A program made the translations under genes and the position numbers. From assembly GCA_021014325.1 (NCBI GenBank), contig CM037459.1, positions 15,960,501 to 16,024,500 of the forward strand: a stretch of DNA of 64,000 nt, in the 5' to 3' direction. Within the stretch, counting starts at the first letter, position 1. Every line of letters starts with the position of its first letter. The DNA is from Plazaster borealis (Eukaryota > Echinodermata > Asteroidea > Forcipulatida > Labidiasteridae). The notes beneath the pieces are model-generated. The model made no database searches. It was not told where the DNA came from and worked only from the letters and a program-made list of their open reading frames with translations. Positions 1-64,000 of the stretch are shown here, piece after piece.

Positions 1-239
1 AGTGCGGGAAATTCGAAACTATTTCCAACGGTAGCCAACGAAAGATAAATGGGCAGAGAAACGTGAAAATTAAAACCCATTGTTTTGGTATAGTCTCTGG
101 TAATAAACTATCCTATGACTGTTTGAATGTTGTTTTGGTGGGAGATAATGATCTGTCTTTTGAAAAGTCAATAGGCGATGGTTAAAACAGACCTTTTGTT
201 TGGTTGTTACATACATCCTCACGAAGAAAAAGGGGTGGG

Positions 240-1100
240 TTTATTTATGGCGAAGGCTCAAGAGTAACGCCAGATACCTCCCAGGTAGCAAGCCCATATG
301 GAGCCCACATGGGAAATATGTGGGCCATATGGGCTGGGGCCAACCCATAATGATACCCATATGGGGCCATTAGGGTGTGGGTTATGGGGAGTATTCCGAA
401 ATGGGTCCCATATGGGAAAAACATTGGCTTAGCCCATAAATGATGGGCAAAATATGCAGTGTCCCATATGGGTATCATATTGGGAAAAACATGGGCAATC
501 CCATAAATGGGCAGAATTTGCAAAGGTCCATACGGGTATCATGATTAATTATGGGGAAAATGTGGTGTCCCATCATGAATTCTACCTCATGGGGAAAACA
601 TGGGCGATCCCATATGGGCAGAATATGAAGTGGCCCATATGGGTACCATATGGGGGAAATATGGGCAATCCCATATGGGCAGAATATTCAAAGGCTTATG
701 AGGGTGTCGTATGGTAAAGACCTGGGCAAGCCCATGTGGGCAGGATATGCATAGACCCATGGGTATCAAATGGGAAAGACCTCAGCAAATATGGGGTAAA
801 TATTTTAGTTTCGTTTAGGTTTAGTTTAATTTAGCAGGCCCATATGGGTTTATGATCCATCCCATGGGTTTTGTAATTTGCTTTGGACAAACTCATGTGG
901 GTGAAACAATTATGGAAAGGCCCAATAGGAAATACCTAAGCAATCCTGTGCGGGCAGATGATATGCAAAGGTTCATTTGGTTATCATATGGGAACGACCT
1001 CAGCAAGCTTTGGGGTAGAATATGCAAAGACAGGTAACCATATGAGTAAGACCTGGGCAACCCCATATTGGCAATATGCAAATATGTGGGACAGGGCATT
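240..1100. repeat. CCCATATGGG palindromic minisatellite
   Basis: The 10-bp palindrome CCCATATGGG and close variants (CCCATGTGGG, CCATACGGG) recur every 25-40 bp within a larger degenerate unit of about 62-65 bp. That unit also holds ATCATATGGGAAA and GGGCAGAATATGCAAAGG. Copies are clearest at 455-780 and decay toward 1100. Open frames across the array arise only from the repeat. It ends about 1.25 kb upstream of the first tetraspanin exon. Confidence 0.85.
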
Positions 1101-2116
1101 GAAGTAGGCTAGTGTGTTTTCATTAAGAAATATTAAAATCATTTAGTGAAATTTAGTTCGGTAAAGTTGTTTTTATACTTTTTTTGTAAGATATCCGTTT
1201 ATAAGAAATACATAAAATTTACAGATATACACTTTCATTTAAAACATGCTTATTAAACAATATATTTATATATATATATATATAAGACATGCCATGTACA
1301 TTGAGAAGTATATAGGCTGTTTCATTTTTTTTCATTCATTCATTTTATTTCCACATCAATGCAAAACAATAAGAAGCAGAGGTACAATTCTTTAAATACC
1401 TAAACAAGTAAACACCTAAGCAAAGATGTGGAGGGGATTTGCAAGAAGCAATTGCTTGTCGAATGCGAACCCCCTCATTTATAATTATATTATTTGTACT
1501 CCAAGTTAAATCTACTTAAAGCGCAAATAACAAAAGCAAACATTTTAAGTTATTGAAATGAGTGTAAATATCAATATCAATGAACAAAATACAATGAACA
1601 AATAATAAATAAACCTAAGCAAGCAAACAAAATTAATAACCCCGAGAAACAAACAAACAAACAAAACAAACAAACAAACAAACAAACAAACAAAAAGCAC
1701 AAATAACGCAAAGCGAAGCTAGTTAATAAATGTTATATTATAACTAACTATAATGTAGTAGTATTGTAGAATAAGTTGTATAATTGTTCATAATTAGACT
1801 TCTCATTAACATTAAATAATTATCCAGAAAGTTATCTTGGCTGGCCCATGGTCATGATGGTCCCCATAAAAACATTATTTCTGATTGCCACGATAATAGG
1901 AGGCTCACCTCCAGAATCACTCCTGGCGCATGCACACTTCAGAGACTTCGTGGACGAATTTAATTCGACAAATTATGTATTTTTTAATGTCAAAGTGGAA
2001 AGTAATACTTCAACAATAATAATAACTGGACACTTTTTATAGGTTGTTGATTTTTTTATTCTAATCGAAACTACGTCCTAACCCCCACGGTAATACTAAT
2101 AGGGTAACCCATCCTA

Positions 2117-2146
2117 CCTGTCTTTATCCTTGCGGATAAAGACAGG
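2117..2146. repeat. Perfect 13-bp stem hairpin upstream of the first exon
   Basis: CCTGTCTTTATCC at 2117-2129 is followed by loop TTGC and the exact reverse complement at 2134-2146. The arms contain TTATCC/GGATAA, which resembles a GATA-factor core. It lies about 200 bp before the start codon, so it would be in the 5' UTR or proximal promoter. Function is unknown. Confidence 0.75.
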
Positions 2147-2224
2147 GGACCAGTCTAGGGGAAAAAACCCTTCTTTACACGTCGCCAAAAGAGGGCGCTA
2201 GAGCTCACTCAGAGCATGCTATAC

Positions 2225-2256
2225 AGCTCTGCTATAGTATTATTAAAAGCAGAGCT
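2225..2256. repeat. 9-bp inverted repeat near the start codon
   Basis: AGCTCTGCT at 2225-2233 and AGCAGAGCT at 2248-2256 form a perfect 9-bp stem with a 14-nt AT-rich loop. It is the second hairpin within 230 bp upstream of the tetraspanin start. No function can be assigned. Confidence 0.6.
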
Positions 2257-2349
2257 AGAGTTATTAACCGTACAAAATATACAACGAGCTTCTCTACAAA
2301 AATACTCTATTTAAATACATGTATAGTGCATTAGAAAACATCAATGAAG

Positions 2350-2409
2350 ATGGGTCTTTGTAATATTTCTGCCAGGGTCATAATGATAGCTGTGTCACTC
2401 CTTTTCTGG
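2350..2409 (+). CDS. Tetraspanin, coding exon 1 (N-terminus and start of TM1)
   Basis: Twenty codons begin MGLCNISARV and end SLLFW, directly before a GTAAGT donor at 2410. Tetraspanins are four-pass membrane proteins that organise surface microdomains. A short cytoplasmic N-terminus with a palmitoylatable Cys (Cys4 here), then a first membrane helix reaching ..LLFW, is the family pattern. An in-frame ATG lies six bases upstream at 2344, and a stop precedes it at 2332. I chose 2350 because it has A at -3 and G at +4 and gives the usual Met-Gly start. The phase-0 split after LLFW is where, from memory, TSPAN3-type genes have their first intron. Exon 2 follows after about 20 kb and continues the helix in frame. 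Confidence 0.75.
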
Positions 2410-4266
2410 GTAAGTTGTGATAGAATGTGACTGAATGTTTTTCGACAGCCGTCATTGGTCATAATCATTCATACATTTCTAGTCATACAAGGCGACCCTG
2501 AAATCGAGGCAAATCTTTTACCTCTCTGCACGCGATGTAAACAGGACTTCCCTAGATACAATTTTAGTGGTTTGACTTGCCAAGCAAAGAGTCTCCTCTC
2601 CTTCGACCTTAGAAACATTGTAAGGCTCCACTGGTTTAGTTGCACTTGCACCAAAAAGGTGTGGTATTTTAATTTAGGCATTTCTACAAACAACCAAGGT
2701 ACAAAAATATGTCGTACTGTCGGCGGGGCCATAACAAAAAATTGCCCACCGAAAAAGTTTCATCAAACACTTTTTCAATTCACAATTCACGATGATCAAA
2801 TCATGTGACTAAACATTCTGCTGAGCATTCTGGGGGAAAAAATTCAGAGGCTTAAAGAAGCCATGTGCCTTAGGCCTATATCATTTTCTAAATACTATAA
2901 TCTGGAGAATTTTGTTTGTGGAAACCCTCATTATGATTGTCATTAATAATATTAGGGTTTTCGGGTGAAAATTTTGTTTAAGGACTACAGGGCTGATGTT
3001 GGTGTCAAATTAAAGGAAATGCAAACAGAATGAAAATGCTTTTAAAATAAACTCAATAGATCATATACTTTTTGAATTACGGAATTTTTTGTGTCAAAAT
3101 GAGGTCAATACTGTGAAGACAGATATAGTGTACAAGTTAATAGAGGAGTGTGGCCCCAAATTGACCTCGCGCGACGGCACGCACACACGGCACACACACA
3201 CGGCACACACATTGCACAATGCTGTAATCTTCTGTCAAAAAAAGTTGTGAATAGCTTTACAAAATTCACTTTCGGGGCAAAACTACGCACAATAGAGACT
3301 TAAAAATAACAGGAATACTAGAAAAGACAAGTACACTTTACATAAATGATAACTCCTACCTTGATTTTTGAGGATTGCACTTCAAAAAATCAAGTTTATT
3401 TTTACTTTTTTGGGTAACTTTCGTTCTAAATTACCTATCGAGATCGAGTAAACACAGACGTGTAGTGAAACCCTTCGGACACAAAAGGAAACCCGTTTAA
3501 CTGCCAATCACTTTATACTCGGCCCCCGAAAAGCTGCAGAGTTGACGATCCGCGATGTTTTCGGGAAAAATCTTTGGCCGAACGTGTGGATTGGTTACTC
3601 TCGGGAAAAGTTGGGCAGAGCAAAAGGGCTTCATTCACAAGAAGTGTAATTTGTAAACTGTCGTACATCCACCCGATTGCTATTTTATGTGCATTATTTG
3701 ATAGATGAAAGTCAGTGGTTTCTAATGAAGGTATTACTTGCAGTTTCTGACATATAAAAGTCGTACAATTTTGGGGATAAACATTGGATAGATTTTTCGG
3801 CGCACGGACGGTCCGTGTGTACGTGTGTGGACTGTCTTCAGTCGCGGTGGGTGAAACTGACAACCCTATTAATATCAAAATTTAAACATCGGCTCGGTGA
3901 TTCAATTATTGCTGTTTACTTTGCTTTATTTTAAATGTTAAGAAACATGAAAAGACACAAAACTAAATAAAAATCAGATTTGAAAGCCAAGAATTATTTA
4001 CACTTTTTTTATTTTTATTTTGTTTGAGTTTTTGCAAATTACCATGGTAATTTTTAAAATTAAATAAACAATGTTTTGAATAAAATGAAGACAACTGCTG
4101 GCTATAGGGTCACACACGCGTAAATGCGTGACGCGCGCTCACTTGACATTCCACGATCATTCTTAATCTTACATCATTTCAGCTCTTTTTTTAAGGGTCC
4201 ACTCACAGGCCTGCATACACAAAGTCTCACAGGACACTTGTAGTCACTGCAGATGTTTCTTCCACG
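2410..4266. other. Tetraspanin intron 1, first part
   Basis: The intron opens with a consensus donor. I find no coding homology here. A CA-rich tract with repeated CACACGGCA lies at about 3165-3215. The rest is AT-rich single-copy-looking DNA, and the longest open frames resemble nothing I recognise. Confidence 0.5.
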
Positions 4267-4665
4267 TAGGCTTCACCAGGACACCATACTTTCTTGTTTG
4301 CCTTGAAAACAGGTAAAACTCAAAACAAATGGGACGCTATTGAAGTCTTCGAAGAACGGTGCGTGGTGTGAAAGTTTCAATGTCCATCAAGTTTTAATAT
4401 ATGTTTGCACACTTCTTATAAACAAAGGAAGCCAATTAGGGCATCAGTTGATATTATGGCATCATTATTTTTTTTTTAATTCAAAGAAAAAGCTATGGTA
4501 CCCCGAAAATTGGCGACTGGAGGATAGTGATACGTATCCTACCATGGCCGTTTTTCGGGGTACCATAGCTTTTTCTTTGATTTGAGAAAACCCCTAATGC
4601 ACAAATATGATGTCCTAATTGCCTTCTTTGGTTTACTGGAAGTATGCGAACAACTTTTAAAACAA
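4267..4665. mobile_element. Fold-back (MITE-like) element with 29-bp perfect stem
   Basis: Positions 4481-4509 and 4552-4580 are perfect 29-bp inverted repeats (AAAGAAAAAGCTATGGTACC and onward) around a 42-nt spacer. Outside them a longer imperfect pair extends the fold: 4391-4448 against 4605-4662, containing AAGGAAGCCAATTAGG and its complement. The left part (4267-4480, with TTCACCAGGACACCATACT) recurs at 17834-17960 and 18440-18530, so this is a dispersed repeat and not a unique hairpin. No coding capacity. Confidence 0.75.
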
Positions 4666-4869
4666 GATGAACGTTGTAACTTTCTCACCACAGTCCAATC
4701 TTTGACGCCTACAGCAAGCGCCCCCAGAGTTTGACTTTATCCAGTTGTTGGTTACGGTGTCCCCGTTAAGTCCTATGTAAAACAAAATGTCATAAGTGAC
4801 CCTGAGTGCTCTGTGCAACTTAAGTTGGTTTTAGGCCGGCAGTTTTTTTTTTCTTTTTTCATTTTTATT

Positions 4870-6960
4870 AGGTGTTCGGGCATTCTGCCCGGAACACCTC
4901 TTGTTTTTGTTCTTTTTAGGTGTTCGGGCATTAAGCCCGAACAACTCTTTGTTTTTGTTCGTTTTTTTGTTTTTTTGTTAGCTGTTTCGTCGCACAGCGA
5001 AACAGCTCTTGTTTTCGTTAAAGTTTTTGTTATTATTGTTTTTTTTATTTGTCTGTTTCAGTAAAAAAAGCCATTGAGATAACGCACAATCGTTCCAAGC
5101 AGCCTTTTGCATAGTTCCTAAAGAGCAATTGCAATGAAACTTTTAGGGATGAGAGGTATTGGTGCAAGGAAGGTCCTAAAAGAAATTCGTCATGATGACG
5201 TCATCACCTGTCACGTGACGTCATCTTAAAGGTTTCTATTTTAAATATTTGAAAATCCGTATCAAATCAGCCACAAGAGACCGTAGCTTTCTGTTTGCGG
5301 GATTGGGTAGGGATAAAAAAGGTCTTCATTTTATTCAGTGTGCGTGACCTCACATGACCTCTACTTCCGGTCGAAACCGGAAGTGCCTCGTAATTCAAAA
5401 GTGGCAAAAGTTACGAAGTTGCTTTCAATGATGTTAGTGTCTGGCAAGGGTGGGCAGTTCAAAAAAAATATCAATGACGTCACAATACGCAACAGCGCCC
5501 TCTAGCGACAGGTTGAAAACTCTTCAAAATGGACTTTTTGAAGATGTGTGTGGTGAAGTTTTGTGCAATCACTTCAAAATTTACACATATGGTGGTTGTC
5601 AGGCAGCCATCATATGTGTGAAGTTTTAGATCAATGACGTGCATTGGGGGTCACGTGACGCAGCATTAAAGGTGCACTTTTTGAAGTCGTATATCTCCCG
5701 AAGTATTAGTGCGATCATGTTGAAACTTGGCAAGTCGTTAGATAATGGTAAGTTCCTGTTAAACTTGTAATGACGTCATGATGACGTCATCACACGATTT
5801 GTTATGATTTTTTCATTTTTTGCCCCTTTAAGTCAGAAATTGCTAACGGAAAATGCTTTATTCCAAATTCTTTTTTAAACAGGCTTGATATGTCATTACT
5901 CATTCGAAAAATATTTGACGTCATCATGACGTCATCATTTCTCAGGTTATATTATCTTAAAGGTACAGTTTTACAAGATATATATGTAGACAATGAATTC
6001 GATCTCACAAGGCATTAAATATTGTATTATTAAGTTGATTATATACACACTACAACACTTTCATATTCACTTGATTAATTTGAAAAAATTATACACGAAA
6101 CAGCTCTGCATTTGTGCACAAATGCAATTATGTCTATTTTTTTTTAGTTTTGCTTATTCTTCTCAGTGGGCTTTGTCCGCAAGCAAACGCATACTTGTGA
6201 ACCTTTGATCAACTTGAAACTTCAGGTGGAGTTAGAACATAAGTATCAGAAGCTGAGTAAGTTGTGACGTCACGATTACGTCATCGGGTGTCAAGTTACA
6301 AACCATTTAAGTTCAATAAGTGACCATATGCCAATGCCTGTATGTCTCTGAATATTTAAGCTACGGTATTCATATTTGGGCATATGATAGATCAAGACAC
6401 GGGTAACATTTAAAAAGTTAACGCAAAATTCACATGACCTTTACTTCCGGTCGTACCGAAAGGTCAAACTCTGCCTTTGTGTTTTTTGTAAATAAATTCA
6501 ATTTTTGGTCATAACTCAAGATTGAAATTGAATTTAACATTGAAACTCATCAGACAATTGGACCTTATTATCAAGACCACACAAACTTTATGATGTCATG
6601 ATGACGTCATCAGGTAACCAATTACAACAAATCAAAGTTAAATATTTTTAAGAAATCATAACTTCTGAACCACATGGTGGATTTTGACAATCTACATATC
6701 ATCGGACAGTTCGATAGAAAATCAACAAGCGCTAAACACAAAGTGACCCCATTTGACCTTGACTTCCGGTTCAAACCGGAAGTTGAACAATTTCACAAAT
6801 TCTGATCTCAAAAACTGCGCAATATTTCAACATAAATTTTGCATCACGTTATAGATGAGTGATCCTGCTCAAACATTTGCACAGAGATGATAACTTTTTA
6901 ACCTTTGCATAGGGTCAAATCTGGACGTCAAAGTGCACGTGTCTGTTGCCACATTTTATG
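4870..6960 (+). mobile_element. Helentron-like non-autonomous element, copy 1 (3' truncated)
   Basis: Three hairpins open it at 4870-4899, 4918-4946 and 4980-5007. Their stems are GGTGTTC-GGGC, GTTCGGGC and AGCTGTTTCG, each followed by CTCTTG and a T-rich run. The body carries TGACGTCA palindromes near 5190, 5770, 5920 and 6600, and ACTTCCGG..CCGGAAGT dyads near 5364, 6445 and 6765. The last family sequence (GCTCAAACATTTGCACAGAG) is near 6870-6950. The CTAG 3' terminus seen in other copies is missing. Assignment rests on structure, and no Rep/helicase coding was found. Confidence 0.6.
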
Positions 6961-7559
6961 ATAACGTACAATAATAGTATAGGCCTACACGTTACATACA
7001 CTTTTTGTTCGTACCACACACTGGCTATCTCATGCACGCATAAGGTATGGGCGCTTTCCCGGTTCCCTTAACTGTTGACAACGCAGCCAGCGTGTGGTAC
7101 AAAAGGGCCATTGACCTTAACGGTTCAAAGTCCAATAAGACTGTAGCTAGCTGGCCCACATGTTGTGTGAAATGTACAGTTGATGTCATATACATGGTGG
7201 CGCTATACCAAGTTAATGGTCGTTTGTTTACTGCGTTCTGTGACAATTATTGGCTCTGTGATAAGTGAAACAGACTCGGAATATATGCGACGTTCGACGG
7301 TAGTCCAATGAAAAGGTGAATGCAGAAAGTTCTTGATAGCCTAGGCTTCTGTTGGTTTGGTGGTCTATCAGTGCGACACAGTGAATAAAACGGTAAGCAT
7401 CATTGCCTTTCAAATGATTCTTCATTTAATGCACAGTTATGTTATAAAGTTTACCGTTAATCATCAAGTGGTGACGTTGGTGACGTTTTTAAAACTAAGG
7501 AAGGTTTAGTTAAACTGTTGCACTGTTGAACTGTTAAGTGAAAAAGCACCAGAAACTGT
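6961..7559. other. Intron sequence between two mobile elements
   Basis: About 600 bp with open frames on both strands but no recognisable protein. It probably includes unrecognised ends of the flanking elements. Confidence 0.4.
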
Positions 7560-9296
7560 TCGCCTGACCATGTTTGAACCGGCTAGTGAGTCTGAAGTTC
7601 TTAATATCATTTCTAACTCACCATGTAAATCTTGTGAGTTGGACCCATTGCCGACATCGTTGGTTAAGAGCTGCATTAATGTTTTTGTTCCACACATTAC
7701 CACCATTGTCATTTGCGGAGGGTGTTTTTCCCACAAATCTCAAAACAGCGTACATCAGACCTCTCTTAAAGAAAACCGGTCTGGACAAGGAGATCTTACA
7801 GAACTATAGGCCTGTATCCAATCTGAAATTTTTTGGGAAAACAATTGAGCGTGTTGTGTTATCTAGATTGAGTGATATCATTAATGATCACAACCTTTCC
7901 GATGAATTCCAGAGTGCATACAGGCCTAAACACAGCATTGAGACTGCTCTCCTACGTGTTCGTAATGATATTTTGGTTGCCATGGATGAGGGAAAAGTGA
8001 CCGCTCTCATCCTTCTTGATTTAAGCGCGGCCTTTGATACCGTTGATCACAATATTATGCTTTCGAGACTGCATGATTTCATTGGCTTGCGAAGTAAAGC
8101 GCTTGAATGGTGCAAATGTTATTTGGAAGGCAGACCTCAGTGTGTTCGCATAGGTAACTCCTTGTCTAACCCGGTTATCCATGAACTTTCCGTGCCACAA
8201 GGGTCGGTCCTTGGACCAAAATGGTTTACTATTTATACATACCCGGTTCATAATATCATTATCAAACATAAACTGCAATATCACGTCTATGCTGATGACA
8301 CACAGTTGTATATCTCCTTTAAACCAACTCAAAATGTTGCCGATCAAAGTATTGAATGTATGGAATCATGTATATGTGAAATCCGTCAATGGATGCAGGA
8401 CAATTTTCTTCAGATGAATGATCAAAAATCTGAATTTGTTTTAATTGGGTCGAGGCAACAGCTCTCTAAGTTTCATGTTCCATATATCACCATTGGCGAC
8501 TCTGACATTGCCCCAGCAACATCTGCTAGAAATTTAGGTTCTATTTTTGATAACTCGATGTCTCTAAGTTCTCACGTTTCTAGCATTGTGCGTTCATCTT
8601 CATTCCATATAAGGAACATTGGTAGAATTAGAAAATATTTAACTCCACATGCTTGAACAAATTGTTCACAGTTTTATAACCTCCCGGTTAGACATGGCAA
8701 ATGCACTTTTGTTCGGTCTCCCTCAAGATCAGATTGCTCGTCTTCAGCGCGTCCAAAACTCCTCTGCACGCTTGGTTACCTTGACAAAGAAATCATCGCA
8801 CATTACACCCGTCTTGTATGGGCTACATTGGTTACCGGTTGGTTATAGAATTGTACATGTGTACAAATTGATGCTTATTGTGTTTAAGTCTTTGAATGAC
8901 CTGGCTCCTGCCTATATTAGTTCTCTTCTCACTCCATATACACCTCATCGTACACTCCGCTCCAGCAATATGTCTCTTCTCTGTGAACCTAGATCCAAAC
9001 ACACATGGGGGGATAGGGCCTTTTCAGTTGCAGCTCCACGTCTCTGGAATACACTACCTTTGCAGGTCAAATTATGTTCATCTTTATCTCAATTTAAAGT
9101 TGCTCTTAAGACTCATCTCATGTCACAAGCGTTCTCATAATTGTTGTTCTCCTTACTTTTTTGCTGTTTATTTCGTTTATCAATTAATTGATTATTTAAT
9201 GTATTTTTGTTGTTTCTTTGTAATCGCGCCTTGAGCACCTGCAGGTGGAGCTGTGCGCTATATAAATCTACATTATTATTATTATTATTATTAGTA
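7560..9296 (+). pseudogene. L2/CR1-type non-LTR retrotransposon, 5' truncated, reverse transcriptase with frameshifts
   Basis: This is the reverse transcriptase and C-terminal part of an L2/CR1-group element. The main frame (7574-8656) holds NYRPVSNL, the catalytic-region motif [12 protein letters not shown] near residue 149, VPQGSVLGP near 207 and the active-site YADD at about residue 239. Upstream homology ([18 protein letters not shown]) lies in the frame starting at 7570 and shifts near 7710-7720. The C-terminal part (SFITSRLD, LHWLPV, WGDRAFSVAAPRLWN) lies in a third frame from 8649, consistent with a one-base loss near 8652. There is no endonuclease domain, so the copy is 5' truncated. 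The 3' end is CGCCTTGAGCACC, then TGCGCTATATAAAT and an ATT microsatellite at 9273-9293, as usual for the group. A dead copy inside intron 1. Confidence 0.9.
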
Positions 9297-10639
9297 TGAT
9301 CGTCGAAGGACTGGGTTAAAATGGGGCAATTGGAAACGGGTTTGATTGCTGTGTGTCACTTGTCAGATTGATGAATGTTTTCCATCATGACTTGCATATT
9401 TAGAAACTCTTCGATGAAGGTTTTCCTCAGAAGGTTTTGTTTATATTGTTCACTTCAAAAACAGTTTGTGCACCTTCCACAAGCTTTTTCTTGCGTAATT
9501 TCCTTACTCTGATATTTTGTATTTTTATGCGCCAACGATCAGGCCGGTCCTTGAGAGAGCATCAATTCAATAAGTTATTAGTTTTATAGTATTATGATGA
9601 AATGTTTTAGTTATTGAATTTTATTTATTTAAACAGTTTCGGCTTGTCTTAATTTACCTTGAGTCACACTTTCTTTATAATTGTTTTTTCTTCTTCAGAG
9701 TACAGCACATCCAGTACCTGAATGGTCTACAGTGAAAGTTTTCACACCCGTTGTTGTGTTCCATCCTTATTTCCTTGCTGAGTGTATGATGCACCATATA
9801 GGTAGAAATAGTACTCAACTCCTTATGTTATTAGTCAAAATTCACGAGAGGCTTAGACTTGTCGTCTTCATGACTTGCCTTTGTCTTTCATAATTATCCA
9901 AAACAAGTGTGTTTTCTTTCGATATTCTAAATTTAACCCACCGTTCTGTATGAATGAAAATCAATGTCTAAAAATCAAGCAAGCTATTTAAAGATATGCA
10001 ACCGATAGCTCATACTATGCTTGACTTATTTTAATGACATCATCATCAGTGCATATGTTTTGAACAATCAATGTTTCATGCACCGATACTTCATGAGTAT
10101 CCAACTCGCTGTATTTGAAACCCTGTTGAAAACTTCTAATAATTGTAAATTAATAATGTCAACATGATTAGCATAGTTAGATTTATTCATCAATAAAGAA
10201 TCAATATTCATTGAAAAATAAATAAACTTCAGGAAATGGCTTACATGGCTGTACTTGTAACTAATTCAACGGCTCGTTTGAAGATTATGCAACCAAGGTG
10301 AAAGGGAATTCAAAAAATGATGCTCTGTATGAAAAGGACAATTTACCCTATGCCCTTTCTAATAAATTAAATAATGTACTCTTTTGCTGAAAACACTTTG
10401 TAAGTTCAACTTTGTTTTTTCACTTAACATCTTAAGCACATATTTAAAATACCAATGTCTCGATAAGAACTTATCTAACGTCATAATGCCTCATCGGTTT
10501 TCTAATTTGGCTTAACAAACGATTATTACTATTTTTTGAAAACTCATATTGTGAGTTGCAATTATTCCCTGTTTAAACTAACGCATAATCATAGAAGATT
10601 AACACTTTGCTTTTCTTGATATTCCCAAAGCTATCAACG
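9297..10639. other. Intron 1 sequence without recognisable features
   Basis: AT-rich DNA. A degenerate TGACATCATCATCAG stretch occurs near 10035. I see no coding exon, repeat array or element terminus until the rolling-circle 3' end near 10640. Confidence 0.45.
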
Positions 10640-10742
10640 ATTTGTTCATCGATTCAATGATATAGCTCACACTTAAACAAAGCACTGACCCCAAAGATAG
10701 CCGAACACCTAGTGTTTCTTCCTACAAACACTAAATCTCTAG
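10640..10742 (+). mobile_element. Helentron-like 3' terminus (remnant)
   Basis: The segment matches the 3' end at 15240-15343: CACTGACCCCAA, then CCGAACACCT, then a hairpin AGTGTTT (10711-10717) with AAACACT (10726-10732), then AAATCT and the terminal CTAG (10739-10742), followed by T. This layout (subterminal inverted repeat, hairpin, about 10 nt, CTAG) is the rolling-circle transposon 3' signature. The body of this copy is not recognisable to the left. Confidence 0.65.
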
Positions 10743-11843
10743 TTAGGTGTTCGGAGAGCTTTGCTCCGAACACCTCTTATTATTGTTCGTTTTTTTTCTT
10801 TTTTTCTTCTGATTCTCTCCGTCCCTTGTCCGGTAACTAAGACACCTTTCCCAACATCACATGAACTTGAAACTTCACATATAGTTAGATATTTATTAGG
10901 AGATGAAACCGCTTTAGTTACGTCATGATGACGTCATCAGGTATCAAATTACAAGCCATTTAAGGTAAAAAAGTGACCATATGCGAAAGCCTGTATGTCC
11001 CCGAATATTACAGCTACAGTATTTATATTTGGACATATGATAGATCAAGACACGGGCAACATTTGAAAAGTAAACGCCAAATTCACATGACCTTTACTTC
11101 TGGTCGTAACGAAAGGTCAAAGTTTGCTTTGGTGTAATTCTTCAAAAATCACTTTCCCGGCAAAAACATTAACTTTCGTTTATCAGATCAACTTCAAATT
11201 TACACCATGTAAGGAACTTGATAAAACCTCAATCAAGTAGTTGTGACGTCATGATGACGTCATCAAGTGTTAAAATACAGTAAATCGAAGTTTAATCATT
11301 TAAAAATTCATAACTCAAGAAGTACATAAGCGATTATAACAATCTATACATTATCGGAGAGGTCTTGAGAAATGTAGCAAATACTACACAGAGTCTTATA
11401 CCGTTTGACCTTGTCTTCCTGTTCAAACCGGAAGTTGAAAACTTCACAATTCATACTTTAAGAAATACTCGTACTTTTTACATACACATTACTAACAATT
11501 TTTACATCATGTTGTAGATTTTTAAGCCTTCTCAAACTTTTCCACAGAGATGTTACCTTTTTGACCTTCACTTATGGTTGAAATCGGGTATACATTGACC
11601 CGCTGACTGCGGGAATAAACTGCATTGAAAACACACACAATACGCGATATAAACCAGTTAGACGGTGAGCGGCTGCTTGCTCCATTGAATCAAACCGCAA
11701 GGTTCAAAGTCCTTCAAACGTGCTTGTAGTCTAGTCTCTTTTCAAGGTTCAGGCACCTGATTTTGACATTACGCTTTGTTAGTCTCTAAAACAGCCGTCC
11801 GTGCAAACCTCGCTAACAATCAAATGTCAGATTTTTTAAAAAT

Positions 11844-13035
11844 TCATAATTCAAGAACTACACAACCGATTTTCAAACTTTGTTCAGTTATAAAATCCTT
11901 GGGCATTGGAGATTAGCCTTGGGTAACCGTGACCCCATATTGACCTTTACTTCCGGGTCAACCGGAAGTAAGACCATATCTCAAGAACTACACAACCGAT
12001 TTCAAACTTTTTTTCAGTTATAGACTCCTTGGGCATTGGAGATTAGCCTTGGGTAACCGTGACTCCATGTTGACCTTTACTTCCGGGTCAACCGGAAGTG
12101 GGACCATATCTCAAGAACTACACAACCGATTTTCAAACTGTTTTCAGTTATAGACTCCTTGGGCATTGGAGATTAGCTTCGGGTAACCGTGACCCCATGT
12201 TGACCTTTACTTCCGGGTCAACCGGAAGTAACACCATATCTCAAGAACTACTAAACCGATTTTCAAACTTGTTTCAGTTATAGACTCCTTGGGCATTGGA
12301 GATTAGCCTTGGGTAACCGTGACCCCATGTTGACCTTTACTTTCAGGTCAACTGGAAGTGAGACCATATCTCAAGAACTACACAACCGATTTTCAAACTT
12401 TTTACAGTTATAGACTCCTTGGGCATTGGAGATTAGCCTTGGGTACCGTGACCCCATGTTGACCTTTACTTCCGGGTCAACCGGAAGTGGGACCATATCT
12501 CAAGAACTACACAACCGATTTTCAAACTGTTTTCAGTTATAGACTCCTTGGGCATTGGAGATTAGCTTCGGGTAACCGTGACCCCATGTTGACCTTTACT
12601 TCCGGGTCAACCGGAAGTAACACCATATCTCAAGAACTACTAAACCGATTTTCAAACTTTTTACAGTTATAGACTCCTTGGGCATTGGAGATTAGCCTTG
12701 GGTAACCGTGACCCCATGTTGACCTTTACTTTCAGGTCAACCGGAAGTGAGACCATATCTCAAGAACTACACAACCGATTTTCAAACTTTTTACAGTTAT
12801 AGACTCCTTGGGCATTGGAGATTAGCCTTGGGTACCGTGACCCCATGTTGACCTTTACTTCCGGGTCAAACGAAAGTGACACCATATCTCAAGAACTACT
12901 CAACAGATTTTCAAACTGTTTTCAGGTATGGACTCCTTGGGCATTGGAGATTGGCCTTGGGTAACCGTGACCCCTTGTGACCTTTACTTCCGGATCAACC
13001 GGAAGTGACACCATATCTCAAGAGCTACAGTTGGT
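11844..13035. repeat. 130-bp tandem array, nine units, with three-unit higher-order period
   Basis: The marker GGGCATTGGAGATT recurs at about 11901, 12031, 12161, 12291, 12421, 12550, 12680, 12810 and 12939, a spacing of 129-130 bp. Each unit holds TTGACCTTTACTTCCGGGTCAACCGGAAGT, here given as TTGACCTTTACTTCC plus the dyad partner CCGGAAGT, and CTCAAGAACTACACAACCG. Units at 12161 and 12550 share the variant TTAGCTTCGGGTAACC, and neighbouring variants also match, giving a 389-bp higher-order repeat. The identical small open frames at 12098 and 12487 reflect this and are not genes. Confidence 0.9.
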
Positions 13036-13039
13036 TTTG

Positions 13040-14640
13040 TCGAAGCATGGTCATGGGACATGAACTCGGACATGTTGAAGGTTCTGGTACTTTGTATGAC
13101 TAGTGGTACTTACAGTTGAGATGTGTCGACGTTACGTGAACAGAGACTCATTCACTAACTTTTGATGAAAACTTATCGTCATGTTTACGAAATATTTTTC
13201 AATTACATTTAAGCAACTGCTAGTTTGTACAACAAGTATGACGTCATCCAATGATTTATTGTGTAATTAAATGTAATTAATTTTAATCAAATTTTGAATT
13301 CTTGGTTAAACAACCAGAACTAATAAATTAAAAAACGATAAATTCGTTGTTATTTTTTGAAAACAAAAATGGTATTTAAACCACTGCACGCATTCATGCA
13401 ACAACTCATGCATGTTTACTTTCGAGACACATTGTCAATGTAACTGTGAAGCTATCAAATGAAAAATGTACTGGTTAAATGTACACAATAGTGTCTAGAC
13501 TCCGAAGTTTATTTTAGTACATTGTGTCAGACAATAAACCATTGCAAGCAGCAATGCGATAAGTCATGAATGTTTTTATTTTCGAGACACATTTGTCAAG
13601 GTAACTGTGAAGCTATCAAATCGTCACCCACCGATTCCACGAACTGACACACATGTAGACAGTAAAAAGTAACAATTGTAGAAAACGGCATTTAATGTTG
13701 AAGGCTTTTAAAAAATCCCGCTTTTCTTTCAAACGTCACTAGTTTTCTGACAGTGGAGACTTGTTACTTTGAACTTTATACATGGTGCTTATGACTGCTT
13801 TTCGTCCTAAATAAATAAGCATTAGAGTTAAATATTTTGTGTTAGTACGTGAAATCAGAAATTAATTCAAAATGTTTTCGAGCTTGAAACATTAGTACCG
13901 TAGCTCAGAGTATTCCAGGATGGGAAACAACTTCTGACTCGACCAAGCATATTCTGTACATTTCAAAATTAAACTTATCTTTTTTGATAATCTTGAAAAA
14001 ATAATAGATGATTGATAGAGCGTGCTCTTACAGGTGGTGACTTCATAATTCCTTACATTATAACATCAGAGAACACAGTAGCATACTGTGTAGTCTTGGC
14101 CCAAGACGTCAGTGATCGATAGCGGATAGTGTACTGCGCTCGGTTACAACTCGCTATAGTGCGCCCTCTTGTGGCTTGAATTACCCAACTTGACTGGCTC
14201 GCACTAACGTCTTGGGAATCTCATAGCGCAAGTTGAATTGTGGGCGTCGCCGTTTTATGTAAATAAGACCGTTGTCAAGGTTGTGTAATGCATTATTTAA
14301 ATCCGCGAACAACATGGCAGCTCCCTGCACGCACGGATGTACAGTTGTACATGTACAGTACGTTGATCCGTGTGAACGCCGACCGACCCATGGTATAATG
14401 TCTAGTGACTACATACTGTGCCGCACAGTCTTATGGAGGTGTTTCTTTACCACACAGGCCATAGGACAGGAATTGAGGCGAGCGAAATCTATTGACACTG
14501 GTGACATCATGATGACGTCGCACAATGTTTTAGCCTAACAAACACATCTACAGTATCCCACAAGTACACAATCTAAAAACAGTTAATCGGACTTATACTT
14601 TTCGAGATATGGTGGTCTCAAGATTTGCTAATTATATTCA
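13040..14640. other. Atypical interior of Helentron-like copy 2
   Basis: A segment with TTTCGAGACACATTGTCAA plus GAAGCTATCAAATG occurs at 13420-13510 and again, diverged, at 13575-13640 and 14690-14830. Thus this part is itself repetitive. CATCATGATGACGTCG lies near 14505. The piece at 14480-14630 reappears inverted at about 49670-49810. No coding region is supported. Confidence 0.45.
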
Positions 14641-15343
14641 TCATACAACAAACCATTCCAAGCAGTTCTTCAACAAGGCATGGATTTTTACTTTCAGGAC
14701 ACATTTTGTCAATGTACTGTTAAACTATCAAATGTACAAATGTATGTACTGAATAATGTACAAATAGTGCCTAGACTCCAAAATTTTGTCAATGTAGCTG
14801 TAACAATCAAAACGTCACCGAGGCCACACACACGTAGATCCCAGTGAAAAGTAACAATCGGAGAAAACGGCGTTCAATGTTGAACGCTTTTTAAAATCCC
14901 GTTTACTTTCAAAACGCCTGAGTAATTTTACTGGTTTTCTTACAGCGGAGACTTGATGCTTTGATTTTCATTTTTATGGCGCTTTTGACTGCTTTTCGTC
15001 CTAAATTTGTTCAGGGTTCTCGCAACCTGATTTGGCATTACGCATTGTTAGTTTCTAAAACAGCCGTCCGTGCAAACCTCGCTAATAATCAAATGTCAGA
15101 CTTTGGAAAAATTCATAACTCGAGAACTACACAATGAATTTGTACAATCTATACATCATCGGACAGGTCTTTCAAAACCCAACAAACGCTACACAAAGTG
15201 TGACCCCATTTAATATGGAATTCCGGTTCAAAATTCAACAATCTTTTCATCAACTCAATAAAATAGTTCACACATTGACACAACACTGACCCCAATGAAA
15301 TCCGAACACCTAGTGTTTGTTCCAACAAACACTAAATCTCTAG

Positions 15344-16988
15344 TTTTTTCTTTTTTTCTTAATTAGGTGTTTGAGTGAAACTCGGAACACCTCTTGTTTT
15401 TGTTCGTTTTTTTTGTTCGTTTTTTTAATATTTATTTATTTTTATTTATTTAGGTGTTCGTGCAATAAGAGCATGAACACCTCTTGTTATTGTTCTGTTT
15501 TTTTAGGTGTTCATGCAATACAAGCACGAACACCTCTTTGTTTTTGTTCTGTTTTTAGGTGTTCGTGCAATATGAGCACGAACACCTCTTTGTTTTTGTT
15601 CTGTTTTTGAAAGTTTCTGTTTCTGAAGTTGATAATTTCACAAAATTCGTATCTCAAAAACTACTTATCACTTCAGCATAATTTTTGCATCAGGTTGTAG
15701 AACGTTGAGCCTGCTCAAACTTTTGAACAGAAATAACAACATTTTGACATTTACATCTTGTCTTATAACCACCGGCATTAAAGCGCACGTTTGTGTTGAT
15801 CCACTTAGATAACGCGAGATAGTGTAATAACACGTGTACAGATACATGTACATTGGACGTGTAGTTCAGTTTACATCAACTACATGTAAGAATAAATTTA
15901 GCATCGCTGTTACCTTGTATTGCGCACCTCGGCATAAAGATAATCCATCTAATACTTGAAAAATTCGTAACTCTTGAACCACACATTGGATTTTTACAAT
16001 CTGAACATCATCTGAAAGGTCTTTATAAAACCTAACATACGCTACACTAATTGTGACCCCGTTTGACCTTGACTTTCGGTTCAAAGTGGAAGTTGAAATT
16101 TAATGTTTCAAAATTCATAATTCCTGAACCACACAATGGATTTTTACAATCTATACATCATTGGAAAAGTAGGTAACAACTTAAAAAACGATACACAGAA
16201 TATGCCCCCATTTAACCTTGACTTCCGGTTCAAACCGGAAGATGAAATTGTATATTTGAAAAAATCATAACTGCTGAACCATACATTAGATGTTTATGAT
16301 CTATACATCATCAGAAAGGTCTCCGAAAACTTAACGAACGCTACACAAAGTGTGACCTCAATTGACCTTGACTTCCAGCTCAAACCAAAAATTTTACTTT
16401 AAGATTAAAACAATTCATAACACATGAACTATACATTGTCTTTTATAATCTATACATCATCAGCAAGTTGTCGAAAGACTTACCAAATGCTACACAAAAT
16501 GTGACCCTATTTGACCTTCACTTCCGGTTCAAACCGGAAGTTGAAGGTATTATTTGAAAAAAACGAAACTCCTAAACCAAAAAATGGGTTTTTTGATTTA
16601 ATACATCATTAGTAAGGTCTTCCAAAAGCCAACAAACGCTAAACAAAGTGTAAACCCATTTGACCTTGACTTCCGGTTCAAACCGGAAGTTGATGTTTGC
16701 ATATTTGAAACAATCATAACTCTAACCAAACAATGGATTTTTACAATCTACAATTCATCGGAAATGTCTTCAAACAATTTACAAACGCAACACAGAGTGT
16801 GACCTCATTTGACATTGACTTTCAGTTCAAACCGGAAGTTAAAGTTTTATATTGGAAAAAATTTAACTCCTGAACAAAATATTGGATAAATAAGGTAAAA
16901 TGTCGTCACCAATTCATTCAATCATAATTTGATGAGATCACTCACGAACACCTTGTTTTTGTTATTTAAACAAAAATTGAATGTCTAG
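15344..16988 (+). mobile_element. Helentron-like element, copy 3 (both ends visible)
   Basis: It begins immediately after the CTAG of copy 2 with a T-rich leader and a four-hairpin cluster. The body has dyads of ACTTCCGGTT with AACCGGAAGT near 16225, 16522 and 16675, each preceded by TTTGACCTTGACTTCCGG or a close variant and spaced roughly 130-150 bp. The 3' end is CACGAACACCTTG, a hairpin TTTTTGTT (16956-16963) with AACAAAAA (16969-16976), then TTGAATGT and CTAG at 16985-16988, followed by T. No protein-coding frame is seen. Confidence 0.65.
15365..15587 (+). repeat. Cluster of four 5'-type hairpins with compensating stem changes
   Basis: Hairpins lie at 15365-15392, 15452-15482, 15505-15535 and 15557-15587. 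All have the outline AGGTGTT..AACACCT and are followed by CTCTTG or CTCTTTG and TTTTTGTTCTG. The inner stems differ: GTTCGTGC pairs with GCACGAAC in the last, TTCATGC/GCACGAA in the third, and the first uses GTTTGAG/CTCGGAAC. Structure is kept better than sequence. Confidence 0.75.
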
Positions 16989-17692
16989 TTTTTTTTTCTT
17001 CTCCATCTTGGCCTCGGCACCTTCTGGACTTGAAGAATATGCCGAGGTCGGTTCGAGGCCGCCAGTTTCGACAAAAAATTCCCACCATTTACTTTTCCCC
17101 CAAAAATATTATCATGACAAAGTACAGTTACTGAAGTGGACGTGAGGTTTCGCAGACTGAAATTGGGCATACTTTACGAATGCGAAAGATGCAATTCACA
17201 TGCGCAACCGGATCAAAAAGATTACAGCTTTAAAATAGACTGGCTGCTGCTAATCGATACCAAGAAAAAAGCATTACCAAAAGTGATGATGCGGCATAGA
17301 AACCCCCCCCCCCCAATGCTTTGGAAACCAGTCTATTAAATACCGAGATTGACCGGTTTGGGTATGTCGATTGGGAGTAATTTGAAGAGAAAGGAAAAAG
17401 ACAACATAGTACCAGCTTCAGCCTCATTAAAATGCACGAATGCAAAGGAAATTCACAGCAATAGCCATCACTTCCAGAAATTGCGTTTGTATTGTAGATT
17501 TTTAATGAAGCTGTACATGTATCTGGACACCTCAATCCAAGCAACAACAAAACAGATAGATTTCACAAATGCAACAGTCAGGAAAGTAGAAGAATTTGCT
17601 TTAATGAAATAAAACTGTTAAAAAAAATATCACCTTTGTGTGAAGTTTAGCTCTTTTTACTTGTCCAATATATGTGTGCATAATATAACTGG
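16989..17692. other. Intron sequence after copy 3
   Basis: Starts with a T-run and TTCTTCTCC that resembles a rolling-circle leader, then GC-richer sequence with repeated GCCGAGG and a 12-base C tract at 17303-17314. No gene supported. Confidence 0.4.
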
Positions 17693-17812
17693 CCTTGGCC
17701 TCGGAACTGTGGCCTTGGCCTTGGCCTCGGTCCGAATGCTGTGACTCGGCCTTAGCCTTGGCCTCGGAGACCCAGGACTCGGACTCGGTCTTGGCCTTGA
17801 AGGTCGTGGACT
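17693..17812. repeat. GGCCTTGGCCTCGG degenerate tandem repeat
   Basis: Repeats of GGCCTTGGCCT and GACTCGG lie in short succession, broken by point changes. It is locally GC-rich compared with the flanks. Low-complexity repeat; the open frames over it on both strands are by-products. Confidence 0.7.
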
Positions 17813-17833
17813 CGACTGCAACACTGGTTTTCA

Positions 17834-18530
17834 CTTATGGCTTCACCAGGACACCATACTATCCCTGTAATAATCAAAAATACAGTTAGACAAAATGAGG
17901 GGCGCTATTTTAAGGCTATCAAAGTCTTTTGGTGTGAAAGATTTGACGTTAGTCAAGTTTTAATAAGGGAATAAAAGAGTGGCGACGAGTTCTTAAACGG
18001 CTGTTGAAAACCGGCAGGGTCGTGGCCGTGCAATATCGCACGGCCACGACCCTGCAAGGTTTTAAACGGCCGTTTAAGAACGAGTCACTACTCATTTATT
18101 CCCATTCATAAATGCCTTTTTGTTAAAAAGTGAAAGAATAAGGAAAATCGGTGGTAAAAAGACAATCTTTGACATCGAAGTTTGTACATTTTCAAAAACT
18201 TTTGTAAAATTCTGTTTTGTGCGCGTTTGGTTGTGTGTACGCGCGTGTACAAAAAGATTAGGCTACGCGCGGGAACTATAGCCATGTATTGCGTTCCGCG
18301 AAAGTAAATTGGCGGAGCTTGCGCGTCCAATACGCGAAGCCCAGCCGGTTATAAACACTCTTGGCTGTGCTTTATCATCCGTTTAAACATCCCCACGTGA
18401 CGTGCTTTCCACCAATAGGAATAGCGAAACTGTCTGGGGTATTTATGAATAGTAGTTTGTGTACTTCTATTAAACCAAGGAAGTTAATTGAGACATCAGT
18501 TGATACATCCATAATTTTTTTTTTTTTAAT
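17834..18530. mobile_element. Second copy of the 4.3-kb dispersed repeat, split by a palindromic MITE
   Basis: TTCACCAGGACACCATACT, GTCAAGTTTTAAT and, farther on, CTTCTATTAAACCAAGGAAG with GACATCAGTTGAT match 4267-4480 in the same order. The match is interrupted between about 17966 and 18440 by the hairpin element at 17967-18103 and some unrelated sequence. This dates the hairpin insertion after the dispersed repeat. Confidence 0.6.
17967..18103. mobile_element. 137-bp palindromic MITE
   Basis: Almost the whole element is an inverted repeat, from GGGAATAAAAGAGT to ..ACTCATTTATTCCC. The central stem is perfect over 18 bp: GCAGGGTCGTGGCCGTGC at 18014-18031 against 18038-18055, loop AATATC. Outer arms contain GTTCTTAAACGG and CCGTTTAAGAAC. 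A half copy occurs at 47606-47668, ending within the central stem. Non-coding. Confidence 0.8.
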
Positions 18531-19499
18531 AATTCAAAGAACTTGTCTTATATCGTCAAAAAAAGAACACTGGAGGATATATCAGAGGGCGTTGTTAATA
18601 AATATAATGAGGGCATCATATTTGAACAAGTTGAAAAACTATTTCATGCACAAAAAAATATATATTATAAAAATATATGTAATGTCACATCATCTTCTGG
18701 TTTGAATCAGAAGATGTGATCAAGTAAGGCTAAAAGGTCTTGTCAATAAAAGTATTTTAATTTTGTTGAGACCTCACTGATGATGGTTATAGTTTCATTT
18801 GTGAAAATCTGTTGTGTAGTTCAAGATTTAAGATTTTTTTGAATATTAAAAATTGAATTTATGTTGTTTAATACCTGACGACAACGTCACACTTGAATGG
18901 TAAGTAATTGTTAGAGCAGCAGGGTTTTAGCTCGGTTTTTGAAAAGTGTGCGTGTAGAATGAAAAAGTGAGTGTGCAACTTTTTTAGCATCAAAACTTGT
19001 GTGCAGTACGCGTGTAGCTTTTGTAGTCCCATGTGGCTGGGGTCATGGGCTCGCATTGGGGATTAGAAGCTATAATCGGACTAAATGGACCGTGTAAGCC
19101 TCGCGAAGAAAAGGTTACCATTGATTGAGCCATCAACTGTGGGAGATTAACGCGCCGGTGCAATTTTGTGCCATTTTTATTTTTGTCAGATCACTTTTGT
19201 CCACCCCAAAAACATATTGAGTGGTGGAATGATTACATTTAAAACTTACACTTCAATAAATAAAATTAGGAAACTTATGAGAAAATGAAGAAACATGCCA
19301 GTTTGTTTGTTAGAAGAATTATGTTAGTTTTGTGCCAATGATACATTCTGTATATATCCAGATTAAAAGTGAAAATCTGTGGAAAAAATAAAATTTTAGC
19401 AATCTCAGATGAATCAATTTTTAAGGTAAAATTAAGCAGACAGTTTGTCAATCTTGATAATATAATTTTAAATAAATATGCTGCAAAAAGAAAAGAAAC
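18531..19499. other. Intron 1 sequence without recognised features
   Basis: AT-rich DNA with poly-A/T runs. No coding, terminus or array is convincing. Confidence 0.4.
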
Positions 19500-19705
19500 A
19501 CAGTGTACTACACACGTATTCTTTTTAAAGTACTTGTACTCGTACTCAGAGATCCAATTAGTTGGTACTCAGCTGTTGGTCTTAGTACTTGGACATCAGA
19601 TTACTTGGTACTCGGATATTTGCACTCATACTCGATGGCCGAAGTACTTGTACTCAAGTACTACATGTACTTGTCCACATTAGTATTCTGCACATGTACT
19701 CAGCT
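19500..19705. repeat. GTACTTGTACTC degenerate repeat
   Basis: Variants of TACTTGTACTC, TACTCGGA and ACATGTACTC recur about ten times over 200 bp. A low-order repeat or part of an element terminus; no gene. Confidence 0.6.
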
Positions 19706-21203
19706 AAAAGGTACAAAAGGATCAAAATGGCAATCAGTGTCAAGAAGACAACAAGCATTTATTGATGCATTCAACCGCTAAACAATTAAAAGACCATAGA
19801 CTTTTCAAGAATTGTCATTATTAATTTTTAAAACTTTTTTAACATCATTCTTTGACCTTTTCAGACGATATTGCCTTTCATTCAAAAAAGAAGAAGCATC
19901 TTTTATATCAAGTCATGTGATAATTACATTAGCTTCTGCAAAGTTATTCTTTGGCCTCTGGCAATGTGTTTCACGTTGACAACAAAACAATGGCATGTTC
20001 ATTTCAATCCTGGGATTACCAAAAGTTTGGAACATTTATCATACAATGTATGATAGTATACCCTTGTCTAAACTAAATCGTAACCTATTTTTTTTTGCAA
20101 AAATCAGGAGCATCATCATCCTCATCATTCCTATCTTCATTGTCATCATCCTTTAAAAAAAATCAACATCATTACTAGACAGACTGGTATCCTAGATGTC
20201 TTCGAGCCTCAAAGCAATGACGTCATCAAAACCAGTGGAAGGCTTTTGAGAAGAAAGGCTGTTCCTTTTCCACTGTTTACACCAAAGATACAGATATAAT
20301 TTGTGCCCATGCTTCACTACATAAAACATGTTATTTTTTGCAGGGGGGGGGGGATAATTTGCCAATCATGGAAAATGAGTATGATGTATGTGAACAATTA
20401 ACCACTTTAATTGTGTGTGTGTGTACTTACATGTACCCTATTTTATGTACAGTAATGGCGACAGTACTTGCTTTCACGATAAACTTATTTATGTTTTACA
20501 CACGGAATACCAGGATTTGAAAGGATTTTATGAGTTTTAGGTAACAAAGCTATCTGTAGGTACAAGTAATAGAGGCATTAATTTGTATTTTCAAAGGTAG
20601 GCTGTGATTAGTTTCAACAACTTTGTTAACATTTTGTTTGTTTCAGACAGCAGTACAGTTGAGCAAACTTCTGTGCACAACTGTAACAAATGTTTACTGA
20701 ACTGTCTTATTTTTCCAACCTCAAAGTTTCAACTTGGTAAACCAAATAAAATAAATGTGCAAATCATAAAAGGTTGTTTCATTCTATACCCCAAAAATAC
20801 TCAACTTGTAACACATGAAACTAATCAATGGTTATGACTCAGAAGATGCCAGAAACGTTAAGAGAATATTTAATGTGGTTCATGACTCTTAATAAACCAA
20901 ATTTACATGCTGGATCCCCGGGGAGTGCACGAGAGGCACGGGTAAATAACTGTGTTTGGGGGGCACAATTCTTGTTCTAATGGTCTAAACAGATGAATAG
21001 ATGTTCCCTGAACCCACACACTAAAGATTAAAGCATTCCGGAATTTTACAAATTGGTTCACTACTAATTTTCAAAACATAGTACTTTCGAAAGGATTCGG
21101 TTTTTGTGCACACAATTAAGATTTTTGTTTGCACGTTACATTAGGATCTAGCTTTCCCACACTATTTGTCAACCTCTGAGTTCACTCACCCAGAAATCAC
21201 TAC
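19706..21203. other. Intron 1 sequence, CATCAT-rich stretch and G tract
   Basis: Degenerate CATCATCATCCTCATCATT lies near 20110-20155 and an 11-base G tract at 20343-20353. Splice-like sites exist but no frame with recognisable protein content. Confidence 0.4.
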
Positions 21204-21208
21204 AGTAT

Positions 21209-21828
21209 CAGGGTTCTGCCCACGGTGGTCGGTGCCGGAAAACCCGCCCGGCACTCGTGATTCCCCGACCACCACTGGCGGATTTTTCTCTTTTTCCGAC
21301 CACCACACATTTCCCCCTTTTATGCCCACTTCCTTCAAAACATTTAACAACATGTACAAATAAATTATTTACCAGTAAAAATTTCATCAAAAGTTTCGAG
21401 TAGCCTACTTCTTTGGTTTGAGTCTATTTTAATGATCCAGGATAGAGCATCTGTCCCGCCTGTACGGACGTACGATGCACACATCCAACGATCCAACGGA
21501 AACCTGCATTGATTTTACAATGGTTCCCAGTCATTCTGATTGTAGCTTTACGCTTGGAATAACATGATACCAGTTTCATGGTGTACGTGTTGCGTATCCT
21601 ATTCCACGGTATTGAATACAACGTAAAATGAACTACAGAGTAAGGCACCATGATGTTATGCTGTAAATTGTTTTCCCATGGCCGTAAAGGCGTGCGCGCA
21701 CTGTGTGGAGGCCTACATGTAAATTCACGGCACGATCGTGCACGGACACGATCGAAAGGAAATTGACTTGACCGTACTAGAGGAAAAAAAAATTTTCACC
21801 ACTAAAAAAAATCCTGGGCAGAACCCTG
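21209..21828. mobile_element. hAT-like non-autonomous DNA transposon, 5-bp target duplication
   Basis: Perfect 14-bp terminal inverted repeats CAGGGTTCTGCCCA (21209-21222, inverted at 21815-21828) are flanked on both sides by AGTAT (21204-21208 and 21829-21833). CAGGG-type ends are typical of the hAT superfamily. A 5-bp duplication is shorter than the usual 8 but is known for some hAT groups. The 620-bp interior (with repeated GACCACCA on the left) has no transposase. Confidence 0.8.
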
Positions 21829-21982
21829 AGTATATGAAAGATAAAGTGTTTAAAGGTATATGTGTAGTTAAAAAAGAAAAAAGAAAATCAGCGGAATTGA
21901 TCCACACAATTTGTAGTTAAAAAGAATATGAAGCTGGTCCTCGTGCCTGCTCCCCGTGGCTGCTCTGTGGGTCAATTCAGTT

Positions 21983-22105
21983 AGCCTTTTTGAGATATGG
22001 TGGACACTAGGAGTGCACTGTATGGTTTGGGTGTGTACAGACAAATTTACCCAAACCAAGTACTGTAGTGTTATAGTAATGTGTCCACCATATCTCAAAA
22101 TGGCT
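21983..22105. repeat. Long hairpin with 20-bp perfect stem, intron 1 near exon 2
   Basis: TTTTGAGATATGGTGGACAC (21988-22007) and its exact complement (22081-22100) enclose a second inverted pair, GGTTTGGGT (22024-22032) and ACCCAAACC (22049-22057). The flanks AGCC and GGCT extend the outer stem with one bulge. A shorter related half (GAGATATGGTGG) occurs near 14605 and inverted at 49685. Probably a fold-back element. Confidence 0.75.
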
Positions 22106-22151
22106 TATAAAGGGCGCTGTAACAAGTAATGGTGTCATCAAACATATTTTT

Positions 22152-22517
22152 GTAAAGGCAGCGTACACGTTTGGTAATGACTCTGATAATTAATGGCAAT
22201 AAAAACTTACTTGGTAAGAAGTAGAGCAGCCCTGGATAGTACTGCAGTTAGGGAAAAATATATCACTTTTATCCCCAAAAACATTTGAATCTGAGAAGCG
22301 TCGTGACGCGAAACGCTTCTCAGAGTGTGTATTCCAATGCAGATTATTCTTCCTGCATGGACATAACCGCTCCAGATTTTCGGCAGTATCACAAAAACGC
22401 TACCACCTTTTTAAATTAATTTTTTCACAGGTTAGTTTTATGGTATATATATCTACAACTATATAGGTTTGAAACAAACAATAGGCTACAATTACCCAAA
22501 GTGTACGATGCCTTTAA
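22152..22517. mobile_element. TTAA-type MITE with central palindrome
   Basis: The left end TGTAAAGGCAGCGTACAC and the right end GTGTACGATGCCTTTAA are inverted repeats, followed inward by GTTTGGTAAT and ATTACCCAAA. TTAA or a one-base variant borders each end, suggesting Kolobok/piggyBac-like TTAA target choice. A central stem CTGAGAAGCGT with ACGCTTCTCAG lies at about 22291-22323. A half relative occurs at 57550-57590. Non-coding. Confidence 0.65.
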
Positions 22518-22686
22518 AGCATGCATCTCAAAGATGATTTCATACACAGACAATACATCCAATTGTTTGTGTGCACTTTGACCTTCATGTAATCCTGACC
22601 ACTACCACTATGCATTGTGTAACGGTGCCACATTGGTTGGATTCGGTACAGTTTCTATTTATTCTTTTACTTTGTTTCTGTTTTAG

Positions 22687-22881
22687 GCTCTTGCAGCAGG
22701 ATGTGTGTTCATAGCAATCGAATTGATCCACTTCGTTGGTCCTTTGACGGGTTCTATCGTGGACAAGGTTGTGTTGTTGGCCCCAGCAGGCATCATGGTT
22801 GTCTTGACAATCCTTCTCTTTGTGATTGGAATGACAGGGCTGTGTGGAGCTTTTCAAGAAAGCAAATGTCTTCATGGAATG
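22687..22881 (+). CDS. Tetraspanin, coding exon 2 (rest of TM1, small loop, TM2)
   Basis: Sixty-five codons lie between a pyrimidine-rich acceptor ending TTTTAG (22681-22686) and a GTAGGT donor at 22882. The first residues (ALAAGCVFIAIEL) finish the TM1 begun in exon 1. HFVGPLTGSIVDK is the small extracellular loop. The stretch from PAGIMVVL to VIGMTGL is TM2. The end, CGAFQESKCLHGM, matches the tetraspanin intracellular-loop signature (Cys-Gly-Ala, a conserved Glu, then Cys-Leu) with Cys residues available for palmitoylation. Both introns are phase 0. The length is close to the corresponding exon of TSPAN3-type genes. There is no frameshift or stop, so the exon looks functional. Confidence 0.92.
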
Positions 22882-24290
22882 GTAGGTTGTTTCTCAGAAG
22901 TTACTACTATTTTGGAGAGTTTTGCTGAGAAGTCTTGTGTGCAATATATTCTAGTTTTCAATTAGGATATCTAGTTTTAGATTAGGATACAAACCGCTTA
23001 AAGTTACTAATTTCACAGTTTATACAAGAATGGGCAGAGTGCAAACTTAATTGAAACAACAACTTTCAACTGGACGAATGTTCAGCTAAACTGTATGTTC
23101 TTTCCGCACTGCTAAAATTGGACATTCTGTGCATGTGCAGATTCATTTACTTGCTCAGTAAGTAACAATTTTTTTCAGAAGATTTCTGAAAACCCTCTCC
23201 AAATTTCTGTTTTAATGTGTGCTAAAAACATGTTCAAAATTTATGAACCCGGTAGTCTGCAAGCATGGGATGCATGGAACATTTCATCAAATTCAATCAG
23301 GTCAAACAAAGAAATGACTTTTTTGCTACATGTACATGTATGTAGCAACTTTTTGCAATGCTTCCGTCACATATTGTACGTGTATCACACCACAGCCTCC
23401 AAACCAAAGATCGTGTATCGCCACATGCACAAATATTTAATAACAAACTTTGAATTAATGTAATAATTTGACACCTGAAATGAATTGTGGAGGGAGAATT
23501 CACTAAATTGACGTGGGGATAAACCGCTACTAAGATCCCCAAAACGCTTCCGTATTAAATTATTTGTAATTGTCCAAATCACCCTATAACGCGTCCGTAT
23601 TTAATTGTCTTTACTTATCTTCATATCCCAAAACACGAGAGGGCGCTAATGCAAATCCACCATTGATTTTATTAAGCCGTCGTTAGATAAACTAGAGCGA
23701 AGCAGTGAACCAAATGCATAAATCTAAAGTCCAAAGGTCGGAACGATGCCTTGCATGGGATAATGGCTGTGTGTGATGTACGCGTGGGATAATGGCCGTG
23801 TGTGATTTATGGCCCGCATGCTACGTACGGCGTGAATTACTTGTAATGTACACAGACACGGCGATTGTGCTTTTTTGACGGGCGTTTTTAAATGTTACGA
23901 TGTTATGCCCTGTTTTACGGTGTGTGATTAAAACATAACCAATGTCTGTCTTTTTCTGCTTGCATTTTCTCACATAATTAAAAGTCATAGGAATCACTGA
24001 AGCAGGTGACCATCTCAGTGAAACTTCGTCTTCGATTCCGTTTTCACCATTGAGCCACCAAAAGGGCGAATAGGGGAACAATTTGACGCTGAACATGGCA
24101 CAGGTTGAGCGGAATTCAATTCTGCAGTGCTATTGCGCTATTGATAAGCTTGCGTTATAGTGCGTTGAACTGCGACACGTCAAAACTTGCACGGAAATCA
24201 TGCCACTACAGCGCACGTAGGCTTTGGACCTCGTGATCAATGGAGCGGAACGTGCTTCTGAGGGCTATTACTAACGAAATGTTCAACTTA
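22882..24290. other. Intron 2, first part
   Basis: No exon or element recognised. A short local duplication GGGATAATGGCTGTGTGTGAT / GGGATAATGGCCGTGTGTGAT is visible at 23756-23808, here noted as 20-base words differing by one base. AT-rich otherwise. Confidence 0.4.
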
Positions 24291-24294
24291 CATT

Positions 24295-24669
24295 TTGAGC
24301 CGTAGGTCAAGGTCAAATGGGGTCACTCTTTGTGTAGCGTTTGTTGAGTTTTAAAAGACCTGTCCGATGATGTATAGATTGTTGTAATCCATTTGGTAGT
24401 TATCGAGTTATGATTTTTTGAAATATTAAACTTTGATTTTCTGTAATTCGACACCTGATGACGTAATCATTATGTCACAACTTACTCGGCATCTCCTAGT
24501 TGTACTCTAACTACATGCAAAGTTTCAAGTTCATCAAAGGTTTGTAACTATGCGTTTGCTTGCGGACAAACGACTATCAGAAGAAAAAGAAGAACTAAAA
24601 AAAACAAAAAAAAACTTTAAAAAACCGAACAATAACAAAGAGTTGTTCGGGCTTAATGCCCGAACACCT
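24295..24669 (-). mobile_element. Helentron-like 5' fragment
   Basis: Read on the minus strand it begins with the hairpin at 24641-24669 (stem GTTCGGGC/GCCCGAAC), then a T-rich leader, a TGATGACGTAATCA motif near 24455 and TGACCTTGACC near 24310. The 3' half is missing. Its hairpin abuts the L2 3' end at 24672. Confidence 0.6.
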
Positions 24670-24671
24670 AA

Positions 24672-25740
24672 TAAAGATATTTATAATGCGCAAAACATAT
24701 CCACCCAGGGGGTGCTCAAGGCGCTCACAAGAAGAAAAGCAATTAAAAATGGCTTGTCATTAGGTGTGATTTCAGTTTGTTCTTGAAGTTATCAACAGTC
24801 TCACATGTCTTCACGGAGTTAGGGAGTTTGTTCCACAAGCGAGGAGCGGCGGAAGCAAATGCTCGATCACCCCATGATCGTTTCGATTTGGGGACAACTA
24901 GAGAAAGATCACTGGAAGACCGGAGACCTGAGCGAGGTGGCTTATGGATGTTGATGAGAGAAGCGATGTATTTAGGTGAGGAGGACTTCAATGCACGGAA
25001 GGTGATAAGAAGGACTTTGTATGCAATTCGCTGATCAACTGGTAACCAATGAAGGCTCCTTAGGACTGACGTAATGTGTGAGTATTTCCGTGTGTTTGTG
25101 ACTAGACGGGCTGCGGCATTCTAACCCTAACCCTAACCCGTTGGAGCTTCTGAACTAGGTAGTTTGGGAGACCTAGCAGTAGACAATTGCAGCAGTCAAT
25201 TCGGGATGTAATAAAAGCGTGAATGAGCTGCTCAGTAGCCTTCGGAGTGAGAAACTTGCGAATCAGGCGAATAGTATGAAAACTGTGAAAAGCAAGTTTC
25301 ACACAATGAGACACTTGTGACTCCATTGTCATGTTGGAGTCAAAAATAACCCCAAGATCTCTGACTTTACCAGCTCGGGAAATTGATGTGGTGCCAATGC
25401 GTACGTCCTGGACTTCAAGCTTAGCAATCTGTTGCTTTGATCCCAGCAAGAGAAATTCGGTTTTTGCATCGTTGAATTTTAAGTAGCTCTCTCGCATCCA
25501 CTTCCTGATATCACTCATACAGGCCTCGGTGCGAGAGATACATCTGTCGAGTTGTTCTTGTACTGGTGGGCATGAGAAGTAGAGCTGCGTATCATCGGCG
25601 TATATATGATAGAAGAGATTGTGTTTCTTGATGATGTTGTGTAGTGGAAGGGTGTAGATGTTAAACAATTTTAGACCAAGAACCGATCCTTGTGGAACAG
25701 AAAACTTCAGATGTTGGAAGTGGCGTCTCGGACACAGACT
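24672..25740 (-). pseudogene. L2/CR1-type retrotransposon, 5' truncated, with telomere-like insertion
   Basis: The minus-strand reading from 25740 begins at the reverse-transcriptase motif [12 protein letters not shown], then [28 protein letters not shown] and ITSRIDCCN, ending at about 25140 with LQRV. After a disrupted stretch the C-terminal part (WGDRAFASAAPRLWN) continues at 24991-24743. The 3' end shows CGCCTTGAGCACC and TGCGCATTATAAAT, as in the element at 7.6-9.3 kb. Upstream RT and endonuclease are absent. At 25121-25139 three CCCTAA units replace one base, which shifts the frame. A dead copy in intron 2. Confidence 0.88.
25121..25139. repeat. Short interstitial telomeric repeat (CCCTAA)3
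   Basis: CTAACCCTAACCCTAACCC lies within the L2 frame. By comparison with the sister element near 8750, the surrounding sequence keeps L2 homology (CTCCAACGGGTT before, AGAATGCCGC after on the minus strand), so about 11 bases were added at a pre-existing GGGTT. Confidence 0.8.
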
Positions 25741-26261
25741 GCCTGCGATAATCAATGATCATGACAATCATGTTTTATTTGCTGGAAATAAAAGAAAGAA
25801 AGAAAAGTCAAAGCTGAAAATTATTGTTTTAAATAAGTATATAATTATTTGTAATCCCTGTAAACTGTAGTCCATTGGCACTGATTTTTTTCCACAATTG
25901 TCTTTATTTTCCATCGGACCGAAAATTGTCTTCACTTTTTGATCATAGGCTCCTGTTTATAACTGTACACTACAATTTAAAAAACGTTTTGGTCGTTGCA
26001 CTATGGTCTGATCATGGAGGTAGTGGTCTGCGATCCATTTCTCGAAGATTCAATAAATATGATAAATTTTGCTGCATGGGCAAAACTACCTACATGTACC
26101 TTGAATGATGGAATAATCCTGTACAATGAATGAACGGAGCTTGGCCTGTCAACTCGTTAACGCTGTGTTGCCTCGCTCTTGCTACTGTATTTTCTTTATT
26201 TCCATGGTTCGTTTAGCGCCATAAGGTAGGGATTAGTGCCATTTCTTTAAGCAAATATTTT
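25741..26261. other. Intron 2 spacer
   Basis: No feature recognised; includes a GAAAGAAAG run near 25793-25805. Confidence 0.35.
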
Positions 26262-26508
26262 GTTATAAATTTGATAGAAATTATAGCAATAATCTGCTAT
26301 GATATATTGTTGCATCCAATAAAATGCTTACCGCAATGGCGTCCATTGCAGTGCATACTTCATATTTTAGTGTGCATTTTACCATTTTGTGCCTGTGGCG
26401 AAAAAATTACCGCAATGCATTTTGGGAAATATAAAATAGTCGTGACTAGTGTCGCAGTCACGACTATTTGAAGCGCAATAGTCGAGTAGTAAATTTCACT
26501 AGTCGCCC
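26262..26508 (-). mobile_element. hAT-family terminus (fragment)
   Basis: Minus-strand reading from 26508 (CTGGGCGACTAGTGAAATTT, then ACTATTGCGCTTC and TAGTCGTGACTATTTT, CAAAATGCATTGCGGTA, GCAATGGACGCCATTGC) matches the left end of the element at 45561. Only about 250 bp are kept and the second terminus was not found. Confidence 0.65.
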
Positions 26509-26509
26509 A

Positions 26510-27561
26510 GGCCAAATCCCAAATAGCACTGCACAGAATTAAATTTTCGGCCGACAAGAGTTTTATGAGCTATTTCTTCAGTTGGCTTTTGTACAATTCC
26601 AGAAATTTCATCCGAGAAGTTTTTTGACTTTGTTTGAACTTTTGTTTGGTTGATGTGTTTAGCCCAGGTGAGATTATAAGACAACCCAATACCAAGGTAA
26701 GGATGATGTTTTACTTCATGTAGAGGGGCAATTCCCATATACTGGTGTTGATGGAAATTTGTCCTATGGGTCATCCTCATGATGTAGCATTTGGAGATGT
26801 TAAATTTCATCTGCCACAAAGACTCTCACACAGACAGCGAGTTAATATCTCGTTGGAGAGCATTGCAGTCACTTGAAGAGTCGATTGCACGGATAAGAAT
26901 CTGCAAACAGTCTCACATCAGAAGTTACATGAGTTGTATAGATATAATGTTAAAACTGTGTCCTGCCGGACACCGGAGACCACTGAAGAGATGAATGAAG
27001 ATAGCCCATCAATCATTACTTTTTGGTGTCGTTCAGGAAGAAAACCTTCAGTCCAATCTCTAGTGGAGCCCAATACAGAAGTAAGCTTGTCTCTTTGCAC
27101 CAAGTATCTGGGCGAGATCATTCACAAGTCCAGCAAGCTGGGTTTCACAGGAGCGTCCACTCCTAAAACCTTGCTGTCACATACATTATGTAGAAGTGAG
27201 AATCTATCTAATGACTGATGATATTACTGTGTAAGATGTTCCATTTGCTTACAGTTTACATACTATTCTTGTAAGAGAAACCAGGCGGTACATGTAATTA
27301 GAGGGCAAGGCCCTATCCCCTTGCTTGAATATTGGTGTAACATTAGCAGTAGGCCTAAGCCATTTCTATGGTAGAATACAGTGTTTAAAGACTTCTGATA
27401 AATTTTGTGTAAGATAGTAGCATGACTTGGTGCACACTCTTTCAGGACATGAACAAGAACATTGTCTGGTCCGTCTGCTTTGTGGGCTTGAAGATTTTTC
27501 AATAATTATTCTACCCCAATAGTTGTTATTTTGAATGTATGGCATGCTAGGGATTTTACTA
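26510..27561 (-). pseudogene. CR1-type retrotransposon, reverse transcriptase part (decayed)
   Basis: On the minus strand, 27502-27263 encodes KNLQAHKADGPD, VLKECAPSHATIL and IYQKSLNT, the start of a CR1-group RT. Then shifted frames recall the NYRPVSL region. 27121-26918 holds RDWTEGFLPERHQKV and SVVSGVRQDTV (normally VPQGTVLG). 26819-26499 holds WQMKFNISKC and HPYLGIGLSYNLTWAKH, the RT thumb region. The active-site YADD was not found. Several stops and shifts show it is dead. It continues upstream at 28262-28660 beyond an inserted element. Confidence 0.75.
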
Positions 27562-28260
27562 TAGACTGTGCAAGTCTCGCGTATATTTGAACTTCCGGGA
27601 CCATTGTGGTCCCAACCATATGGAGATTTACTTGAGCAAGATTTTGTTTTGTCAATTATTTTAGTTTAACGTGGTTTATAACCATGAAAAATATATATGT
27701 TGTTGGGAATGTAATACTTAGTTATACAAAATATGAAAGTAAAATCAATTCAACAATATAACGAAGAAAACGTGAGACTTAAACTTGACCTCAGCTTCCG
27801 GTGACTGCAAAAAACTAAGATTTTTGTGCTCACCTCCGATCACAGAACTTGTGTAAATGCTTGTTTTGGATGTGCGATGATAATCGCCAGATGCTGTAAT
27901 TGCAACGCGAAGCCTTTTCATTTCAGTCTATGGTTGTTGAGGCGTCAGCGTCCTCTATAAACTGCTAAGCGTTAATTTTACACCCGTGTGACCATCGCGA
28001 ATCCGCGTAAGGGGTTTCTGAAAAGTTAGATCAAGTAAGCATCCTTGTCCCAGAGTTTTAATTTTTTTTCAATAATAATTAACACATTATTTGTGTATTT
28101 GTTATAAAAACTAAAACTGATTGTATAAACATGTATTGAGTATTTTTGTTGTTCAGATTTTGTCATTTAGATATAATTTAAAACAAAGATTTGATTTTTA
28201 GAAAACAAAAGTTCTTCGTTTGACGTGTTTTCTCGTTACGTGCAAGACTCGCACAGCCTA
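27562..28260. mobile_element. DNA transposon inserted in the CR1 copy
   Basis: Terminal inverted repeats of about 19 bp (TAGACTGTGCAAGTCTCGC at 27562-27580, and the inverse of TAGGCTGTGCGAGTCTTGC at 28242-28260). The boundaries are confirmed because CR1 homology stops at 28262 (LLPDLAIG) and resumes at 27561 (FKITTIGVE, then LLKNLQAHKA). TA or ATA flanks both sides, so the target is probably 2-3 bp (mariner-like or similar). No transposase is seen in about 700 bp. Confidence 0.7.
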
Positions 28261-28261
28261 T

Positions 28262-28660
28262 TGCCAAATCAGGAAGTAATGAAAGGTCTTCTCTTGTGAA
28301 GACTGAGATAAATTGTTGATTGAGTGCCTCGGCTTTGTCTTTAGCACCTGACACAATTTTGCCCACTGAAGTTTGGGGAAACACTCAAAAGTTCTTGCAA
28401 ACTGCTTTCACGTAATTCCAGAAAAGGTTTGGTGTTTTCACTCCGGAGGCTTGCACCAATATCATGTACACAATCACAATGCTCCGTCTTTGGCTTGATA
28501 GAGGCCTCTACTGTGATAAAATCATGATCACTAATACCTGCAATTACATCAGTCTTACAGTTAGTGAAACACAAGTCAAGGATGCTCTGCTCCCTTGTTG
28601 GTTGAATGACAACCTGATGAAGACTATGATCAAGGGCAATATCGGTCATGATTTTACTGG
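28262..28660 (-). pseudogene. CR1-type retrotransposon, end of endonuclease domain and linker
   Basis: The minus-strand frame reads ASKIMTDIALDHSLHQVV, QPTREQSILDLCFTN and GISDHDFITVEASIKP. This is the C-terminal part of an apurinic-type endonuclease, with the SDH motif that carries its catalytic His. Then KDKAEALNQQFISVFT and EDLSLLPDLA form the linker that precedes the RT in CR1 elements. It is cut at 28661 by a hAT terminus and at 28260 by the DNA transposon. With 26510-27561 it forms one broken element. Confidence 0.8.
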
Positions 28661-28767
28661 CAGGGTGCGAAATTAACGGTTGCCCGGTTGCCCGGGGCAA
28701 CCAAAAAATCACTCGGGCAACCCGTGATCAAACCGCTGTTGCCCGTCGGGCAACTTAAAAAAACAAC
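28661..28767 (+). mobile_element. hAT-like left terminus
   Basis: CAGGGTGCGAAATTAACGG, then repeated GGTTGCCCGG and GGGCAACC, start exactly where CR1 homology stops. An inverted counterpart (..CTTAATTTCACACCCTG) ends at 43487. The fragment is interrupted at 28768 by the CTAG end of a rolling-circle copy. Confidence 0.6.
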
Positions 28768-30712
28768 CTAGAGATTCAGTTTTTGTTGGTTACAAAAACA
28801 AGGTGTTTGTGAGTGATGGTGACAAAAATGTTTTCTTTGGTTTAGAAGTTAGTTTTTTTCCATTATAAAACTTCAACTTCCGGTTTGAACTGGAAGTCAG
28901 GTCAAATGGGGCCACATTTTGTGTAGTGCTTGTTGAGATTTTAAAGACCTGTTTAATGACGTAATGATTGTAAAAATCCAATGTGTGCATGGTACAGGAG
29001 ATATGTTTTTGACAAACACTAAATTTCATATTCCGGTTTGAAACTGAAGTCAAGGTCAAATGGGGTCACACTGTGTGTATCTTTTCTTGAGTTTTTACAT
29101 ACTTTTCCAATTATGTATAGATTGTCAAAACCCAATGTGTAGTTCAGAAGTTATGATTTTTTGAAATTTTAAATTTCAACACCCGGTTTTAACCGGAAGT
29201 CAAGGTCAAATGAGGTCACAATGTGTATCGCAAGTTAAGTCCTTTGAGCCCTTTCGGATGACGCATAGATGATAAAAATCCAAAGTGTGGTTCAGGAGTT
29301 ATGATTTTTTTCAAATACAACATTTCACCTTCCGGTTTGAACCAGAAGTAAAGGTCAAATGGGGTCACATTGTGTGCATCGTTTCTTAAGTTGTTACATA
29401 CTTTGACAATGATGTATATATTGTAAAAATTCAATGTGTTGTTCAGAAGTTACGATTTGTTTAAACAAAAACCGGTTTAAACCTGAAGTCAAGGTCAAAT
29501 GTAGTCAGACTTTTTGTAGCCTTTTTTTGTGTTTGAAGCCATTTTTGATGACGTATAGATGATAAAAATCCAATGTGTGGTTCAGGAGTTCTGATTTGTT
29601 CAAAAATTAAATTTCATCTTCCAGTTTGAACCGGAAGTCAAGGTCAAACGGGGTCACAATTAGTGAAGCGTATGTTAGGTTTTATAAAGACCTTTCAGAT
29701 GATGTATGGATTGTAAAAATCCAGTGTGTGGTTCAAGAGTTACGAATTTTCAAGTATTAGATGGATTATCTTTATGCCGGGGTGCACAATATACAAGGTA
29801 ACAGCGATGTATTCCTACATGTAGTTGATGTGAACTGAACTACACGTACAATTGTATGTATCTGTGCACGTGTTATTACACTATCTCGCGTTATTAAAGT
29901 AGGTCAACACAAACGTGCGCTTTAATGCCGATGGTTAAGACAAGATGTAAACGTCAAAATGTTGTTATTTCTGTGCAAAAGTTTGAGCAGGCTCAACGTT
30001 CTACAACCTGATGCAAAAATTATGCTGAAATGATAAGTAGTTTTTGAGATACGAATTTTAAGAAATTTTAAATTACTGGTTTGAACCGGAAGTCAAGGTC
30101 AAATGGGGTCACTTTTTGTGTAGCGTTTGTTGAACTTTTAACAAACTTTCCGATGATGCATAGATAAAAATCCAACATGTGGTTCAAGAGTTATGTTTTT
30201 TTTCTCAAATATTAAACTTTGATTTAATGTAATTCAATACCTGATGACGTCATCATAACATCATCACGGTTGTGTCGTCTTGATATTAAGGTTCAATTGT
30301 CTTATAAGTTTCATTGTTCAATTCAATTTCAATCTTGAGTTATGCCGTAGATACGCCCTAAAAAAGAAAAAAAACAAAGGCAATCTTTGACCTTCCGGGA
30401 CGACCGGAAGTAAAGGTCATACGATTTTGGCGTTAACTTTGCAAATGTTGCCCTAGTCTTGATCTATCCGATGCCCAACTATAAACATCAAAGCTTTCAA
30501 ATTCAAGGATATACAGCAAATAGCAAATGGTAATTTTTCGACTTTAAAAACCTTGTAATTCGACACCTGATGACGTCATCATGACGTCATTGTTAGGGTG
30601 CCGTCTTCATATTGAGGTTCAGTTGTCTGATGAGTTTCAATGTTCAATTCAGTTTCAATCTTGAGTTATTATTTAGAGAAGAGTTCCTGGGAAGAAGAAG
30701 ATGAAGAAGAAA
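28768..30712 (-). mobile_element. Helentron-like element, copy 4
   Basis: The minus-strand 3' end is at 28768: subterminal AAACACCTTG, hairpin GTTTTTGT/ACAAAAAC (28779-28799), then TGAATCT and CTAG (28768-28771). The body has seven or more units of about 130-150 bp with dyads of ACTTCCGG and CCGGAAGT next to TCAAGGTCAAATGGGGTCA. TGACGTCA palindromes lie near 30245 and 30570. The 5' leader (TTCTTCTTCATCTTC on the minus strand) ends at 30712 without its own hairpin, joined directly to the CTAG of copy 5. Confidence 0.65.
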
Positions 30713-32537
30713 CTAGAGATTCAGTTTTTGTTGGTTACAAAAACAAGGTGTTCGAGAATAATGTCATCAAATTATGAGTGAATGATTTGGTGTTGACAAG
30801 TTATGTTTTTTTCAAGTATTAAATTTCATCTTCCGGTTTGAACAGGAAGTCAAGGTCAAATGAGGTCACATTTTCTATTGTTTCTTAAATTGATACATAC
30901 TTTCCCAATAATGTATAGATTGTAAAAATCCAATGTGTTGTTTAGAAGTTATGATTTGTTGAAACATTAACTTTCACTTTCCGGTTTGAACCAGAAGTCA
31001 AGATCAAATAAGGTCACAGTGTGTAGAGTTTCTTAAATCTTTGGAGCGCTTTACGATGATGTATAGATGATAAAAATCCAATGTGTGGTTCAGGAGTTCT
31101 GATTTTTTCAAATTTTAAATTTTATCTTCCGGTTTGAACAGGAAGTAAAGGTCCATTGGGGTTACATTCTGTATATCGTTTCTAAAGTTGTTACATACTT
31201 TCCCAATGATGAATAGATTGTAAAAATCGAATGAGTTGTTCAGAAGTTAAGATATTTTTAAATATTAAATTTCAACTTCCGGTTTTAACCGGAATTCAAG
31301 TTCAAACAGGGTCACACTTTGTGTAGCCCATGTTAGGTTTATTAAGACCTTTCAGATGATGTATGGATTGTAAATATCCAATGTGTGGTTCAAGAGTTAC
31401 AACATTTTCAAATATTGAATTTTTCGCTCGTTGTTTCTTTGTATATTGCACAGTCACGCCAAATGTACTCATACATGTAGCTGTACAGTACATACATTAG
31501 TCTTCAACCGGAGCATCTTGGAACCAAGACTATACACAATGTAAACTAACTACACGTGCTCACGTGCTACGTGCATGTTCAGTGTGTGCGTAGTGCCTAC
31601 ATGCGTTAGTACACTGTTGTGCCATCGTGCGTTGTCAACGTGAGTCACGTCAAGAGACACATGCGCTTTAACCAACGTTGGCTTTAATGTCCGGTTTTGA
31701 CCAGATGTAAAAGTCAAAATGTTGTCATGTCTGTGCAAAAGTTTGAGCAGGCTCAATCATCTATCACCTGATGCAAAAACTTTGATAACAAAATACGTGG
31801 TTTTTGAGATAAGAATTTTGTAAAATTTTCAACTTCCGGTTTGAACCAGAAGTCAAGGTCAAATAGGGTCATACTTTTGTTGATCGTTTAACGACCTATC
31901 CGATGATGTATAGATTGTAAAAATCCAATATGTGGTTCAAGAGTTATGATTTGTTTACAAATATTAAACTTTGATTCATTGTAATTTAATACCCGATGAC
32001 GTCATCATGACATCATCAAGTTTGTGTCGTCTTGGTATTTAGGTTCAAATGTCTGATGAGTTTCAATGTAAAATTCAATTTCAATCTTGAGTTATGCTGT
32101 AGACAAGCTTGAAAATGATGTTTTTCAAGAAAAAAACCCAAAGGCAAACTTTGACCTAGGGGCATAACCTTGAAGAAAAGGTCATACGATTTTGACGTTA
32201 ACTTTTCAAATGTTGCCCCAGTCTTGATCTATCACATGCCCAACTATGAACATCATAGCTTTCATATTCAATGAGATACAGCAATTACCAAATGGTCATT
32301 TTTCAACTTTAAAAATCTTGTAATTTGACACCTGATGACGTCATCATGACGTTATCAACTTTGTGCCGTCTTCATATCGAGGTTCAATTGTCTGATGAGT
32401 TTCATTGTTCAATTCAATTTCATTCTTGAGTTATGCTGTAGAGAAGAGTTCCAGGGAAGAAGAAGAAGAAGAAGATGGAGAAGAAAAAAACCAAAAAACA
32501 GAACAAAAACAAAGAGGTGTTCGTGCTTGTATTGCAA
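30713..32537 (-). mobile_element. Helentron-like element, copy 5
   Basis: The 3' end is CTAG at 30713-30716, with hairpin GTTTTTGT/ACAAAAAC at 30724-30744. The body again holds ETS-like dyads (30830, 30980, 31130, 31275, 31835) and TGACGTCA palindromes (31998, 32334). The 5' leader of GAAGAAGAA (plus strand) leads to half of a hairpin, AGGTGTTCGTGC at 32515, whose second arm is lost at about 32537. Confidence 0.65.
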
Positions 32538-33007
32538 CATCTCAGTTTTATTACATACAATCTTTAAGGGTTAGGAAAGTTACTGACACAGTATTTTGTA
32601 ACTGTTTTTACATTCTTTCTTTCCTTTCCAGGCCATATGTCTGTCTTTGTTACATACGTAACACATTTTAAATGACCTTGTAATTCCTAGAGGTCACCAA
32701 GCAATTTGTTATTTTTTACTACAAACAATCATAAACAGATTTAAAATGTAAAGGAAAAGAATGTAACAAAATAGTTACTTTTGTCTCGCTCTCTTACGCC
32801 TATCTTACAAAGTTATCTTTTGGCCCATTAGTGTGGAATTGCCCAAATAGAGTTTTTGTTTATCACAAAAACACGGTGTTCGGTTGAACGTAACATGACG
32901 CAATTAAAAATAAGGTCTTATTAAGCACATACTTATGCTGGACCATTTACTGCCGAAAAGAAAAATAAGCGGGGTACCAGTCACAAATTGCACATGTCAG
33001 TTAATTT
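32538..33007. other. Intron 2 spacer with rolling-circle 3' relic
   Basis: AGTTTTTGTTTATCACAAAAAC followed by CGGTGTTCGG near 32850-32882 (inner words AGTTTTTGT and ACAAAAAC) resembles a minus-strand 3' hairpin plus subterminal repeat but lacks CTAG. The rest is unassigned. Confidence 0.45.
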
Positions 33008-33275
33008 CAGTACAGTTAATTACGATCCTATAAGCTAAAGTAGTAGTCCCAGCCTATTTCTATACCTTCCGCCCAGGTAATAGTTAATAAACAGGACAGT
33101 TCTTTTCAGAACTGAGAAGTCTCCCAAACACCCGAACAATCTACTCCGCGGTAGTAGAATTAAGCAAGACAGTTCTCTAAGAACAAACTCTACCTGGCAA
33201 GTAGATACACACATGGTGTTACCGCAAACCAAATACATTGATACCTCACCATGCAATGCCTCAAATCCTATATAA
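33008..33275 (+). repeat. About 265-bp dispersed repeat, copy 1
   Basis: Nearly identical to 54672-54945, from AGTACAGTTAAT through CAGTTCTTTTCAGAACTG, CTCCGCGGTAGTAG, ACACATGGTGTTACCGC to CCTCAAATCCTATA. It contains nested mini-hairpins (CAGTTCT/AGAACTG, GTTCT/AGAAC). Copy 2 is preceded by a ribozyme-like hairpin that is absent here. Confidence 0.75.
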
Positions 33276-33398
33276 GAATGTAATAAATAGAATATATTGT
33301 TATCTGGTATTATTTAACAGTTTACATGCAGTTTGAACCATTCTGTTTTTGTTTGTTCCACAGATTTCAATAAAAACATTGAACAATAAAGAATAATT
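33276..33398. other. Short spacer
   Basis: AT-rich, no feature recognised. Confidence 0.3.
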
Positions 33399-35154
33399 AG
33401 GTGTTCGTGCAATATGAGCACGAACACCTCTTGTTATTGTTCTGGTTTTTTGTTTTTTTGTTTTCTTCTTCATCTTCTTCTTCCCCTCAACTCTTCTCAC
33501 CAACAGAACTCAAAATAGAAATTTAATTGAACCTTGAAACTTGGCATATACTTGAACCTTAACATGAGCACGGCACTTGCACAATTTCGTCATTATGACG
33601 TCATCAGGTGTTGAATTACAAGGTTTTTAAAGTTGAAAAATGACCATTTGGTATTTGCTGTATCTCATTGAATATGAAAGCTATGATGTTCATAATTGGG
33701 CAGGTGATAGATCAAGACTGGGGCTACATTTCAAAAGTAAACGTCAAAATCGTATGACCTTTTCTTCAAGGTCATGCCCTAGGTCAAAGTTTGCCTTTGT
33801 TTTTTTTCTTGAAAAACATCATTTTCGGGCTTACCTACGGCATAACTCAAGATTGAAATTGAATTTTACATTGAAACTCATCAGACATTTGAACCTAAAT
33901 ATCAAGACGACACAAACTTGATGATGTCATGATGACGCCATCAGGTATTGAATTACATTAAATCAAAGTTTAATATTTGAAAAAAAATCATAACTCATGA
34001 ACGACATGTTGGATTTTTACAATCTATATATCATCGGAAAGTTCGTTAAAGGTTCAACAGACGCTACACAGAAAGTGACCCCATTTGACCTTGACTTCCG
34101 GTTCAACCCGGAAATTTAAAATTTCATAAAATTCGTATCTCAAAAACTACTTACATGTATCATTTCAGCATAATTTTTGCATCAGGTTGTAGAATGTTGA
34201 GCCTGCTCAAACTTTTGCACAGAAATAACAACATTTTGACATCTACATCTTGTCTTATGACCACCGGCATTAAAGCGCACGTTTGTGTTGATCGACCCAC
34301 TTTGATAACGCGAGATAGTGTAATAGCACGTGTACAGATACATGTACATTGAACGTGTAGTTCAGTTTACATCAGCTACATGTAGGAATACATTTAGCAT
34401 CGCTGGATGTTACCTTGTATATTGCGCACCCCGGCATAAAGATAATCCATGTAATACTTGAAAAATTCGTAACTCCTAAACCACACATTGGATTTTTACA
34501 ATCTATACATCATCTGAAAGGTCTTTATAAAACCTAACATACGCTACACTTATTGTGACCTCTTTTGACCCTGACTTCCGGTTCAAAGCGGAAGTTGAAA
34601 TTTAATGTTTCAAAATTCATAATTCCTGAACCACACAATGAATTTTTACAATCTATACATCATTGGACAAGTATGTAACAACTTAACAAACGTTATACAG
34701 AATGTGACCCCAATTGACCTTTACTTCCTGTTTAAACCGGAAGATGAAATTTAATATTTGAAAAAATCAGAACTCCTGAACCACACATTGGATTTTTATC
34801 ATCTATACATCATCAGAATGGGCTCCAAAGATTTAAGAAACGCTACACACTGTGACCTCATTTGACCTTGACTTCCGGTTCAAACCGGAAAGTGAAAGTT
34901 AATGTTTCAACAAATTGTTGGAGGTTTACAATCCATACATCATCTAAAACGTCTTCATAAACTAAACGCGCTACACAAAATGTAACCCCTATTTGACCTT
35001 AACTTCCGGTCCAAACCGGAAGTTGATGTTAAATTTTTTGAAAAATTCATAACTCCTGGACCAGGCACTGGATTGATAAGGTAGAATGTTTATTCATTCA
35101 ATCACTCCCCACAAACACCTTGTTTTTGTCACATGACAAAAACTGAATTTCTAG
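33399..35154 (+). mobile_element. Helentron-like element, copy 6 (both ends visible)
   Basis: The 5' hairpin is at 33399-33429 (GTTCGTGC/GCACGAAC), followed by CTCTTGTTATTGTTCTG and a TTC-rich leader. The body has TGACGTCATCA near 33597, a weaker palindrome near 33925, and dyads near 34095, 34575, 34725, 34875 and 35005. The 3' end is CAAACACCTTG, hairpin GTTTTTGTC/GACAAAAAC (35122-35143), TGAATTT and CTAG at 35151-35154, followed by T. This is a clean example of the full layout in plus orientation. Confidence 0.7.
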
Positions 35155-36125
35155 TTTTTATACAATGTGTCGTGAGCTTATTATTTGGCCTAAACTTGCA
35201 TCACAATATTTAACAACTCCTGTTTCTTCACAAATGCAATATGTTTGTTTGACATTGGCATCAGGTTTTATTTTGGTTTTATTTTGCACCTGATGAAAGC
35301 CCTTTAAAATTTTCGCTTATCTGGCACAGCATGTTGTACACTAAAGATTTTGATAATCCCCTTAAAATGTTTTAGAAACGTTACACAGACTGCCACAATG
35401 AGATCATTACTGCAAGTCCACTCCGGATTTTGAGGTTTAGTTTTAATCTTATGTCACGATAAAAACCAGGTTCTAAACGAAACCAATGTCAAAATAGGTC
35501 ACTAACAAAAAAATTTGTTCATGGAAATAGACTATGAAAATAGCTTTTTGGTTGTAGCCGCAGGTTGGCAACGCCAGTTTTTGTGTTTGTCGCCGGTAGA
35601 GGGCCCAACATCGACTAGCTTGGAGAGACACACATGTCTGTGTGGACGCACGTTCAAGATTGAGGTCAACATGTACGCGCACTATAATGACTGGAAGTAA
35701 AGATCAAACAGATATTGTGTCAATGCAAAATTTTGAGCAGGCTTAACGGTCTTCAAGCTGATGTTTGAATTTTGTTGATATCATAACTAGTTCTTGAGAC
35801 ATGAATTTTTGAAATTTTGAACTTCTGGTTTCGACCGGAAGTAAAGATAAAAAAGGTCAAGTTGTGCACGACATTTGTTAAACATCTCAAGCGCAAAGTT
35901 CTTGTTTGTAGCATTTGTGGTTCTCAATATGAAGTTTCTAATTATTTAAGGTTTATTTAACGTAATGACGTAATCAATGACGTTATCATTCCAAAAAAAG
36001 TGGCGGTTACATCTACTCTCTATTGCCTATGTACATAGTAAGTTTTAAGTTTGTACAAGCTTTACTTTTGTTCAAAATTGCTGGAGAAGGTTCAGAGAGA
36101 AAGAAGAAGACGAGGGGAAAAACAA
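35155..36125 (-). mobile_element. Degenerate Helentron-like remnant
   Basis: The right part carries family words in minus orientation: TTTCGACCGGAAGT near 35830, AATGACGTAATC near 35964, and a leader GAGAGAAAGAAGAAGACGAGG near 36097-36117 (read as GAAAGAAGAAGACG) that matches 42638-42656. The left part (35155-35690) has no clear homology. The leader ends where copy 7 begins. Confidence 0.5.
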
Positions 36126-37807
36126 CTAGAAATTCAGTTTTTGTCATGTGACAAAAACAAGGTGTTCGTGGGGAGTGATTGAATGAATAAACATTCTACC
36201 TTATCAATCCAATGCCTGGTCCAGGAGTTATGAATTTTACATCAACTTCCGGTTTGGACCGGAAGTCAAGGGCAAATAGGGGTCACATTTTGTGTAGCGC
36301 GTTTAGTTTATGAAGATGATTTAGATGATGTATGGATTGTAAACCTCCAACAATTTGTTGGAACATTTACTTTCATATTCCGGTTTGAACCGGAAGTCAA
36401 GGTCAAATGAGGTCACAGTGTGTAGCGTTTCTTAAATCTTTGGAGCCCTTTCTGATGATGTATAGATGATAAAAATCCGATGTGTGGTTCAGGAGTTCTG
36501 ATTTTTTCAAATATTAAATTTCATCTTCCGGTTTGAACAGGAAGTAAAGGTCAATTGGGGTCACATTCTGTATATCGTTTGTTAAGTTGTTAAATACTTG
36601 TCCAATGATGTATAGATTGTAAAAATCCATCGTGTGGTTCAGGAATTATGAATTTTGAAACATTAAATTTCAACTTCCGCTTTGAACCGGAAGTCAGGGT
36701 CAAAAGAGGTCACAATAAGTGTAGCGTAAGTTAGGTTTTATAAAGACCTTTCAGATGATGTATAGATTGTAAAAATCCAATGTGTGGTTTAGGAGTTACG
36801 AATTTTTCAAGTATTACATGGATTATCTTTATGCCGGGGTGCGCAATAAAATAAGATAACACCCAGCGATGCTAAATGTATTCCTACATGTAGTTGATGT
36901 AAACTGAACTACACGTTCAAAATGCATGTTTCTGTTGTACACGCACTATAACAGTATCTCACGTTATCAAAGTGGGTCAACACAAACGTGCGCTTTAATG
37001 CCGGTGGTTATAAGACAAGATGTAAATGTCAAAATGTTATTTCTGTGCAAAAGTTTGAGCTGGCTCAACTTTCTACAACCTGATGCAAAAATTATGCTGA
37101 AATGATAAGTGGTTTTTGAGATACGAATATTATGAAATTTTAAATTTCTGGGTTGAACCGGAAGTCAAGGTCAAATGGGGTCACTTTCTGTGTAGCGTTT
37201 GTTGAACCTTTAACAAACTTTCCGATGATGTATAGATTGTAAAAATCCAACATGTCGTTCATGAGTTATGATTTTTTTTCAAATATTAAACTTTGATTTA
37301 ATGTAATTCAATACCTGATTACGTCATCATGACATCATCATGTTTGTGTCATCTTGATATTTAGGTTCAAATGTCTGATGAGTTTCAATGTAAAATTCAA
37401 TTTCAATCTTGAGTTATGCCGTAGATAAGCCCGAAAATGATGTTTTTCAAGAAAAAAAACAAAGGCAAACTTTGACCTAGGGCTTGACCTTGAAGAAAAG
37501 GTCATACGATTTTGACGTTAACTTTTGAAATGTAGCCCCAGTCTTGATCTATCACATGCCCAATTATGAACATCATAGCTTTTATATTCAATGAGATACA
37601 GCAAATACCAAATGGTCATTTTTCAACTTTAAAAACCTTGTAATTCGACACCTGATGACGTCATCATGACGAAATTGTGCAAGTGCCGTGCTCATGTTAA
37701 GTTTCAAGTATATGCCAAGTTTCAAGGTTCAATTAAATTTCTATTTTGAGTTCTGTTCTGGAGAAGAGTTCCCCGGAAGAAGAAGATGAAGAAGAAAAAA
37801 ACAACAA
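36126..37807 (-). mobile_element. Helentron-like element, copy 7
   Basis: 3' CTAG at 36126-36129 with hairpin GTTTTTGTC/GACAAAAAC at 36137-36158. The body matches copy 4 closely, including CAAGGTCAAATGGGGTCAC near 37166 and TTGACCTTGAAGAAAAGGTC near 37486. The 5' leader GAAGAAGATGAAGAAG runs into the CTAG of copy 8 without its own hairpin. Confidence 0.65.
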
Positions 37808-38965
37808 CTAGAAATTCAGTTTTTGTGACATCACAAAAACAGGGTGTTCGGTAGACCTGTTGAAATTAGCATAGCTGGTGAAATGAAAAGTATGTAGCAA
37901 TAATAATTCTTCAGATATGGATTTTTTTAAATATTAAACATTGATTAAATGTTGTGACGTCATTGATGACGTCATCATACCGAAAAAATGTGGGTGTCAT
38001 CTACACACTAAGATCTAAGTACGTGGTAAATTTCAAGACTGCAACCTTCTTAGTTAATGAGATATGAACTTTTGAATTATGAAATTTGAACTTCCGTTTT
38101 CGACTGGAAGTAAAGGTCATATAGGGTCACACTTTGTACGTGAATTGTAGAGGACGGCAAGGGCTTTTATATGGTGCAAATATCTTACATGAAGCAATTA
38201 CGGTTCTTTAAATATGTTTTTTTTTTAATATTAAACGTTGATTTATTGTTATGACGTCATCGATGACATCATCAAACCGAAATACACACATTTATATTTA
38301 AACACAAAGATCTAATTACTTAGTAAGTTTTAAGTCTCAAACATTTATAGTTCATGAGATATGACGAGTTTTCGTTATGAAAGAAAATTCAACTTCCGGT
38401 TTCGACCGGAAGTAAAGGTCATATGGGGTCATACCTAATAAAAGATTTGTAGAACTGTTCAAGGGCCTTCAGATGATTTAATGATTAAATGTGTAGCATC
38501 TTTAGTTTATAAGATATAACGTTTCTTCAAAAAAAACCTTCAACATCCGGTTTCGACCGGAAGTAAAGGTCACATGGGGTCACATTCTGTGTAAGAGTTG
38601 TAAAGGAATGTTGAACTTACATATGAAGTAAAGATCTTGTCTTTATGATTTATGGTTCTCTAGATATGACGATTTACAATATTTCTCGTTATTTTTCATT
38701 TTTCATGTTATGACGTCATCGATGACGTCATCATCCCGAAAATGTTCCTGTTTCGTCTATACACTAAGGTCTAAGTACATGACAAGTTTCAAGTCTCTAC
38801 GAGTTATATTTTTTCTGAAATCCTGCCGAGAAGGTACGGTGGGAAGAAGAAGACACGGGAAAAAAAAAACAGTACAATAACAATAGGTTTTCGGCCGTTA
38901 GCCGAACACCTAAAAAAAACAGAACAATAACAAGAGGTGTTCGTGCTCATATTGTACGAACACCT
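37808..38965 (-). mobile_element. Helentron-like element, copy 8
   Basis: 3' CTAG at 37808-37811 with a 10-bp hairpin stem GTTTTTGTGA/TCACAAAAAC at 37819-37840. Its body differs: units have TTTCGACCGGAAGTAAAGGTCA and paired TGACGTCA..GATGACGTCATCA near 37955, 38250 and 38715. Two 5' hairpins close it at 38885-38911 and 38935-38965. Confidence 0.65.
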
Positions 38966-39795
38966 AATTATATTAAACACCAACTTCCGGTTCGCAACGG
39001 ATAAAAGGTCAAATTGGGGGTCACTATTTGTGTAGCGCGTGATAAGTTTATTAAGACCTTTTAGATGATGGATGGATTGTTTTCAAATATAAAGTTTCAA
39101 CTTTCGTTTTGAACCGGAAGGTGATGTCAAATGAGGTCACACTTGGTGTCGTTGGTGATGTGAGTTCTTTCTTTTGACGTATAGATGATAAAAATCAATC
39201 ATGTGGTTTAGTATTTTTTATTTTTCAAACATTATATATCAATTTCCAACTGTAACCGGAAGTCAAGGTCAAACGAGGTCGCATATTGTGTAGCACGTGA
39301 TAAGTCTATTAAGACCTTTCAGATGATGCATATATTGAAAAAAAATCAAATGTGTGGTTCAGATGTTATGATTTTTTCAAATATAAAATTTAAACTTCCG
39401 GTTTGAACCGGAAGACAATGTCATCAGGTCACAATTTATAGCCTTAAAAATGTTTTTCAAAGCCTTATCTGACGACGTTCAGATAATAAACAACTAATTT
39501 CTGGATCTGGAGTATAATTTTTTCAAATAATTAATTGTATCTTCCTGTTTAACCGGAAGTCAAGGTTAAATGGTCAATGTTGTGTGTCGTTTCTTAAGTT
39601 GTTACATACCTACCCAATGACGTATAAATAAATCAAAAATCAAATGTGTGGTTGAGAAATTATTTTTCTTTGAAAAATTAAATTTCAACCTCCGGTTTGA
39701 ACAAGAAGCCAAGTTTAAACTGATTTCATTTGTGTAGATCCTGATCAGTTCATTAAAACCTTTCAGCTGATGTATGACTTGTAAAAATATTACAA
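38966..39795 (-). mobile_element. Helentron-like body fragment
   Basis: About six decayed units (ACTTCCGG near 38982, AACTTCCGGTTTGAACCGG near 39392, and others) in minus orientation without ends. It is bounded on the left by copy 8 and on the right by the CTAG of copy 9. Confidence 0.55.
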
Positions 39796-41633
39796 CTAGA
39801 GGTTAAGTGTTCGTAAAAACGAACACAGAGGGGTTTCGGCGGGTGGAACAAAAATAGAATATTTGAGTTCATACTAACATGTAAGGTCCAATGCTTAGTT
39901 TGGTTGTTAACCATTTGAACTGGCTGTATAGACCGTAAGAAAAGGTCAAAGAGGGCTATGCTTCAAAAGTATGTCAAAAGTGTAAAATAATGACCTTCTG
40001 ACATGTGTCTCAGGAGATATTATCTGTATTTTTAGAACTTTCTCTTACTAACCGAAAGTTAAAGTTGTAGTAGGTCTTCATATCCATAATACATTTGACA
40101 TGTGCTGTGGTACAACAAGGCACAAAGATTATGACTTTATGATATGTGCTTCAGCAGATATGATTTTAAAGTTGAACTTGGTGTTTAGATCGGAAGGAAA
40201 GGTAAACGTTTTTGTTTTGTTTTTTGTATTTTTTGTATGAGGAAGTGTAGGAAAGGTAAAGTTGAGGCAATATTTAAATCAAATGCAATGACTTTAATTG
40301 CTGAAGGTAGTAACAATACTTTGAAAAGATCATAAGGTTGAGTGTGTGCGTACATGTAAAAGTACAGTGTTTTATAATATTTGATAGATAGTTGAAACAT
40401 ATTCTACATAACACCACAACAAACATGGAAATGGAAAATTAACACCTAAAATGTTTTGAGTTTCAAAGCCACTCACACTTTATTTTGTGCTTTAATCTGT
40501 TAAGATGTTGCTTGTAATAAATATGATAGATTATATTAAAAGAAACTATTGTTTTTGCCATGACAGTGTTTGTTAGTGTATTGGTCCATTATTTGTAACT
40601 GCTTTATTAATAATATAAACACACTGATGGACTACCTAATGCTAGATCAAAATGAAATAGATTGTGCGGTGAGAAAACTGTGAAGTTAATGTTCATGGTA
40701 AACTTTTATAGCACCCTGTTGGGTTTAACTATTTACCTCAGGCCGAAAATCGACACGGTGGGTTGAGATGAATGAGCTTATCTAATTCGAGAAAACGGAG
40801 GCGGAACACTTTTGAAAGTTGGGGGGCAAATCCAGAGGTATGTGTTTTTCAAAGTTGGGCCAACAATTTAGAAAAAGAAAAGTTAACACTATCGATTTAA
40901 AGATAAGAATCAAACTTAAATATTAAAAAAAGAATAATGTTTTCAATTTGTGGGGAAAAAAAATGTAAGTCGCGTCATATTCCCGAACACGCGACCTTCA
41001 GAAGTGGAGTTACGACCGCTAACCACTAGGCTATGAGGCCATGTCCCAAGACGGTATTATTAACACATTATAGTTTGTTACATATACATGTACATCGGGA
41101 TGTGGGAATGGACAACTCGCCACGTAACCGAGAGACGACCAGAAAAACTTAAATATCGTCAACACAAGGGAGAAAACATGACACTAACACAATTTATTGG
41201 TAAATGGTGCAGCTATAGACTGATTTTCGTGTTTGGGTTTTCATTAACCTGTCGATTTGTACAGAATTTACTTGAATTCCGTGCCGCGCCACAGGCTATT
41301 TAACGTGTACTTAAGGAATAGTATGGCAAGTCGGCATCGAAAATTATGAAGTCGTCCGCTCGCAATTTTTAAAAAAAACATCTATAAAACAAGTAAGAAT
41401 GACGCAATGGTGACGTCAAGTATTGGAATAACTAAGTTAAGTTATAAGCTTCAATTTGGAGTGTAATGTGTAACGATGGGACATTGTTTAGTACAAGATT
41501 ATTTCATAACAAAATTTGTGTACAAACCTTATGGGAATAGGGCCGTTAAGAAAAATAATAATAAAATAATAATAAAAATAATAAAAATCTCTACGATTAC
41601 AATAGGCATTTCGGCTGTTAGGCCGAAACCCCT
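39796..41633 (-). mobile_element. Helentron-like element, copy 9 (divergent subfamily)
   Basis: 3' CTAG at 39796-39799 is preceded (minus strand) by hairpin GTGTTCGT/ACGAACAC at 39807-39826. The 5' hairpin at 41604-41633 has stem TTTCGGC/GCCGAAA. The interior largely lacks the 130-bp units but contains a tRNA-like segment at 40967-41040. The ends place it in the family, but with different stem sequences. Confidence 0.55.
40967..41040 (-). repeat. tRNA-derived SINE head or tRNA-like relic
   Basis: Minus-strand GGCCTCATAGCCTAGTGGTT starts a tRNA-like sequence. TAGCCTAGTGG fits the RNA polymerase III A-box (TRGYNNARNGG). TGTTCGGGAAT sits 35-40 nt later where a B-box (GGTTCGANTCC) belongs but is imperfect. 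Acceptor pairing is poor, so it is not a functional tRNA. Confidence 0.5.
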
Positions 41634-41636
41634 AAT

Positions 41637-42796
41637 TATGTGATTGATTATCTGAGGGTGTGCAATGTATCTTATAACATCAATGCAAATGTATTCCTAC
41701 TTGTAGTTTTGGTGCTAGACGTTGTTCATTATCACTCAACTATTGCGATTCTCCGCTGTGCACTCAGCGCTCGATGTTACTAAAAACTTTATTCCCAACA
41801 GCGCCCTCTTTCGTGGATGAAAGAGAGCGCTGTTGGGAATTTCCCCCCAAAAAGTTCGCGCCACATCACAGTCAGCGCTTGCACTGCATGTAGCGTACAT
41901 AGTGTGCGTTGTTGATCAAAATGGGGTAACGCGTGGGTCAACAGGTGCTTTGACGTTCCTTTTTCGATTAAATATAAAGGTAAAAATGTAGTTATTTCTG
42001 TGCAAAAGATTGAGCAGGATTGCTGTTTTACAATCTGAAACAACATTATGCTGAAATGATCAGTAGTTTTAAAGACATGAATACGATAAGATTTTATGAA
42101 GCGACCTATCCGATCATGTGTAGATTGTCAAAATCCAAATTAGGGTTTGTAAGTTATGATTTTTAAAAATTTTAAACTTTGATTTATTGTAATTTTATGC
42201 CCGATGACGTCATTATAACGTAATTAAGTCTGTGTTGTCTTGATACTAAGGTTCAACTATCTGTAGAGTTTCAACGTTCAAATCAATCTCAATCTTGAGT
42301 TATTCCGTAGATAAGCTCGAAAGTTGTTTTTTGATGAAAAAAACCGAAGGCGAACTTCGACCCAGGAAGTTAAGGTCGTACGATTTTGGCGTTAACTTTT
42401 CAAATGTTGCCCAAGTCTTTTTCTATCCGATGCCCAAGTATGAACATCATAGCTTTTATATTCGTTGAGATACAGCAAAAAGCAACTGGTCATTTTTCAA
42501 CTTTAAAAACTTTGTAATGACGTCATCATTCCAAAAAAGTGGCGGTTTCATCTACTCACTATTGCCTATGTACATAGTAAGTTTTAAGTTTGTACAAGCT
42601 TTACTTTTGTTCAAAATTGCTGGAGAAGGTTCGGAGAGAAAGAAGAAGACGAGGAAAACCCCCCCAAAACATAACAATAACAAAAGTTGTTCGGCTGTTA
42701 GCCGAACACCTATTGTTTGGCAATTAGCCGAACACCTAAAAAAAAAAACCAGAACAATAACCAAGAGGTGTTCGTGCTTGTATTGCACGAACACCT
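41637..42796 (-). mobile_element. Helentron-like element, copy 10 (3' truncated)
   Basis: Three 5' hairpins lie at 42685-42711 (GTTCGGCT/AGCCGAAC), 42713-42737 and 42766-42796 (GTTCGTGC/GCACGAAC). They are followed in minus direction by a GAAGAAGACG leader, TGACGTCATCA near 42520 and 42205, and family body sequence to about 41640. The 3' hairpin and CTAG are absent. Confidence 0.6.
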
Positions 42797-43487
42797 AATA
42801 AGAATTTAGGCCTACCCTGGTTATTATTGTGCCAGCTCCAAAGATCGTATGAATTTTCCACATAAAGCTTCATGAAAAATAGTTAGGATGTTGTACTTCA
42901 TCGGAAGCGTTTAACAATTATTATTTATTTTTTTAAATCACGCCGTCCACCGCGAACCATATGCGAACTTTCCAGCGTCAGCACGTACGCGATGCACACG
43001 TACAGCCGATGGCACTGTGTAGCGGCATGGTAGTGGATAATGTGTGCACGATGTACCGTACGTTGTATTATTCGGATCTCGGACTCGACGCGACGTGGTC
43101 ATGTTCCATCCCAACTATAGAACCGGCCTTAAGTTGGGCACAGGCCCAATCTAAAACACAGTTGGGCCCGGGCCCAACTATAGTTGGGTCGATTCTATAG
43201 TTTGAACTGAACATTCACAAGTAACAAAATAGATGTAGACTGCGCTTTCCATGATTCACTGGTGCCAGGCAGTCGTTATGCTGCACATAATATAACGAGC
43301 GTGGGGACAGCTAGCAAACATGGTGTGAGCGCTCGCAGTAAATTGCTTCTGAAAGCTTCAAAGACCTTTTGTAAATCTTTACCCTATAAAGAGCAATGCG
43401 CAAAGCATTATTCACTTTCGGGCAACCTGATTTTCAGTTGTTGGTTGCCCTGGGGCAACCAGCAAATTTTCTTAATTTCACACCCTG
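42797..43487 (+). mobile_element. hAT-like right terminus with palindromic interior
   Basis: The right end reads GGTTGCCCTGGGGCAACC, then CTTAATTTCACACCCTG ending at 43487. It is the inverted partner of the terminus at 28661 (CAGGGTG, then GAAATTAA and GGTTGCCC). Flanking octamers do not match, so whether the two are one insertion is open. An elaborate palindrome lies at 43112-43202. Confidence 0.5.
43112..43202. repeat. Nested palindromes around AGTTGGGCCCGGGCCCAACT
   Basis: A perfect 20-bp palindrome AGTTGGGCCCGGGCCCAACT lies near 43161. A second imperfect pair (AGTTGGGCACAGGCCCAA) precedes it. The outer words CTATAGAACCG and CGATTCTATAG are inverted repeats. Strong cruciform potential; no protein. 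Confidence 0.65.
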
Positions 43488-43560
43488 ACTTGTCTCGGCT
43501 TAAAGGCCTTGCATTGACACTGAACATTATATCGGTTTGCTATTTTGTCGTTGGATTTAT
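43488..43560 (-). pseudogene. Possible CR1 endonuclease start fragment
   Basis: Minus-strand frame just outside the hAT terminus reads MFSVNARPLSRDK, like the LNARSLRNK motif near the start of CR1-group endonucleases. Strand and order fit the CR1 copy broken at 28660, but roughly 150 residues of the domain would be missing between them. The match is short, so this is tentative. Confidence 0.35.
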
Positions 43561-44364
43561 TCAGTAGATATTTGCAGATACAATAATTGAAACTTCCCAC
43601 AATCTCCTTTCTTAACTGACGTGACTTAGATCTCCCTTATTCCTCTTAGTTCCTATTTTAGATTGAACTATTTTTGATCAAGAATTTTATTTTTTATTTT
43701 TTAAATGGGTTATAAAATAATGTTCTAAAACTGTCAATTTATTTATTTATTGCCCGTTTTTTGATATTAAGTAAGATTCATGGAGCTCACATGTACCAAA
43801 ACTGTTTAACTTTGAATCAATGTTGTGGCAACTCAACTCCTGGGCCTAGAACCAAGTGGCTGTTAAAAGTATAGCGCAAACTTATCGCATCTGAGGATAG
43901 TTAGACCTGTGGAACTTCCTATCTAACATGTCTAAGCTTTAACAATAAGTTTGCTACAAATTTGTTAAAATTTGTTGATACTTTGTGGGTATCGTGATGT
44001 CTAGATATTCTGCTGTCGGATAGATCCCAAATCCTGGTGAGAGCACTGCCAGAGTTGGATCAGCCTTAAACATGTTAAATGATTTATTTGGCTGATGTTA
44101 TACATGTAGTAATGTGATTCGTGAGACACAAGAGGGGTAAGTCTTGGTCTTAATAGAACCATAGGACAATGGAGGTATCTATTATTTTAATGAAACAGGC
44201 AGGCACTCGTTAAGGAATTTTGGGCGGACTTTTTGGCATTGCCTTGGGGTAAAGTTACATACAGGTTTACAGTTAAAATGGTAAATGCATTTATTAGTGA
44301 GTCATTTGCTTGTGTATTAGAATGAATGTAATTTAAATTAATTAGTGTTTCTTTTTCTTTTTAG
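43561..44364. other. Intron 2, last part
   Basis: AT-rich DNA leading to the exon 3 acceptor, with pyrimidine tract TTTCTTTTTCTTTTTAG. A chance CCG-coding word near 43830 is discussed under rejected items. Confidence 0.5.
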
Positions 44365-44439
44365 TTCTGCACTCTGTTGGTACTCATCATTGGCCTTGAG
44401 ATTGCCGGAGTGGTATGTGGCATCATCTACCAGGATGAG
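44365..44439 (+). CDS. Tetraspanin, coding exon 3 (TM3)
   Basis: Twenty-five codons between a strong acceptor (CTTTTTCTTTTTAG) and the donor GTAAAT at 44440. The peptide FCTLLVLIIGLEIAGVVCGI ends IYQDE. It is a membrane helix with the Glu/Ala-Gly pattern and small residues usual in tetraspanin TM3, then a short charged exit into the large extracellular loop. Phase 0 on both sides joins exon 2 (..CLHGM) and exon 4 (VKTLL..). Size and content match the single-helix exon 3 of TSPAN3-type genes as remembered. No stop or frameshift. Confidence 0.88.
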
Positions 44440-44805
44440 GTAAATACCCAGGGGTATAAATGTGTACCTGCAAGGGGGTAGAGGTTGTTATAGTCTTGAT
44501 TGGCGAAAATAGTTTTTGTTTTAGTCGGGTCCAAGTGCCAAAAGTGTCAAGATGTTGGTTTTGAGACACTTGTTTGTTTGATTTATATAGGGTTCGACAC
44601 CGCTGACCATTAAGAAAACAAACGTCGCCAATCAAGACTAATAAGGTTGTCATTGTGTTTGAAAAAGCCTTCAGAGTGCCCTGGCAGCCCTGGTCTGTAT
44701 ACTCCCAGTGAGCTGAGAAAGATTATAGGAATGCTATTGGCCCCATGACCAGGGCTCTAATGTAAAGGGCATTAACACATTTTTGTAAAATGCGCTTAAC
44801 ATGTA
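44440..44805. other. Intron 3, first part
   Basis: A 365-bp stretch including an inverted pair: AGTCTTGATTGGCGA at 44492 and TCGCCAATCAAGACT at 44625, which can fold the 150 bp between them. No gene. Confidence 0.5.
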
Positions 44806-45552
44806 AGAGCTATTCGGGCACCACCCGAACAACTCTTTGAAATTGTTCTGCTTTTTTTTCCCCCCTTCACATTCTTCTTCTCACTGTACCTTCCTCGGCA
44901 AGACTTCCCTTACTTGCAATGCTTACAGAGACTTGAAACTTCTCACATAAATAGACCTTAACTTCTACATGTACATGTACATGTACATGTACCTAACAGT
45001 TCAAACGTCATGATGACATCATCAGGTGTCGAATTACACTAAATATATAAAAAAAATCATGACTCCTAAACCATATGATGGATTTTTACAATCTATACAT
45101 CATCGGAAAGGTCTTGAAAACTGAATTTAAACACTTTACACTATTTTTGACCTTTTCTTCCCGTTCAAACCGGAAGTTGAAAATTTAAAAAATTCATATC
45201 TCAACTAATTATCATTTAATCACAATTTTCAGTTCATGTTGTAGATCATCTTTGAGGCTGTCCAAACCTTTGCACAGAGATGACGCCAGTTTGACCTTTT
45301 ACTTCCAGTCGAAACTGGACGTTAAAGCGTCTGTTCGTATTGACCCACAGACATTGACAATGCAAAGAACTGCTACAGTTTACACTAAGTTTACTGTACA
45401 TGTAGACATTGCGCGTATGGATACACTCAACATCTTCATGACAGTGCGGTGTAGTCTCTGTTCAAGGTTTTACACTTGGTTAGTCTTTTATACAGCTGTC
45501 TACGCCAAGCCTCTTTAACAGTCAAATGTGAGCTGAAAAGGAATCTTAAAGC
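44806..45552 (+). mobile_element. Helentron-like element, copy 11 (3' truncated)
   Basis: The 5' hairpin is at 44806-44836 (ATTCGGG/CCCGAAC within AGAGCT..AACTCT), then a T-rich leader and TTCTTCTTCTCACTGTACC. A short ACATGT microsatellite lies at 44967-44992, then CATGATGACATCATCAGG near 45009, a dyad AAACCGGAAGT near 45166, and the GCACAGAGATGACG block near 45275. It is lost at the hAT insertion starting 45561. Confidence 0.6.
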
Positions 45553-46707
45553 GTGACAGGTAGTGCTGGGCGCCTAGTGAAATTCACTACGCGACTAGTC
45601 GCGCTTCAATTAGTTGCGACTTTGACACTAGTCGTGACTATTTTTTGTTTCACAAAATGCAATGCGGTATATTTTTAAGATGGTAAAAGCATGGTAGAAG
45701 TCAGGCTGAAATGTAAAGTATGCATTGCAATGGACGCCATTGCAGTAAGCAACTCTTTTTGATGCACTATGCTGGTTACACGGTTACCCGACCAATCGTC
45801 CAATTTTACGATTCAGTTAACCGTCGAAAAATTCACTTGAAAGTGTCGCGGAACGCACACCACACATTGTGATCATGATGTACACACTGCACAATCCATG
45901 CAACACACACAAGCAGTCACATCGTTTCCAATTTACAGGCTTGTAGTCTTTGTTATCTCGTTACTCTGCGTGCTTCAATAATGGCAAGAAACATTGAAAG
46001 CTAGAGGGTGTTTCAGAACAATGCGATTGGGATAAATGCCCGCTATTGGTAAAAAATACCAGCGCAATATGAATGCTCGGGAAATTTCTTTTTTTCCTCC
46101 CGAAATTGCAATAATTGTTATCGCTAGTGCGCGCTAAAGCCATACACAGCACTGTCATCGCTGGTACGCATGAAAAGGCTGTTGACAGCATGGTCTGTGT
46201 AGCACAGTTCCTCAAAATTTAAGCTTGCCTACAAAAAATTACACAATGTGTAGGCTTTGTTTTACAAAAATACCTAATTTTAGGATACCCTGGATGAAAA
46301 AAGGATTATTTTACTGTATAATTGGTTTCTTCTTGTATTTGTTTTATGTCTCGTTGTTGTTGTTGTTGTTGTTGTTGTTTTTTTTTTTTGGGGGGGGGGG
46401 GGTTTGTGGGATGATTGCACAAAGTCAAAATGCTGTGATGAAGACGCGATGTTTTTTATCAAATGCGCTGTGTGTAAATGATTTTTTCACGAGTTCGTGT
46501 AACCAACCATTTCACAAACAGTTACACGTTTACCAAAATAATCGTAAACGCGTAGGCAAATATGTGCATTCAATCATGGAGCAGTAATGGTTTTGTATCG
46601 AAGGATTGTGTTTCGTTAGTACACATGTCATCGTGAACGACACGTTTAGGCTAATGCATCAGGCAAATAATGGTGACTACTTTTTAAGTAGTTGTGGCTA
46701 CATAAAC

Positions 46708-47393
46708 CAGGGATGCCAGTTTTCCAGCTATTGCCGGAATTCCGGCTTTTTCAAATTTTCCCCAAATTTTTCCGGCGCTCCGTGTTCCATCAGGCCGGAG
46801 AAAATATATTTTATTGAAAACAGATTTCCGGCGCTCGTTTGGAGCGACTCGTGTTTAATGATAATATGTTTTGAAAGCGCCCTCAAGCGTTCGTACATGT
46901 ATAAATGCCGGAAGTATTGAGCGAAGACTAGACTTTTCTGTCGAATGTGTGGTTGTGCCGTATGGTATGTACTGATATATTTTGTGTGTACATCCATACA
47001 CGATCTTTGGACCATACATGAAATCGCTCTGAGAATTTTGTTTCGCGGACGATTGGCGTTACCATTGAGACATACCGACTGAGTTTTTGGCGTTACATTC
47101 AGTCATTATGGATGTTGAAAGAGAAGCTAATTTGAAACAAATTGATCGAGGGGTAAAGAATAGGTTTAATTGGCGGTGGCTGGAGTCGAAAGACAGTGGG
47201 GGTTATTTTTTATCAGACTACATGAGGAAGATCAAAATTTTCTTTTTCTTTATGTTTTATAAAAAAAAGAAATCGCTGTTATGTTTTTTATTGTTTTTTG
47301 GTCTGAGCGGCGGGGGTGGGGACGGCGGTGACCCCCTTTCCTTCGCAGCGAATTTTTTTCAGGCTCTGAAGGAAAGAGTCACTGGCATCCCTG
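46708..47393. mobile_element. Nested hAT-like element with 6-bp target duplication
   Basis: Perfect 13-bp ends CAGGGATGCCAGT (46708-46720, inverted at 47381-47393) are flanked by ATAAAC on both sides (46702-46707, 47394-47399). Left interior repeats CCGGAATTCCGG and CCGGCGCTC. Small frames inside (for example 47087-47413) have no recognised domain. It lies wholly inside the 45561-47519 element, so it is younger. Confidence 0.78.
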
Positions 47394-47484
47394 ATAAACA
47401 TAGCAATCAGTAGTCGCTGATGAATGAGTAGTCTGAAGGAAAGAGTCACTGGCATCCCTGATAAACATAGCAATCAGTAGTCGC
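47365..47484. repeat. 67-bp tandem duplication across an element boundary
   Basis: TCTGAAGGAAAGAGTCACTG begins at 47365 and again at 47432. The repeated block includes the nested element's right end, its ATAAAC flank and CATAGCAATCAGTAGTCGC. So it arose after the nested insertion. Confidence 0.8.
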
Positions 47485-47527
47485 GACCTGACACTAGTCG
47501 CACTAATTACCCAGGCTGAGTGACAGG

Positions 47528-48109
47528 AATTAAAACTTAAAAAAAAAAGTTTTACAGATTGTCATACATTATTACGCTCTTTAACAAAAAGGGCATTTAT
47601 AAATGGGAATAAAGGGGTAATTACTCTGTCTTAAACGGTTGTTAAAGACTTTGCAGGGTCGTGGCCGTGCGATAAAGAGCCTCACCTTCAGCCAGGTCCT
47701 TTATAGGTTTCTTGACACATACTTTTTGGTTTCAAAAATAGAAAAAGCCACTAACACCATGGATTATTTCAACATCATTGTGTGACATGTGTGACTGTCA
47801 AATATTAGTTTACCCTTGACATTACATGTTTGACCCACTCTTTAACAACAACACTTGGGGCTGATTTAAGCTGATCCCCCTCAATTCTGTTCAGGTCGGT
47901 TAGGTTAAACATAGAGAAAGTATCTCGGAGTTGCCACTTTCTTAACTCAAAGAGACATGATCACCACCGGCATGGCGCAGTGTATTTTGGGTGATCATAA
48001 TTCTCACATTCATGAATTTTGAAGATTTTGGAGTCAATTTTAAAAAGCAAAACTCTGTCGCATAGCTGTCATTAAAATTTGCCCTGCGGCCCGCCCGTCA
48101 TTGTATTTT
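47528..48109. other. Intron 3 spacer with half of the palindromic MITE
   Basis: 47606-47668 (GGGAATAAAGG.. to GCAGGGTCGTGGCCGTGC) matches the left half of the MITE at 17967-18103 and stops at the hairpin loop. The rest is unassigned. Confidence 0.6.
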
Positions 48110-48315
48110 GTTTTTCTGTTTGTGCCGATCTAACGTAGACGTTTTTTTTTTGTAACCTACCCTAAGAATTGAGTATGTAAAGAGTTAAACGGTTGAATAA
48201 AACAATGTGGTTAATTAGCTGTTCCGACATAGTAGTAGGAACAGCTATTGTTTTCGTCAAGATTTTTATTTGTTTTTATTATTATTATAATAAAAATCCC
48301 ATAGGTTTGTACACA
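48110..48315 (+). repeat. Dispersed repeat with GCTGTTCC hairpin, copy 1
   Basis: Matches 49317-49523 over about 200 bp (GATCTAACGTAGACG, AAGAATTGAGTA, TTAAACG, TTAATTAGCT). The hairpin at 48216-48247 has stem TAGCTGTTCC/GGAACAGCTA, followed by TTGTTTTCGTCAAG and ATT repeats. The hairpin layout resembles the rolling-circle family but the bases differ. Confidence 0.7.
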
Positions 48316-48498
48316 CCAATGTACATGTATGATAAACACTGTATACACTGAGCTTCCTTAGTCCCGCTTAAAAAAATCCACAGGCTACACAGATGGGGTC
48401 TCTCTTGGCCTCTCTTTCCTACAACCACTAGACCGCCTGCACAAAGTGTGCCTAGTTTGTCAATCCTCACTTAAAAAACAATGAATGGTTTGTTACAG

Positions 48499-48594
48499 GT
48501 GAAAACACTACTGGAAAACCAGCTGAAGTCTGCAATCAATGCATATAATGATAATGCGTCCATAACTGAAGCTGTAGATACTTTACAAAAAAAG
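48499..48594 (+). CDS. Tetraspanin, coding exon 4 (start of large extracellular loop)
   Basis: Thirty-two codons lie between a TTTGTTACAG acceptor and a GTAAGA donor at 48595. The peptide VKTLLENQLKSAINAYN continues DNASITEAVDTLQKK, an amphipathic helix like helix A of the tetraspanin large extracellular loop. NAS is an N-glycosylation sequon. In the family the next residues form the ..CCG motif and the disulfide-bonded variable region; that exon is not in the window. Phase 0 joins it to exon 3 (..IYQDE). The corresponding TSPAN3 exon also stops just before the CCG motif, as I recall. Confidence 0.85.
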
Positions 48595-48839
48595 GTAAGA
48601 ATATGCTTACATGTACATACAAGAGCCACCTTCATGGATACATAAGCCATCGTGTACCAGTTTGAACAGATCCCTCTGTTCAGAGCTCTCTTCCTGCTTA
48701 AAAAATAGGTTCAACACTTTTAAGAAAGTGAGTCATGCAATAGTATTAATTACAAATGCCAGAATTTGTTCAAGTATGCTAATCATTTACATTAGTATTA
48801 GCTTACTCCACTCAACTAACCCAAAGAGCCACTACTAGT

Positions 48840-48960
48840 GCTAAGAGAGGTTTGCGGTAACACCATGTGAATATCTCTTTTGAGTAGTGTTGGTTCTGAA
48901 AAGAACCGGTGGTTACTGACTCAACGTTTCGATCAGTATGCTCTGATCGTCTTCAGGAGA
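48840..48960 (-). ncRNA. Hammerhead-like hairpin with conserved tail, copy 1
   Basis: Minus strand: CTGAAGA, one extra base, stem GATCAG/CTGATC with loop AGCATA, then GAAACGTT (positions 48956-48924 downward). Downstream, as at 54.6 kb, come GGTTCTTTTCAGAACC and ACATGGTGTTACCGCAAACC. CUGANGA-stem-GAAA is the hammerhead ribozyme core, but the extra base after CUGANGA is not standard. The outer stem here is only about 3 bp. Confidence 0.4.
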
Positions 48961-49316
48961 ATGCTGGACTCTGTTGCTGGATGCTGCTTAAGTACTTGAG
49001 CTTGGTGTTGCGTGAAGGCGGGAACTGGATAAGCTGGGCTTAGTTTGGTGAAGCGTGTAGGCTTGAGTGGGACTAAACCTAAACTGAAACCCACAGGGCG
49101 TGGGCAGGGAGTGTGTGCTCACTGAACTGAATCAGTTGGTGACAAGCACAGGGAAGGAGAGGGAACCTAGAGGAGACTGAGGGTATAGATGACCCAAGTC
49201 TAAGGGGTAGTTAATGCACTACTGATGCGTTTTCCCTATTCGACAGGATAAATTCACTTTGAGTTTTTTAATATATACACAACAGCACCCCTTCTGGCCC
49301 CACCCATACTGCCCTG
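48961..49316. other. Intron 4 spacer
   Basis: GC-richer sequence, probably the upstream part of the element carrying the hammerhead-like hairpin (minus strand). No coding match. Confidence 0.35.
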
Positions 49317-49523
49317 CGGTTTTTCTCTTTCCCCCGATCTAACGTAGACGTGGTTTTTATTAACCTACTCCAAGAATTGAGTAAGTAAATAGTTAAACGT
49401 TTGAATAAAACAGTGTGGTTAATTAGCTATTCCGCAATAGTAGTCGGAACAGCTATTGTTTTCGCCAAGATTGTTATTTGTTTTTATTATTATTATTATA
49501 AAAATCCCATAGGTTTTGTACAC
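49317..49523 (+). repeat. Dispersed repeat with GCTATTCC hairpin, copy 2
   Basis: Second copy of the 48110-48315 repeat, starting at GCCCTGCGG. The hairpin at 49424-49455 is TAGCTATTCCG/CGGAACAGCTA with a loop changed from copy 1, again keeping pairing. Confidence 0.7.
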
Positions 49524-50100
49524 CAAAAGTCCACCAAAAGTCATACTAGGCTTAATATTAAAAAGTCAGATGCTATATCAAATTATAGTTTAGGTCATGA
49601 AGTTATAGTAAAATGTAATTAGCTTAAATGATTTAATTAGTTTACTTAGTTATAATGACATGAATATTTAATGAGCCAATCTTGAGACCACCATATCTCA
49701 AAAAGTATACGTCCGATCATCAAATTTTTTTGGATTACATGTATATACTTATGGGATACTGTTTAACTTATTTGATGGCCTAAAATGCCGAATGACGTCA
49801 CCATGACATCATTTATTGCGCATTTTGTATTTGTGTACGAAACCCATGGCTCTGAAAAGTGTACAGTACCGATTGCAAATAAGTAGACGCTGTGCGATAA
49901 ATTTTGCGCGATAGAAATGCCTCGGCGCGATAAATTGTTGCGCCGCCTATCGCGTGGGTTTTATCGCGCCAGACAACAAAATAAGTAAACAGCCATCGGC
50001 AATTAGTCGCGCATAGGCGGTACTCTTTCGCGACAATCTCCACGCGAAAAATGCTGGACCGTTCTCCTTGCATGGTTGCATGAATGCTTGAGATGTGATT
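49524..50100. other. Intron 4, fragment related to 14.5 kb
   Basis: 49670-49810 (GAGACCACCATATCTCAAAA, then GAATGACGTCACCATGACATC) is the inverted counterpart of 14480-14630. The rest has GCGCGATA-rich sequence near 49895-49970 (GCGATAAATT, GCGCGATAG) of unknown type. Confidence 0.45.
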
Positions 50101-50610
50101 CATTGTTGTTCCCAGCTGAAAGCAACCACAGTATACAGCCAATTACATCTTTATTTGGAAGGAAACTGCCTGTTTGATTTGAAGAACTATTTACTGAAAA
50201 GAAGTTTGACAGCTAGCGCTAGCGGCATCACAAAGGAAGTGTTGCTCTTAGGCAGCCCATTCCAAGTGAATCATACACGAAAGTTCTATAAAGTCACTTT
50301 TGTATAAACCTACCGCCCCTCCACCGCTCTGTCTGGTGCTGGTCTAAAACTAACCCAATAGGCAACCGACTACGTCTTTATTTGGAAGGAGACAGCCGGT
50401 TTTATTGGACGAGCTAGTTTCAGAAACAAGTATGAAAAGCTAGCGGCATCACAGAGGAAGTGTAGGCGTCCTCTTTCGCCACTGTCCCCAGTGAATTAAA
50501 TTCCCATCAATGGGAAAGTCCGATCTTCAAAAGACCACACTTTTATAAGCCAAAGCTTCTTTTATATTTTACCAACGGCATCACAAAGGAACCATTGAAC
50601 AATGGAGCTG
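50101..50610. repeat. Local tandem block: two copies of an AGCGGCATCACAAAGGAAG unit
   Basis: Units at about 50101-50275 and 50341-50500 share CAGCCAATTACATCTTTATT / ACGTCTTTATTTGGAAGGA and AGCTAGCGGCATCACA-AGGAAGTG. A further partial GGCATCACAAAGGAACC lies near 50578. Related, more diverged units recur at 51720-51960 and 53405-53550. Not recognised as coding. Confidence 0.65.
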
Positions 50611-51150
50611 TCACTCATCTTCGTGAAGGATGTGCATTTTTTTTAGTCAGGATAAATTTAAAGTGGGAGGTTTGGCTCTGTGAGTTTTTGCAATTATTTG
50701 CTATAACAAGGAAAGGAAAACTTGCTTTAACATAGTTCTTCATGTTAACATTATTATTGGGACTCTGAAAGTAACACAAGTTGTTGAGTTACTGAGATAG
50801 GTATTGATGGATGACATAAAGCAAGTAAGAAGACATACCAATTTATCCGCAGTAATGACATCCTAGACTTTCGGTATGACCTTCCAGATCTATTTTTATA
50901 TTTGGATGACGAAATTCTAAAGTAGGTTGTCGTCTTACAGAAATAATTCATGATTATAAAGTTGACAGACTGAGCGTATAGGATGTCGCCTCCTTGATAC
51001 ATTTTATGTTCTTGCGGAGCTCTGATGTTGCAAAACTTATACGTAAGATGACAACATCATGAGATCATTCATGTCAGGATGACAACTCCTTGTAAGTAGA
51101 ATGTCATCTTCCAGATGCCGTTCAAATTAAATTAATGTATGGGAAGATTG
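50611..51150. other. Intron 4 spacer
   Basis: No feature recognised; repeated GATGACATC/GATGACAAC words on both strands near 50860-51110 hint at an old repeat. Confidence 0.35.
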
Positions 51151-51186
51151 GACGCATATAATTTAGTCAAGGGAGTCGAACCAATA

Positions 51187-51290
51187 GGCCTACAAAACTT
51201 TTATAACATCAATATAATTTGAATTGAAATATAGGCCTACAAAACTTTTATAACATCAATATAATTTAAATTGAAATATTACTCTTGTTA
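51187..51290. repeat. About 50-bp direct tandem duplication
   Basis: AGGCCTACAAAACTTTTATA and ACATCAATATAATTT occur twice in succession (from about 51188 and 51233), with one substitution at most. Recent slippage or unequal exchange. Confidence 0.8.
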
Positions 51291-51462
51291 TCATTTTGTT
51301 TTGTTGAAAAAAAAATCATTAAACAAATGTCAAAAAAAAAATGATGAAAAGTAAATAAATTCAGAAAAAACATTCTTTTTTAGAGACAGGCAAAAAGCAA
51401 ATTTTCAACCACGTGATTTCGGACATTTTTTAGTTTGTATTCAACAACAATTTAAGTTTTAC

Positions 51463-52400
51463 TCGTACACGTATGAAAATAGGTGGAGTAAAAATTTAGC
51501 TGTCAAATTGTTTTACAGCTGTACATAATACACTTGAACTCAATAGTATGCATTGAAAAGAAAGCCGGTCGGTCAAAGATTCTGTAAAGTGGCCGTGCTC
51601 TTTCATATATGCACCATCCTCTGACCATGGCAACACTGTTGCTAGGCGGCGGAAACTTTTCAACGCTTATGAGCCTTGCCCGGCAATGATTTCAGCAAGC
51701 AAGTTGTGTTACCTCAAATGACAGAAGTCCGATCCACAGAATCAACCATTTACGTCTTTATTTTGACGGAATTGGCTGATTTATTTGAAGGCTTAATCCC
51801 TTTCAATACCTCATGCGAATGCGATGCGAGTTTGACGTCATTTTGATGTCACAACTCTGTTTTCGCCGCGATATTTGCCAGATAGTTGAGCACAACTCAA
51901 CCCCTAGGCGCAACTTAATTCCTTTGTGATCCAGCGGCATCACTGAGGAATCATGTTTCTTTGAAGATGAATCTCGTTATACCCCCCCCCCTCGTTTGAA
52001 CGGGGTTCAACATCCAAACATCCAAAGTGTCAATCACTTAAGGAAAATGTAGCGGAGACTTTAATAGACAGGGTCATTTTTAAAGACGTAAAAGCTATTC
52101 TTTGTGGGATCAATTTCGGAGGGAAACTGACAAGTTAATGGAGAATAATTTCCTAAAAGGCCCTAATTCAAATTTTAAAATAATCTCAATTCCAAAAGCT
52201 CTTAGCATTTAAAAGAAAAATTATTGAAACGAAAGTTCGATTTAAGTCATGTCAATTGAAGACAATGCTGAAACAGTGTTTGAAACGCTTAGACTGACGG
52301 AGACTATTTTAATAGTTGAGAGATTAAACTCTCTCAACTCTTCCTATTTTGTGGAATAAATGATTGTCTCTGCTATTCAATTGCCCTGATTAAAGATGAC
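51463..52400. repeat. Segmental duplication, arm A
   Basis: Matches 53167-53910 in order: ATTGAAAAGAAAGCCGGTCG, CTGACCATGGCAACACTGTT, GACAGAAGTCCGATCCACAG, CATCACTGAGGAATC, a C tract at 51982-51991, TGGAGAATAATTTCCTAAAA and TTGTCTCTGCTATTCAATTG. Longer than arm B, which lacks part of the centre. Confidence 0.8.
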
Positions 52401-52775
52401 ACTTTTATTAATTTTGAACGAATTTCATTAAAGGTTTCCTGGTTTAGGTCTGTCAATAAATTTTTTTTCTGAGGAACGTCCACTGTTTAGCGGGGAAAAA
52501 CCCCAGATATGTCGGACTATATTAATAATTATTTATGCTACACGAAAATAAGGTTTGGGTTTAAAAAACTGAAACTGCCAACAAGAAAAAAAACACCATC
52601 AAATTTGTTCAAGCCTATGTATTCTTGAAAAATTATGGTAGATTGATCAGTTACAACACAAAGGTTTTTGTAACAAAACAATACACATATGTCACATCAA
52701 CATTTTCACGGCAATGCTCCGTAGCAACACTGTTGCTCTAACAGAATCATTTAGGTTAATAAAACAATATACACG
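52401..52775. other. Intron 4 spacer between duplication arms
   Basis: AT-rich, no feature recognised. Confidence 0.35.
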
Positions 52776-53161
52776 TTAAAGACACTGGACACCGTTGGTA
52801 ATTGTCAAAGACCAGTCTTCTCACTTGGTGTATCTCAACATATGCATAAAATAACAAACCTGTGAAAATTTGAGCTCAATTGGTCGTCGAAGTTGCGAGA
52901 TAATAACGAAAGAAAAAAACACCCTTGTCACACGAAGTTGTGTGCTTTTAGATGGTTGGTTTAGAGACCTCAAATTCTAATTCTGAGGTCTCGAAATCAA
53001 ACTCGTTGAAAATTACTTCTTTCTTGAAAACTACGTCACTCCAGAGGGAGCCGTTTCTCACAGTGTTTTATACTATCAACCTCTCCCCATTACTCATTAC
53101 CAAGTAAGGTTTTATGCTATAATTATTTTGAGTAATTACTAATAGTGTCCACTGCCTTTAA
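52776..53161. mobile_element. TTAA-flanked MITE between duplication arms
   Basis: Ends TTAAAGACACTGGACACC and GTGTCCACTGCCTTTAA are inverted repeats flanked by TTAA at 52776-52779 and 53158-53161. Interior TTGGTAATT and AATTACTAATAG extend the symmetry. An internal pair GAGACCTCAAATT..CTGAGGTCTC lies near 52965-52997. TTAA targets suggest a Kolobok or piggyBac-like source. I remember near-identical repeats from sea star genomes, unverified here. Confidence 0.75.
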
Positions 53162-53166
53162 GTTCC

Positions 53167-53910
53167 AAACATACACGTTAAGGCAGGGTAAAAACTTTGC
53201 TGTCCAATTGTTTTCGAGCCGCACATTATACTTGAACAAAATAGTATGCATTGAAAAGAAAGCCAGTCGGTCAAAGACTCCCGTAGAGTGGCCGTGCTCC
53301 TGTAGGCACTGTCCTCTGACCATGGCAACACTGTTGCTAGGCGGAGTAAGAACCTTTCCAACGCTTATGGGCCTTGCCACGGCAATTATTTCATGAAGAA
53401 AGCGGTGTAGGCCCCAAAAGACAGAAGTCCGATCCACAGAATCAACAAATTACGTCTTTATTTTGACTGAATCGGCAAATTTATTTAAAGGCTTTACAAT
53501 AAAGAAATTCCGAACTCCAGCAGCATCACAAAGGAATCGTGTTTCTCTGAAGATGAACCTCGTTACCCCCCCCCCCCCCCAGGTTTGAACGCGGTTCAAC
53601 ATCTCAAAAAGTGTCAATCACTTGAGGAAAATATATCAGGGACTTTTTTAAGACGTAAAAACAATTCTTTGGGGGATCAATTTGGGGGAAAACTGACAAG
53701 TTAATGGAGAATAATTTCCTAAAAGGCCCTAATTCAAATTTTAAAATAATCTCAATTCCTATAGCTCTTAGTTTTTAAAAGAAAAATTATTGAAACGACA
53801 GTTCGATTGAAGACAATATCGAAACAGTGTTTGAAACTACTCTTCTTGTTATTGGTTGAATAAATTATTGTCTCTGCTTTTTCAATTGCCCTAATGTTTG
53901 AATTTTCCTT
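53167..53910. repeat. Segmental duplication, arm B
   Basis: Second copy of 51463-52400, with a 15-base C tract at 53566-53580 in the position of arm A's shorter one. It lacks the stretch equivalent to 51800-51930. Small frames on both strands occupy the conserved CATGGCAACACTGTTGCTAG part but no domain is recognised. Confidence 0.8.
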
Positions 53911-54614
53911 GTTAGAGCTTACGGATACGGAGGAGCAGGAAAAAAACATCACAAATTCAGCTTTAGGCACGAGGTATGCACAAAATGTTGAATAAAAAAT
54001 CCGAGATTGAAAGATGCTGTGATGTTGTGTGATTCACCGGCGCTAAACTTGCAATTCCCACGCCACAATTTGCGTGATTACCCGAGAATGTAGTTGATTT
54101 TTTGGTGTGTTTATATAATATTCATTTGAAATGGATTTGGGGTCTCGTTATAAAAAAATAGACTCCAGGTGTAATTTAATGTCTTGGGTACTAGTTTATG
54201 TTGTGAAAATGCCAGTCGGTGTCGGCAACTTGTGTATGTGATCGGAATTTGGCATTTTGATTGAGTTGTGATTACGCCCGGGCAATGTTCAGCCATGGTT
54301 CAACTGTTAAGAAGTTTGCGTCCGTATTTTCTTTGGTCCAATACCATCTACTTTATTGTACTCTCACGTAAAACACAGACTTCAGAGCCGTCCAAAAAGA
54401 TTACACTTTACTTGAAATGTTTCCCACCCTGCTGCTTCTTGGGCAGCTTACAAAGGCATTGGCTGCATCGCCCACATTGGTTGGTCAATCAGTTTCAACT
54501 GCAAACGATAACAAGAAGGCCTATTGGTATGTTTAAGTAAAATGGAAGGGCAAGCCTACCTAACGGCACAAAATGCAGCAAAAATTATTTTAAAACAAAA
54601 AAACTACCTGAAAA
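53911..54614. other. Intron 4 spacer
   Basis: No exon or element recognised; the frame at 54268-54540 has no family resemblance. Confidence 0.4.
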
Positions 54615-54660
54615 GGTCTCCTGACGATGACTAGAGCAAGCTAGTCGAAACGTTGAGACC
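54615..54660 (+). ncRNA. Hammerhead-like hairpin with closing stem, copy 2
   Basis: GGTCTC (54615-54620) pairs with GAGACC (54655-54660). Inside lie CTGACGA (54621-54627), one extra T, a perfect 6-bp stem GACTAG/CTAGTC around AGCAAG, GAAA (54647-54650) and CGTT. This mirrors a hammerhead ribozyme (stem I, CUGANGA, stem II, GAAA, minimal stem III, UH). The extra base before stem II departs from the consensus, so activity is uncertain. Hammerheads with very short stem III are known from Penelope-like retroelements. Confidence 0.45.
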
Positions 54661-54671
54661 AATTTAAGAAA

Positions 54672-54945
54672 TAACTCCGCGGTAGTACAGTTAATCACGA
54701 TCCTATAAAGTAGTAGTCCCAGCCTATTTTCTATACCATCCGCCCAGGTAATAGTTAAAAAGCAGGACAGTTCTTTTCAGAACTGAGAAGTCTCCCGAAC
54801 CCCCGAACATCTACTCCACGGTAGTAGAATAAAGCAAGACAGTTCTCTAAGAACAAACTCTACCTGGCAAGTAGATACACACATGGTGTTACCGCAAACC
54901 AAATATATATTGATAGCTCACCATGCAATGCCTCAAATCCTATAA
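54672..54945 (+). repeat. About 265-bp dispersed repeat, copy 2
   Basis: Same sequence and orientation as 33008-33275 with few changes. It follows the hammerhead-like hairpin at a distance of 11 bp, suggesting both belong to one element whose 5' part is lacking at 33 kb. Confidence 0.75.
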
Positions 54946-55436
54946 AAAACTACCTCTTACGCGGTCGGTTGCATGTTCAGTTTGAACCGGAATTTGTTTC
55001 CCTTGTTGTAAATTACTAAAAAACCAACACAGTTTTACGTACCAAAGCGAAGCCAATAGCTGGCCCCTGATCAACTGTGGGTCTTTTTTTTTAAATTTAA
55101 TGTAAGCCCGGGACACTTTCCAGGCCTGTCTTGTGAGTATGATTGACACTCTTATTGAGATCCAATCATGTCTTATCTTGATCCTCCACAGTTTGTTATA
55201 CATTGTTTCCCTCAAAAGACAAGCCGCTGCATGTGCGGTGTCTCTGTGGTTTAGATTTTGGGTCCCCCTGGCCAAATGCCAGTTGAAACGATGTTTATGA
55301 ATTTTACAGCCAATAGAAATGTGTGTTTTTAGACAGATTTGCAGCCTTGATCAAGGCTGTCTTGCGCTATCCATGCACAGAGTGTTATATCCACAAATGG
55401 AGTCTGTAACAAGGATGATGCTCAGTCGACATCGCA
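54946..55436. other. Intron 4 spacer
   Basis: No feature recognised. Confidence 0.35.
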
Positions 55437-55501
55437 CATACATGTACATGTACATGTACATGTGTAAATGTACATGTGCTGATGTACATGTACATGTACA
55501 T
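55437..55501. repeat. ACATGT microsatellite
   Basis: TACATG units repeated about ten times with two interruptions. The frames crossing it on both strands are repeat by-products. Confidence 0.9.
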
Positions 55502-55596
55502 TGTGCTGGTGAACACGTATGCACGGTGTACCATGCAGCAAGGGCCGGGTGGTTGCGGGACAAATGCGGCTCACCATCTGGTGGATTCTCTTACAT

Positions 55597-55742
55597 AGAT
55601 GCCCCATGGAGGTATCTACCTCCATGGATACCCCTAGCTATGTATGTTCCGACAATATTCCAATATTCCAATAGCCCCTCGGGGTCGGGGTAAGGGTTAC
55701 GATTATGAAAATTTGTCGGAACATAGCCTTAAAAGGCTATGG
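55597..55742. repeat. Palindrome cluster (fold-back element)
   Basis: CCATGGAGGTA/TACCTCCATGG (2-nt spacer, near 55603-55626), then TATGTTCCGACAA near 55640 inverted as TTGTCGGAACATA near 55714, then CATAGCCTTAAAAGGCTATG at the right end. Three stems nested or adjacent in 145 bp. Non-coding. Confidence 0.7.
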
Positions 55743-57549
55743 TGTGAACCATAAAACTGTTGGGGGAAATAGTTTACAACTCAAACAAAATCATTATTAA
55801 AAACTAGGTATAATCACAGAGCTGTTCCGTGTTTAACTGTTTGTTTACTACACACGAATTAAGTAACTTAGTGTCTGTGCTTCCACAGTAAAAAAAAAAT
55901 TATGACATGTGGTTCAGAAGATATGATTTTTTCAATTGTTGAGAATAACTATTGGCCTGCCGTGAAAATGACACTCCATGAAAATGAAAAATGTTCACCA
56001 CCTGTGCATCGCGGACGCTATAGAACAAACAACACCATGCATATTAAAATCTTCAACTAGGAGGAGAATTACAGTTTGGGCAATAGTGTAGGCTATATAT
56101 TTAACATCGTCAAAAAATGAGAGGACAGAAATTTTTAATTAGCCTAATTACTTTATTCAGACTTGAAAAAAAAATATATAATTTCTTTATTTATTTTTAT
56201 TTTTCAGGAGGGCCATCTGACCCCCCCCCCCTCGATTACGGGCATGGGCTTGTTTTACATAAAATGGAAAACGGAAAATTGGCCAGAAGTGCCCCCCCCC
56301 CCCCCCCGAAAAAATGGTGCACCCCCTTGTGCCCCCCTGAAATTTTACCCTAGTTACGCCACTGCATACACTGAGAATAGTTTGAATTAGCTTTGTTTAA
56401 TAAAACATTAATGAATTGGACCTTTATTTGAAAACACAAATTAATGTAGGTCTATGCATGAAACTCTGAAAACTTTGACAAAATAGTAGCAATAAAGAAA
56501 AGAAATGTAAATTGTCGAAAATTTATATTGCCATTTGGAGGTATGGTAGGAGCAATATCTTGTTAATTACTATGAAGTTTAGCAAGAAGTTTAGAAACGT
56601 AAAATAAAGTGACAGAGATGTAATAGGCTTTAGCCTCATGGTCGGTTCAATATTATTGTTGATTCAACTGATGTGCCAAGCTGATCATGACAGTACTTCC
56701 CGAACATACGGTTTTCCAATCCACCATTCAATTATTTCATTCCCAAAAATACAAATGTGCTGGCTTTGAGAAAGATTATCTTTGAAGGTTTATACAAAGT
56801 ACTAGAGTATTTTGTTGGATTTTTCTATGCCCCCCCCCCCCCCCTCTCTGATGTTTGGTTGTTGTTTATTGCGGGAAAGGGGTTAACAAAAAAGAGTAAA
56901 TTGGCTTCTATTATTGGATTATATTTTACACTTTTCAAAACATTTTAACTACACCAAGTCATTGGCCTATAGTTAGTCTACACATGCACTGCTATGATAG
57001 TACACATAAAATGATGTGCTAAATTAACGTAACAAACTATGGGTGGATTTACGTGTGCACAATGAACACACATATGATGCAGTTTACAAAGGATTGTTTT
57101 GCTCTCCTCCTTTATTTAAAAGAGATCAAAATAATCGTAAATTCAGTTAGCTGTGTGTTGATAGTACGCGCGCGCATGTATGTACAAATCTACATGTATG
57201 TACAGAGTATTAAAACCAGTACATGAATCTGCCAGCTGGGTGAAATCCTTCCAGTGCAGAGTGCACCTGGTATCGTTGTGTATAAAATTGTATGTAGTTT
57301 TTGCAATAGGCCCGATGCCACAGCTAGTTAAAGTTGCATGGCCCGATTTAAAACCTACAAAACTTTCGCATAGGGCCTATGTGGCACAGAATATGATACA
57401 CAACCAAAATTGTTTGTATACGGGTGATGGACAACAATACATTTGTAGTTTTTAATTAACTACCACTTATCGAAGGCGTATTTTTCGTGCAATACTTTTA
57501 AAAGAAAGCTTATAGCTTTCTTGAATCTAAATAAAAATGCTTTATAGTT
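55743..57549. other. Intron 4 with long C homopolymers
   Basis: C tracts at 56221-56231, 56292-56307 and 56830-56844 are flanked by purine-poor DNA. CCCCTTGTGCCCCCCTGAA and AGTTACGCCACTGCA near 56320-56365 resemble a common degenerate repeat. No exon recognised. Confidence 0.45.
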
Positions 57550-57600
57550 TAAAGGCACTGTACGTTTGGTAATTACTGTTTAACCATTAACCAAGTGAAA
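57550..57600. mobile_element. MITE half end (TTAAAGGCACTGTACG)
   Basis: TTTAAAGGCACTGTACG and TTTGGTAATTACTG match the left end of the TTAA-type MITE at 22152 (AAGGCAGCGTACACGTTTGGTAA). No right end located. Confidence 0.45.
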
Positions 57601-58529
57601 AATATACATGACTTTTATAAGCAAAAATCTTGTGGAAACAGCTTGATGAAATAGAAATTCTGCTAGGGGACGCTTTGTTGTAAGCACAAAATGGCTGCTT
57701 ACATGTTTCATGAAATTGGTAACTGGGCAGAAGGTAGAAAATTGGCCAGTACTACAACTTCAGCTTTTACTAGTAGATTGTTATTAACCGCGAAGTGGGT
57801 TCTTAAATTCTCAAGTATGTGAAATACAAAGTTGAAGTTAATACAAAAATAAGTATGAAGTTAATACGGAGGGGTAAACTGCAGAAACCTGAATAAATTT
57901 GATTCAAGTTCCTTTGAAAATGGTTCATTGAATAAATCAAGAAGTATGAACAAATTGGAAAAAAACACATAAAACTTGATAATCTTTCAATCAGGTCCCC
58001 TTTAGGAATCTGTGTAGAATACAAAAAAATGAAACATTACTGCACAATCATTTATTCAGTTTAATTGGTCAATACAACCAAGCTTTGGTGTCAACGAGGC
58101 GACAATCATTTTAAAATATTTGAAAGTGTATATAAGAATGGTAGTGTAGTGGTTGTCTATTGATGTCCGTCCCTCACGCATAAGAACGACCCAGCTCAAA
58201 GTCTGATTTTCACTAAAAATAATACATTGACGAGATTTTGTTTTTGGAATCTATGTCTAAATTTTATGTGCACGTAGCGCCTACATGATGTAGTAGTAAA
58301 ACCGTGCTGTTAACGTAACAAAATGGATGTATTCCCTGCTACTTCACACACAATGTAAAGGATTATTTCCATCTCAAAATAATCGGTAATGAAATATAGT
58401 TGTGTGTGTATGTGGATAATACGTGCATGTGCGGTACACATGTATGTGCAGTAATAACAGCGTATTAAAACCAGTACATGGTCCTGCCAGGTGAAGTAAC
58501 ACATTGTATCAAAACGCCAGCGAGTGAAC
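57601..58529. other. Intron 4 spacer
   Basis: No feature recognised. Confidence 0.35.
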
Positions 58530-58865
58530 TCTGGGCCCAATTTCATCAAGAAACTACTGCTTAAAAAAATTAGTGGCACCAGTCACAACAATGTAAACTT
58601 TATAATGTAATTGCTGGTTACCTGTTTCTGTGAAGCAATACTTTTCTGTGCTTAGAAGGCGACATGATAGACGTGCTTACAGGCTGTAATTATGGGCCCA
58701 ATTTCATAATGTTGTAAAGCAGAAAATATTGCTTAGCAAATGTCTGTACCAAGCTTAGTAGGGGGCAACCAGTTGCAACAATGCAATTTTTATGGAACTG
58801 GGCTGGTTTTAGTTTATGTTAAGCCAGATTTGTCTGTATCTTGGACGGCCAGTTTGTATGCTTAG
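58530..58865. repeat. GGGCCCAATTTCAT dispersed repeat, two copies in tandem
   Basis: Copies start near 58534 and 58694. Each runs GGGCCCAATTTCAT, a TGCTTA/GCTTAGC stretch, a CAACCAGT or ACCAGTCACAACAATG word and ends with CTGTxCTTAGxxxG. A short interspersed repeat that I recall as frequent in echinoderms. Confidence 0.55.
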
Positions 58866-59530
58866 GACGTACAGGCATTGAATTTATCCCATAGCAGTAT
58901 TCAAGTTCAGTTTTAATGTCTAGGTGAAATCCTTAAATAATGCATAGTTCATGCAAAATTTAGTGGCTCTGCTTTTTTTTACCCCGCCAGCTAAATTCTG
59001 CACTTTTATCACCATTCTCCACATATGTGTGCAAGCGCCGCATTTTTGAGCTATTTAATGGAGGCCAGGACCAAAAGTTGACAACCTCCAATCCGTGAAA
59101 ATACGCTAGACGTTAGCGCAGGTTAAACAGAGCCATGAAACTGGGCCGGGTCATGTATTGTTGCATTTATACAAGTCGCAAGGCCTGATTATAACCTATA
59201 CATATTTTGCATGAATGACACAGAATACGTTTGCACATCCAAAGTTGATTGTTCAGCTGATACAATTAATTTTATGCCTTTTAAAAAATGGTTTTATAGT
59301 GTTGGACCTTCCATAAAATATTATCTAATAACCTGAATGATCCTAAGCTTTTCCTAGCAACAGTGTTGCTATGAGTTGCTGCTAACATTACGATAGTGAC
59401 GCCTGTGGTTGTGTTACTACGAAATCTGTTGTATTTGATCAAACTACATTTTTTCAAGAATAGTGCATAGACTTGAAAAAATGTGACGGAATTTGTTTCA
59501 TCTTTGCAGCTTTAACTTTTTTTAAAAACT
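58866..59530. other. Intron 4 spacer
   Basis: No feature recognised apart from a CTAGCAACAGTGTTGCTA palindrome near 59354. Confidence 0.4.
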
Positions 59531-60035
59531 TTACATTACATTACATTACATTACATTACATTACACAAAGCATTTATAATGCGCTATTCCCAAGTGGCTC
59601 AAGCACTTACAAAACTAAAACACAATTATACAGCTTAAGCAATTAAACAGCAAGAATTAAAGCAAAGCAAAACAAATAAATGGAACATTAATGATTAAAC
59701 AAATAGGTCTTGAGAGATTTTTTGAAGGAATATACTGAACCGGATTGTCTGATGCTGATAGGAAGTGTGTTCCATAGCTTGGACGCAGAGACGGTAAACG
59801 TTCTGTCGCAAGCTTGAACTCTAGTGATGGGATATTGAAGGCGGAGATGGTCAGTTGTAGATCTTAAATTTCTAATGGGAGTGTACAATTTCAAACAATT
59901 AGACAAATACACTGGCGCAAGACCATTGAGTGATTTATATACATAAAGAAGTAACTTGAAAGATATTCTATGGCGAACTTGGAGCCAATGGAGTGTTTGA
60001 AGCAATGGTACAGAGTCATGACTTCTATTTACATT
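59531..60035 (-). pseudogene. L2/CR1-type retrotransposon, 3' fragment
   Basis: The minus-strand reading from about 60035 encodes VPLLQTLHWLQVRHRI, YVYKSLNGLAPVYLS, IRNLRSTTDH, CDRTFTVSASKLWNTLP and FKKSLKTYLFNH, the C-terminal end of an L2/CR1-group ORF2 (compare LHWLPV and WGDRAFSVAAPRLWN at 8.8-9.1 kb). The 3' tail is GCTTGAGCCAC, GCGCATTATAAATGC and a TGTAA microsatellite (59531-59565). Everything upstream of the thumb region is missing; the copy is a severe 5' truncation. Frame is open, so the insertion may be fairly young. Confidence 0.85.
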
Positions 60036-60443
60036 ATATTGTAGCGGATTAAATTCACCGCCAGTAGAAATTAGGAATACGAACAACTAAAATCACTAAG
60101 AGAAATCGAGAACAGAATAATTGAAACAAGATGGAAATGAAATGCCGATACATAGTTATATTTTATCCCTTAACGGGACCATCCAAACAACGTATACCAA
60201 ATGACAAGGCTTTTTGCCACAAAGGAAAATACTAAACAAAGTCTGGCAAAGCAAAGATTTCGGGACACTCCTAAACTAAAATAAATAAATGGTATTACCT
60301 TAATAATGGTCGGATGACTGGCTGCAACTTATACAACTTAAACAACCCAACTTTATACAGAAAAACTAACACCCAGCCTCCGACCACAACCTCCTGCTCC
60401 CTGCCACAGGACAAGACTGCCACCCCGAGCTCTAAGGCCCAGT
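60036..60443. other. Possible outer part of the Gypsy LTR
   Basis: Sequence between the L2 fragment and the inserted DNA transposon. The left LTR border could not be fixed. Confidence 0.35.
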
Positions 60444-61539
60444 CAGAGATGCCAACATACACGATTTGGGCGTAGAAAATACGATTTTGAGCCGTGAATA
60501 CGCCGCTACGATAATCTTCAATTAAATACGATAAACAAGCCGCCCAGTGTAAATGTAGTTACGAAATGTATCATGATAAAAACTAATACTAAAAGTATTT
60601 ATAAAATAAAAAACTATAACAAATGTTGACTGCTGCCGCGTGGTTAAAAGCGATGAGCGCCGAATTCACACGCGTTTTGGTGCTTATTTAGGAGGTACCA
60701 ATCCCATAAACTATCGCACTCGGGATTTGCCTACCCGACACACGCGTAGCACAGAGCACACAGTGAGCCACAAGGCTCCTTGTACAGCATACATTCTACA
60801 GTCGCTTTTGTAGAGACTGGTTCCGCAGTTTGTTTTAACGCTTTACGACTGTGGGATGCGGCGGCAAACAGACCCTGTGATAACTTTTATCTGAAATGCA
60901 ATTCGCAAGTTCAGCGCGCGCCTTCGTGGAGTTTGTTTGAAACATCGCGATCGCTGCAGCGATCAACTAAAATAATGGTGACAACAAGAAAATATTTCAT
61001 CGATCGCAATCGAGGCCAAGATCTGATGAAAACTGTCGATAAAAATAAGAATGCAGTGGGTGGAAATGGAATTGGTTGGAAAGGCCAATTGACGAAACTG
61101 CTCTTGCTGAAGTCGTTTGAAGACTTGACTGGCCTGCTGCTGTGGTCAGGTGGTGTGACGTATTTTTTTTTTACTACTATTTTGCTGTGAAAACGTGAGC
61201 ATTTTATTCAATTTAAGAAACTACAGCATTTTGTTGAATTTAGTTGGAAAGGGTTCTCTCCATGCACAAGCTAGTGCAAATTGCGGTCCGATACAAAAAA
61301 AAAAATCAAAAAACTTTTTTTTTTTTTTTTTTTTAAATCAAGACTGAGAATACAATTCATAATTGTTTAACCTCTAGAGCAGGCCGCTTAGCAACAAGTG
61401 ATTTTCGCTGAGAATATTAGTTTATATCATAAATGTCATAATTTTCCTCTTTTTACGACTCGGTGAGTTTTATGCCTGACTTGAAACTTAAGTGCTCGGC
61501 GGTGCTACTCTTTTTGGGAATTCAATGTTGGCATCTCTG
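60444..61539. mobile_element. hAT-like element with 15-bp ends and 6-bp target duplication
   Basis: Perfect 15-bp terminal inverted repeats CAGAGATGCCAACAT (60444-60458, inverted at 61525-61539), flanked by CCCAGT on both sides (60438-60443, 61540-61545). End sequence and duplication length match the element at 46708 (CAGGGATGCCAGT, 6 bp). The interior frame 60780-61190 shows no recognised transposase domain. It appears to sit within the LTR of the Gypsy element. Confidence 0.78.
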
Positions 61540-61545
61540 CCCAGT

Positions 61546-61906
61546 GGTTTTATTAGAGTGGTCTGTAAGATTAACAATAACCATTAACTGCATTCCTTCT
61601 CCCAGATAGGGAGAACTGGAATGTCTAATTATTACAAGACAATTACAAATAACTGCATTCCTTCTCCCAGACCGAGAAATTGGAATGACTCTTAAATATT
61701 ACAAGACAATAACTGCATTCCTTCTCCCAGACCGAGAAACTGGAATGACTCTTAAATATTACAAGACAATAACCAATAACTGCATTCCTTCTCCCCGACT
61801 GAGAAACTGGAATGACTCTTAAATATTACAAGACAATAACCAATAACTGCATTCCTTCTCCCCGACTGAGAAACTGGAATGACTCTTAATCATCTTATTC
61901 ATCACA
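61546..61906 (-). mobile_element. Gypsy LTR, inner end
   Basis: On the minus strand a purine tract TGGGAGGAGGGTAG (61907-61920) directly precedes TGTGATGAATAAG, the expected layout of polypurine tract and LTR start with TG. The LTR then runs leftwards through the tandem repeats and is interrupted by the hAT-like element. The other border is unknown. Confidence 0.6.
61586..61890. repeat. Five tandem repeats of about 63 bp within the LTR
   Basis: Each unit starts AACTGCATTCCTTCTCCC, has GAGAAACTGGAATGACT and ends ATTACAAGACAAT. Five units vary from 60 to 67 bp. CATTCC and GGAATG make an imperfect hairpin in each. Repeated promoter-proximal units are known in LTRs, and on the minus strand these lie just inside the LTR start. 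Confidence 0.85.
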
Positions 61907-61920
61907 CTACCCTCCTCCCA

Positions 61921-62164
61921 CAGAAGGCGTGTCCCCACGACTTAATGGTGAATAAAAAATATATATATTAATATCAATCGGTATCATATAATGTCCAAAG
62001 ATGATATGCAAAACTTCATGGAGATAGGTTCAAATGAACATTTGTTTTACTAGATGTTACATAGGCTTTTAAATGAAGAAAGTGTCCACAGTTGGTCTGC
62101 AGCCCAAAGGAGCACCATCAAAATGTAGCATGTAAAGCCCATAAATCAAAATGTTCAAGTTCGG
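61921..62164. other. 3' untranslated stretch of the Gypsy element
   Basis: About 245 bp between the pol stop codon and the polypurine tract, AT-rich, no frame (minus-strand element). Confidence 0.5.
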
Positions 62165-64000
62165 TTAGATCACGAAATCTCCTGTTTGCATCCAGCGGGG
62201 AGGTTGACGGTTTCGTCGCGGGTGATTTGGCCGGCCGGTCCAATTATCACTGCCATGTTGTTCTGAAACTTCTAATTCATCCTCTCCCTCAATGTCATGG
62301 TTGTGGATGATTGAGTTACCGAGTGGGGTATCTGAGGCAAAATTTATCCCTGCCTCATCCCCAAGTCCACGATCCTCCTTTGACGTGTAATCTCTCACGT
62401 CTGCTACTTCAACCTCCCGTTCAGTAGAATCGTTAGCTGAAGCCCTGACTCCTCGTAGGTTTGTCGGTAGATTTGAAGGTGCCTCATCCCGCCTATCAAC
62501 AGTGGTAGTGCCATCTTCGTTCTCGCCTGAAGGATCCTGTTCAAAAGTACTTGAATAGCACGGTTTTAACCTATCAAAATGTACCACCACACGATAGTGC
62601 GTTTTTACATTTTCAATCCTGTACACAGCATCTGAAATACACTTTTTGACAATGAATGGGCCTTTCCAAAAAGATTGCAACTTAGGACTTAGACCAACTT
62701 TTCTTCTAGGGCAAAATAACCAAACCTTATCACCCTCCTTGTAAGGTTTACCTTTGAGTTTTGCATCATACAAGCGTTTTTGACGTTTTTGCTCGCCTTG
62801 TATATGATTTCGTGCCATCTCAAAAGCTCTGTGCATGCGACCATCTATCTCAGATGCATATGCCTCTGGGGTCACAATTTCACTTGTTTCTGGCCTTGGT
62901 TGAGTGACTAAAACATGAAGAGGTAAATTTACCTCTCTGCCAAACATCATTCTATTTGGGCTAATTCCGGTGGTTTCTTGCTCACTTGCCCGATAACTCA
63001 TCATAACATATGGAATGTGTGTATCCCAGTCAGCTTGGTCGTCACATACATACATGCTTAACATAGACAATATAGTTCTATTAAATCTTTCCACGAGACC
63101 ATCAGACTGTGGGTGATAAGCAGTAGTCCTAGTTTTATTGATTCCTAAAAGGCGGCACACGGATTGAAATATCTTGCTTTGGAAATTCGAACCTTGGTCT
63201 GAATGAAGGGATAACGGAACTCCGTAACGGCAAATAAATTGCTCAACCAAAACTTTGGCTACTGTTTCTGCCTCCTGATTTCTCAAAGGATAGGCCTCAG
63301 CCCACTTTGTGAAATAGTCCATAACTATCAGAATGTAATGGTTACCATTTCTTGACCGAGGCAAGGGACCAAGTATATCCAAAGCTACCCTTTCAAAGGG
63401 TGCACCAACCAGGGAAGGTTTCATTGAACTTCGAAATTTGGGGGCAGGTGTTTTACGTTTTGCACATTTTTCACACTGCCTAATCCAGTTTGTTATGAAA
63501 GAACGGTAGCCTATCCAATAATACTGACGTTGGATTTTCTTAAAGGTCTTTGTTCTACCTAAATGGCCACCAGTTCTGGAATCATGTGCTAATTGCACCA
63601 CTTCTTTTTGTAATGATCTTGGAATCACCAACTGCTTAGTACTTGACGAAGAATTATCAACATAACGTCTGTACAACATACCTTGTTCTAGCTCTAGCTG
63701 GTCCCAAATATACCAGTATCCCTTAGTCTCCTGGCCCAGACCACCAATCAGACTTCCGGGAGGTTTCTCAGCAGAACTTTCCTTCATCTTTATGATTGGT
63801 GCTAACACATCATCGTTCCGCTGAGCCTCCCGTAGTCCGACCGGGTCCAAACCTGTAAAGACACTAAGAGAACAACTGTTAACTTTGTCATTAACAACAT
63901 TTACATTCACTGGTCCATCCTCATTTTCAAATGGCATTCTTGAAAGGGAATCTGCATTTTTATGTTGACTTCCCTGTCTATAACAAATTTCATAGTCAAA
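62165..64000 (-). CDS. Ty3/Gypsy retrotransposon pol, RNase H end and integrase (partial)
   Basis: An uninterrupted minus-strand frame enters from the right edge and stops at 62165. The first 21 codons in the window (YRQGSQHKNADSLSR) are the end of the RNase H domain. Numbering from Met at 63937, the integrase has the HHCC zinc motif (H118, H125, C155, C158), a DDE core at D187, D247 and E283 (35 residues between the last two), with motifs DYFTKWAEA and HPQSDGLVERFNR, and a GPF motif near 426 (KGPFIVKKCISDAVYRI). The C-terminal 130 residues are acidic and low-complexity. Integrase inserts the element cDNA. The open frame and intact catalytic residues suggest a recent copy. Gag, protease and RT would lie beyond 64000. 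Confidence 0.93.
   Translation of the reverse strand, partial: FDYEICYRQGSQHKNADSLSRMPFENEDGPVNVNVVNDKVNSCSLSVFTGLDPVGLREAQRNDDVLAPIIKMKESSAEKPPGSLIGGLGQETKGYWYIWDQLELEQGMLYRRYVDNSSSSTKQLVIPRSLQKEVVQLAHDSRTGGHLGRTKTFKKIQRQYYWIGYRSFITNWIRQCEKCAKRKTPAPKFRSSMKPSLVGAPFERVALDILGPLPRSRNGNHYILIVMDYFTKWAEAYPLRNQEAETVAKVLVEQFICRYGVPLSLHSDQGSNFQSKIFQSVCRLLGINKTRTTAYHPQSDGLVERFNRTILSMLSMYVCDDQADWDTHIPYVMMSYRASEQETTGISPNRMMFGREVNLPLHVLVTQPRPETSEIVTPEAYASEIDGRMHRAFEMARNHIQGEQKRQKRLYDAKLKGKPYKEGDKVWLFCPRRKVGLSPKLQSFWKGPFIVKKCISDAVYRIENVKTHYRVVVHFDRLKPCYSSTFEQDPSGENEDGTTTVDRRDEAPSNLPTNLRGVRASANDSTEREVEVADVRDYTSKEDRGLGDEAGINFASDTPLGNSIIHNHDIEGEDELEVSEQHGSDNWTGRPNHPRRNRQPPRWMQTGDFVI

What the first reader, a model, noticed from the sequence alone, without database searches (positions are those of the whole stretch)
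4870..45552. Helentron-like rolling-circle family whose terminal hairpins covary
Seen: repeated elements with a 5' hairpin AGGTGTT..AACACCT, a T/TTC-rich leader, a subterminal inverted CGAACACCT, a 3' hairpin, 7-12 nt and CTAG, usually followed by T. Inner stem bases change in compensating pairs: GTTCGGGC/GCCCGAAC (4918), GTTCGGAG/CTCCGAAC (10745), GTTCGTGC/GCACGAAC (15557), GTTCGGCT/AGCCGAAC (42685), TTTCG/CGAAA (4980). 3' stems also vary in pairs: GTTTTTGT/ACAAAAAC, AGTGTTT/AAACACT, GTGTTCGT/ACGAACAC. Known: Helitrons end in hairpin plus CTRR, and Helentrons have asymmetric inverted repeats. Inference: selection acts on fold, perhaps as initiation and termination structures with diversifying specificity.
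Basis: partly seen in the sequence, partly recalled or inferred. Interest (0 to 1): 0.85.

Follow-up and report, generated by a model that had tools for sequence, protein, structure and literature searches.

The report
Nested hairpin-ended rolling-circle transposons
The window is full of non-coding transposons of an already described rolling-circle kind, whose end hairpins differ between subfamilies in matching pairs and which often insert into the T-rich start of one another.

Summary
In detail: 5' hairpins, T-rich leader, inverted CGAACACCT, 3' hairpin and CTAG|T are present. An outer-stem pattern has 2457 places in the window's own 560.6-Mb genome, reversed control 0.

The anatomy is Helitron2/HINE (Helentron-associated). 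PMC3627910 already described both hairpins and the asymmetric repeats, noted compensatory changes in two related elements and proposed a termination role. The headline is therefore not new.

Quantified here: in the first 100 listed places (all on one contig, 52 groups), 85 have a complementary inner stem, shuffled mean 40.6, maximum 55. Pairing is kept between a few subfamilies; 12 of 15 departures are unpaired changes, 3 belong to another type. A second family differs in both hairpin arms and in the distant 3' repeat together.

New detail: many hairpin stacks are same-strand insertions into another element's leader, clearest at 37808-38911 with 33399-35154 as empty-site sister. At 18 sites tested, 13 joined flanks run on into another element's start (2 weak, 1 matched only an overlapping locus); 5 do not.

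No autonomous partner with matching ends was found (3 Rep loci read). Selection versus templated repair is unresolved.

The parts
4870..4899 (+). 5' hairpin, A family, GGGC type with bulged G
4918..4946 (+). 5' hairpin, A family, GGGC type with AACAACT arm
4980..6137 (+). Element of the B family (AGCTGTTTCG hairpin; 3' repeat CGAAACAGCT at 6096-6105; 3' hairpin; end CTAT), lying behind two A-family hairpins; 95% identical to the L005 copy
10702..10742 (+). 3' end of an A-family element: CGAACACCT, AGTGTTT hairpin, CTAG
10745..15343 (+). A-family element, GGAG type (5' hairpin 10745-10775, 3' end 15303-15343)
15365..15587 (+). Stack of four 5' hairpins (15365, 15452, 15505, 15557) separated by T-rich linkers
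16945..16988 (+). 3' end of a GTGC-type element, followed by a 20-base match to a GTGC-type leader and then other sequence
24641..24669 (-). 5' hairpin, GGGC type with AACAACT arm
28768..28809 (-). 3' end (GTTTTTGT hairpin, CTAG followed by G)
30713..30754 (-). 3' end (GTTTTTGT hairpin, CTAG) followed by a GTGC-type leader
32515..32523 (-). Right arm of a 5' hairpin whose left arm is broken, with GTGC-type leader
33399..35154 (+). GTGC-type element with un-nested leader; serves as empty-site sister of the 38965/36126 host
36126..36168 (-). 3' end of the GTGC-type host element that starts at 38965
37808..38911 (-). GGCT-type element (1104 bp) inserted in the T-run of the GTGC-type host's leader
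38935..38965 (-). 5' hairpin of the host element
39796..39813 (-). 3' end with GTGTTCGT/ACGAACAC hairpin and CTAG; its 3' repeat further upstream is decayed
42685..42796 (-). Stack of three 5' hairpins (GTGC at 42796, a broken GGCT, GGCT at 42711)
48217..48246 (+). 5'-type hairpin of a third type, AGCTGTTCC..GGAACAGCT; a similar one at 49425-49454

Best explanation
The repeats are non-autonomous rolling-circle transposons with Helitron2/HINE anatomy, probably in an echinoderm. The 5' terminus AGGTGTTCG is the left arm of a terminal hairpin and also the inverse of the CGAACACCT in front of the 3' hairpin. By the published proposal (PMC3627910) pairing of the 5' repeat with the 3' repeat opens the 5' hairpin and sets the endpoint of copying. 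Three partners that must pair would make both hairpin arms and the distant repeat change together when a new lineage arises. Elements insert between Ts, and the T-rich leader just behind each 5' hairpin is itself a frequent target, so elements stack in each other's leaders, mostly on the same strand. Shown: the anatomy, paired differences between subfamilies, and leader nesting at intact examples. Inferred: rolling-circle movement, the termination role, selection as the cause, and the origin of multi-hairpin composites (copying from the outermost 5' end to the first 3' end, as proposed for Fusarium in PMC5148889).
For: Anatomy at the ends read in the window and in genomic loci. Inner stems complementary at 85 of 100 listed places against a shuffled mean of 40.6, maximum 55 of 2000 shuffles. 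3' repeat follows the 5' arm over 24 5'-3' pairs: 237 against 141, 0 of 5000 shuffles. GGCT type: 39 places of a pattern that requires pairing, control 0. Empty site of the 37808-38911 insertion with no duplication beyond Ts. 13 of 18 joined flanks continue into another element's 5' region. 20 of 51 distinct 3' ends are followed by a leader match of 130 bits or more outside their own locus (my count). Leaders are unusually T-rich. The genome encodes a Helentron-type protein with OTU, DUF6570, Helitron_like_N, PIF1 and Exo_endo_phos.
Against: No Rep-bearing element with these ends was found: none in the 18.5 kb around the C7 Helentron nor in two further Rep loci. Few independent stem exchanges: the 100 places fall into 52 groups and three main types. 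Within the A family alone the 5'-3' excess is small (90 against 84.9, 47 of 5000; n=10), and L060 432-2628 disagrees. 5 of 18 hairpin stacks do not resume a leader, and L061 has 11 hairpins but 5 detected 3' ends. The right flank alone does not tell outer from inner B subtype (L003 and L006 hit a CT-type leader first). No movement has been observed.
Confidence: 0.8

Rival explanations
1. The paired stem changes arise by templated repair: one hairpin arm, folded back in single-stranded DNA, is copied into the other, so complementarity is a by-product and no selection on fold is needed.
For: Inner stem and loop differ as a block between types (GTGC with aatatga/aatacaa, GGAG with agctttg, GGCT with aac). 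Rolling-circle copying passes through single strands (recalled knowledge).
Against: The 3' repeat, 1 kb or more away, also follows the 5' arm between the A and B families, which hairpin copying alone does not explain. The bulged G of the GGGC type (30 of 31 copies) and the G.A mismatch of the AACAACT arm were not corrected.
Confidence: 0.3
2. Hairpin stacks and head-to-tail series come from slippage or unequal exchange of a 50-bp unit, or from concatemers made by rolling-circle read-through, not from insertion into leaders.
For: Regular 48-63-bp spacing; near-identical neighbours; 11 hairpins against 5 detected 3' ends in L061; 5 of 18 stacks without a resuming leader.
Against: At 38965-36126 and in L007 the outer hairpin and the leader that resumes are of one family and the inserted element of another. 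The joined flank aligns with an un-nested sister. A concatemer would restart with a 5' hairpin after CTAG; these restart inside the leader at differing places.
Confidence: 0.25
3. Foldback or MITE-like cut-and-paste elements that merely carry inverted repeats.
For: Inverted repeats near both ends; the window ORFs that were searched are retroelement pieces, so no transposase is seen in the copies.
Against: The inverted repeats are asymmetric, one terminal and one in front of a separate hairpin; the 3' end reads CTAG at nine window ends; the one clean empty site shows no duplication beyond Ts.
Confidence: 0.04

Closest known systems
Helitron2 group (PMC3627910; abstract and passages read)
   Same: 5' hairpin that contains the 5' asymmetric repeat; 3' repeat directly upstream of a 3' hairpin; compensatory changes noted in two related elements; pairing of the two repeats proposed to set the endpoint.
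   Different: Other sequences and host; here several subfamilies and two families with many copies, and a count over 100 listed places; CTAG end; T-run target.
HINE / DINE-1, non-autonomous Helentrons (PMC4067079, passages read)
   Same: Sub-terminal inverted repeats, palindromic or with a short inverted partner, 3' stem-loop, central repeats, TT/T-rich target, no target duplication.
   Different: End sequences; 5' hairpin at the terminus; stacks of hairpins of mixed types; no partner with the same ends found here.
Cg_HINE elements of the Pacific oyster (PMC7492417, passages read)
   Same: Left module with repeat plus inverted partner and microsatellite, central tandem repeats, right module with repeat and palindrome, T-rich insertion sites.
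   Different: Leader here is T/TTC-rich rather than GTCY-type microsatellite; leader nesting is not in the passages that I read.
FoHeli elements of Fusarium oxysporum (PMC5148889, passages and section 10 read)
   Same: Several 5' termini with a single 3' terminus; self-insertion proposed as their source.
   Different: There one nested example and an inferred route; here a nested intermediate with an empty-site sister, further nested sites, and up to 11 hairpins in a stack.

Membership tests
Helitron2 / HINE | 5' terminal hairpin that includes the 5' asymmetric inverted repeat | tested here: met
Helitron2 / HINE | 3' repeat just upstream of a 3' hairpin near the end | tested here: met
Helitron2 / HINE | T-rich/TT target without target-site duplication | tested here: met
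   one clean empty site; joined flanks at 13 of 18 sites; a duplication of one or two Ts cannot be seen in a T-run
Helentron (autonomous partner) | Rep/helicase/endonuclease element with the same ends | tested here: inconclusive
   27 PF14214 matches; a Helentron-type frame on C7 without these ends in 18.5 kb; two other Rep loci without them; 401-base looks at C505 and C569 show no hairpin
Canonical Helitron (Helitron1) | insertion between A and T, 5' TC | tested here: not met
   starts AGGTGTT after T; target is a T-run
Canonical Helitron (Helitron1) | 3' hairpin followed by CTRR | tested here: met
   CTAG at nine window ends; the B end at 6137 reads CTAT
Helitron superfamily | rolling-circle copying through a single-stranded or circular intermediate | not testable with these tools
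   no reads or bench data

The most novel reading that the evidence does not exclude
The T-rich leader behind the 5' hairpin is a built-in landing pad: it draws related elements into a harmless place, and each landing adds a 5' hairpin of another type. This makes composite elements with several interchangeable start signals, by which subfamilies could share one replication protein and shift end specificity while the three-way pairing (both hairpin arms and the 3' repeat) is kept.
Probability: 0.15. Interest if true: 0.65.

Novelty: new member of a known kind. Interest (0 to 1): 0.42.

Why it matters
How Helentron-type transposons start and stop copying is poorly known. A genome with thousands of copies in several stem types, with natural matched sets of 5' and 3' ends, makes the proposed 5'-3' pairing directly testable. 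Nested copies give clean empty sites that are hard to get in T-rich targets, and they explain head-to-tail series and stacked hairpins without concatemers.

Tried and rejected
One pattern for the 5' right arm plus leader had no match in viral contigs and none in prokaryote genome contigs. A plasmid search with the Gypsy ORF DNA found none. For the autonomous partner, a shared homology start at base 739 upstream of the C7 Helentron looked like an element end, but C505 and C569 run on upstream without a hairpin, so it was dropped. The generic hairpin+CTAG scan was dropped as a test (41 against 13-23 in shuffles). A hand-made table of seven stem types (83 of 84 cells paired; only the observed arrangement of 5040 does as well) is not used as proof, because the types were chosen as hairpins and the bulge base of the GGGC type was left out. 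Genome counts of B-family 5' ends and A-family 3' ends were asked for and never answered. The reading 'one hairpin in a stack equals one nested body' was rejected (L061). In one search, 30 of 51 3' ends have a leader match at E<=1e-4; the 10 under 130 bits are not counted as nests (at 10742 the match begins 48 bases in, behind the next hairpin). A claim of mine that no departure from the stem types is compensated was withdrawn.

Full report
What is there. The window lies in a 560.6-Mb, 717-contig eukaryote assembly. In the 120 listed relatives of a reverse-transcriptase frame at 7568-8653 the best named ones are Apostichopus japonicus (73%) and Asterias amurensis (54%); a fish is also named at 44-46%. 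An echinoderm is likely, not proven. Between about 4.9 and 49 kb there are copies of short elements on both strands. Intact ones begin after TT with a hairpin AGGTGTTCGxxx-loop-yyyCGAACACCT, followed by CTTGTTNTTGTTC-like sequence and a T/TTC-rich leader. Then comes a body with 130-150-bp repeats that carry ACTTCCGGTT..AACCGGAAGT and TGACGTCA palindromes, then CGAACACCT, a 3' hairpin, some bases and CTAG. Genome-wide the outer stem plus CTT occurs at 2457 places, reversed control 0.

Two families and several stem types. The A family (AGGTGTTCG) has at least four inner stems: GTGC, GGGC and GGAG and GGCT (39 places of a pattern that itself requires pairing). The hairpin at 4980 belongs to a B family. 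Genomic copies have AGCTGTTTCG../..CGAAACAGCT at the 5' end, CGAAACAGCT again before the 3' hairpin GCATTTGT/ACAAATGC, and end in CTAG. A third type, AGCTGTTCC../..GGAACAGCT, is at 48217.

Covariation. The first 100 places listed by the genome pattern lie on contig C1 and fall into 52 groups more than 1 kb apart. The pattern fixes the outer stem but not the inner one, so only the inner stem is tested. In 85 of 100 the five inner pairs are complementary (GTGC 51; GGGC 30, with one bulged G on the 3' arm; GGAG 4); shuffling 3' arms among copies gives a mean of 40.6 and a maximum of 55 in 2000 shuffles. The shuffle does not remove relatedness. Of the 15 departures, 12 are changes from the GTGC or GGGC type that are not matched on the other side. 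Three are copies of a short type with a TTCA loop that the test does not suit; one of these pairs T-A where the others have C-G, with further mismatches. So pairing is kept between source lineages and decays in copies, as selection on active elements predicts, and independent exchanges are few. The 3' repeat follows the 5' arm: over 24 5'-3' pairs the summed match is 237 nt against a shuffled mean of 141, and 0 of 5000 shuffles reach it. This is mainly the contrast of A with B. Within A (n=10) it is small (90 against 84.9; 47 of 5000). At the tenth base of the A arm 9 of 10 pairs agree by my eye count (Fisher one-sided 0.024); L060 432-2628 disagrees, and the decayed 39796 end was counted as agreeing.

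Nesting. At 38965-36126 on the minus strand a GTGC-type hairpin and part of a leader are followed by a complete 1104-bp GGCT-type element (38911-37808); after its CTAG the GTGC-type leader and body go on. The joined flanks align with the un-nested sister at 33399-35154, apart from T-run lengths and a few base changes. The same test on 20 candidate rows, that is 18 distinct sites, finds 13 whose joined flank runs across the junction into the 5' region of another element. Two are weak (window 4918, 69.5%; L023, 77%). For L061 the best match in that call is an overlapping locus, although its right flanks match other loci. Five do not run on (window 15505, window 42796, L011, L015, L060_379). The joined sequence contains the outer hairpin, so its best match leans to the outer type. 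On the right flank alone, the outer family is recovered where families or types differ clearly (window 37808, GTGC; L007, GGGC), but not for the B subtypes in L003 and L006. Of 51 distinct 3' ends, 20 have a same-strand leader match of 130 bits or more outside their own and nearby loci (my count). With own-locus matches allowed it is 23 on the same strand and 1 on the other (L032). These loci were partly chosen by similarity to hairpin-bearing DNA, so this is no genome rate. In L009-L028, taken by rank from a search with leader DNA, 7 of 19 ends have a leader match at E<=1e-4, 4 of them strong. 70% of 50 leaders have T>=0.6 in their first 40 nt (from 14 nt past the hairpin), against 0.6% of 40-mers in the window, which itself holds leaders. 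A plain liking for T-runs may therefore be enough.

Composite elements. L061 has 11 hairpins and 5 detected 3' ends. For Fusarium it is proposed that copying from the outermost 5' end to the first 3' end of a nest makes elements with several 5' termini (PMC5148889, passages and section 10 read). The five sites that do not run on could be such composites; slippage or deletion is not excluded.

Autonomous partner. PF14214 (Helitron_like_N) has 27 matches, some of them two rows of one locus. The longest frame, on C7, also carries OTU and DUF6570, PIF1 and Exo_endo_phos, the make-up of a Helentron. No A or B ends lie in the 18.5 kb read around it. Two further loci (L066, L067) carry Helitron frames without A or B ends; that they lack an endonuclease is my reading of the frames, not a domain search. 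The partner is unknown.

What is known already. PMC3627910 (passages) defines Helitron2 by these two hairpins and asymmetric repeats, reports compensatory changes in two related Culex elements, and proposes that 5'-3' repeat pairing destroys the 5' hairpin and sets the endpoint. PMC4067079 (passages) and PMC7492417 (passages) describe non-autonomous forms with microsatellite, central tandem repeats and T-rich targets. Seven literature searches listed nothing closer on covariation or leader nesting, within an open-access library only and judged from listings apart from the four papers named.

Verdict. The finding is real and rightly read as Helentron-like, but its main claim is a larger case of something already noted. 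The added value is the three-partner correspondence between two families and the evidence that many stacked hairpins come from insertion into each other's T-rich leaders.

Noticed in passing
G000:C7 (24.8 Mb), 4.4-12.9 Mb: 16 of the 27 Helitron_like_N matches of the genome lie on this one contig, including a 2461-codon open frame of Helentron make-up; the cause of the clustering is unknown.
   Followed up: partly
window 11851-13029 and bodies of other elements: Central 130-150-bp repeats carry ACTTCCGGTT..AACCGGAAGT and TGACGTCA palindromes, which resemble ETS and CREB/ATF sites (recalled motifs); many copies could act as regulatory sequence.
   Followed up: no
window 62168-64000 (-): Open 611-codon frame with Gypsy-type integrase relatives, best 67% identical.
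   Followed up: partly
window 7568-9137 (+) and 24746-25758 (-): Reverse-transcriptase frames of a non-LTR retroelement; the first lies inside the A-family element that ends at 10742.
   Followed up: partly
window 18014-18055: Perfect 18-bp-stem hairpin GCAGGGTCGTGGCCGTGC with a 6-nt loop, unlike the element ends; not identified.
   Followed up: no
GGGC-type hairpins, e.g. window 4870-4899: A bulged G on the 3' arm is kept in 30 of 31 sampled copies whose 5' arm reads CGGGC, while the 3' repeat of the one paired GGGC element (L060 7430-9658) has no such extra base.
   Followed up: partly
L023 1822-4485: A B-type outer hairpin with a 14-bp stem (AGCTGTTTCGGTGT) lies upstream of a second 3' end with a different hairpin (GTGTTTGT/ACAAACAC), which suggests a further B subfamily.
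   Followed up: no
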